Part shown: positions 1-30,229 of the stretch, piece after piece | Position numbering within the stretch: the first letter of the stretch is position 1 | How the letters are laid out: every line of letters begins with the position of its first letter | IMG/VR virus record: IMGVR_UViG_3300040758_000582 | Span: 1 to 30,229 of that record | From: a virus | DNA length: 30,229 nucleotides | Direction: 5' to 3' (one strand) | The notes under the pieces: generated by a model | Databases searched by the model: none | What the model was told of the DNA's origin: nothing | Seen by the model: the letters and a program-made list of their open reading frames with translations, nothing else | Position numbers and translations under genes: made by a program

Positions 1-3000
1 ATGTCATTTCTTTCTACTCTCGAAACCATCGCGACTTACACGATTACTCCGCTGCTGATCCGCAAGTTGGAACAGAAGTTGGCTCCGCCACAGAAGGGCT
101 ATGCCACTACACAGCGGAATCCCATCGCGCCGTGGAGCATCGGGTACGGTCGCATCCGGGTTGGCGGCACGCTGATCTACGACCAGCAGTGGGGCAATAA
201 CAACCAGATGCGGGACATGGTGATCGAGCTGGCGGCGAATCAGTGCCAGATCGATGCGAACCATCCGATCACGCTGTTGCTCGATATGCAGCGTGTGCAG
301 ATCGACACGACGGCCGTTCCGACATCGGCATCGGCTGGATACTCGATTCCCGCCCCGAATCCTTGCAGTGGAACAAGCTTCACTCCGGTGCAACAGGCGG
401 GGAATTCGGCGGTCCGGATCAATTCGATCTCCCGCGCGAACGACGTTGTAACGGTAGCGCTGAACGCGGACATCCCGTACCTGATTCCAGGTGACCGGGT
501 GACCGTGCAGGGCGTCAATCACGGCATCTCCGGATCGGATCAGAGCTTTAACGGCGTGTTCCAGGTGGCGGAGATCACGGATGCTCCGGCGTCGCATGTG
601 GGCGGCGTAGTGGGCGCTGGAACGGGCTTGACGTTCACGTACCTATCGGGCGGTATCGCGAGCACGGCGAACGTGAGCGCGGGTCCGGCAAGCGTGGAGA
701 CGATGTGGGCGGACTACGGTCGCGACATCTACATGGAGGTGATGACCGGGAATCAGGCTCTCGGTCAGACTTTCGTGGGGATGACGGCGGGAACTCCGTG
801 GCAGGGGACAGGTAAGCTCTGCACTCCGGCGAGTCCGCAGCTTGCAGGCGGGACGGCTACCACGAATCAGTGGACCTCGACGTGTTCCGCTCAAGGCAAG
901 ACGCTGGTATTTCTGCGGTTGACTTACGCACAGAAATACTTTCAGGCGGGATTGCCTCAAATCAGCTTTTTGGCTTACGGGAAGAACGATATCTACGATC
1001 CGCGATTGGGCGCTTACGGCGCGGCCGGGACTACCGGATACACGGAGAATGCGGCGCTGTGTATCGCCGATCTACTGCATACCGGCGCTCCGCTGAGCGC
1101 TCCGTGGGTGGCTACGACTTCGTATGGAGCCGGGTGGGTGGCTTCGTTTCAGGCGCCGGGAGACACGAACGGGGTTGATTACGTCAACTGCGTAAACGCG
1201 AACATCGGGAATCAGCCGAATACCAGTCCGACGAAATGGGTACCGGTGACTCCGGCGAACTTGCCCACGAACTGGTCCGGATCTGTGACGTACGGACTCG
1301 GCGCGCTGACGGTGTTTCAGCCGGCGGGAAGCTCCGTGACTCGACAGTACGTGAGCCTGGTGTCGGGCAACACGGGGAATGAGCCGGACACGTATTCCTC
1401 ACAGTGGGGATGGATTCCGACTCCGGTGTATCCGTTGCCGGACTGGGGATACCGGTTGCCGTACGCGACGGGTCCGACTCCGCAGAATCCGTGCTATATC
1501 GACATCGCGTCATTGACGGCGGCGGCCAATATCTGCGATCAGACGGTGGCGCTGGCGAACGGCGGGACGGAGCCGATGTACGCTCTATCCGGGCAGTTCG
1601 ACCTCACAAAGAAACGCGGGGAGATCCTGCAAGACATGCTGACGGCGTGTGCGGGGCGACTGTCGATCATCGGCGGCCAATACGCGATACAGCCGGGATC
1701 ATGGACGGGCGGTAGCGCTCCTACGGTGAATCTGACTTCGATGGCGGCGGGTCCGTTCAAGTGGCGCGGGATCAGCTCTCGCGAACTGTTCAACGGGGTG
1801 AAGGGGACGTTCATCAGTCCACAGAATAAGTGGGCATCGACGGATTTCCCTTACTACGCGCAAGACAGTTGGCACGGATACAGCGGGCCTGCAATCTACA
1901 GCGGAGACATCAACCTTCAGGCTGACGGCGGAGAGCGGCGGTGGATGGAATTGCACCTGCCGTTCACGATTAGCGCGAGCACGGCACAGCGAATCGCGAA
2001 GATCATGCTGTTGCGGTCGCGGTGGGCGGCGTTCCAGGCGGGCGGCTCGGGAGGCGCGGGGACGTTCGCGCTGAACATGGCGGGGTATCAGTTCGCTCCG
2101 CTGGATGTTATCAACGCGTCGGTTCCGTTCCTGTGGAGTGGGACGAAAGCGCTGGAGGTGATCGAGACTCGGTTCAAGGTCGATGAGAACGGCGGGAAAC
2201 CGACGCTCGGGATTGAGATCGACGCACAGGCTACGGACTCCAGTATCTACGCATGGGCAACCACGGAGGAGTTGAGCGCGCAGGGTTACGCTCAGAGCCA
2301 GTTTCCTACCGGGACATTCCAGGATGACGTTCCGATGCCGTGGAGTCCGGGATACGTGGCTCCGCTGGCGGGAGACGCGGTGGGCGGCGCGGCGACGTTC
2401 GGCATTCAGCCGGTGTACGAGGAGGATGCACAGGGGAACGTGACTGCGAGTGTGCAGATCAAGGGCGCGGCTCCCATCAATGCTCTCGATGGAGAGGTGG
2501 CGGCTCCGCTGATTACGTGCGCGGGCAGTGCGACAGGCGGAACGGTTCCGGCCGGAAATTACGTGGTAGGGCTGGCGGCGTACGATAGCGGAGCGTCCAA
2601 TCACGCGGATACGGACTATCACAGCCTGGTATTCGTGGCGGTGGGCGGGAGCGGGTCGGGATCGATCTCCGTCACGGTGACGTGGGGATCGGGGGATGAC
2701 GGCGGAGATCTGTACGTGGGGTTGTGGAAACCTGGCGACGGGTACACGATGCACAAACAGATGACGCTGGCGCCGGGGCAGACCTCGGCGACGATTACGG
2801 CGTTCGACCGAACGACGGCCGGCGGACCGGACCCGAAGTTCGATCACTTCGGCGTTCTTCCATTCATGGTGGAGCATTCAGGCGTGTGGGATGGAGTGAT
2901 CCCATCGTCAGGATCGATCACGGCAACTACGGTGACGATTCCGGCTCCGACTTCGACGGTGGATCAGTGGGCGGGGTATCCGCTGTCACTGTTGGGACGT

Positions 3001-3948
3001 ATATCCGGCGAAGTGCCGGTGATTAACCTGCCGGTGGCTCACAACACTGCCAGTGCTGGCGGACTGGTGACATTCACGATTGGTCCGGGGGCGGACGGGA
3101 ATACGCTGGCAGATCTGCGCACGCTCTTGCAGGCGGGGGATCTGTTGCTGATGCGCGCGCGGTATACGTTCGATCCGACCACGGGGGCGTTCTCGGATCT
3201 CAACGCGGCGAATTCGTACTACCCGACAGGCGGGAATGCGGTGGTTGAACCGGGGCATGTGGCTATCATGCTGAGCGGTGCGGATGCCGGCGACATGCGG
3301 ACTATCCAGTCCATCACGGCGGACGTGAACGGCAACTTTACCGTGTTCAACCCAGCCAGTCCGTGGACGATCACTCCGGCGACTGGTGATTTGGTGGCGA
3401 TCTGCTCTCCGGCTGGATCGGAGTGGCCAAGTCCGCCAGTGACAGCGCAGAACGGTTCGGTGAGTGGCGTGATGGCACAGCCGGACGTATTGAACCTGGC
3501 AAACCAGACATGGCTACTCCTGGTGCGGACGGTTGATTCGGGCGGAAACCACGGTCCGGATTCGCTGGCTCCGATGCGCGACGTGTATTGCTTTGGGGCG
3601 GCGGGAAACAACGCCTCACCGGGCGCGACGTTGCAGATTGACGGAACGCTCGCGATTGGATCGAATCAAGCTCCTCCGTTGCAGTTGAACGCAAGCCGGA
3701 CGCCGAGCGCGGTACTGGCACTCGTGAGCACGGCTCCGACCGGAGCTGTAATCACGGTGAAGATCAACGTAGGCGGCACGCTGTGGATGTCGCTAACCAT
3801 TGCGGCGGGGACTACTTCTGTACAGGCAACGACGGCGCAACTCACGGCGGCGGGGTCGATCAACGGCAGTTCGCCGATCACTCTCGACATCACGGCTGTC
3901 GGGACTACGGTTCCGGGAGCCAATCTCTCGGTGTTTATCTACCTGTAA
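1..3948 (+). CDS. Phage tail tip / host-specificity protein (lambda J / GTA-type)
   Basis: This 1315-residue protein probably forms the tail tip or baseplate hub that contacts the host. The segment around residues 327-361 (YDPRLGAYG, then TENAALCIADLL) is the hallmark of J-like tail proteins. The hub domain follows, with a GEILQDMLTACAGRLSI stretch near 540-556 and a later long helix of HLPFTIS type. Inserted are a beta module at about 137-217 and two short carbohydrate-binding-like modules at about 368-415 and 424-472, each with W, Y, G, a GN-P core and a closing W. The C-terminal half is Gly/Ser/Thr-rich beta sequence. The ATG is the first base of the window, so its ribosome site cannot be seen and an upstream start is not excluded. 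The N-terminus (MSFLSTLETIATY) looks natural. A small exported-protein gene follows after 14 bases. Confidence 0.82.
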   Translation: MSFLSTLETIATYTITPLLIRKLEQKLAPPQKGYATTQRNPIAPWSIGYGRIRVGGTLIYDQQWGNNNQMRDMVIELAANQCQIDANHPITLLLDMQRVQIDTTAVPTSASAGYSIPAPNPCSGTSFTPVQQAGNSAVRINSISRANDVVTVALNADIPYLIPGDRVTVQGVNHGISGSDQSFNGVFQVAEITDAPASHVGGVVGAGTGLTFTYLSGGIASTANVSAGPASVETMWADYGRDIYMEVMTGNQALGQTFVGMTAGTPWQGTGKLCTPASPQLAGGTATTNQWTSTCSAQGKTLVFLRLTYAQKYFQAGLPQISFLAYGKNDIYDPRLGAYGAAGTTGYTENAALCIADLLHTGAPLSAPWVATTSYGAGWVASFQAPGDTNGVDYVNCVNANIGNQPNTSPTKWVPVTPANLPTNWSGSVTYGLGALTVFQPAGSSVTRQYVSLVSGNTGNEPDTYSSQWGWIPTPVYPLPDWGYRLPYATGPTPQNPCYIDIASLTAAANICDQTVALANGGTEPMYALSGQFDLTKKRGEILQDMLTACAGRLSIIGGQYAIQPGSWTGGSAPTVNLTSMAAGPFKWRGISSRELFNGVKGTFISPQNKWASTDFPYYAQDSWHGYSGPAIYSGDINLQADGGERRWMELHLPFTISASTAQRIAKIMLLRSRWAAFQAGGSGGAGTFALNMAGYQFAPLDVINASVPFLWSGTKALEVIETRFKVDENGGKPTLGIEIDAQATDSSIYAWATTEELSAQGYAQSQFPTGTFQDDVPMPWSPGYVAPLAGDAVGGAATFGIQPVYEEDAQGNVTASVQIKGAAPINALDGEVAAPLITCAGSATGGTVPAGNYVVGLAAYDSGASNHADTDYHSLVFVAVGGSGSGSISVTVTWGSGDDGGDLYVGLWKPGDGYTMHKQMTLAPGQTSATITAFDRTTAGGPDPKFDHFGVLPFMVEHSGVWDGVIPSSGSITATTVTIPAPTSTVDQWAGYPLSLLGRISGEVPVINLPVAHNTASAGGLVTFTIGPGADGNTLADLRTLLQAGDLLLMRARYTFDPTTGAFSDLNAANSYYPTGGNAVVEPGHVAIMLSGADAGDMRTIQSITADVNGNFTVFNPASPWTITPATGDLVAICSPAGSEWPSPPVTAQNGSVSGVMAQPDVLNLANQTWLLLVRTVDSGGNHGPDSLAPMRDVYCFGAAGNNASPGATLQIDGTLAIGSNQAPPLQLNASRTPSAVLALVSTAPTGAVITVKINVGGTLWMSLTIAAGTTSVQATTAQLTAAGSINGSSPITLDITAVGTTVPGANLSVFIYL

Positions 3949-3962
3949 AGGAACATGAACCA

Positions 3963-4328
3963 TTGAAACGACTCCTACTTTTGACGCTATCGACAGTCGC
4001 ATGTCTGCACTCTCCGGCGGGTCCGCCGGTTGTGAGAGTTCCGGTTCAGCAGCGGTTGTTTACGGCGTTGAGTCGTTTCGAGAATTGTAGGGCGTGGCGT
4101 AATCCCGGTTGCTTGCGGTTTGCCGGGCAGGCGGGCGCAGTGCGCGGGCCGGGCGGGTATGCGGTGTTCCGTAACCTACTCTTTGGGGAGCGCGCACTGC
4201 GACGCCAGATCGAGCACGGTCAAGGGCAGACGGTGTTTGAGTTCCTGACTCACTATAACCCTGGACATGCAAACTACCCTGCGAGGATCGCATCCATCGC
4301 TCAGTTGAGCTTAGCGGATGTGCTGTAA
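3963..4328 (+). CDS. Small exported phage protein, NPGC motif (P5-like structural family)
   Basis: This is a 121-residue protein from a TTG start. The TTG is chosen because AAGGA sits 10 bases upstream at 3948-3952 and because it gives a signal peptide (KRLLLLTLSTVAC). The only nearby ATG (3955) runs into a stop after three codons. The mature part has an N-P-G-C segment followed by LRFAGQ, GYAVFRNLLFGERAL and FLTHYNPGHANYPARI. This order (NPGN-like turn, F..Y/F.G..AL, then F...Y.P..-N) recalls phage structural proteins of the P5 or peptidoglycan-associated type. The assignment is by memory of the pattern. It lies between two giant tail genes, so a virion or wall-contact role is plausible. The Cys at the end of the hydrophobic stretch is only a poor lipobox match. 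Confidence 0.6.
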   Translation: MKRLLLLTLSTVACLHSPAGPPVVRVPVQQRLFTALSRFENCRAWRNPGCLRFAGQAGAVRGPGGYAVFRNLLFGERALRRQIEHGQGQTVFEFLTHYNPGHANYPARIASIAQLSLADVL

Positions 4329-4345
4329 CCGAGTGGACAGCGTAA

Positions 4346-7300
4346 ATGGCAACGATAACCAAACTGGAGCCACACAGAACGATGTATCTGCGCGGCTTCG
4401 ACCGTCGCGGGGCCGCGGCGTCGCTCAATAACGCATCGGCGGGCGGGTTTACCGTCTCGGGATGCTGGAGCGATCAAGCGGACTTCGCGGTGGCGGTGCT
4501 ATTCGATGCGGACGATGTGTATGGACACCTGTATACCTCGCGGTATCTGCCGGACTTCTCACTGGCGGGCGTGACATTGGATTTCGATTTGGCGTTGACG
4601 GGGTGCCAGAATCCCACCAGCGTGAAGTATCAGTCGGTGCCGTGGGGTTCGCTGGGATATGTCACAAGTTCGGAAGTGGCGGGCACGGTACCGCTTCCCG
4701 CGCCGACATCGGTTACGGGCGGAACGTTCGCGAGTTGCACGTTCGTGGTGGGGGGGACTCCGACCACTTACGACCGGATTCAACTGGTATACCTTGGAAA
4801 CATCGTAGCGGATGTGACCGGCATCACGACGGGCATGAGCCTCGATGGCGTGGCGTCGATGTTAGCGGGCGCGGTGAACACGCAGGCGCTCATCTTGACG
4901 CCTCCGATGCTGATCTCGGCCACCAGCTCCGGGGCGCAAGTCACCGTGACCTACGGCCAGGTAGGCAGAGACGGCAACGGCGTCGAGCTGGTTCCGATGT
5001 ACAAGGCGGCGGGAAACACGACCTTGGAATGCCTACCCAATCCACCTCTCAATGTGCTGCTGGGCGGATCAGACCCAACGTCGATGCACTTCCACTTGGA
5101 TTTCTCGGCGCTCGGGCTGGGAAGCGTGCGACAGGTCTGGCTCACGCTAGCGCCGTGGCTCACTTACAACCGCGCGGCGGGATACCCATCGCTGTCGCCT
5201 TATCTGCCGATGGAGTTTTCGGCTGTTTTCTCGAATTGGACGGTAGTGGATGCTGGCGGCGTGACACCACTGAAGGTGGCCGGGCCGGGATCAGTGACGA
5301 TCACTTCGGGCGACGCGTGGGCCGCGCGCGCGGGGAGTGGATGGGCACAGGCGGCCGGCTGGTACGTAGGCGGGTTCGCGTGGGAGAGCGCGCACGTGGG
5401 CGATATGGTGACGGTGAAGTACAGTTGCCAGCACACGCATAACCTGTATTTGGGGATGGCGATTTCGACGGGCGGCGGAACATTTGACGCGAAGGTGGAT
5501 GGAGGGTCGGCGGTCCCGGTGAGCGCTTACTCGCTCGAATCTTCGGCGAGTCCGACTTCGGGGCGGAGGTTGATCGCGACGGGAGTGGCGGCGGGGTCGC
5601 ATACGGTGGTGTTGACCGTGGCGACCGGGACGTGCCTTTTCGATTACTTGCAGGCTGCGGTGTTGAGCGATCCGGTGGCGCCGGCGGTGAGTTATCCGGC
5701 GGTGAGTTGCGCTTGCGACTTTGACACCGGGCAGACATACCAGATTCCGCCGGCGCGGCTGCTGTGGATACTTAGCCAGGCTGGGTTCGCGGGGGATATC
5801 GACCTCTACGCCGGAGTGTTCTTTGCCTTGAAGCGGGTGAGGGCCGGTGGGAGCTTTCGGCAGGCGACGGTGACGCTTTCGGGCGCTATCGGCGTTGGTA
5901 ATTCGTTTGGGGGCGGCGGCGCGGATACGGTCTGGATGACCGTTGGCGGGACGTTTCCGAACACGGGAACCACGATCAGTGGCGCGACGACTACCGGCGC
6001 CAATCCTACGGGGGTTGGCACGCTTGGCGGGACGGTGTTAGGCGCGGTGGCGTACCCAGCAGACACGCTGGCGACGCTGGCACAGCGTATGGTGGATGCA
6101 GTCAATGGGACCTTTGTGGGGATCGTGGCGGCGCCGACTGCGACAGCCGGGCAATTCACGATCACGGTGTTAAGCCCGATCAACGGATTCAGTTTGGATC
6201 TGTCGCTCAGTTCGGGAGCATCGATATCGCTGGCGGTTTCCGGGGATATTGGCACGCCCGGATTTGTGGGCGGTAACGAGGGGACGTGGGCTGTGGATGC
6301 GTCGCAATCGTCGCCGCTGAACCGGGCATTTAAGGACTACCTGACGGACCTGGCGGGCTTGGTACACGCGGCCGGCCAGACTATGACGGTGGCGTTTTCG
6401 CAGGAACTGCTTGGGGCGCCGGATGCGAATACATCGAGCGGCGCGTGGAGTCAGCGATTCGCCAACGGCAACCAGGTACTGACCGCGACGGGGTTCGGAT
6501 CGTGGGGCGCTGGGGTGGTTGAGGCGGTGAGCGGAGCGGGTCCGCAGACGATCCAGCAGACGGGGCACGGGTACATCACCGGGAACACGGTGCATGTCGC
6601 GCAGGGATCGAGCGGAGCGGTGTGGGCTGTTACGGTGACGGACGCGGACCACTACCAGTTGACCAGACTGGTATCAGGTACTAGCTTTACGGTCGCGGCG
6701 GGGGCGACTACGCTGATCGACCTCCAGACCACGCAATGCAACTTCAATCCGGCTACGGTGACGGCATACCTGGAAAACTGCTACTTGCAAGCGGCGGGGA
6801 TTCTGGCCGGGGTGGGGTTGACACCATGGCTGCAATTTGGCGAGGTGGGCTGGTGGTTCTATAGCCGGGTGAACGGGCTGGCGATTGGATACGCCAGCTA
6901 CACGGCTCCGATATCGATTGGAACGAACACAGCTCACGGGCTGAGTTCGGGACAGGGCGTGATCGATTGCGGGGTGCAGGGGAACACGGCGGCGAACGGG
7001 GACTTCGCGGCAACGGTTACCGATTCGACTCACTTTACGCTTGGTGGCTCCAGTGGCAATGGAACGTACGTAGGAGGCACTGGGACGGTGAGCGGCGGCG
7101 GGATGGCATATTATGACGCCTACACCGCGGCGGCGGCGCTGACGGCTCTGGGACGCGCGCTAGCTAACTTCTACACGCAGGATGACAATCCTTCCGTGAA
7201 CAGCTATGCGGATGCGAACTTTCTCCGGGGACTCGTTTATACGCACATGCACTCAATCGCGCAAGCGGTGAAGACGGCATACTCCGGCGCGAAGTGCGAG

Positions 7301-7711
7301 TGGTTGCTTCCGATGGATGTCAATAACCCGGTGGTCTACTGGAACGCGGGTTATCCGTATCCACAGGGCGGCCGGATGAACTGCTACGTCAACATCCCAT
7401 CGCAGTACATGGCGCCGAACGGTGACATTGACCGTGTGAAGCTGGAGGCGCTGAGCTGGGGAGCTTCGTATCTGGATCTCGATCTAGCTAAAGCGGCGAT
7501 GGCTTACGGATCTTCGGTGCTGACTTACGCGAAGTCCGCCACGGCGTACCTGATTCCGTGGTTCAACGGGGCTTGCGCCTGGACTGCGCAGTACCTGGCG
7601 GCGGTGAACGCCGGGACTCCGCTGGTGTGCTTTTGGGCATTCGACCATCTCTGTTTGCTGAGTTGGACTTTGCCACTCCCTGTCAATAAACGGCGCGCTC
7701 GGTTGTTCTGA
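4346..7711 (+). CDS. Giant tail-associated protein with possible glycosidase-like barrel
   Basis: This is a 1121-residue protein with no signal peptide. The N-terminal two thirds is beta-rich. A carbohydrate-binding-like domain lies at about 355-445, ending in a FDYLQAAV strand, and two related repeats surround the VADVTGITTGMSL and AVAYPADTLATLAQRM segments. The C-terminal third looks like a TIM-barrel glycoside hydrolase: AFSQELLG, then PWLQFGEVGWWFY with a candidate acid Glu at 833, then ANFYTQDDN, CEWLLPMDV and WGASYLDLDL. Two beta modules of the HG(Y/L)..G..V type sit at about 735-785 and 854-918, and the second appears inserted inside the barrel. The start ATG has only a weak upstream site (GAGTGG). 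A tail fibre or receptor-degrading role is inferred from size and position. No exact family was recognised. Confidence 0.7.
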   Translation: MATITKLEPHRTMYLRGFDRRGAAASLNNASAGGFTVSGCWSDQADFAVAVLFDADDVYGHLYTSRYLPDFSLAGVTLDFDLALTGCQNPTSVKYQSVPWGSLGYVTSSEVAGTVPLPAPTSVTGGTFASCTFVVGGTPTTYDRIQLVYLGNIVADVTGITTGMSLDGVASMLAGAVNTQALILTPPMLISATSSGAQVTVTYGQVGRDGNGVELVPMYKAAGNTTLECLPNPPLNVLLGGSDPTSMHFHLDFSALGLGSVRQVWLTLAPWLTYNRAAGYPSLSPYLPMEFSAVFSNWTVVDAGGVTPLKVAGPGSVTITSGDAWAARAGSGWAQAAGWYVGGFAWESAHVGDMVTVKYSCQHTHNLYLGMAISTGGGTFDAKVDGGSAVPVSAYSLESSASPTSGRRLIATGVAAGSHTVVLTVATGTCLFDYLQAAVLSDPVAPAVSYPAVSCACDFDTGQTYQIPPARLLWILSQAGFAGDIDLYAGVFFALKRVRAGGSFRQATVTLSGAIGVGNSFGGGGADTVWMTVGGTFPNTGTTISGATTTGANPTGVGTLGGTVLGAVAYPADTLATLAQRMVDAVNGTFVGIVAAPTATAGQFTITVLSPINGFSLDLSLSSGASISLAVSGDIGTPGFVGGNEGTWAVDASQSSPLNRAFKDYLTDLAGLVHAAGQTMTVAFSQELLGAPDANTSSGAWSQRFANGNQVLTATGFGSWGAGVVEAVSGAGPQTIQQTGHGYITGNTVHVAQGSSGAVWAVTVTDADHYQLTRLVSGTSFTVAAGATTLIDLQTTQCNFNPATVTAYLENCYLQAAGILAGVGLTPWLQFGEVGWWFYSRVNGLAIGYASYTAPISIGTNTAHGLSSGQGVIDCGVQGNTAANGDFAATVTDSTHFTLGGSSGNGTYVGGTGTVSGGGMAYYDAYTAAAALTALGRALANFYTQDDNPSVNSYADANFLRGLVYTHMHSIAQAVKTAYSGAKCEWLLPMDVNNPVVYWNAGYPYPQGGRMNCYVNIPSQYMAPNGDIDRVKLEALSWGASYLDLDLAKAAMAYGSSVLTYAKSATAYLIPWFNGACAWTAQYLAAVNAGTPLVCFWAFDHLCLLSWTLPLPVNKRRARLF

Positions 7712-7720
7712 GTCGCGCCG
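7691..7720 (+). other. Hairpin spanning the stop of the giant tail gene
   Basis: CGGCGCG (7691-7697) and CGCGCCG (7714-7720) form a perfect 7-bp stem with a 16-nt loop across the TGA stop. There is no U tract after it, so it is more likely an mRNA structure or a weak pause site than an intrinsic terminator. Confidence 0.35.
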
Positions 7721-7740
7721 AACTTCAAAGGACAAGACGA

Positions 7741-8448
7741 ATGCAACGTATACGCAATATCCTTGCCTGTGCTCTGCTGGCCGTGCTGATCGCGGCCGGC
7801 GTGTACGGGATTCTGTTTATCCGAGCGGTTACGACCGTGGTCGCGGCTGTGCCGGGAGAGATCCAGGCGACGCGATCCGCGCTGACTCAGGAGGTCCGGG
7901 ACACGCGGAAGGATCTCATGGAGCAGGTGTCCGGGGTCCGGAAGGATGCGGTGGGGCAGTTGACGGCGCTCCAGACGAACGCCGGGCAACAGATGACCTC
8001 TCTGCGGTCGGATGTGATGGTTCGACTGGACAAGATCGAGAGCGATACCAATACTCGCGTAGGCGATACGCTGGCGCGCGTGGATGCGGCGCTTGCGGTT
8101 GCCGATAACCGGATGGGCCAGATTGCCGGGACGGCGGAGGGGATACGAACGGATCTGAAACCTGCGGCAGTGAACTCGGCGGCGCTGGTTCAGGACCTGA
8201 AGGATAGCCTCGATGACAACTACGACGATATCAAGGCAACCATTGGTTCATCCACGGTCGCGGTGACCGGCATTGCGCGGGCGGCGGAGGCGGTGGGGAA
8301 CGCGGCTCCGAGTGTTACCGCAAGCGTGGATAGCGTCGCGAAGTCCGCGGCGCGGGAAGCGGACCAGATCACAAAGCCTCAGACGTTCTGGCAGGGAGTG
8401 AAGAGTTGGCTCCTTATCGTGAGCCGGTGTGCCGGTTTCCTTTTCTGA
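7741..8448 (+). CDS. Membrane-anchored coiled-coil protein
   Basis: This 235-residue protein has one N-terminal transmembrane segment (about residues 8-30, ACALLAVLIAAGVYGILFI). A long heptad-like region follows, rich in E, R, K, Q, D and A (about 40-215, for example LTQEVRDTRKDLMEQVSG). A second hydrophobic patch lies at the C-terminus (SWLLIVSRCAGFLF). The layout resembles DUF948-type or chemoreceptor-like coiled-coil proteins. AAAGGA lies 10 bases before the ATG. It sits between tail and exported-protein genes. It could be a cell-envelope protein made during infection or a virion component. The sequence does not show which. Confidence 0.65.
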   Translation: MQRIRNILACALLAVLIAAGVYGILFIRAVTTVVAAVPGEIQATRSALTQEVRDTRKDLMEQVSGVRKDAVGQLTALQTNAGQQMTSLRSDVMVRLDKIESDTNTRVGDTLARVDAALAVADNRMGQIAGTAEGIRTDLKPAAVNSAALVQDLKDSLDDNYDDIKATIGSSTVAVTGIARAAEAVGNAAPSVTASVDSVAKSAAREADQITKPQTFWQGVKSWLLIVSRCAGFLF

Positions 8449-8493
8449 GGAACCGAAAGTAGTGGTTTAGAAAACTCAACAGGAGCACAAACA

Positions 8494-8949
8494 ATGAAGC
8501 GACTCTTTGTAATCACCGTTGCGCTTGTACTCGCGGCACTCTGCGGGTTTGCGCAAGTGACGGTGAGTACGGCCGTCGAACCGGCGCTGAATGCGCCAGC
8601 GCGTTTCGGTGTATCGGCTGCGGTATCGGCAACGCTGCCTCCTACCTGGCTGGACGGGTGGGACGAAGGCAGGAACTCAGTGTCCATTCGGTATGGCTCC
8701 GGACGGACGATCCTCGGCGGGGTGGCGCGCAACTTCGTGGATTTCCTGCCGGGGCTGTCGCTAGTGGGCGACGTTCAGGCAGGTACGACAGGCGGGCGCG
8801 GAGTGATTCTGTACGGCGCGGCGGTGGCTACCGACCTGGGACGCGGATACTCCGTCACCTATGGCGCGCATATCAATAAGATCGCGGGACGGCCGATGTA
8901 TCCGAGCGCCTACGTGTCGATTGGGTACACGTTCGGAGGTTGGCGTTGA
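8494..8949 (+). CDS. Exported small beta-rich protein
   Basis: This is a 151-residue protein with a clear Sec signal peptide (MKRLFVITVALVLAALCGFA, likely cut before QVTVS). The mature region has alternating polar and hydrophobic stretches with many Gly and aromatic residues (NSVSIRYGSG, GYSVTYGAH, YPSAYVSIGYTFGG) and ends in an aromatic-rich strand. That is typical of small outer-membrane or periplasmic beta proteins. AGGAG lies 6-7 bases before the ATG. The next gene starts inside its stop codon, so the two are probably translated together. No family was recognised. It could also be a virion protein, although exported virion proteins are rare. Confidence 0.65.
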   Translation: MKRLFVITVALVLAALCGFAQVTVSTAVEPALNAPARFGVSAAVSATLPPTWLDGWDEGRNSVSIRYGSGRTILGGVARNFVDFLPGLSLVGDVQAGTTGGRGVILYGAAVATDLGRGYSVTYGAHINKIAGRPMYPSAYVSIGYTFGGWR

Positions 8950-9557
8950 ATCCTCTCACCCAATACAACGCGGTCAAATCCCAGTTGAGGGCAGGTGACC
9001 TGGTGATGTTCTGGGGTCGATCTCTGCTCTCTATCGCTATCGAACTGATCGACGCCGGACCAAGCCACTCCGCCATCGTTCGACAGGAAGCTTCAGCGGT
9101 GTCGGACGTGGTGATCTCACAGAGCACGATTCAGAAGTGGGGCGGCGTGGAGCGGAACGGTGTACAGGATGAGCCACTCGGCGCCACGATTGCCGGGTAT
9201 GGGCCGGCGGCGATTGCGGCTCTCCGGCTGAGCAATGAGGTTCGCGGCCGGATCAACTGGGAAACGTTCCATTCCGTCATTGGCGCGGCGGATGGGCGCG
9301 TGGAGTATGACATCCCGGATCTGTTTGAGTTCCTGATTCGCAGCGTTCCGGTACTGGGGGCGCGGGTCGCACAGGGAGAGCACAAGACGAAGATGGTCTG
9401 CTCTTCGTGGGTTACGGCCGTCCTGGAATCTTCGGGTGTGCTGACCGGGATCAATTGGACTCAGGTCACACCTCAACAGCTTGTCGAGATGCATATCTTC
9501 CGGGATTACCTGCCACTTCTCGGCAATCCCAAACTGTCACGGTTTAACACGATTTGA
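8946..9557 (+). CDS. Papain-like (permuted NlpC/P60-type) hydrolase or amidase
   Basis: This is a 203-residue protein. The TTG at 8946 is chosen because GGAGG at 8935-8939 gives a 6-base spacing and the start overlaps the upstream TGA. A TTG two codons earlier would have no spacing. The N-terminus reads LRAGDLVMFWGRS, then IELIDAGPSHSAIV with His41. Near the C-terminus KMVCSSWVTAVL carries Cys152. The order His first, Cys late, with the opening R-x-GD, is that of permuted NlpC/P60 (YiiX/LRAT-like) enzymes, which cleave peptide or amide bonds. There is no signal peptide. It lies between two exported-protein genes just before the lysis block. It may process cell wall or be virion-carried. The substrate is unknown. 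Confidence 0.68.
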   Translation: MNPLTQYNAVKSQLRAGDLVMFWGRSLLSIAIELIDAGPSHSAIVRQEASAVSDVVISQSTIQKWGGVERNGVQDEPLGATIAGYGPAAIAALRLSNEVRGRINWETFHSVIGAADGRVEYDIPDLFEFLIRSVPVLGARVAQGEHKTKMVCSSWVTAVLESSGVLTGINWTQVTPQQLVEMHIFRDYLPLLGNPKLSRFNTI

Positions 9558-9567
9558 AAGGAGTTTC

Positions 9568-10146
9568 ATGAAGAAACTGATTCTCGTTTTGCTTGCGCTC
9601 GGATGCTTAGCGTTCGGGCAAACTGCCACGGCTCCGGCTCAGCCTACCGCAACCACAACCACCACTCCGGCCGCAACGACAGTAGCCAATGTGACACTGC
9701 CGACGTACATCATGGGCGGTATCAGTTTCAACCAGCTTACCGGGGCCGCGGGCTTTGTGAGTGCGATTGTCCCGGAGAGTAACTCCGTGGGGCTGTATGG
9801 AAGCGCAACCACGGATCTGGTTCCGCTGAAAACCACGGTCAACGGCAAGTCGATCTACCTATTGAGCGGATCGGCACGGGCGGGAGAGCACAAGGTGGTG
9901 TATCAGGACACCAAGAATGCGGTGCTGATCGGCGGCGACATTGGGGTATCGTTTAGTAACTCCGCCGGAACGTCCGGGGTGACTCTCGGTGTCGCCGGCA
10001 GCTTCACGATTACCTACGTGCGGCAACTCAGTTCGCACTGGGCCGTGGGCCTGCCAATCCGGATGCTCTATATGAGCAACGTCGGACCGAATGGCGCCGG
10101 GGCCTGGAATCCGGTGGTTGAAGCCGGAATCATCTGGAAGCCGTAG
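9568..10146 (+). CDS. Exported beta-rich protein (full-length copy)
   Basis: This 192-residue protein starts at the ATG preceded by AAAGGAG (9557-9563). It has a signal peptide (MKKLILVLLALGCLAFG, likely cut near FGQ). A low-complexity Thr/Ala/Pro linker (about 20-45) follows, then a beta-rich domain with repeated GS, GV and YV strands that ends in WNPVVEAGIIWKP, consistent with a small outer-membrane-like barrel. The last 117 codons are repeated at 14022-14375 with about 87% base identity by hand count. Most of the differences are synonymous, so the family is under protein-level selection. The function is unknown. The upstream neighbour is a papain-like enzyme and the downstream neighbours are lysis genes. 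Confidence 0.72.
   Translation: MKKLILVLLALGCLAFGQTATAPAQPTATTTTTPAATTVANVTLPTYIMGGISFNQLTGAAGFVSAIVPESNSVGLYGSATTDLVPLKTTVNGKSIYLLSGSARAGEHKVVYQDTKNAVLIGGDIGVSFSNSAGTSGVTLGVAGSFTITYVRQLSSHWAVGLPIRMLYMSNVGPNGAGAWNPVVEAGIIWKP
9793..10146 (+). repeat. Donor-like copy of a 354-bp diverged direct repeat
   Basis: This segment aligns without gaps to 14022-14375 (offset 4229). I count about 46 mismatches in 354 bases, with about 9 amino-acid changes in 117. This copy is the 3' part of an intact exported-protein gene. Confidence 0.9.
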
Positions 10147-10150
10147 CGAG

Positions 10151-10166
10151 TTCCCCTGAAGGGGAA
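10151..10166 (+). other. Short perfect hairpin after an exported-protein gene
   Basis: TTCCCC and GGGGAA enclose a TGAA tetraloop, five bases after the stop of the exported-protein gene. No U tract follows. It may be a processing, stability or pause structure before the next ribosome site. Confidence 0.4.
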
Positions 10167-10189
10167 GACGAAGGAAAGGGAAAACACGA

Positions 10190-10426
10190 ATGGATCTCAC
10201 GACGGTTTTTGCGGCAGTAGAAGCGTCCCAGACAGCGAAGGCTAATGGGGCAACTCAGTTGGCGGCGGATCAGGCGAAGGCGGCTGCTATCGCCGCGGCA
10301 GTGCAGGCGGACACATCCAGCCTGGCGGACCTGACAGCGAAGGCGGACAGCGACATCAACGGCGCAATCTCCGCTCTTCAGGGTCTGCTGAGCACGGCTC
10401 CGGTCCCTACCGTTCCGGCGGTCTAG
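10190..10426 (+). CDS. Small Ala-rich helical protein
   Basis: This is a 78-residue protein with a good ribosome site (AAGGAAAGGG) upstream of the ATG. It is almost wholly predicted helix, rich in Ala, Gln, Asp and Lys (AADQAKAAAIAAAVQAD, LADLTAKADSDINGAISAL), with a Pro-rich tail. Small helical proteins of this type are common next to phage lysis genes, but no family was recognised. It is soluble by composition and has no membrane segment or signal peptide. Confidence 0.6.
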   Translation: MDLTTVFAAVEASQTAKANGATQLAADQAKAAAIAAAVQADTSSLADLTAKADSDINGAISALQGLLSTAPVPTVPAV

Positions 10427-10441
10427 CCGATTCACGACAGG

Positions 10442-10458
10442 GGGCGGGTTTCCCGCCT
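10442..10458 (+). other. GC hairpin between small genes, terminator-like without U tract
   Basis: GGCGGG (10443-10448) and CCCGCC (10452-10457) pair around a TTT loop, with a possible G-T pair outside. It lies in the 47-base gap before the holin-like gene. Without a following T run it is not a convincing intrinsic terminator. Confidence 0.35.
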
Positions 10459-10473
10459 CCTCAGGGGGCAAGG

Positions 10474-10650
10474 ATGAACAAAGACGTTACGACCAGCATC
10501 GCCGGAGGTGCGGCCGGACTGATGTTGCTGAATCAGGTTCGGTGGGAGGCGGTACCGCACGGGGAGTGCGTGAAGATCGGCGTCGCGGTTGTGCTGGCGG
10601 CGTTGGGGTACCTGATGTACCGGGGAAAGGGGCCGGACGCGAATGCTTGA
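10474..10650 (+). CDS. Small membrane protein, holin-like
   Basis: This 58-residue protein ends 8 bases inside the following lysozyme gene. It has a short hydrophobic stretch (SIAGGAAGLMLLN) and a clear membrane helix (VKIGVAVVLAALGYLMY) followed by a basic tail. Size, topology and tight coupling to the endolysin suggest a holin that lets lysozyme reach the wall. Functional proof is absent, and other small membrane proteins in this phage could fill that role. A G-rich stretch (CAGGGGGCAAGG) provides the ribosome site. Confidence 0.6.
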   Translation: MNKDVTTSIAGGAAGLMLLNQVRWEAVPHGECVKIGVAVVLAALGYLMYRGKGPDANA

Positions 10651-11182
10651 GGGACTGAAGGCGAGGTTACGACAGCACGAGGGGGTTATCCCGCACCTCT
10701 ACCTGGACACGTTGGGCCTGGTGACTTGCGGGGTGGGCCACATGGTTCCGTCACCGGATCAGATGGCCGGAATCGCGATGGTGTGCGGGAGTGAAGTGGC
10801 GACGCTCGCACAGAAAGAGGCGGAGTTCGCCCATGTCAAGTCGCTGGAGGCAAGCAAGCTGCCGGCGTACTATGCACAGCGGACCACGTTGCGAATGACG
10901 CCGGAGGCTATCGACGCGCTCCAGGAGAGCGATGTAGAGAGCTTCCGCGCGGCGCTGTGTCACTTCCTGCCGGGGTTCACAGAATTCCCGGAGCCGGCTC
11001 AAGAGGCGCTGCTCGATATGGCGTTTCAACTGGGAGCGGGCGGGCTGGTGAGCAAGTTTCCGCACCTCATCGCGGCAGTGAAGGCGCGGGACTGGAACGG
11101 CTGCGCGGCGAACTGCCATCGCGCCGGTATCCAGGAATGGCGGAACGAAGCGACGGTGAAGTTGTTTCAGCAGGCTGCGTAG
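10643..11182 (+). CDS. Endolysin, T4-type lysozyme (GH24-like)
   Basis: This 179-residue muramidase should cut the glycan strands of peptidoglycan at lysis. The catalytic triad of the T4 lysozyme family is visible with correct spacing: Glu13 (RQHEG), Asp22 (LYLDT) and Thr28 (GLVTCGVGH). The C-terminal half has the usual helical pattern (PAQEALLDMAFQLGA, then FPHLIAAVKARDW, then R.AGIQEWRN). There is no signal peptide, so release should need a holin, consistent with the overlapping upstream membrane gene. AAAGGGG lies before the ATG. The length matches the family. Confidence 0.88.
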   Translation: MLEGLKARLRQHEGVIPHLYLDTLGLVTCGVGHMVPSPDQMAGIAMVCGSEVATLAQKEAEFAHVKSLEASKLPAYYAQRTTLRMTPEAIDALQESDVESFRAALCHFLPGFTEFPEPAQEALLDMAFQLGAGGLVSKFPHLIAAVKARDWNGCAANCHRAGIQEWRNEATVKLFQQAA

Positions 11183-11198
11183 GGCGGGAGTTGCGAGG

Positions 11199-11239
11199 CG
11201 CGCCGGGGATAGGGCACTCCTACAATCCAACCCGGCGCG
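11199..11239 (+). repeat. 9-bp perfect inverted repeat in the lysis intergenic gap
   Basis: CGCGCCGGG (11199-11207) and CCCGGCGCG (11231-11239) can form a 9-bp stem with a 23-nt loop in the 69-base gap after the lysozyme gene. The right arm lies just before GGGGAATCATG, the ribosome site of the next gene, so it could affect translation of that gene or end transcripts. Confidence 0.55.
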
Positions 11240-11251
11240 TGACGGGGAATC

Positions 11252-11509
11252 ATGTTCGAAATCATAGCGGCCGGCGTGTCGCTCTTGGGTACGGCCATCC
11301 TGGGGTTGCTGGCCTGGGGTCTACGGGGAGAAGTGAAGGGCGTTCGCACGGAGATACAACTCTCGGGCGCGAATATGCGCACGGAGCTGGCGGAGGCGGA
11401 GATCCGGTTCTATCAGCGCGTGAACGGGAACTATGTGCGGAAAGAACTGCACAGCGAACTTACCGCGCGATTGGATCGCGTCGAAAGCAGGGTAGATGAC
11501 CTCGAATAA
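11252..11509 (+). CDS. Small membrane protein with coiled coil, spanin- or holin-like
   Basis: This 85-residue protein has one N-terminal membrane helix (about 3-24, IIAAGVSLLGTAILGLLAWGL). A charged helical region follows (GVRTEIQLSG, LAEAEIRFYQRVNG, TARLDRVESRVDDLE). An N-terminal anchor plus a coiled coil directly after an endolysin is typical of i-spanin or holin proteins, but no outer-membrane partner lipoprotein was seen nested in it. GGGG precedes the ATG. It overlaps the next gene by 14 bases. Confidence 0.62.
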   Translation: MFEIIAAGVSLLGTAILGLLAWGLRGEVKGVRTEIQLSGANMRTELAEAEIRFYQRVNGNYVRKELHSELTARLDRVESRVDDLE

Positions 11510-12644
11510 CAATCTGAGTCAACATCGGCTGGAAACCCGGAAGTGTCCGGTGTGCAAGAAAAAGAAAACGTTTCCGGCGCGCAACGAGACCTGCTCGTTC
11601 GAATGCGGCCGGAAGGCGGAGGCAGAGCGGAGGCAGCCGGCTCCTGTACAGATCGCGGATGAAGACCTCGATTCGGCGGTGCTGGAGGCGGTCAAGAAGG
11701 CGCGCGGGCGGGCGACGGTGCGGATGGTGTCCGAGGCTCTCAATAAGAGCGAGCGGACGGTTCAGGACACGGTGGCCAGGCTGAGAGACGCCGGGCACAA
11801 CGTAAGCGTCCGGACGGACGGGATCTGCGATATCTCCGGCGACGTGAAGCCGGGTAACGCGGTGAAGATCGTTCACGACATCGGCGAATACAACTCGCGC
11901 GTGAGACGGTTCGGCGTCACGTCGGATAATCACCTCGGCAGCAAGCATGAACGGCTGGATGTTCTGAACGCACTGTACGACCTGTACGAGGCGGAAGGGA
12001 TCACCGAAGTCTACAACGCCGGGAACTGGATCGAAGGCGAAGCTCGGTTCAACAAGTACGACATCAACGTCTACGGCATGGACCGGCAGGTGGACTACTG
12101 GATCGAGAACTATCCGCGGCGCAAGGGAATCGTCACGCGCTACGTGGCCGGCGACGATCACGAGGGATGGTATCAGCAACGCGAGCAAGTGGAGATCGGC
12201 AAGTACGCGGAACTTCGGGCGCGCGCGGCGGGCCGGGATGACCTGATCTATCTCGGGTATGTCGAGGCGGACATCGAACTGAAGGCGGAGCGCGGCTCGC
12301 GGATTATGCGCGTGATGCATCCGGGCGGCGGTTCGGCGTACGCGCTGAGTTACTCCATGCAAAAGATGGTGGAGAGCTTCCAGGGCGGCGAGAAGCCTTG
12401 CATTATTCTGGCGGGACACTACCACAAGTTCGATTACAACTACTACCGGGAAGTGTTTACGGTTCAGACCGGATGCACCTGCGATCAGTCGATTTTTATG
12501 CGCAAGAACAAGATTCAGGCGCATGTAGGCGGCTCGATTGTGGAGTTCAATCAGGCGCCGGATGGGACGATCAACCGGTTCAAGGTGGAGTGGTTGCCGT
12601 TTTACGACCGTGGCTTCTACGCCGGGAAGGCGAGGCGGTTCTAG
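11496..12644 (+). CDS. Calcineurin-like metallophosphoesterase with Zn ribbon and HTH
   Basis: This 382-residue protein has three parts. A Zn-ribbon-like segment has Cys17, Cys20, Cys33 and Cys37. A winged-helix-like segment lies at about 58-115 (VRMVSEALNKSERTVQDTV). A metallophosphoesterase domain follows with SDNHLG (Asp144, His146), AGNWIEG (176-181), GDDHEGW (219-225), His275 and GHYHK (307-311). Two motifs deviate from the common form: Asn177 stands where GD is frequent, and GDDHE replaces GNHD/E. Enzymes of this fold hydrolyse phosphoesters in nucleic acids or nucleotides with two metal ions. The DNA-binding-like N-terminus suggests a nucleic-acid substrate, which is an inference. It overlaps the upstream membrane gene. 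Confidence 0.78.
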   Translation: MTSNNNLSQHRLETRKCPVCKKKKTFPARNETCSFECGRKAEAERRQPAPVQIADEDLDSAVLEAVKKARGRATVRMVSEALNKSERTVQDTVARLRDAGHNVSVRTDGICDISGDVKPGNAVKIVHDIGEYNSRVRRFGVTSDNHLGSKHERLDVLNALYDLYEAEGITEVYNAGNWIEGEARFNKYDINVYGMDRQVDYWIENYPRRKGIVTRYVAGDDHEGWYQQREQVEIGKYAELRARAAGRDDLIYLGYVEADIELKAERGSRIMRVMHPGGGSAYALSYSMQKMVESFQGGEKPCIILAGHYHKFDYNYYREVFTVQTGCTCDQSIFMRKNKIQAHVGGSIVEFNQAPDGTINRFKVEWLPFYDRGFYAGKARRF

Positions 12645-12746
12645 ATGAAGCGCCTGATTGATGTGATTGTGGCGTGCTATGTAACGATGGCCGCCGGCAT
12701 CAACGGGTATCTGGCGGTCCGGTTCTGGCGGGGGTTGTTCAAATGA
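12645..12746 (+). CDS. Very small single-pass membrane peptide
   Basis: This 33-residue ORF begins directly after the phosphoesterase stop. Its stop overlaps the next ATG (ATGA). It is mostly one hydrophobic helix (LIDVIVACYVTMAAGINGYLAV) with a basic end (RFWRGLFK). The tight coupling on both sides argues that it is translated. The function is unknown. Confidence 0.5.
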   Translation: MKRLIDVIVACYVTMAAGINGYLAVRFWRGLFK

Positions 12747-13111
12747 ACCTCGTGCGGCAACCGGACGGCTCCAGTTGGTGCGGTCAGGCTTGCGTGGCGA
12801 TGATTGCCGGGGTGTCGCTGGAGGATGCGGTAGCGGCCTGTAAGCCGCATCCTCGCGGGGGTGGGACAACCACTCCCGAGGTTGTGGCGGCGCTACGTAA
12901 GTTCGGGGTGCGATGCGCGGACACGCGCTGCCGTCGCGTGTCACGCGAGAAGCCAGTGTTACCGCAACGGGCGCTGTTATCGATTATGCGTCCGAAGGAT
13001 AGCCGGTGGCACTGGATGGTGACGTGGGATGGAGTGATTTACGATCCGGCGGACCAATGGCCGGCGTACGAAGGTTGGCGGATCACGAGCTACCTGGAGG
13101 TTCTCGGATGA
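12743..13111 (+). CDS. C39-like cysteine peptidase-fold protein
   Basis: This is a 122-residue protein. The ATG at 12743 overlaps the upstream stop and has GGGGG about nine bases before it. The pattern RQPDGSSWCGQACVAM carries a Gln (6) for the oxyanion hole and Cys13 at a helix start. WHWMV carries His90 and YDPA carries Asp101. This is the order of bacteriocin-processing C39 and related papain-fold peptidases. It lacks an ABC-transporter part and a signal peptide. In a phage it might cleave a virion or host protein. The ATGA overlap with the next membrane-protein gene couples the two. Confidence 0.66.
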   Translation: MNLVRQPDGSSWCGQACVAMIAGVSLEDAVAACKPHPRGGGTTTPEVVAALRKFGVRCADTRCRRVSREKPVLPQRALLSIMRPKDSRWHWMVTWDGVIYDPADQWPAYEGWRITSYLEVLG

Positions 13112-13368
13112 AAGACTTTTGGACGTTTTTCGGGATTCAGGCGGTCTCGTACGGGATCTTCTGTTGGAACGCTCGCGCGATTGCTTTCGGGTGGTATTCC
13201 AACCTCGTGGTGTCTGACCTTCTGTTCGCTTACCTGAGTTTCACGGTGATGGAGCGGATTGCCGAGCGCGGGAAGGATAAGAGCAGGGCGGCGAAGTTCG
13301 GGTACGTGATGGGCGGGGCGACGGGTTCCCTGCTCTCGGTGGTTTTGACGAAGCATTTTCTCGGATAG
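13108..13368 (+). CDS. Small multi-pass membrane protein
   Basis: This 86-residue protein has probably three hydrophobic segments (FWTFFGIQAVSYGIF, VVSDLLFAYLSFTVM and FGYVMGGATGSLLSVVL) with a charged loop ERIAERGKDKSRAAK between the last two. GGAGG lies 8 bases upstream and the ATG overlaps the preceding stop. No family was recognised. It could be a holin or a superinfection-exclusion protein. Confidence 0.6.
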   Translation: MKDFWTFFGIQAVSYGIFCWNARAIAFGWYSNLVVSDLLFAYLSFTVMERIAERGKDKSRAAKFGYVMGGATGSLLSVVLTKHFLG

Positions 13369-13383
13369 GGGCGAAAGGGCGTC

Positions 13384-13533
13384 ATGTTGCGGACGATCAA
13401 TACCTACATCATCGACGGGTTGAGTACGGTGATGCTGCTGTTCTTTGCGGCGGCGGCGACGGTCCGCGTGTATGCGATGGCGGCATCGGCGATCCGTCGC
13501 GCGTTGCGGCCGGACGCGGAAGGGAAGGAATGA
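13384..13533 (+). CDS. Small single-pass membrane protein
   Basis: This 49-residue ORF is preceded by AAAGGG. Its stop overlaps the next gene's ATG (ATGA). It has one hydrophobic helix (TVMLLFFAAAATVRVYAMAA) and a basic, charged tail (IRRALRPDAEGKE). The function is unknown. It is one of seven small membrane proteins between 10474 and 17869. Confidence 0.55.
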   Translation: MLRTINTYIIDGLSTVMLLFFAAAATVRVYAMAASAIRRALRPDAEGKE

Positions 13534-13937
13534 GTAAACACATCGTAGCGGATAGCGGGAAGCGGGAATCGTTCGGCTCGGGGATGGTGCGGGACACCAG
13601 AGACGGCAAGGGACGATTCGAGTTGATAACGCCAGTGGCGCTGAGGCGGTTGGCGCTGGTGTACGAGAAGGGCGCGGCGAAGTATACGGCGCGGAATTGG
13701 GAGAAGGGATCTCCACTGTCGCGGTTCGCGGATTCGGCTCAGCGACATCTCAACGATTTCCAGATGATCTCACTGTTCAAGCGGGAGGGTATCCCGTTGG
13801 ATAGGCTGCCGGCGGATGTCAATCCGAATGAGGATCACCTGGCACAGGCGGTCTGGAACCTGTGTTGCATCATGCACCACGAAGATCTCCATCCGGAGTT
13901 GGACGATCTCACGGTGAAGCCGGAGGAGAAGCCGTGA
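13530..13937 (+). CDS. dATP/dGTP diphosphohydrolase-like protein (DUF5664 type)
   Basis: This 135-residue protein matches the family pattern of phage dATP/dGTP diphosphohydrolase N-terminal domains. It has GKGRFELI (26-33), GAAKYTARNWEKG (48-60), RHLND (72-76) and NEDHLAQAVWNL (100-111). Acidic and His residues in these motifs would bind a metal and the triphosphate. Related enzymes trim dATP and dGTP pools and in some phages help bias DNA toward modified purines. The ATG overlaps the upstream stop, and its own stop overlaps the GTG of a deoxyribosyltransferase-like gene, so the nucleotide genes form one coupled block. Confidence 0.75.
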   Translation: MSKHIVADSGKRESFGSGMVRDTRDGKGRFELITPVALRRLALVYEKGAAKYTARNWEKGSPLSRFADSAQRHLNDFQMISLFKREGIPLDRLPADVNPNEDHLAQAVWNLCCIMHHEDLHPELDDLTVKPEEKP

Positions 13938-14188
13938 ACGCACAAGAGAGGACTGTCTATCTCGCGGGGCCGATTACGGGCCTGACTTTCAACGGCGCGA
14001 ACGACTGGCGCAAGGATGTCACTGTACGGCAGTGCGACTACCGACCTGGTTCCGCTGAAAACCACCGTCAACGGGAAGTCGATCTACCTGTTGAGTGGCT
14101 CGGCGCGCGCGGGCGAGCACAAGGTGGTGTATCAGGACTCCAAGAATGCAGTGCTGATCGGCGGCGACGTTGGGGCATCGTTCAGTAA
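13934..14188 (+). pseudogene. Nucleoside 2-deoxyribosyltransferase-like gene, truncated by recombination
   Basis: The GTG at 13934 overlaps the upstream stop (GTGA). The first 29 codons give VYLAGPITGL, then NGANDWRKDV, the N-terminal nucleotide-binding strand and loop of nucleoside 2-deoxyribosyltransferase-like proteins. At about 14020 the sequence switches into a diverged copy of the exported-protein gene at 9568, in another frame. The reading frame continues as unrelated residues to a stop at 14188. The normal enzyme has about 130-160 residues, so the catalytic part is missing. The loss is probably real rather than a reading error, because the inserted segment is itself a clean gapless homolog. 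Confidence 0.75.
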
Positions 14189-14375
14189 TTCTGCCGGAGG
14201 GTCCGGGGTGACTCTCGGGGTCGCGGGGAGTTTCACGCTGACTTACGTGCGGCAACTCAGTCCGCATTGGGCGGTGGGCATACCGGTCCGGATGCTCTAC
14301 ATGAGCAACGTGGGACCGAACGGGACGGGAGCCTGGAATCCGGTGGTCGAAGCCGGAATCATCTGGAAGCCGTAG
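14016..14375 (+). pseudogene. 3' fragment of an exported beta-rich protein, second copy
   Basis: This 119-codon open frame begins at an ATG formed at the recombination junction. From codon 3 it matches the C-terminal 117 residues of the exported protein at 9568-10146. The signal peptide and Thr-rich linker are missing. AAGG touches the ATG with no proper spacing, so translation is doubtful. If it is made, the product would stay in the cytoplasm. Divergence is mostly at third codon positions, so the fragment evolved as a working gene elsewhere before it was joined here. Confidence 0.7.
14022..14375 (+). repeat. Second copy of the 354-bp diverged direct repeat
   Basis: This copy is gapless against 9793-10146. 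Homology starts at CTGTA and ends right after the shared TAGC at the stop. Its left end is fused to the deoxyribosyltransferase-like gene. After its right end, 58 bases precede the DUF1599 gene and include a 14-codon ATG frame at 14379-14423 with no recognisable match. Confidence 0.9.
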
Positions 14376-14433
14376 CTTATGCGTCTGGCGGAGTTCATCG
14401 AACGCTCGTGGTGTGGGAAGTGAGGGACTACTA

Positions 14434-14754
14434 ATGGATACGCAGCAATTTGTTAAGGACTTCCGCGCACTCGCGAACCAGATAGCGGACACGGTGGAGC
14501 GGAAGAATGCGGATTACAGCCATTCCGACGCAGATCCGTTCCGCAACTTCCTGTACATCGAGAATCTGGCGGCTGGCCGGGTGTCGGCGGCGGATGGGAT
14601 TCTGGTGCGCATGTCGGACAAGATGATGCGCATCTCCAACCTGATCGCGCCGGGGGTAGTGGAAGCGGTTGAGGGGGAGAAGGTGGATGATACGTGCGTG
14701 GACCTGGCGGCATATGCGCTGATCCTCGCACTGCTGTTGAGGAGTCGGCGATGA
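14434..14754 (+). CDS. DUF1599 / nucleotide modification associated domain 1 protein
   Basis: This is a 106-residue protein from the ATG preceded by GAGGGA six bases upstream. Conserved blocks are KNADYS (24-29), DPFRNF (34-39), GILVRMSDKMMRISNL (55-70) and EKVDDTCVDLAAYALI (82-97), the pattern of PF07659. The domain was named from its association with phage nucleotide or DNA modification genes and resembles MazG-type all-helical pyrophosphohydrolases. Its exact reaction is not established to my knowledge. It lies in the nucleotide-pool block and its stop overlaps the start of the HD hydrolase. Confidence 0.78.
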   Translation: MDTQQFVKDFRALANQIADTVERKNADYSHSDADPFRNFLYIENLAAGRVSAADGILVRMSDKMMRISNLIAPGVVEAVEGEKVDDTCVDLAAYALILALLLRSRR

Positions 14755-15341
14755 TTACATTTACGGGTACGCACGTGGTGCGAGAGTTCGGCGCGCCGTC
14801 GATCCACGACTTGGCGGTACAGCTCATGCGGCTGTGCCGTTTCGGCGGTGCCGGACAGTTATTCTGGCCGGTAGGGATGCATTCGCTTCTGGTAGCCGAT
14901 CTGCTGCCGAGGGAACTGGAGGTGTACGGGTTACTGCATGACGCGGCAGAGGCGGCCGTCGCGGATGTGTGCCGTCCATTCAAGACGGACGCGGCGCGCG
15001 AGGTGGAGGCGATGGTACAGGCGCGGGTATACTCTCATCTGGGAGTTCCGGCGCCAAACGGAGAGCAGGCGGAGTTGGTTCACCGGGCCGACATGAGGGC
15101 CGTCAACGTAGAGGGAGCGTCGGTTTGCGGGCCGCGCGGCTATCGGCTCGTACAGCCGAACTTTCGGTTGGACCAAGAGGCGGCGGAGGTGCTTGACCGC
15201 TACCTGGAGAGGTTCCGGCCGGAGGATGCGATCCGACCGCAAGGGCAATGGCCGGCGGAATTCGAGCGACGTTTGACGGTCGCTCTTACGCGATTGCATC
15301 ACACGCCGGCATATGTCGAGCAGTACACGGGGAAGGCCTAG
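14751..15341 (+). CDS. HD-domain nucleotide phosphohydrolase (YfbR/DatZ-like)
   Basis: This is a 196-residue protein. The ATG has GAGGAG seven bases upstream and overlaps the preceding stop. Metal-binding residues of the HD superfamily are visible: His44 (VGMHS), His63-Asp64 with Glu67 (LLHDAAEA), Asp72 (VADV) and Asp114 (HRADMRA). The closest patterns I know are 5'-deoxynucleotidase YfbR and the phage dATPase DatZ, both of which act on deoxynucleotides. Together with the diphosphohydrolase-like and DUF1599 genes it suggests control of the dNTP pool. The substrate cannot be fixed by eye. It converges with the leftward exported-protein gene, sharing four bases (CTAG). Confidence 0.75.
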   Translation: MITFTGTHVVREFGAPSIHDLAVQLMRLCRFGGAGQLFWPVGMHSLLVADLLPRELEVYGLLHDAAEAAVADVCRPFKTDAAREVEAMVQARVYSHLGVPAPNGEQAELVHRADMRAVNVEGASVCGPRGYRLVQPNFRLDQEAAEVLDRYLERFRPEDAIRPQGQWPAEFERRLTVALTRLHHTPAYVEQYTGKA

Positions 15342-15850
15342 AGAGTGGGGTCCGGTTTGCGCTCGGCGTACCGGACCGTCACTATCCCGAAGGATTTCGA
15401 TTCGATCCACTCCAGGGTGACCATCGAGGATTTGAGGCGCCAGACGATAGAACGGGTTTCGATGGTGCTGCCAAAGGCGGTGCGTTCGGAGACGGTATCG
15501 GAGCTGGTGGGTTTGCCGTACTTGGCGGTGAGTCCGTCCTTCAAGGCGTCGAAGGCGCTAGGGCGGGCGGCGTCCTGAGATACGGAGACGTTGACGGCCG
15601 TCAAGCGGTCCTGATCGGTGGGGAACTTGAACTTGGCGGTTGCCTGGTAGTTGCCGAGTTGCATGGCGGGGGCTTCCAGGCGGATGAACTGGCCTAGATC
15701 CTTTTCGGGCGGGTTGACGGGGCGGACGGTGGGGAATGCGGCTTGCACCTCGGCGGCGGTCATTCCCCACTTGGCGGCGGACCATCCGGTGGCATCGGGG
15801 GTCTGTGCGAGGGCGGCTACGGCGGCGGCCAGCAGAAGCGTGAACTTCAT
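15338..15850 (-). CDS. Exported protein of the leftward cassette
   Basis: This is a 170-residue protein. The internal Met is chosen because it gives a proper signal peptide (MKFTLLLAAAVAALA, likely cut before QTPDA). The mature region begins WSAAKWGMTAAEVQAAFP, a pattern seen in small exported proteins where a W-GM-x-x-E-V segment binds or folds over a small sheet. A strand-rich part follows (TVSERTAFGS, ETRSIVWRL, MVTLEWIES). It lies 20 bases downstream of a ribbon-helix-helix gene on the same strand. The two look like a moron cassette expressed from the prophage. The function is unknown. Its stop overlaps the stop of the convergent HD gene. Confidence 0.68.
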   Translation of the reverse strand: MKFTLLLAAAVAALAQTPDATGWSAAKWGMTAAEVQAAFPTVRPVNPPEKDLGQFIRLEAPAMQLGNYQATAKFKFPTDQDRLTAVNVSVSQDAARPSAFDALKDGLTAKYGKPTSSDTVSERTAFGSTIETRSIVWRLKSSMVTLEWIESKSFGIVTVRYAERKPDPTL

Positions 15851-15870
15851 GCCGCTGACGGTATCACGGC

Positions 15871-16179
15871 TCACTTGCGGCGGCAAACGCGGCGTTCGAG
15901 GGCGATGATCGACTTTAGGATGTCTTCGGCAGTATCCACGAACTCTTCAGGGCAATCCTTCAGAAACTTCACATAGCGCAAGGCGGCGGCGCGGTGCTTT
16001 TCCGGCACTTCGGCGAGTGGTCCTAAACGTACGCGTTCCGTCTGGCTTGCGCCGGGTGGATCTAGCCTGTCCATGACGGCTTTGTGAACCCACTCGGTTA
16101 GCTTCTGTCCATCCCTTGCGGCGCGTGACTTGACGGAGTTGTGAACATCCTCCGCAACGGATGCGTAAAGTCTTTTCAT
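15871..16179 (-). CDS. Ribbon-helix-helix (Arc/CopG-like) DNA-binding protein
   Basis: This is a 102-residue protein. The N-terminal 40 residues fit a ribbon-helix-helix fold: a short strand MKRLYASVAEDV, then helix VHNSVKSRAARDG, then LTEWVHKAVMDRL. Such dimers insert the strand into the DNA major groove and often repress their own promoter. The C-terminal half is helical and charged, perhaps for oligomerisation. It is the first gene of the leftward cassette. The 16180-16300 region just upstream holds repeated GTTCT/AGAAC half-sites and a long inverted repeat that could be its operator. It could be the lysogeny regulator or control only the cassette. Confidence 0.7.
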   Translation of the reverse strand: MKRLYASVAEDVHNSVKSRAARDGQKLTEWVHKAVMDRLDPPGASQTERVRLGPLAEVPEKHRAAALRYVKFLKDCPEEFVDTAEDILKSIIALERRVCRRK

Positions 16180-16201
16180 TTCTACAGTTTTGACACGAAG
16201 C

Positions 16202-16259
16202 GGGCAAATGTTCTTCGGGCTATCGGTTCTTTTGTTCTTTTTCTTTAGAACATTTGTCC
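16202..16259. repeat. Long inverted repeat, probable operator
   Basis: CAAATGTTCT (16205-16214) and AGAACATTTG (16247-16256) are perfect 10-bp inverted repeats with a 32-base spacer. The match extends to 13 positions with one G-T pair. The distance of about four helical turns between arm centres suits looping or cooperative repressor binding. Confidence 0.7.
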
Positions 16260-16288
16260 AAATAGTTGAGATATTTTCGTACCAGAAC
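16210..16288. promoter_or_regulatory. Cluster of five GTTCT/AGAAC half-sites
   Basis: GTTCT occurs at 16210, 16226 and 16234. Its complement AGAAC occurs at 16247 and 16284. Five copies in 79 bases is far above the fraction of one expected by chance for a 5-mer. They lie directly upstream of the ribbon-helix-helix gene and overlap the probable rightward promoter, so they are candidate repressor sites. Confidence 0.55.
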
Positions 16289-16295
16289 GTACTAT
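16266..16295 (+). promoter_or_regulatory. Candidate rightward sigma70-type promoter
   Basis: TTGAGA (16266-16271) and TACTAT (16290-16295) are separated by 18 bases in the AT-rich part of the gap. An AGAAC half-site lies in the spacer. This would drive the early operon from 16566, with a leader of about 260 bases that contains a hairpin. Confidence 0.4.
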
Positions 16296-16438
16296 ATGGT
16301 TTGAAACAGATTAAGCAATCCGAAAGTCCGAATCTAAGGCGGAACGCCGAGACAGAGAAAAAGCTTCAGGTGGTTGGATCATTCAGGGCAGAGTTTCGGA
16401 CTCGAAATCTATAGTTGATAGTGCAGGCGGGAACTGAA

Positions 16439-16460
16439 GGGGACCGTTAGAGCGGTCCCC
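16439..16460 (+). other. Perfect 8-bp hairpin in the early leader
   Basis: GGGGACCG (16439-16446) and CGGTCCCC (16453-16460) enclose the loop TTAGAG. It is followed by GATCAGCGGGATACC and a TTTT (16486-16489 region) rather than an immediate U tract. It could be an attenuator, an antitermination element or an operator. Confidence 0.5.
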
Positions 16461-16565
16461 GATCAGCGGGATACCTTTTACGGTGAAGTCCCTCGTACGG
16501 CTTCCATCGTAATCCTTCATCCCACTCCCAGTCAATAGCGATCACTTCGACAGGAGAGGTGTGCG

Positions 16566-16955
16566 ATGGCGCAGTGCGGACGATGCGGTGTGGAAGCAAA
16601 CGAGTTGCACGCATTCCGGGTAAGGGAGAGCGCGCACAGCATGGGCAAGCGCGAAAGGCTCTGCGACGGATGCCTCACCGAAGCGCGGGAGAACCGCAGC
16701 GAGCGAATCCGGGCGGCCAGTTCGCGGCAGTGGTCGGAAGCCAGAACCGCCGATGGACGGTTCGATCCTGCGAAGCTCACGGGTTGCCGGGTGGAGCGCG
16801 TAGCTCCGGCGCCGGAGCAGATCGCGCAAGAGAACGCGCGGTGGGACCGGATCTTCCAGCGGTTCATCGATCCCGACTATTACCGCTCTTCGATTCCCAC
16901 GTTGAGATCTTCGTTCGGAGCGTTCGCCTCCGAAATGGAGGTCCTGTGCCGCTGA
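16566..16955 (+). CDS. Small Zn-binding protein, first early gene
   Basis: This is a 129-residue protein preceded by AGGAGAGG. Two CxxC pairs, Cys4/Cys7 and Cys33/Cys36, could hold one zinc ion. The rest is charged and helical (CLTEARENRSERIRAASSR, EQIAQENARWDRIFQRFI). It is the first gene after the control region, so it may be an early regulator or a host-takeover protein, but no family was recognised. Its 3' end overlaps the following small membrane gene. Confidence 0.62.
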   Translation: MAQCGRCGVEANELHAFRVRESAHSMGKRERLCDGCLTEARENRSERIRAASSRQWSEARTADGRFDPAKLTGCRVERVAPAPEQIAQENARWDRIFQRFIDPDYYRSSIPTLRSSFGAFASEMEVLCR

Positions 16956-17071
16956 ACTGCTGTCAATTTCTGGAGACGTACTGGCGCTACCTGCTCGTGG
17001 GTGGAATCGCGCTCGAGTTCGGGTCGATGGTGTTCACGGCCGTCCGATGGGCGCTGGCGAGGGTGAAATGA
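16946..17071 (+). CDS. Small single-pass membrane protein
   Basis: This 41-residue protein starts at a GTG that has GGAGG four bases upstream and overlaps the preceding stop. It has one hydrophobic segment (YWRYLLVGGIALEFGSMVF) and a basic end (VRWALARVK). The stop overlaps the next ATG (ATGA). The function is unknown. Confidence 0.5.
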   Translation: MPLNCCQFLETYWRYLLVGGIALEFGSMVFTAVRWALARVK

Positions 17072-17244
17072 CGGAGCGCCTGGCGGTGCGGTTCGAGGTT
17101 GTGTACTACGACCTCGGCGAGGGCCGGAAGATCTTCTGGCCGGCGGATGATCGATCCTCCGTACTGGCGGACAAGTTGCGCGAGTGTCGCGCTGCTGGCC
17201 ACTCGAACGCGCGGCTTGCTGAGGCAGGTGGGCGCTGTGCCTGA
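17068..17244 (+). CDS. Small hypothetical early protein
   Basis: This 58-residue protein starts at the ATG overlapping the upstream stop. It has a strand-rich start (LAVRFEVVYYDLGEGRKIFW) and a helical end (VLADKLRECRAAGHSNARL). No family was recognised. The next gene starts inside it. Confidence 0.5.
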   Translation: MTERLAVRFEVVYYDLGEGRKIFWPADDRSSVLADKLRECRAAGHSNARLAEAGGRCA

Positions 17245-17518
17245 AGTGTCTCCCGCCAAGCGAAGCCGGGTTATCCGAGAGGTCCATGCGGACCCGGATA
17301 AGCGGTGGCGCGGGTCGGTGGGTGGGTATCGAGTCGAGATTGAGATTGACGGCCGTGAGGTGCGATGGGGCGTGTGTGTTTCCCGCCACTGGCATCGAGG
17401 CACTACGGCTACAGTTTGGGATGCGCTCGTTGCGGTTGAGGGTCCGTTTGACTCTTCTTCTCCTTCGGAGCGGGTGGCGTGCGAACCATCCGCTCCGCTT
17501 TTTGAAGGCAAGCAATGA
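17237..17518 (+). CDS. Hypothetical early protein
   Basis: This is a 93-residue protein. The GTG at 17237 is favoured because AGGTGG lies five bases upstream. A GTG at 17228 in the same frame is an alternative with poorer spacing. The segment RWRGSVGGYRVEIEIDGREVRWGV is strand-rich and the remainder is Ser-rich. Codon use is less GCG/CGG-biased than in its neighbours. No family was recognised. The following 165 bases (17519-17683) hold no gene I can support. Confidence 0.45.
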   Translation: MPEVSPAKRSRVIREVHADPDKRWRGSVGGYRVEIEIDGREVRWGVCVSRHWHRGTTATVWDALVAVEGPFDSSSPSERVACEPSAPLFEGKQ

Positions 17519-17683
17519 GGACATCGAAGTTCGCCGGCACAGTTGAGCCGCGTAGGCGCCGTTCTGCTGGGAAGTCCACACAACCCCAAGACCGGCGTTG
17601 CTGTACCCCGCTAGCACCTCGAAGTTCCTTCCGGCGCCACGCGGGCCAACTGATCGAGGCGTTCAGGTTTCTGGAGGTAGTCG

Positions 17684-17869
17684 ATGGGAAAGGTAGTCGC
17701 GTTTGCGGCTCTGATGATCGGACTGGCGGTGCTCTGCGCGCTGCCGGTGATGTGGCTCTGGGATTACCTGATGCCGACGTTGTTCGGTCTGAAGGAAATC
17801 ACGTTCTGCCAGGGGCTGGCGCTGGCCATGCTGTGCTCGCTGCTCTTCAAGTCATCGAGCAGTAGTTAG
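17684..17869 (+). CDS. Small two-pass membrane protein
   Basis: This 61-residue protein has a strong GGAGG eight bases before the ATG. Two hydrophobic segments (VVAFAALMIGLAVLCALPVM and FCQGLALAMLCSLLF) flank a short loop (MPTLFGLKEI). The tail is Ser-rich. Small two-pass proteins like this are common in early phage operons, but the role is unknown. Confidence 0.62.
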   Translation: MGKVVAFAALMIGLAVLCALPVMWLWDYLMPTLFGLKEITFCQGLALAMLCSLLFKSSSSS

Positions 17870-17877
17870 GAGGATCG

Positions 17878-18180
17878 ATGTTCAACAAGAAAACGACGAA
17901 GAAAGTTACTCCCGAACCGGCTGCTCCGCTCCAGCCGAAACCGCAGATTCCGACCATGCTCTCGGCCATCCGGCGCGAACTGGCGAAGTACCAGGCGAAC
18001 ACGGAAGTCCTGGAAGCTCGACTGGCGTCCGTCATGCGGCCGGGTGAGGTTCGCTGCGATGGCGCGAAGCCGGCGCTCAGTTCGGCGGCTCCGGTCGCGG
18101 AGGCTCTGTCCGAGTACGTGGGAGTCCTGACGGCGCTCAACGCTCGGGTCAAAGACGTGATGGCGCGCCTGGAGATCTGA
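17878..18180 (+). CDS. Small helical early protein
   Basis: This is a 100-residue protein with AGGAGG just before the ATG. It has a Lys/Pro-rich N-terminus (KKTTKKVTPEPAAPLQ) and a long helical part (MLSAIRRELAKYQANTEVLEARL, split here by no breaks; ALSEYVGVLTAL). No family was recognised. It is coupled to the next gene by a two-base gap. Confidence 0.58.
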   Translation: MFNKKTTKKVTPEPAAPLQPKPQIPTMLSAIRRELAKYQANTEVLEARLASVMRPGEVRCDGAKPALSSAAPVAEALSEYVGVLTALNARVKDVMARLEI

Positions 18181-18182
18181 GG

Positions 18183-18470
18183 ATGAGGGGCGGGACACCG
18201 TTCGAGGAAGATTGCGCGCTCCTCAACTTCCTCGAACGGTTCGAGCTGGACTTGGAACGCCGGGTCTCGATTGAGATCACGGATCGCAAGGTCCTGGAGG
18301 AAAACGGGCTGATGCGGAAGTCTCCGGACTACGCGAAGATCCGGCGGCTACTGGAGGATGGGGCGATTGTGCAGGGCGCGCACTTGACGGGCGTGGAATA
18401 CGTGCTGAGAAAGAGGAGAGATCCAATTGCCGAAGGGGCATCAAGTCCAGATCACACCTCAGCAGGATGA
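18183..18470 (+). CDS. Small early protein, possible winged-helix
   Basis: This 95-residue protein starts two bases after the preceding stop, with GGAGAT upstream. The sequence is acidic and helical (DCALLNFLERFELDLERRV). A region KSPDYAKIRRLLEDGAIV and a strand VEYVLRKRR recall a small winged-helix fold. It overlaps the next gene by 44 bases. The function is unknown. Confidence 0.52.
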   Translation: MRGGTPFEEDCALLNFLERFELDLERRVSIEITDRKVLEENGLMRKSPDYAKIRRLLEDGAIVQGAHLTGVEYVLRKRRDPIAEGASSPDHTSAG

Positions 18471-19566
18471 GGTGATCCGCAAATGCTGGGCGCATAACGC
18501 GTACGGGCATCACGCGGCGAAGCGTGCCGCGGAGCTTACGGGGCTTACGCCGGACGTGGCGCATCGGCGGGCGGCGCAACTTGGTCTGATCTTCGCGCGG
18601 GAACGGTACCGGTGGACGGAGCCGGAGTTGAAGGTGGTCGAAGAGAACGCGCATCAGTCGCTGGAGACGATCCAACGGAAACTCATGCGCGGCGTCTCTC
18701 CGCCTGGTGTGAAGCGGACGCGTACAGCCATCGCCTCACAGATCCACGGACAGCGGTTCCGAACTAACTTGGACGGGATGAACCGCGGGCCGTTGGCGGA
18801 TGCGCTCGGGATCAGCATCATGCGACTGGAGCGGCTCCAAGGTGAAGGACACATCAAGGGCGAGCGGATGGAGTCGATCCGCCAGCAGTGCGGGTACGTG
18901 GAGGAGATCGACGGTGATAGGTTGCGCTGGTTCTACAGCAACGAAGAGATCGTCCGGTTCCTCTTTGGATGCCGGGCGGAGTTGGACCTCAGGAAGGTTA
19001 ACCAAGCATGGCTGATGGGACTGCTGGAGGCGTACATCACGATCTTTCAGCCTACCGGGAAGGATGCTCCGGTTCGGGCGCGGGATCAGAAACGGATCGA
19101 GCAATTAGAGGAGCACCTGTTCCAGTTGGAGCGGGAGTTGGAATCGGTACGCAACCCGGTGAAGCGCCGGCGGGGCCGTCCCACGATAGCCGAGAGGGAG
19201 AGCGAATTGGCGGCGGTGGCGGCTCGGATGCGGGAGCGGATGAGTCAATCTACTCCTACACGGCTACCCGCGCGACCGGGAATCCTCAGCGACGAAGATA
19301 TCATCGCAATCCGGTCCGGACGGTCAAGCCTCAAGCGCAAGCGGTCCGGGCCGGGGAGCGAAAAGAGCCAGAGTGGCGGAGCGGACTTTTCTCCGTCAAG
19401 CGCAGCTACTGGGATGACCTCGCAACTCAGCGAAGGGAACAGCGGGAACTTGAACAGCGAGAGAGACAAGGCGACATCGCATGGCGATTCCCCATCTTTT
19501 GGACTTGCTGGAGGTCTCAATGCAAGCTCGCTTACAAGAAGCCTTGAGGGCGGCGCGGAGGCGTAG
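18427..19566 (+). CDS. Putative DNA-binding regulator with HTH segments
   Basis: This 379-residue protein starts at a TTG with GAGGAGAG seven bases upstream. It begins with a segment rich in HTH-like helices (PQQDEVIRKCWAHNAYG, ELTGLTPDVAHRRAAQLGL). A SANT/Myb-like stretch follows (RWTEPELKVVEENAHQSL, RTRTAIASQIHG), then a MerR-like part (LADALGISIMRLERLQGEG) and a coiled coil (RIEQLEEHLFQLERELESV) with a basic RRRGRPT. The arrangement suggests a sequence-specific DNA-binding regulator of phage genes. The last 80 residues are Ser/Gly-rich and look unlike the rest. In the -1 frame the same DNA reads as a plausible charged helical protein, so the true C-terminus is uncertain. Confidence 0.66.
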   Translation: MPKGHQVQITPQQDEVIRKCWAHNAYGHHAAKRAAELTGLTPDVAHRRAAQLGLIFARERYRWTEPELKVVEENAHQSLETIQRKLMRGVSPPGVKRTRTAIASQIHGQRFRTNLDGMNRGPLADALGISIMRLERLQGEGHIKGERMESIRQQCGYVEEIDGDRLRWFYSNEEIVRFLFGCRAELDLRKVNQAWLMGLLEAYITIFQPTGKDAPVRARDQKRIEQLEEHLFQLERELESVRNPVKRRRGRPTIAERESELAAVAARMRERMSQSTPTRLPARPGILSDEDIIAIRSGRSSLKRKRSGPGSEKSQSGGADFSPSSAATGMTSQLSEGNSGNLNSERDKATSHGDSPSFGLAGGLNASSLTRSLEGGAEA

Positions 19567-19630
19567 CAATGATGGACGCGGCGACAAGGGCGCGGGCCGT
19601 GGCGGCGGCGTGCGGACACGATCTCAATAA
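19481..19630 (+). CDS. Possible small overlapping ORF
   Basis: This 49-codon ATG frame is out of phase with both flanking genes. The first half is a clean amphipathic helix (MAIPHLLDLLEVSMQARLQE). The end is basic and Gly-rich where it overlaps the next gene. AAGG lies about nine bases upstream. It may be real or a by-product of dense overlap. Confidence 0.25.
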   Translation: MAIPHLLDLLEVSMQARLQEALRAARRRSNDGRGDKGAGRGGGVRTRSQ

Positions 19631-19838
19631 CGAACTGACGATCATCTTCGCGGGGATCGCGGAGTGTATCGAGATGGCGGATGCGGACGATCCGATCCGG
19701 CCGTTTCTGCTGGAGATGCGCGCGGCGGCTCAGCGGTGCGCGTGGAAGGCGTCGGGACTTTTGAACTTTGCGGCACGTGGGGGAGGGAGATCTCCACGGT
19801 CGAGCATGGAGACGTTGATCGACGGGAATCTACTATGA
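19569..19838 (+). CDS. Stand-alone histidine-kinase phosphoacceptor-like domain
   Basis: This 89-residue protein has GGAGG eight bases before the ATG. The motif GHDLNNELTIIFAGIAE with His17 matches the H-box of histidine-kinase dimerisation domains (HDxNNxLT). A second helix follows (PFLLEMRAAAQRCAWKASGLLNFA), as in the two-helix hairpin of the DHp fold. There is no ATPase domain, receiver or membrane segment here or in the neighbouring genes. It could receive or drain phosphoryl groups from host kinases, or be a structural reuse of the fold; both are inferences. Its stop overlaps the next start. Confidence 0.65.
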   Translation: MMDAATRARAVAAACGHDLNNELTIIFAGIAECIEMADADDPIRPFLLEMRAAAQRCAWKASGLLNFAARGGGRSPRSSMETLIDGNLL

Positions 19839-20695
19839 AGAGACTACTTGCAATCCTGTACGCGACCTCGATGTGGGCGGCGACTACCACGGTTAGCCAG
19901 TCGGTGGTGGGTCCGAACAATCAGCCGGCTAGTGGGCAAGCGCTGATTCGTCTTTCGGCGGCTTGCAAGTCGAGCGGGTCCTATGTCGGGCAACAGACGA
20001 TCGCGGTGAAGTTCACGGCGACTCCGCCAACGGGACAGACGAACAACTTCAATGTGGCTCTGATTCCGAATGACACCTGTATCGTGTCGGGTCCGACTCC
20101 GGCCGGATGGTCCGGGACAGTGGCGTATTGGGTGGGAAACAGCGTCACGTACGGGACTCAGACGTGGCTTGCGATTGCGGCATCGACTGGCGTTGCACCT
20201 GGCTCCGATCCGAGGAAATGGGCACTGGTGAGTACGAGCTACACGGTATCCTGGACACTCACGGGCGGGCCGTCGTGGACGGAGACGTGGATCGTGCCAA
20301 CATCCGGGACCGCGGTTTCGGTGGACAGCGTGAAGGTGGCACAGGCGAACCTGCCCACTATCGCAGGCGTCATTCTGATGACTGGCGGCAGTGGGAGCCT
20401 GACGTACACCACTACTCCAGGGGACGGACAGTACATCCGCTGGAACGCTTCAATGAACGCCTGGCAGCCGGTTACGTTCGTGGATCAGGAGACGGTGAGC
20501 GGGACCATCGACGGAACTAACGTGACGTTCACGCTGGCGAATGCTCCGGGGCCATCGGCCGGGTTGGTGTTATTTCGCAATGGGATTGTGCAGAAGGCGG
20601 GACAGGATTACACGCTGTCCGGGAATACGGTCACGTTTGTGACGGCGGCGACGCCACAACCGGATGACACGCTGCTTGCGTGGTACCGGTATTAA
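19835..20695 (+). CDS. Exported modular protein with tail-fibre-type modules
   Basis: This is a 286-residue protein. The ATG overlaps the upstream stop and begins a signal peptide (MKRLLAILYATSMWAA). Residues 91-131 form a W..G..Y..G...YG...W...A-.. module closed by KWALV, similar to two modules in the tail tip protein. The C-terminal 66 residues (VSGTIDGTNVTFTLANAPGP, then FRNGIVQKAGQDYTLSGNT) are the module often found at the ends of phage fibres. A fibre-like protein with a Sec signal in an early-gene position is unusual. It may act at the cell surface, for example in adhesion or superinfection exclusion. Confidence 0.72.
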   Translation: MKRLLAILYATSMWAATTTVSQSVVGPNNQPASGQALIRLSAACKSSGSYVGQQTIAVKFTATPPTGQTNNFNVALIPNDTCIVSGPTPAGWSGTVAYWVGNSVTYGTQTWLAIAASTGVAPGSDPRKWALVSTSYTVSWTLTGGPSWTETWIVPTSGTAVSVDSVKVAQANLPTIAGVILMTGGSGSLTYTTTPGDGQYIRWNASMNAWQPVTFVDQETVSGTIDGTNVTFTLANAPGPSAGLVLFRNGIVQKAGQDYTLSGNTVTFVTAATPQPDDTLLAWYRY

Positions 20696-20707
20696 GGAGA
20701 GATGACG

Positions 20708-21274
20708 ATGAGATCGGTGACGATTGCGATTCTTGCGACGGTTTCGGTTCTGAGCGCGGCGAACGCTCCTGTCCGCCAGGCGCTGACGGCGACGGAGGTG
20801 GTGTTCTCGTATTCGCGGCCGGATGCGACGGCTTGCACGTGGGCGGTATCCACGAGCGCGACCTATTCTCCGCTGGTCGCGGAGTTGGTGGGGAGTCAGA
20901 GCGATTCCGCCACGTTGGGCGCGCGGTGGTTTCTGGTGGGGCACACCTCGGCGCTGAGCGCATCGACGGCGTACTACTGGCAACAGACTTGTGGGGCGGA
21001 GGTCTACACTGGGACGTTCACGACTCCGGCGGTACTGACAGGCGGCTCTGGAGCGATCTACCTCAGCATGGGGGAAATGACGGTAGCGGATAACGCGACG
21101 GTCTCCTACGGGCTGACATCGGCTCTCGGGAGCACGGTTAACGCACCGTGTACGCCGGGATGTGCGTTCACGATCAACAGCACCTCCGGCGCGATCCTCT
21201 TCTATAGCATCGCCTACAAGAATGGCGCGGATACGATCAACGCGGGAAGCGTTCACGTAGCGGTGGTCCCATGA
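20708..21274 (+). CDS. Exported beta-sandwich protein
   Basis: This is a 188-residue protein. The second of two ATGs is chosen because GGAG at 20696-20699 then has 8-base spacing and the product begins with a signal peptide (MRSVTIAILATVSVLSAANA). The mature part has a fibronectin-III-like pattern (ALTATEVVFSYSRPDATACT, then ALSASTAYYWQQTC) followed by a second strand-rich domain with paired Cys (NAPCTPGCAFTI). It is coupled to the next gene by an ATGA overlap. No exact family was recognised. Confidence 0.64.
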   Translation: MRSVTIAILATVSVLSAANAPVRQALTATEVVFSYSRPDATACTWAVSTSATYSPLVAELVGSQSDSATLGARWFLVGHTSALSASTAYYWQQTCGAEVYTGTFTTPAVLTGGSGAIYLSMGEMTVADNATVSYGLTSALGSTVNAPCTPGCAFTINSTSGAILFYSIAYKNGADTINAGSVHVAVVP

Positions 21275-21501
21275 CGATTACTCAGGCGGTCACACTCCAG
21301 TCGCGGGACGATCTGTTCCAGAACAGCAGCCAGACTTACACGCTGAGCGCGACTCCGGCGGCGGGCGCGACGGTTGACGTGTTCGTGAACGGTCTACTGA
21401 TGACTGAGGGCCTGGACTACACGTTGAGCGGAGCGGCTCTGACGTTCACCGGGCAGACGATTGGCGACAATCCGGTTATCCGGGTGAGGTATTGGGTCTG
21501 A
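21271..21501 (+). CDS. Stand-alone fibre C-terminal-type module
   Basis: This 76-residue protein without a signal peptide consists of one module (DDLFQNSSQTYTLSATPAAG, FVNGLLMTEGLDYTLSGAAL). It parallels the C-terminal module of the exported protein at 19835. Its start and stop overlap both neighbours (ATGA and TGATG), so it is part of the same coupled set. How it would leave the cell, or whether it assembles with virions, is unknown. Confidence 0.6.
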   Translation: MTITQAVTLQSRDDLFQNSSQTYTLSATPAAGATVDVFVNGLLMTEGLDYTLSGAALTFTGQTIGDNPVIRVRYWV

Positions 21502-21869
21502 TGCGACGATTATTCTTGCTTTCGGCTCTGGCGGCGACGTTGTTCGCGCAAGGGTTATCGACCACAACCACCACGCTACCGAATGCGTGGGCTTACGTGG
21601 TCTACGCTCCACAGACTCTGGCGGCCACGGGCGGCCAGGTGCCGTACACCTGGGCTGTTTCCGCCGGAACGCTGTGTACCGGGTTGACGCTTTCGACGGC
21701 TGGAGTGCTGAGCGGGGCGCCTACGGTGCATGGACCTTGCACGTTCACGGTGACGGTGACCGATGCTCTGAACGCTACGGCCAATCAGGCGTACACGATC
21801 ATGGTGAACGGTCCGGCGACTACCATCAGCGGGGCTGTCGTGATCAGCGGAAAGGTGACCATAAGGTGA
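21501..21869 (+). CDS. Exported putative Ig-domain protein
   Basis: This 122-residue protein has a signal peptide (MRRLFLLSALAATLFA, likely cut before QGLST). It is followed by one Ig-like domain of the putative-Ig (He_PIG) type: VVYAPQTLAATGGQVPYTW, then GLTLSTAGVLSGAPTV, then FTVTVTDALNATANQAYTI. Such domains are usually parts of large surface or fibre proteins. A single exported copy in a phage is unusual. The ATG overlaps the preceding stop. Confidence 0.7.
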   Translation: MRRLFLLSALAATLFAQGLSTTTTTLPNAWAYVVYAPQTLAATGGQVPYTWAVSAGTLCTGLTLSTAGVLSGAPTVHGPCTFTVTVTDALNATANQAYTIMVNGPATTISGAVVISGKVTIR

Positions 21870-21910
21870 AACGGACAATCGGACGATATAGTACGATGGA
21901 GGCGCACGTC

Positions 21911-22204
21911 ATGCGTACCTTGCTGGTGGTGTTGGTTGCGGCTGGTTCGATGTTCGGTCAAGATCTGGGTTCGCTGAATCCGGACAGGATCAAGGCGGTT
22001 CAGGAGCGTGAAGCTCACGAGCGCGCCGTTGCCGAGCGGATCGAATACCAGCTTGCGCAGCAACCGAAACCGGCGCCGAAACCCGCACCTCCAGTCCGCC
22101 ATCTTTCGCGCAAAGAGATAAAGGAACTCCGCGAGGCGCTGGATCGGTACTTCCGTGAGCATCCCGGACAGGTTCCGATTCTCTGGACGCCTCCGGCTCG
22201 GTAA
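21911..22204 (+). CDS. Small exported protein with Pro-rich linker
   Basis: This is a 97-residue protein. The ATG at 21911 has GGAGG eight bases upstream and starts a signal peptide (MRTLLVVLVAAGSMFG). An in-frame GTG at 21866 overlapping the upstream stop is the alternative. The mature part has a charged helix (RIKAVQEREAHERAVAERIE), a Lys/Pro linker (QPKPAPKPAPPV) and a second helix (SRKEIKELREALDRYFREH). The linker resembles periplasm-spanning segments. No family was recognised. It closes the exported block. Confidence 0.62.
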   Translation: MRTLLVVLVAAGSMFGQDLGSLNPDRIKAVQEREAHERAVAERIEYQLAQQPKPAPKPAPPVRHLSRKEIKELREALDRYFREHPGQVPILWTPPAR

Positions 22205-22330
22205 CCGCACACCTCAGCGCGGTCCATTCGTAACAGCAGTTGAATGCAGGCGGAGTCGCTCGCGCCGTGCAACGGCAACCGCGAGTGTATCTCTGCTCGG
22301 CATCCACAAACAGGTCTATCAGGAGGATCT

Positions 22331-23419
22331 ATGCAGTTCAGTGTGTCGAAGTCTGCCTTAACCCAAGCGCTGGCTCTGGTGGGGCGCGTGGTCGGAAAGA
22401 ATTCCACGATCCCGATTCTGTCAAACGTGAAGCTGGAGGCGGCCGGAGAATCGCTGACGATCACCGGTACGGACCTGGAGCTTGCGCTGAGTGTGCGCGT
22501 GGAGGCGAAGGTTACGGAGCCGGGCGTCGCGACGTTGCCGGCGAAGAAGCTGTCGGACTACAGCCGGTTGCTACCGGAGGGAGACGTTTGCTTCAAGGTG
22601 AGTGATAAGGCTTGGGCGACGATCACGGCCGGGCGGTCAAAGACTCGCATCTCGGGCATGTCGCCGGAGTCCTTTCCCGAACTGCCGGCGGCGCCGGAGA
22701 CGGTGTTGTCGGTTCCGGTGGCTCCGTTACTGAAGCTGATCAACCGGGTAAAGATGGCCATCAGCAACATTGAATCCCGGTTCACGCTGAACGGGGCGAA
22801 GTTCGAATACCGGGAGGGGCGGCTGTACCTGATCGCGACGGACGGACATCGCCTGGCGTTCGCATCGGCGGAGATGGCGGGGAATGCCGAGGTCAAGTTC
22901 CTGCTACCGCTGTCCGCCATCAAGAACCTGCCACAGGTGGCCGGGGCGGTGGAAGCGCTGGCGATATCGCAGGATGACAATCACCTGTTCTTCCGTGCCG
23001 GAGAGGCGCTGCTGGTGTCGCGCAAGATGACGGGCAACTTCCCGGACTTCGAGCGGGTGTTACCGAAGGCGGCTAAGAGCGTGGTGACGTGCAATCGGCT
23101 GGAACTGGCGGGCGCGCTCTCTCGCGTGTCGCAATTCGCCGATGAGCGGTCGCGGGCGGTGAAGATCGCGCTGCAAGCCGGAGAGTTGGTGGTGTCCGCG
23201 ACGGCCGTCGAAGCCGGAGAGAGCACCGAAGCGGTTCCGTGCGACTTCGACGGGGAAGGGATCGAGATGGGGTTCAACGCTCAATACCTGTCGGAATTCC
23301 TGGGGGCCATCGAATCGGATCAGGTGGAACTGCGGTTGACGGACGCGAAATCGGCGGGAGAACTGCGGACGGCCGGCGGGGCGGATTACCGGTACGTGGT
23401 CATGCCGATGAGGATCTGA
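22331..23419 (+). CDS. dnaN: DNA polymerase III beta subunit (sliding clamp)
   Basis: This 362-residue protein has the length of a normal clamp (about 366), with AGGAGG before the ATG. Three clamp domains are visible. They start at MQFSVSKSALTQALALV (domain 1), VSVPVAPLLKLINRVKMAI (domain 2, with the hallmark ATDGHRLAF near 173) and ARVS-type SRVSQFADERSRAVKI (domain 3). The C-terminus YRYVVMPMRI matches the YVLMPMRL end that lines the partner-binding pocket. It should form a dimeric ring on DNA and tether polymerases. No polymerase or clamp loader is seen in the window, so it probably works with host enzymes. The 126 bases before it hold no gene. Confidence 0.93.
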   Translation: MQFSVSKSALTQALALVGRVVGKNSTIPILSNVKLEAAGESLTITGTDLELALSVRVEAKVTEPGVATLPAKKLSDYSRLLPEGDVCFKVSDKAWATITAGRSKTRISGMSPESFPELPAAPETVLSVPVAPLLKLINRVKMAISNIESRFTLNGAKFEYREGRLYLIATDGHRLAFASAEMAGNAEVKFLLPLSAIKNLPQVAGAVEALAISQDDNHLFFRAGEALLVSRKMTGNFPDFERVLPKAAKSVVTCNRLELAGALSRVSQFADERSRAVKIALQAGELVVSATAVEAGESTEAVPCDFDGEGIEMGFNAQYLSEFLGAIESDQVELRLTDAKSAGELRTAGGADYRYVVMPMRI

Positions 23420-23421
23420 CG

Positions 23422-23790
23422 ATGGACCTTAAGGCGGCGAGGAAGGCGCTGGCGGGTCCGCTGCGGTTCGGAGATCCGGCGCAAATCGCAGCGGTTGACT
23501 TCATCGCGCGTGCTGAATCCTGCTTGGATGCCATCAATAAGTGTCCGCACGGTTCCGGCGAATGCGAGGAGTGCGAAGGTGCGGGTGAATGTCCGCACTG
23601 TGGGCACGAGTGCGACGAATGCGACGGGACGGGAGTGGTGTCGGATTGTTCCTGTATCGATGCCTTCAGCGGTGACGATTTCAACGCTGCTATGGAAATC
23701 GACCGGGAGAAAAAGAGAGGAGTCTCACGTGAGAACGGAAATCACAGCGGAAAAGATCGAGATCGTAAAGCAGATCAAATTAACATCTAA
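23422..23790 (+). CDS. Cys-rich protein with DnaJ-like zinc motifs
   Basis: This 122-residue protein starts two bases after the clamp stop, with GAGG upstream. The central part is a string of CxxC-type motifs (ECEECEGAGECPHCGHECDE, then CDGTG), like the zinc-binding region of DnaJ. Cysteines lie at 41, 48, 51, 57, 60, 64, 67, 76 and 78. It has no J domain. It could hold two zinc ions and bind protein or DNA. The end overlaps the next gene by 62 bases. Confidence 0.66.
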   Translation: MDLKAARKALAGPLRFGDPAQIAAVDFIARAESCLDAINKCPHGSGECEECEGAGECPHCGHECDECDGTGVVSDCSCIDAFSGDDFNAAMEIDREKKRGVSRENGNHSGKDRDRKADQINI

Positions 23791-24154
23791 CCAGAGGTTC
23801 GCCTTGGTGGCGATGTCGAACAATGGCGGCCGGGAGCGGCATATCGACTACAAGGTCAAGGGAGACCTGGTGGCGCTCGGACTTATCGAAGAGCGCGAGA
23901 TGAACACGCCGGCCGAAAAGAAAGCAATCGAGACGGAGATTCGCGACTCCTGGAAGTTGGCGGGTCCGCTGGTGAAGGCGAAGAACGCGGATAGCCTGGA
24001 CCGTCTGATGGACAAGATCCGCAGTAAGCAACGCGACTTGACCACGAAGGCGTACTGGCTCACGAAGGCGGCTGAGGAGTATCTGGTCAAGGGCAACTTG
24101 ACGCGCGGTTGCGGCCGGTTGGATACGGACGGGTTTTGGGAGTTTCCGCTGTGA
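23729..24154 (+). CDS. Helical early protein, possible winged-helix
   Basis: This 141-residue protein starts at a GTG with AGAGGAG seven bases upstream. The segment LTSNQRFALVAMSNNGGRE, then IDYKVKGDLVALGLIEERE, fits a winged-helix in which a reader helix is followed by a wing. A long helical part and a C-terminal AYWLTKAAEEYLVKG follow, the latter also wHTH-like. It lies between the clamp and a nuclease-like gene, so a DNA-related role is likely but unproven. Confidence 0.6.
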   Translation: MRTEITAEKIEIVKQIKLTSNQRFALVAMSNNGGRERHIDYKVKGDLVALGLIEEREMNTPAEKKAIETEIRDSWKLAGPLVKAKNADSLDRLMDKIRSKQRDLTTKAYWLTKAAEEYLVKGNLTRGCGRLDTDGFWEFPL

Positions 24155-24435
24155 TCAGCAATGTCCATCAGGGAACGCGCGCGGAGAAGCGGTCTACGGC
24201 CGTGCTGGAGAGAGACGGATACGTTGTCACGCGCTCGGCGGGATCGCGGGGCGTGTGGGACCTGATCGGGGTACGCCGGAGTGATGTCGTGCTCGTACAG
24301 GTAAAGACGCGGCGGTGGCCGAAGTCTGCCGAGATGCGACGGTTGCGGGAGTTCGCGTGTCCGAAGGGAGTTCGCCGGCTGATTCATCGGTGGCGAGCGA
24401 GAGTAGCTGAGCCGGACGTAAAGGTGGTGGTCTGA
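24151..24435 (+). CDS. Hjc-like PD-(D/E)XK nuclease
   Basis: This 94-residue protein starts at a GTG overlapping the preceding stop. It shows the core of an archaeal Hjc / PD-(D/E)XK nuclease: Glu12 (GTRAEK), RSAGSRGVWDLIGV with Asp37, and VLVQVKTRRW, where Gln50-Val-Lys52 replaces the usual ExK. Hjc-like enzymes resolve Holliday junctions in recombination and replication. The E-to-Q change is seen in some nucleases of this superfamily and may not abolish activity. It lies between the clamp and the helicase genes. Its stop overlaps the next start (TGATG). Confidence 0.72.
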   Translation: MISNVHQGTRAEKRSTAVLERDGYVVTRSAGSRGVWDLIGVRRSDVVLVQVKTRRWPKSAEMRRLREFACPKGVRRLIHRWRARVAEPDVKVVV

Positions 24436-25319
24436 TGGCTATCGAGACGGAAATCGGATGGTGTGATTCATCGGTCAACCCGGTAGTGGGTTGCGACGGT
24501 TGCGAGCTTCACCGGGCCGGATGCGCGGAGAGCCACTGTTACGCGGCCGGACTGGTAGGGCGATACAAGGGCCTGCCGGGATGGCCGAAGTCCTTCGATG
24601 TCCCGGAGCACTTCGCCGGACGGCTCGATAAGGCGATTGGATGGCCGGATCTCACGGGGAAGGATCGCGCCGGTAAGCCGTGGCTCAACGGATACCCGCG
24701 GCTCATCTTTATGTGCGACCTGGCGGACCCGTTCAGCGAATCGTTGGACCCGGAGTGGTTGACGCCGTACCTGCCGAAGATGGCGAAATCTCCGCACGTG
24801 TACATCATGCTCACGAAGCGCGGGCGCCGGATGCTGTCGTACTGGCAAAAGCACGAGATCCCGCGGAACGTTTGGCAGGGTGTGACGGTCACCGGGCCGG
24901 AGACGGCGAATCGACTGGACTCGCTGATGGCGGTACCGGGAGCTTCAGTGCGGTTTGCGTCGATGGAGCCGCTGTTGGGTCCGCCTGTGCGCGGACTCGG
25001 GAACCTGGATTGGGTGATCGTGGGCGGGGAATCCGGAGCCGGAGCGCGTCCGATGAATCCGCAGTGGGCGCGAGAACTGCGCGACCTGTGTCAGAAGTTG
25101 GGCCGGGCGTATTTCTTCAAGCAATGGGGGGGGTGGGTCGGAGGGAGTTGCGACCGTAACGGGTGGTTCTATCCGCAGTGCGGGCCGGCTGAGGGACGGT
25201 CCGGGACGAAACGCCTGATCGATTGGGGCGGCGGCGTGGCGTCGGACTTCGCCGGCAAGAAGGGAGCCGGGCGGCTGCTCGATGGGCGCGAGTGGTCGGA
25301 AATGCCGAGGATCGCATGA
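24435..25319 (+). CDS. Phage Gp37/Gp68 family protein (DUF5131)
   Basis: This 294-residue protein matches the Gp37/Gp68 family along its length. It begins IGWCDSSVNPVVGC, then GCAESHCYA, giving the three-Cys motif Cys20, Cys30 and Cys35. It continues with FMCDLADPF, MLTKRGRRML, NVWQGVTV, RFASMEPLLGP, DWVIVGGESGAGARPM and FFKQWGGW. The Cys motif and barrel-like pattern suggest an iron-sulfur, radical-SAM-like protein, but I know of no proven reaction. In many phages it lies near replication genes, as here. The usual partner gene for a three-Cys-motif protein (TcmP) is not seen. It overlaps both neighbours. Confidence 0.84.
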   Translation: MAIETEIGWCDSSVNPVVGCDGCELHRAGCAESHCYAAGLVGRYKGLPGWPKSFDVPEHFAGRLDKAIGWPDLTGKDRAGKPWLNGYPRLIFMCDLADPFSESLDPEWLTPYLPKMAKSPHVYIMLTKRGRRMLSYWQKHEIPRNVWQGVTVTGPETANRLDSLMAVPGASVRFASMEPLLGPPVRGLGNLDWVIVGGESGAGARPMNPQWARELRDLCQKLGRAYFFKQWGGWVGGSCDRNGWFYPQCGPAEGRSGTKRLIDWGGGVASDFAGKKGAGRLLDGREWSEMPRIA

Positions 25320-25720
25320 CGGCTCCCACGAATGACGAATACGCCGAGATGGCGCGGGAGCGGCGCGCGGAGTGGGATCGGTCCGTCAAGTGGGCTACCG
25401 CGGCGGCGGCGAAGTGCGGGAATCCTTCGACCGTCGCCTTGCTGATGGCGATGCGCGCGGAGTGGTTTCTGATCGACTTCGAGCAATTCTCGCGGCGCGT
25501 CCGGGAGATGACGGCTCGGATGGAGATGGAGCGTCTCACCGATGAGATGGAGCGCTGTAGCGCACGGTGTACCAAGATCGCGGCGGAAGGGCCGGGTAAG
25601 CCGGGACTGGAAGCGCTCCAGCATGTCCAGAGGTATCTCCGGGAAAGCAAGCGCCGGGATACCTTGCAGGCGCAATACGACGCGGCGAATGCGCGGTGGG
25701 TCAAGGAGTTGGGGATATGA
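25316..25720 (+). CDS. Helical early protein
   Basis: This 134-residue protein starts at an ATG overlapping the preceding stop. It is almost wholly helical and charged (YAEMARERRAEWDRSVKWA, VREMTARMEMERLTDEMER, HVQRYLRESKRRDTLQAQ). It ends inside the start of the replication gene. The gene order suggests a part in replication, perhaps binding of a partner through a coiled coil. No family was recognised. Confidence 0.58.
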   Translation: MTAPTNDEYAEMARERRAEWDRSVKWATAAAAKCGNPSTVALLMAMRAEWFLIDFEQFSRRVREMTARMEMERLTDEMERCSARCTKIAAEGPGKPGLEALQHVQRYLRESKRRDTLQAQYDAANARWVKELGI

Positions 25721-26454
25721 GTCAGCGAGACGTGCCGGAGTGGATGCCGCTGTACGTGTACGAGTTCATCGCGGACAGGAATGTCCAGGCGATGGAATTG
25801 GATGAGCTTGGGGCGTACTTCCGCTTGATCCTGACTCAGTGGGTGAATGGCAGTGTGCCGGAGGATCGGCACGAATTGGCGCGGTTGCTCCATCGGGACA
25901 CGGAGACGATGGAGCGGATCTGGTTGGCGCTGGCGCCGTGCTACAAGGCGCATCCGGATCTACCTGGAGAACTGATCCAGGGGCGCGTGGAGGAGGAGCG
26001 GGCGAAGGCGTTAACCAGGATCGAGGGAAACAGCAAGGGCGGGAAGACCGCGGCGGAGAGGAGGCGCGGTAAACCGCAAGTCGAGAAGGTGTTGACCGGC
26101 GACGGAGAACGGCGCGGGATGGTGGGGCATCCGAACACCGAAGAGGATTGGGACGTTGAGCAGGCCTTCGATCAGTTGTGGGAGGCGTACCCGGCAAAGG
26201 GGCGCGTCCGCCGGCCGATGTCTCAACAGTACTTCATCGATAAGGTCCGCACACGGACAACCTTCGACTTGGCGTTGACGGCCGTCAAGGGCAAGTTTGC
26301 GCAGTCGGAGAAGTGGGCGAAGGGGTTCGTGATGGCGCTCCCGGAGTGGATCAATCAGGAGTGCTGGAACGAAGATCCGGAGCCGGTGGGAGGAGGCGAG
26401 AAGCCGGGAGGTCCTGTGTATCGCAAGTGGGAGCCTCCGAAGCCAACGGAGTAA
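25717..26454 (+). CDS. Replication protein with DUF1376 domain
   Basis: This is a 245-residue protein from an ATG with AAGGAG ten bases upstream. The N-terminus PEWMPLYVYEFIADRNVQAM, then LDELGAYFRLILTQWVNGSV, then ELARLL, is the DUF1376 pattern found in phage replication proteins. The C-terminal half (DQLWEAYPAKGRVRRPMSQ, then FVMALPEWIN) matches the replisome-organiser or primosomal region that often recruits DnaB. A helicase gene lies 250 bases downstream, so a loader or origin-binding role is likely. Its stop is followed by a short GTG gene. Confidence 0.78.
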   Translation: MSQRDVPEWMPLYVYEFIADRNVQAMELDELGAYFRLILTQWVNGSVPEDRHELARLLHRDTETMERIWLALAPCYKAHPDLPGELIQGRVEEERAKALTRIEGNSKGGKTAAERRRGKPQVEKVLTGDGERRGMVGHPNTEEDWDVEQAFDQLWEAYPAKGRVRRPMSQQYFIDKVRTRTTFDLALTAVKGKFAQSEKWAKGFVMALPEWINQECWNEDPEPVGGGEKPGGPVYRKWEPPKPTE

Positions 26455-26456
26455 CC

Positions 26457-26711
26457 GTGACGCTGATCAGTATCCACAATTCGGAGGGCTGTATCGGGAG
26501 GTGCGACGCGCAATGTTATGACGCGAAGCACCTCGACTGCGATTGCGTGTGCGGTGGCGCGAATCACGGGAAGGGTGAGGCTCAAGCGATGGCGAACACG
26601 ATAGCGCACGGCCGGCGATGGTCGCGGGAGTTCGCGGTCCGTGCCGGGACGGAGGTTCGGGCGGAGGTGGTGGGGGTGGCTGTCGATCAGATGGAGATCA
26701 CATGGGAATAG
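26457..26711 (+). CDS. Conserved Cys-rich small phage protein
   Basis: This is an 84-residue protein starting at a GTG two bases after the preceding stop. Six Cys (12, 16, 20, 28, 30, 32) lie in GRCDAQCYDAKHLDCDCVCG, followed by NHGKGEAQAMANT. The same C..CY.A....C.C.CGG.NHG.G pattern occurs in small proteins of many phages. It probably binds zinc. It overlaps the helicase start by 10 bases. The role is unknown. Confidence 0.68.
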   Translation: MTLISIHNSEGCIGRCDAQCYDAKHLDCDCVCGGANHGKGEAQAMANTIAHGRRWSREFAVRAGTEVRAEVVGVAVDQMEITWE

Positions 26712-28015
26712 AAGAGAAAGGCCTGCCGGTAAACGTCGATGCGGAGCGGATGGTGCTCGGATCGATTCTACTGGATGAGGCGCTCTTGCACGCGGTCCGG
26801 CCGCTACTCTCCGCTGATGAGTTCAGCCTGGAGAAACATCGACGGATCTGGCGGCGCGCGTGCGATCTGTACGACGGCGGCGGCCATGTGGACCGGATCA
26901 CAATCGCCAATGAACTGATGAAGTTCAGCGAACTTGAGGCGTGCGATGGGCTGGTTTACCTGGTGTCGCTGGATGACGGGTTACCGCAGTTCCCGAACAT
27001 CGACAGCTATGTCCAGATCGTCAAAGACAAGGCGATGCTGAGGCGGATCATTCTCGCCACTCAGAACCTGCAAAATCGATGCCTTGCACAGGAGGAGTCT
27101 CCGCAGGCGCTCCTTAACGGACTCGGGAATACGCTGATCGAGTTGGCGCCACAGGAGTCCGGTAAGGGCCTTCAGAGCATCCAGGAGCTGATAGCCGAGA
27201 AGGGTATCGGGACGCTGCTGGCGCCGCGGCAAGCGCACGGAATCGAGATGCCGTGGAGGTGGCTCGATTACGCGACATGCGGAATGCAGCCGGAGCAACT
27301 CTGGTACTTGGCGGGGTACACAAGCACGGGGAAGACCTCGGCGGCGCTCCAGGTGGGTGTACATGCGGCGCGCAAGGGGACCGGTGTGGCCATCTTCAGC
27401 TTGGAGATGGGGAAGATCAGCCTGTTCCAGCGGGCGGTGTACCAGATCGCGCGGGTTGACTCGGAGCGGGCGAAGCGGAATGCTCTCACGCCGGAGGAAC
27501 GGGAGAGGGCGCGCGATGCGGTGAATCTGCTCGCGGAGTTACCAATCTACTTCGATGACTCGATGGCGTCCACTGTGCCGGCGATTCATGCGGCCATCCG
27601 GCGGGCGAAGCTCAAGGCTCCGATTGGGCTGGTGATCGTGGATTACCTGCAACTCCTCGGGAACTTGGGGCGGGAACTGAATAGGGCGCAAGCGGTGGGT
27701 GCCAATTCGCGCGCGCTGAAGATGGCGGCGCGAGAATTCCAATGTCCGTTCATGGTGCTCTCACAGTTTAAACGTCCACAGGTTAGCGAGAAGACGGGGG
27801 AGGTCCCGAAGCCTACACTGTCGGACTTCAAGGAAAGCGGGGACATCGAGAACGATGCGGACGTGGCTTGGTTCATTCACAGGCCGTCCACTCAGGAGCA
27901 GGATCAGGTTCCGGTGTCGTTTATCTTGGCGAAGCAAAGGGAAGGGCCGCGGGACATCGAAGAGAATTTCTATTTCTTCCCGAAGTTCCAGCGGTTCGAT
28001 GGGAGGGATGAGTGA
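26702..28015 (+). CDS. dnaB: Replicative DNA helicase, DnaB family
   Basis: This 437-residue protein starts at the ATG with GGAGAT upstream and is slightly shorter than cellular DnaB (about 470). The N-terminal domain starts NVDAERMVLGSILLDE. The RecA-like domain has Walker A GYTSTGKT (205-212), FSLEMGKISLFQR (232-244), Walker B VIVDYLQLL (311-319), the SQFKR segment and a late ESGDIENDADVAWF with RPST. It should form a hexamer that unwinds the phage fork. It follows the DUF1376 protein, which probably loads it. Its stop overlaps the next start (GTGA). Confidence 0.92.
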   Translation: MGIEEKGLPVNVDAERMVLGSILLDEALLHAVRPLLSADEFSLEKHRRIWRRACDLYDGGGHVDRITIANELMKFSELEACDGLVYLVSLDDGLPQFPNIDSYVQIVKDKAMLRRIILATQNLQNRCLAQEESPQALLNGLGNTLIELAPQESGKGLQSIQELIAEKGIGTLLAPRQAHGIEMPWRWLDYATCGMQPEQLWYLAGYTSTGKTSAALQVGVHAARKGTGVAIFSLEMGKISLFQRAVYQIARVDSERAKRNALTPEERERARDAVNLLAELPIYFDDSMASTVPAIHAAIRRAKLKAPIGLVIVDYLQLLGNLGRELNRAQAVGANSRALKMAAREFQCPFMVLSQFKRPQVSEKTGEVPKPTLSDFKESGDIENDADVAWFIHRPSTQEQDQVPVSFILAKQREGPRDIEENFYFFPKFQRFDGRDE

Positions 28016-28236
28016 CGGATCAGGCGTGGAAGGATATCGCGGTCGGACAGCGTGTGCGGATCATGGGTGGGCATCCGTGGGCGGGGCATTGCGCCACGGT
28101 GACGGCCGTCGAGCAGATCCGCGGCCGGGGACTGCTATATCCCAAAGTCGCGGTGGATGAGGGGCCGGGCGTGCCGAAGGGCGGACATCCGAGCTTCGTA
28201 GTGCATCCGTCGCAGGCGGAGCTGATACCGGCATGA
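28012..28236 (+). CDS. Small SH3-like beta protein
   Basis: This is a 74-residue protein starting at a GTG that overlaps the helicase stop, with GGAGG six bases upstream. VGQRVRIMGGHPWAGHCATV, then VTAVEQ, resembles a KOW/SH3 barrel, and the strand VVHPSQAELIPA completes it. Such small barrels bind nucleic acid or protein. The function is unknown. The end overlaps the next ATG (ATGA). Confidence 0.6.
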   Translation: MTDQAWKDIAVGQRVRIMGGHPWAGHCATVTAVEQIRGRGLLYPKVAVDEGPGVPKGGHPSFVVHPSQAELIPA

Positions 28237-28889
28237 CGTGCAAACTGTGCAATCACGAGCATGTCGGGAGGTGCGGGGAAAGCGCTCCGAATGCTCAATT
28301 CACGTGTGCCTGTCCGGGGGAGTGCCAACACGGAAAGCATCCGGCGTATTGCAAGGCTTGCAATCCTCCGACGTGCAATGGGAGCGGGAAGCTGGACTGC
28401 TACTGCCAGGGGGATCACTGCGGATGCGGATGTCCGCCGGAGTGTCCGGGGTGTGTCGAGTGCGCGCCGGAGCCGGACCCGGAGGTTCGGTGCGCGCAAC
28501 TGGAGGCGGAGTTGACCGAGGCGCGGGCGGACGGCGCGAAGCTCCAGGGGTTTAACCAGATGCTGGCGGAGCAGGTGCGGCGACTGGAGACCGGCGAATG
28601 GTCCGACCGGGACAAGCTGTGGGAGATGTGCCAGGAATACGATAAGCGAATCGTCAAATACGGCGTGGGTCACCTGGCGATGGCCGCGGCGAAGGCGGAT
28701 CTCTCGCGGCGGGATCTGACCACGAGCGAGAAGCTGTGCCACTTGCGCTGGATGCTGGCGGCGATTCCGAACCTACCCACGGACGGGAAGATTAATCGCT
28801 GGCTCGGATTCGTTCAGGGCGCGATGTTCGAGCTACGTCTGTACACGATAGATGAGATGCGGGGACAGGTGACGGAGGCGAAGGGATGA
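28233..28889 (+). CDS. Cys-rich protein with helical C-terminus
   Basis: This is a 218-residue protein. The first 78 residues hold about 17 cysteines in CxxC, CxC and CGCGC groups (TCKLCNHEHVGRCG, CQHGKHPAYCKACNPPTC, CGCGCPPECPGCVEC), so several zinc sites are possible. A helical segment follows (EVRCAQLEAELTEARADG, LAEQVRRLETG) and a third part with WMLAAIPNLPTDGKINRWL. It may be a DNA- or RNA-binding regulator. It overlaps both neighbours. No family was recognised. Confidence 0.62.
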   Translation: MTCKLCNHEHVGRCGESAPNAQFTCACPGECQHGKHPAYCKACNPPTCNGSGKLDCYCQGDHCGCGCPPECPGCVECAPEPDPEVRCAQLEAELTEARADGAKLQGFNQMLAEQVRRLETGEWSDRDKLWEMCQEYDKRIVKYGVGHLAMAAAKADLSRRDLTTSEKLCHLRWMLAAIPNLPTDGKINRWLGFVQGAMFELRLYTIDEMRGQVTEAKG

Positions 28890-29233
28890 GCGCGGCGTTA
28901 GAGAAGCACTTTCGGGTCCGGGAACTCGCTGAGTTGTGGGGGTTCTCAGCCAATACGATTATCAGGCTCTTTGCTTCCGAGCCTGGCGTAATTAACGTGG
29001 GGAAGCTGGCAACCGAGAAGCGGCGGTACGTCTCCATCTCGATTCCTGAAAGCGTGGCTTCACGAGTGCATGAGCGACTCGGTAAGCAACCGCTCAAGAC
29101 GGCGCTTGCGCGAGGAAACCCACTTCGCGTAATACGTTTCGGTGACCTTAACGGAGCTATGCCCAAGAAGTCGCGAAACGTCCTCAAGGTTCATGCCGTA
29201 GAGCAGCCGGCGGACGGCGAAAGTATCCCTTAG
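28886..29233 (+). CDS. Excisionase-like HTH protein, convergent with the integrase
   Basis: This is a 115-residue protein. FRVRELAELWGFSANTIIRL is a MerR/Xis-type helix-turn-helix, and GKLATEKRRYVSISIPESVA is a wing-like end. Small proteins of this type sit beside phage integrases and direct excision. The ATG overlaps the upstream stop. The last 58 codons lie antisense to the integrase gene, so part of the C-terminus is shaped by the other strand. A plain transcription-regulator role is the alternative. Confidence 0.68.
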   Translation: MSAALEKHFRVRELAELWGFSANTIIRLFASEPGVINVGKLATEKRRYVSISIPESVASRVHERLGKQPLKTALARGNPLRVIRFGDLNGAMPKKSRNVLKVHAVEQPADGESIP

Positions 29234-30229
29234 CCGGTGGGGACGACAATCCTTAATCTCGGCCCTTTCTCCGAGGGCCTGCATCCTCTCATAGACCGCT
29301 TGCGCTAACGGGGCCGGGTCTGATCCGGCTCCGTACCAGAACGGCAACCGCTGCGACATCCAGTCGCACTGATCGATCCTTGTTTTCAGATCATCGGAAA
29401 TGTAGACCTCGATGGCTTTCGGCTTTTCGGTGCGTTTGCGTTTCTGTGGCATGAACGTGTATGCCCACATCGTCTCACCCTTGGCGAGAAGTTGAGGGTT
29501 GAAGCAAACCGCATCTCCTACCCTCATCCCGGTGGCAAGCATCGTTTCCAGGAGCAGCCGAAAGGTTGCAGGTTTCGCCGCGTATCCGTGCGTTCCTCCA
29601 TTCAGTTTCCCCGCGTGTTCCAGTATCGTTTCCACCTCGGCATCCGTGTACGGTTCCTTCTGTTCGTAGACGGCTCTCACTGGTTTCACCTTTTCCACCA
29701 TCACATCCTTGGTCCACTCGCGGCGGTACGCCATGCGGAGGAAGCACCGAATCTTGGCATCGGTGGTAGCGCGGGAGGTGGAAGCCATCGCCTTTGGCAG
29801 GCCGTCAGTCTTGAAGCTCTCCAGGTGGTCAACCTTGATTTGGTGCATGTAGTTCACGCCGGAATTCTCCAGGTATCGGAGCAGCCGTTCCAGGGCTAGG
29901 CGATGCTGGCTGAGGGTCCGTTCGTCAAGGTCCTGCTCTCGGAGTCTCAGGTACTTCTCGATGCACTCGGAAACGGGGAGTCCGCTCACATCCTCGGCGC
30001 GTCCCTGGCTCACGAGCGCATCGCGCATCGCTTCCGCTTGCTTGACATCCGAAAACCCGGTGGTTTGACGGGGAACGAAATCGCCGGCCGGCGTGCGTCC
30101 ACGTATCCAGATTTGGCAGTCGCACTCCATCCAGAATTCGCGCTTCTTTTTGGGAATCCGGCTCTTGTTGACGGGGCAATTCGGGGAGTGGCGCTTGAAG
30201 AGGATGAGCGATTCCAGTACACGAGACAT
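29060..30229 (-). CDS. int: Tyrosine integrase
   Basis: This 389-residue protein has the tyrosine recombinase catalytic residues Arg236 (TGMRVGD), His331 and Arg334 (HRLRDTF), His357 (LLGHSS) and Tyr366/367 (VTETYYA). The core-binding domain lies at about 85-185. The N-terminus has a small Cys/His motif (HSPNCP, CDCQIWIRG; Cys18, Cys36, Cys38) that may bind zinc or DNA arm sites. The ATG is the last base triplet of the window, so an upstream start beyond the edge is possible. It is the only gene pointing left at this end. It should integrate the phage at a host site and, with an excisionase, remove it. No attachment site was found in the window. Confidence 0.92.
   Translation of the reverse strand: MSRVLESLILFKRHSPNCPVNKSRIPKKKREFWMECDCQIWIRGRTPAGDFVPRQTTGFSDVKQAEAMRDALVSQGRAEDVSGLPVSECIEKYLRLREQDLDERTLSQHRLALERLLRYLENSGVNYMHQIKVDHLESFKTDGLPKAMASTSRATTDAKIRCFLRMAYRREWTKDVMVEKVKPVRAVYEQKEPYTDAEVETILEHAGKLNGGTHGYAAKPATFRLLLETMLATGMRVGDAVCFNPQLLAKGETMWAYTFMPQKRKRTEKPKAIEVYISDDLKTRIDQCDWMSQRLPFWYGAGSDPAPLAQAVYERMQALGERAEIKDCRPHRLRDTFAVRRLLYGMNLEDVSRLLGHSSVKVTETYYAKWVSSRKRRLERLLTESLMHS

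Follow-up and report, generated by a model that had tools for sequence, protein, structure and literature searches.

A Temperate Phage of Acidobacteriota with a Set of Predicted Sec-exported Proteins

Results

Architecture of the Locus

The window, meaning the whole stretch of DNA analyzed here, is IMGVR_UViG_3300040758_000582 (30,229 nt; IMG/VR), a 30-kb temperate-phage fragment whose genes are named by the position at which they start (Table 1). The cellular relatives of its 11496 marker are all from Acidobacteriota and related loci were found inside Acidobacteriota genomes, the genetic data thus placing its host among this group of soil bacteria. The marker is also carried by the complete genome CP085323.1 (L055). 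Five related loci (L005, L006, L007, L061, and L062) together with the window are referred to as the window family. A megablast search with positions 3963–22204 and tblastn searches with 19835 and 9568 gave no match among 50,697 phage records, and the case consequently rests on metagenomic relatives.

The late region has as its virion anchor a J-like tail-tip gene, the product of which includes two CBM5/12-like stretches, recognized by eye, near residues 367–475. Genes 8494 and 9568 lie after the tail-tip gene and before the lysis cassette, whose small membrane protein would be holin-like, and 4346, in the same region, encodes a product with a weak match to the non-contractile tail sheath TIM barrel. 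A leftward pair of genes follows, and then a block of five ORFs (19835–22204) with 21271 in the middle. The DnaN gene marks a replication region directly downstream of this block, and it is from gene position only that early timing is deduced for 19835–22204.

Table 1. Features of the window, with rule-based Sec/SPI scores; a hyphen within a sequence marks the predicted cleavage site
Feature	Position	Strand	Sec/SPI score	Evidence and remarks
J-like tail-tip protein	1..3948	+		phrog_31 central tail fiber J E=1.9e-25; phrog_5616 tail fiber E=1.8e-45
Possible exported protein, 121 aa	3963..4328	+	13.2	TTG start
Virion-type protein without signal peptide	4346..7711	+		PF23845 E=4.5e-5, below curated cut-off
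Membrane anchor and coiled coil	7741..8448	+	14.8	Hydrophobic stretch runs on
Predicted exported small beta protein, 151 aa	8494..8949	+	15.2	CGFA-QVTV
Predicted exported 8-stranded outer-membrane beta-barrel, 192 aa	9568..10146	+	17.2	AF2, Foldseek, VIA
Lysis cassette: small membrane protein and endolysin	10474..11182	+		Endolysin 10643-11182, phrog_7 E=4.8e-10
Partial second copy of 9568 barrel gene, without signal peptide	14022..14375	+		Direct repeat D1
Predicted exported protein, 170 aa	15338..15850	-	15.8	AALA-QTPD
ParD/ribbon-helix-helix-like partner of 15850	15871..16179	-		PF09386 ParD E=0.006, below cut-off
Predicted exported fiber-type protein, 286 aa	19835..20695	+	11.3	ATGA overlap with upstream ORF
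Predicted exported beta-type protein, 188 aa	20708..21274	+	12.7	Strong RBS
Fiber-type domain, 76 aa, without signal	21271..21501	+		ATGA coupling
Predicted exported Ig-like (He_PIG) protein	21501..21869	+	13.6	TLFA-QGLS; TGATG coupling
Predicted exported protein, 97 aa	21911..22204	+	12.1	GSMFG-QDLG
DNA polymerase sliding clamp (DnaN)	22331..23419	+		Three clamp domains, E<=1.1e-22

Signal Peptides

N-termini were scored with a rule-based Sec/SPI test that takes into account the charge of the n-region, an uninterrupted h-region, and the residues at −3/−1, with a cut-off of 11 for a pass. All eight N-termini named as signal peptides in the original prediction have the n-h-c pattern with acceptable −3/−1 residues and pass, and the original prediction is largely upheld. 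By this test, a lipobox is absent from all eight. A ninth passing N-terminus, that of 7741, is probably signal-anchor-like and uncleaved. Only 61 of 9341 internal start codons pass the same cut-off (0.65%, the false rate per internal start) compared with 97 of 1116 called genes (8.7%), a 13-fold excess. Signal-bearing genes make up 32/163 (19.6%) of the window family versus 14/295 (4.7%) in five control phages (lambda, P22, D3, P2, and BPP-1; Fisher p = 1e-6). Many of the 14 control-phage positives are spanin-type genes, lom or bor.

The cleavage ends had been described as mostly A/G-F-(A/G)-Q or A-x-A. A Gln follows Ala or Gly near the predicted site in five of the eight candidates. A cleavage-site Gln is found in 14/30 cases in the window family and in 11/23 in acidobacterial chromosomal regions, as compared with 12.5% of internal hydrophobic segments and 1/12 in the control phages. 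The feature is therefore approximately four-fold more frequent in the family than in chance segments and equally frequent in acidobacterial chromosomal genes.

The signal peptide is kept in relatives of 9568, 15850, 19835, 21501, and 21911, with signals retained despite sequence divergence in L005–L007 and L061. No homologues of 20708 and 3963 were found among the related loci compared. Export of the proteins as a set is supported by the enrichment over controls, by the retention of signals among relatives, and by the Gln bias at the cleavage site. Of the original eight, six appear solid on sequence grounds (8494, 9568, 15850, 19835, 21501, and 21911), with 20708 and 3963 weaker, and at least six window genes are predicted with high confidence to encode products exported via Sec. 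That most of these N-termini are chance matches or the result of miscalled starts is extremely improbable. The predictor does have known false positives (DnaN of L061 scored 12.9), 19835 scores low and the start of 3963 is weak, but these points are set against the 13-fold excess, the conservation, and the Gln bias, and the chance explanation was rejected on the internal-start and control-phage comparisons.

Exported Candidates of the Late Region and Leftward Pair

Searches of Pfam and PHROGs with the eight candidates gave He_PIG as the only clear match. For 9568, the AF2 model is of low confidence (pLDDT 56, pTM 0.47), and only small outer-membrane barrels head the list of Foldseek matches, with OmpA, Ail, and OmpW at the top. 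VIA returned Z values of 14.4 for NspA, 10.7 for Ail, and 10.4 for OmpX over residues about 42–192. The model thus makes it likely that 9568 is a small 8-stranded outer-membrane barrel. In a homologue of this protein the mature part is 94% identical and the signal sequence is largely different. The partial copy at 14022 interrupts a gene whose counterparts in L005, L007, and L061 are intact; it has 87% nucleotide identity to 9568, with 33 synonymous nucleotide differences and 9 non-synonymous codons. The idea that the repeat 9793/14022 signals a diversity-generating cassette was dropped because the differences are mostly synonymous.

Gene 7741 has homologues in L005–L007, L061, and L062, and in L005, L006, L009, L061, and L062 the slot after it is occupied by a small beta protein with a signal. 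As the slot is kept and the sequence is not, homologue support for 8494 is one of position only. A viral sequence scan gave no viral homologue of 8494, the product of which, judged by its position, is probably also an outer-membrane barrel. Gene 3963 resembles NPGN-type phage proteins by eye and is absent from L005, where the flanking genes abut; this absence and its TTG start make it the least secure of the eight. In the leftward pair, 15850 has a 62% identical homologue with a signal in L005, and the corresponding slot in L007 holds an unrelated lipoprotein. It would be a host-type periplasmic moron, separate from the other exports.

The Early Block

The exports had been divided into five late or moron-associated genes and four early genes, which sums to nine rather than eight, and the early group was taken as one coupled block of four. 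This description was not sustained: there are five ORFs, 21271 is without a signal, and 21911 starts 41 nt downstream of the 21501 ORF with no overlap. The 19835 protein is composed of a signal, a TTTVSQSVVGP domain, a CBM5/12-like insert (about residues 87–131), and a fiber-type C-terminal domain, and its homologues in L005, L006, L007, L059, and L061 have signal scores of 11.7–13.8. The insert is CBM-like only, its score against CBM5/12 (PF02839) being 11.8 bits with a cut-off of 26.2. No sequence in the PDB matched the 19835 profile, and its structure model is unusable (pLDDT 39). A link between the 19835 gene and J is limited to the by-eye CBM-like stretches.

The 21271 domain resembles part of Klebsiella jumbo-phage tail fibers, and its homologues in L006, L007, and L061 do carry a signal. 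He_PIG (PF05345) is assigned to 21501 with 46.2 bits, above the curated cut-off of 24. Its L005 homologue aligns with CBM_5_12 (PF02839; E=4.9e-4) at 20.5 bits, below the cut-off of 26.2, and shares with 19835 of the window a 45-residue CBM-like module in which 27/45 positions are identical. Homologues of 21911 are found in L005 (78%) and L006 (63%) with the signal region conserved, and in L061 a 21911-like domain is fused behind a 21271-like domain under one signal. These comparisons show that the predicted fiber-type, CBM-like, and Ig modules of the block are shuffled and re-fused behind signal peptides.

Exported Fiber-like Proteins in Relatives

Relatives found via the 11496 marker repeatedly encode signal-bearing proteins, the largest of them 1034 aa in length, and one relative found via the 19835 profile encodes a signal-bearing fiber-like protein of 1535 aa. 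These relatives do not conform to the premise that phage exports are usually limited to lysis or conversion proteins. Those of 730–1034 aa are fiber- or tailspike-like and located at the tail-fiber position, one of them matching tail spike families, and in L013 and L028 such a gene directly follows a large tip-like gene. A signal-bearing fiber-like giant is likewise encoded in a conserved chromosomal cluster of head genes. In ordinary Acidobacteriota chromosomal surroundings (L091, L092, L079, and L081) the 19835 family is found as single proteins of 425–440 aa, a signal being called for most of them. Part of an 1870-aa L015 protein that lacks a signal, and is probably a tip protein, shows homology to a signal-bearing protein of L052, and such domains thus occur both with and without a signal. 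A literature search with the terms used found no papers on exported phage tail fibers or tailspikes.

Discussion

Exported phage proteins are usually counted as one or two per genome. In this phage group of an abundant, little-studied soil phylum, up to one-fifth of the genes may be directed to the envelope, which suggests that the phage and its relatives rework the outer surface of the host, perhaps with the purpose of excluding competing phages. In such a scheme the temperate phage would send a set of proteins through the host Sec pathway: 9568, and probably 8494, would form small outer-membrane barrels made from genes between tail tip and lysis, and block 19835–22204 would supply fiber-type, carbohydrate-binding-like, and Ig-like modules that are released or seated in the outer membrane. 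By binding surface glycans or receptors, these products would occupy or alter the phage receptor, and further phages, as well as the phage's own progeny meeting debris, would fail to adsorb. As a whole, an envelope-acting set for receptor masking or superinfection exclusion is the best explanation, held tentatively and at somewhat under even probability. Of its parts, surface binding by the early block products is moderately probable and receptor masking as the role of the set is possible, if a little more doubtful than the whole. The original suggestions that the proteins remodel the envelope or act outside the cell thereby gain the predicted barrel fold of 9568 and the fiber-type, CBM-like, and Ig (He_PIG) modules of the early block, respectively, the roles themselves being inferred. 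No domain shared between the exported proteins and the tail tip of the same phage was found by blastp within the window, which weakens a version in which the exports act as decoy receptor-binding proteins.

The same proteins might instead serve lysogenic conversion, with exported adhesins, lectins, and an outer-membrane protein helping the lysogen to stick to soil polymers or neighbors rather than excluding phages. The chromosomal 425–440-aa proteins, the position of 15850 apart from the lytic genes, and the suitability of CBM-like and Ig modules for adhesion are consistent with this. However, the block runs in the same direction as the replication genes and immediately precedes DnaN, where repression in a lysogen would be expected, and the barrel genes lie between tail and lysis genes and are expected to be lytic, such that this reading is rather unlikely. 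It is distinctly unlikely that the proteins are virion parts, with signals that deliver fibers to the periplasm for addition to virions at lysis or later, or with N-termini that are merely signal-like. The 730–1034-aa proteins at the tail-fiber position and the giant of the head-gene cluster would fit such a role, but the fiber-type genes of the window lie beside the clamp gene, away from the tail genes, and tailed phages assemble in the cytoplasm. Least probable of these three is that the late exports are lysis accessories, spanin-like or wall-degrading, that work with the holin and endolysin, the rest being unrelated passengers. In its favor, 8494 and 9568 have the genes for the small membrane protein and the endolysin nearby, and 7741, an anchored coiled coil, has the shape of an inner spanin; against it, the model of 9568 is that of an 8-stranded outer-membrane barrel and not of a spanin, and the lysis cassette is distant from five of the listed genes.

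Receptor masking by exported proteins has phage-encoded precedents. Llp of T5, encoded next to the receptor-binding gene, is a lipoprotein that is exported and blocks the receptor (PMC4728585), and in small Escherichia coli siphoviruses both receptor-binding proteins and exclusion factors are encoded at the J-adjacent locus (PMC11990801). The window's exports would resemble the receptor-blocking proteins Llp of T5 and Cor of T1 in being phage-encoded envelope proteins (PMC4728585, PMC11990801). Llp is expressed early, as is likely for the block from its position; unlike Llp, the eight candidates lack a lipobox and instead form a multi-gene set of beta modules. In having a signal peptide, a modeled small 8-stranded barrel, and a place in the gene order between J and the lysis genes, 9568 is similar to lambda Lom and other Ail-type proteins, but it lies several genes from J, not directly after it, and is unrelated by sequence. 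With no match to the Ail/Lom Pfam family at E<=1, it may be said to work like Lom/Ail and not to be a family member.

The tail-fiber, He_PIG, and CBM modules of virions are of the same kinds as those in the window's exports, which differ in being placed behind Sec signals and away from the tail genes. Tail-fiber-type modules in this setting would point to phage-host-phage competition at a so far unexplored level outside the cytoplasm, and raise the testable questions of which receptor is blocked by which exported module and whether particles ever take up exported fibers. An unlikely extension is that Acidobacteriota phages and the domesticated phage-head gene cluster deliberately export fibers through Sec, to be displayed on the cell for docking or receptor masking or stored for attachment after lysis; if true, exported fibers would be a functional class separate from virion-assembled fibers.

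Lom and Llp are thus analogues of the window's exports. Nixviridae phages of Porphyromonas gingivalis are reported to encode Q-type exported proteins for which, in the part of the source consulted, the authors infer envelope modification (PMC10367356). Like the window family, these phages have several exports per group and follow the cleavage-site Gln habit of their host, but their host belongs to the Bacteroidetes, not the Acidobacteriota, and that part of the source describes no fiber-type or barrel architecture (PMC10367356).

Predicted Signal Peptides of the Exported Proteins

The original prediction held that signal peptides are encoded by eight genes in the 3963–22204 interval (named here by their start coordinates). 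Genes were called with a simple home-made gene caller and their N termini scored with a home-made, rule-based scheme considering a positive n-region, an uninterrupted hydrophobic h-region, and permitted residues at −3 and −1, with a cut-off of 11. All eight starts reached the cut-off, with scores from 11.3 (19835) to 17.2 (9568), and the background pass rate was 0.65% of 9341 internal start codons compared with 8.7% of called genes. Signal-bearing genes accounted for 32 of 163 genes in the window family (the window and its relatives L005–L007, L061, and L062). In the control phages lambda, P22, D3, P2, and BPP-1 the count was lower (14 of 295; Fisher p = 1e-6), and many of these 14 were spanin-type genes, lom, and bor.

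Conservation in relatives provides independent support for the signal peptides. The mature part of 9568 is 94% identical to its L005 homologue, and the signal sequence is largely changed with its character kept. For the leftward gene 15850 (minus), L005 encodes a signal-bearing homologue at 62% identity, and an unrelated lipoprotein fills the slot in L007. The 19835 signal is the weakest in the window, with homologues scoring 11.7 to 13.8, and the G↓QDL site of 21911 is kept in L005 and L006. No sequence relative of 8494 was found in the viral contigs scanned; the slot 3′ of 7741, the conserved anchored coiled-coil gene preceding it, holds a signal-bearing small β protein in L005, L006, L009, L061, and L062. 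For 20708 and 3963, no relative was found among the loci compared; 3963 starts with TTG and is missing from L005, whose J-like gene directly adjoins the following one. Consequently, six of the eight signals, backed by relatives or by slot, are well supported and these two are possible.

With the Gln bonus removed from the score, Gln followed Ala, Gly, or Ser near the cleavage site in 14 of 30 signals of the window family, 23 of 55 in other viral relatives, and 11 of 23 in acidobacterial chromosomal regions (L078–L092), compared with 12.5% of internal hydrophobic segments and 1 of 12 signals in the control phages. Gln at +1 after Ala or Gly is common in acidobacterial signals and resembles the Q-rule of Bacteroidetes, the paper on which makes no mention of Acidobacteria (PMC5837995). 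At the sequence level, the signal-like N termini are conserved and their cleavage site is host-like.

Phage Type and Host

The 30,229-base IMG/VR virus record is likely a fragment of a phage genome, and head genes are absent from it. It opens within a late region, where a J-like tail-tip gene comes first (phrog_31, E = 1.9e-25). An endolysin gene is next, then a replication region encoding DnaN and DnaB, and, at the end, a tyrosine integrase (PF00589, E = 2.8e-14). The record thus represents part of a tailed phage that is temperate. The 11496–12644 protein is the best conserved marker of the group (90–97% in the nearest relatives: L005, 97%; L006 and L007, 90%), and these three contigs are syntenic with the window over most of their length; L059, L061, and L062 were retrieved with a 19835 profile. 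The marker matches 48 viral contigs and three cellular ones. The cellular contigs all belong to Acidobacteriota: two are from MAGs, and the third is the complete genome of Acidobacteriaceae bacterium ZG23-2. The kinship of its relatives points to Acidobacteriota as the host of this phage, itself one metagenomic contig.

The marker has weak Pfam matches to HTH and metallophosphoesterase-like domains, and a Halorubrum virus encodes a 31% relative. ARAGORN called an undetermined tRNA with a four-base anticodon at 18651–18743 (minus), inside the 18427 gene, which is probably spurious.

Fibre-type Modules in the Early Block and in Relatives

Genes 19569, 19835, 20708, 21271, and 21501 are tightly packed, three of the joints being ATGA or TGATG overlaps; 21911 begins 41 nt past them, and DnaN is next. 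The 21501 product scores 46.2 bits as a He_PIG Ig domain, for which the cut-off is 24. The C-terminal domain of 19835 recurs as the stand-alone 21271, which is similar to part of Klebsiella jumbo phage tail fibres. A CBM5/12-like insert is present in the 19835 of the window and missing from its homologues, and this 45-residue module sits in the 21501 homologue of L005 (27 identities). A signal on 21271 is absent from the window and L005 and present in L006, L007, and L061, where the L061 homologue is fused to a 21911-like part. As read from these sequences, the early block is a set of fibre-type modules shuffled behind predicted signal peptides.

In contigs retrieved with the 11496 marker, the tail-fibre position is taken by large signal-bearing proteins, some of which have hits to tail spike families, to a Laminin_G lectin domain, or, weakly, to GDSL or pectate-lyase signatures.

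Large signal-bearing proteins of relatives retrieved with the 11496 marker
Contig	Length (aa)	Position
L013	997	directly 3′ of 1362-aa tip-like protein
L028	908	tail-fibre position
L033	1034, 261, 958	tail-fibre position
L052	871, 783	tail-fibre position
L011	907, 731	tail-fibre position

Judged by the imperfect signal score, ∼16 of the 45 distinct contigs carry a signal-bearing protein of at least 250 aa without further membrane segments. An L052 signal-bearing protein is 28% identical (524 columns) to a stretch within a signal-less 1870-aa L015 protein, probably a tip protein, and in L059 the gene for a 19835-family protein of 1535 aa precedes two further signal-bearing genes. L014, a Bacteroidetes-like contig of 33% GC with a relative of the marker, has four signal-bearing genes (one of 884 aa); the exported-fibre habit may thus extend beyond Acidobacteriota.

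A report on P. gingivalis phages describes multiple exported Q-type proteins, of unknown function, in one phage group (PMC10367356), a feature shared with the window family. The novel elements here are the phylum, the placement of fibre-type modules behind signals, and the fact that the habit recurs across many contigs; no paper on exported tail fibres was found in the open-licence literature searched.

9568 Is Very Probably an Outer-membrane Barrel

Structure prediction, proposed originally as a check, gave for 9568 an eight-stranded AlphaFold2 model of modest confidence (seven aligned sequences, pLDDT 56, pTM 0.47), whose best Foldseek matches were OmpA, Ail, OmpW, and other small outer-membrane proteins. 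A second aligner (residues ∼42–192) returned Z scores of 14.4 for NspA, 12.5–14.3 for several OmpA entries, and 10.7 for Ail. On this model, 9568 is very probably an eight-stranded outer-membrane barrel. Like lambda lom, the gene lies between J and the lysis genes; a Pfam search did not place it in the Ail/Lom sequence family.

A partial, signal-less copy of the barrel gene at 14022–14375 (87% nucleotide identity, differences mostly synonymous) breaks a gene whose counterparts in L005, L007, and L061 are intact. It may stem from recombination with a related phage or, alternatively, from a chimeric assembly.

Possible Receptor Masking or Benefit to the Host

The early block would be expressed early, because it is located among, and co-directional with, the replication genes. 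Its modules could bind surface glycans or proteins, and masking or changing the phage receptor would be the most likely mechanism of the exported set. T5 Llp provides a precedent, being an exported early protein that keeps the receptor blocked and progeny safe from debris (PMC4728585; Decker 1994, cited in PMC11990801). Receptor masking is weakened by a blastp comparison of the exported proteins with their own phage's tail tip, in which no shared domain was detected. The main rival is conversion that benefits the host, with the exported products serving the lysogen, because single chromosomal relatives of 19835 exist in Acidobacteriota outside any phage context. These are stand-alone proteins of 425–440 aa (L063/L091, L064/L092, L079, and L081), most with a called signal peptide, encoded in ordinary chromosomal surroundings, e.g. 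beside seryl-tRNA synthetase.

A separate chromosomal cluster is conserved in Acidobacteriota (L078, L080, L082–L090, and L100–L113). It encodes a capsid-like protein of 323 aa, together with matches to portal, head-tail adaptor, and terminase large subunit. Of 396 Acidobacteriota genomes, 34 have the cluster, each as a single copy, at 71–100% identity and with no stops; it resembles a phage head module that has been domesticated, or a gene-transfer-agent-like element. One variant (13 genomes examined) adds a signal-bearing, fibre-like protein of 480–1560 aa.

Follow-up and report, generated by a model that had tools for sequence, protein, structure and literature searches.

Parts of four genes, belonging to three loci, joined end to end within about 500 bases of an uncultivated phage record

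How does a reading frame that starts as a nucleoside deoxyribosyltransferase-like gene come to run into a diverged copy of an exported-protein gene whose complete form lies elsewhere in the same phage DNA? We addressed this question in the window, i.e., the whole 30,229-bp stretch of an uncultivated linear IMG/VR virus record, which contains no runs of N. The record is shorter than those of three of its four closest relatives and is probably a fragment. The relatives that proved informative came from scans of viral_contigs and are L003 (IMGVR 3300050021_000841), L005 (3300039307_000389), L006 (3300033402_000025), L007 (IMGVR 3300050334_000013) and L027 (IMGVR 3300027911_000020), the last of which was reached by querying with the HD protein described below. 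Comparison with them showed that three loci meet at two joints, J1 and J2, sharing 0 and 1 bp, and that a stretch of about 500 bases holds, one directly after another, pieces of four genes from these loci, each of them whole elsewhere. The features concerned are as follows.

9568..10146, + strand: complete exported-protein gene, 192 aa, with an N-terminus that is signal-peptide-like by eye; a diverged homologue of the captured piece
13530..13937, + strand: dATP/dGTP diphosphohydrolase N-terminal family gene (PF18909, E 7e-19), directly upstream of the next feature
13934..14021, + strand: stub of a nucleoside deoxyribosyltransferase-superfamily (DRT) gene, its first 29 codons and 1 base, then J1
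14022..14375, + strand: diverged 3' part of the exported-protein gene, 117 codons and stop, in a frame open from the ATG at 14016, without a signal peptide
14376..14404, + strand: rest of the captured piece, a 3-base spacer and the first 26 bases (MRLAEFIE+) of an L003-type small gene
14404..14434, + strand: J2, where a single base (14404) is shared, and the end of gene X, its final 9 codons and stop (LVVWEVRDY)
14434..14754, + strand: intact phrog_1485 gene (E 5.9e-15), which follows gene X in L007
14751..15341, + strand: intact HD-type deoxyribonucleoside 5'-monophosphate phosphatase-like gene (phrog_318, E 1.3e-23)

Left of J1, the stub (13934-14020) closely resembles the DRT of L003: 26 of 29 residues are identical and 12 of 87 bases differ, giving nine silent and three non-silent codon differences over the 29 codons. 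The original prediction proposed that an intact DRT be sought in related phages, and a whole gene of 153-154 aa is indeed present in L003, L005 and L006. These are three of the 11 other records compared by protein, a count that leaves out a fourth, weak match (E 0.0016) inside a 1091-residue frame. The DRT of L003 matches PF05014 with E 8.5e-9, and the same three of the six records examined score above the Pfam cut-off for this family; the family search found no match in the window and none in the L027 record, and the stub frame had no Pfam match of any kind. In a base-by-base view, the two sides of J1 have no base in common, the last DRT base being 14021 and the first of the captured piece 14022, and the alignments of the window through the DRT end at 14019 (L003), 14011 (L005) and 14018 (L006), so the predicted switch near 14020, after 29 DRT-like codons, is now placed at 14021/14022. 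The prediction that the frames do not match and that the enzyme is lost holds as well. The DRT frame from 13934 differs from the exported-piece frame from 14016 and ends at 14188 inside the captured piece, leaving an incomplete catalytic domain (29 of about 153 codons), and because PF05014 is no longer matched anywhere in the window we take the enzyme to be lost from this record.

Among solved structures, the intact DRT came closest to Blasticidin M (E 5e-5), with CMP hydrolases as weaker matches (E 0.03-0.06), so the enzyme may hydrolyze nucleotides instead of acting as a transferase. The L005 record (G002) contains, besides its intact DRT, a second, weaker deoxyribosyltransferase-like match at 2853-3071 that falls below the Pfam cut-off. 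Across 13530-15341 of the window and its counterparts in the relatives, the set of nucleotide-metabolism genes (dATP/dGTP diphosphohydrolase, DRT or HD phosphatase) varies and resembles the sets of Z-genome phages. The PurZ family PF00709 was found in none of the six records, which are possibly fragments, and in 14 of 14 control genomes, and its absence makes a Z-genome reading of these phages less likely. The domain DUF5664 is presumably the present PF18909. In a study of Arthrobacter phage Wayne, a phage examined for Z-DNA, an NDT-family enzyme is described as occurring together with a DUF5664 protein (PMC12884076). Similarly to what that text describes, the DRT of L003, L005 and L006 directly follows a gene of the PF18909 dATP/dGTP diphosphohydrolase type (alignment A2, for which no solved structure was matched), the order seen also with the stub in the window; as differences, the six records gave no PurZ-family match and thus show no sign of Z-DNA, and the DRT is broken in the window.

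Right of J1, the window continues with the exported-protein gene. Positions 14022-14375 align without gaps with 9793-10146, a direct repeat longer than any other found in the window, and 46 of the 354 bases differ (13% divergence). Both the ungapped match and the count of about 46 mismatches, roughly 36 of them silent, had been predicted and stand: third codon positions account for 36 of the 46 differences, and when read in the frame of gene 9568-10146 the differing codons comprise 33 silent and nine residue-changing ones (dN ~0.04, dS ~0.54-0.61). As also predicted, the fragment has no signal peptide, the 119-aa frame 14016-14375 being without the first 75 residues of the exported protein. 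The length given for the segment, 354 bp, is right for the match itself but not for the captured piece, which runs past the stop codon of the exported gene to 14404 and thus measures 383 bp (14022-14404). Its end at 14379-14404 agrees in 22 of 26 bases with the start of a small gene at L003 10512-10537, whereas 200 shuffles over L003 reached 19 at most. That small gene follows the exported gene in L003 and not in the window, where the sequence after 10146 is of a different type.

The exported-gene part of the piece (14022-14375) is 89.0% identical to L003 10112-10465, and the exported-gene region of L003 was the sole match between J1 and J2 among the 12 relatives compared; the exported gene as a whole was likewise present in one of 12 other records, that of L003. 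A scan of viral_contigs for the donor, using the protein alone and alignment A1, returned one contig only, the source of L003. No match to the exported gene was obtained by tblastn in 50,697 phage records, and bacterial and archaeal genomes matched neither alignment A1 nor the conserved 382-aa protein A3. The exported protein 9568-10146 matched no family in Pfam, PHROG or NCBIfam, and its predicted structure had a mean pLDDT of 37. Between the tail and lysis genes, differing small proteins with starts that look like signal peptides by eye occupy what appears to be a variable exported-protein slot (8494-8949 and 9568-10146 in the window, 4306-4920 in L006, and 4533-5072 in L007); the window protein 8494-8949 also had no family match. 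Just before the exported gene of L003, at 9634-9861, lies a 76-aa frame whose residues 24-75 align (40% over 53 columns) with the C-terminus of a 205-aa protein, whole at 8940-9557 in the window. It seems to be a further gene cut short where mosaic segments meet, a scar similar to that of the window.

Over 348 aligned bases, the piece and the window main copy differ at 46 positions, the main copy and L003 at 44, and the piece and L003 at 39. The private changes of the piece are 13 silent and five non-silent, those of the window main copy 19 and four, and those of L003 13 and three. The proportion in the piece (5/18) is far from the neutral expectation of 74% non-silent changes (P = 4.6e-5) and does not differ from that of the other two lineages together (32 silent to 7 non-silent, Fisher P = 0.49). 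Since its private changes are mostly silent, the piece arrived already diverged. We read it as a third lineage of the exported gene, one that accumulated its differences while still functional and whose capture is recent compared with that divergence, with no visible decay; the DRT stub and the gene X stub look fresh too. The excess of silent changes thus bears out the original prediction that an already diverged, selected homologue was captured. A fresh duplication within the genome does not fit, since the two copies are 13% diverged, mostly at silent positions, and the 26 bases downstream are of the L003 type and not that of the window's own locus.

The open frame itself might suggest a new functional gene, in which capture behind a ready-made ATG turned an exported protein into a cytoplasmic one of 119 aa. 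The frame 14016-14375 has no internal stop and few non-silent private changes, but selection before the capture accounts for the silent pattern. In addition, no well-spaced ribosome-binding sequence was seen by eye before the ATG at 14016, this triplet is already present at the same place in the L003 DRT, out of frame, and the missing N-terminal residues include the signal peptide. We therefore regard this explanation as very improbable and the frame as debris.

The donor of the piece is a separate matter. It may have been copied from the lineage's own locus while this was still of the L003 type, the locus at 9.6-10.6 kb having been replaced afterwards. The locus is itself mosaic, because downstream of 10146 the window resembles L005 and L006 rather than L003 (the match to L005 and L006 covers 10396-10625), and the three copies are roughly equidistant, both of which would fit such a history. 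On the other hand, it requires an extra replacement that swapped the exported gene too, and the slight excess of sites that the piece shares with L003 (23 vs 16) is not significant (P = 0.34) and does not decide. We consider a source in the lineage's own locus unlikely. The L003-type neighbor sequence at the right end of the piece favors an L003-like donor.

J2 lies at 14404. The alignments of the window to L007 and to L027 both begin exactly at 14404, and 14404-14437 agrees in 31 of 34 bases with each of L007 (from 7971) and L027 3361-3394, whereas none of 200 shuffles over L007 exceeded 22 bases. A complete gene X is present in two of the six records examined, the window's included, namely L007 (7435-8001) and L027, and a query of viral_contigs with gene X matched the L007 contig only. 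In L027, gene X (2830-3391) and the frame at 3370-3987 are overlapping tandem paralogues (31% over residues 98-188) that share a C-terminal WEVR-D/N-Y and have no PHROG match. The remnant of gene X in the window, the last of the pieces, overlaps the start of the intact gene 14434-14754, whose product is 83% identical to that of L007 over residues 1-90. The HD phosphatase-like protein that follows is 64% identical to that of L007 and 66% to that of L027, and the window remains collinear with L007 from 14404 to 15799 (69.3% over 1409 columns). The gene order is therefore that of L003, L005 and L006 to the left of the joints and that of L007 to the right. Exchange among related phages, as proposed in the original prediction, fits this arrangement, but the second joint, into gene X, and the two gene orders of the flanks had been missed.

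Could these joints be an artefact, in which a library chimera or the assembly of mixed strains joined unrelated reads at 14021/14022 and 14404? The source is an uncultivated linear IMG/VR record, related phages carrying all three loci exist, and the joints occur in no independent record, as a scan of viral_contigs with the J1 pattern gave 0 matches, possibly with the window's own record omitted from the scan. However, assemblers join sequences on common words that are tens of bases long, and the joints share merely 0 and 1 bp. The G+C content is even across the segments (0.599, 0.614 and 0.619), without N runs, and two chimeras would be required 383 bp apart, in the same orientation and with the flanks in proper gene order. 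Because there are no shared words at the joints and both flanks keep their proper order, we judge an artefact to be quite unlikely.

The best explanation, to which we give a probability of about three in four, is illegitimate recombination between related phages, with the 383-bp piece of a third locus caught at the joint. The partners would be tailed phages that belong to one loose family. The left one would have carried the dGTP-diphosphohydrolase gene followed by the DRT, as in L003, L005 and L006, and broken at codon 29 of the DRT; the right one would have had the L007-like order of gene X, phrog_1485 gene and HD phosphatase, with its break inside gene X, 9 codons short of the end. What came to lie between these ends would be the last part of the exported gene together with the beginning of the gene downstream of it, in an L003-like arrangement. 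One event, or two in succession, may have joined the ends in a mixed infection or with a resident prophage, and the recombinant could have survived as the right-hand genes stayed whole and the DRT and gene X were dispensable, the captured piece presumably being inert debris. Consistent with illegitimate joints, the relationship changes abruptly with 0 or 1 shared bp, and each side is collinear with a different relative. Homeologous recombination was considered and set aside, as it needs similarity at the crossover, which is absent as far as the relatives show: judged on these relatives as stand-ins for the true donors, no run of similarity links the DRT with the exported gene at J1 or the small gene with gene X at J2. 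No recombinase or end-joining gene was found among the window ORFs scanned, apart from PHROG 'RusA-like' labels on the beta-clamp protein.

A narrower version of illegitimate recombination, which we hold only tentatively and think rather doubtful, is that the broken ends of two coinfecting phages were joined in one act of repair, with 383 bp of the third locus copied or ligated between them and the DRT swapped for the HD phosphatase. In templated or filler insertion at the joints of end-joining repair, short foreign DNA is caught between two joined ends. The window has such a short piece of other DNA between two joined ends; it differs in that neither an enzyme nor a single-event origin of both joints finds support there, and typical filler is shorter than 383 bp. 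If this version is true, the scar would show that joints of the templated-insertion type occur in phage evolution. One possible deoxynucleotide-degrading enzyme, the DRT, would have been exchanged for another, the HD phosphatase, beside the same dGTP-diphosphohydrolase gene, and such an enzyme swap would let selection keep the recombinant.

Illegitimate recombination as a source of phage mosaicism is debated by Martinsohn 2008 (PMC2327257) and De Paepe 2014 (PMC3945230). According to the latter, homology traces occur at only ~30% of mosaics, the remainder being left open, and phages swap small fragments of genes far more frequently than whole functional modules (PMC3945230). Homeologous recombination is described as efficient with the phage lambda Red proteins (PMC2327257), and a survey of gene flow among phages presents evidence for both routes (PMC8136500). 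Illegitimate-recombination mosaics resemble the window in their abrupt switches of relationship without a border signal; the window differs in that its joints are 383 bp apart and inside genes, not at gene borders, and its parts are traceable to three loci. Homeologous Red/Rad52-like recombination also exchanges diverged sequence between coinfecting or resident phages, but it requires similarity at the crossover, and the window has none at J1 and one base at J2.

For annotation, the frames 13934-14188 and 14016-14375 are not to be taken as working genes. The scar is a well-resolved but ordinary case of phage mosaicism. As a young scar in which both crossovers are placed to the base and the parts are traced to three loci, it is a useful case for the homology-free side of this debate.
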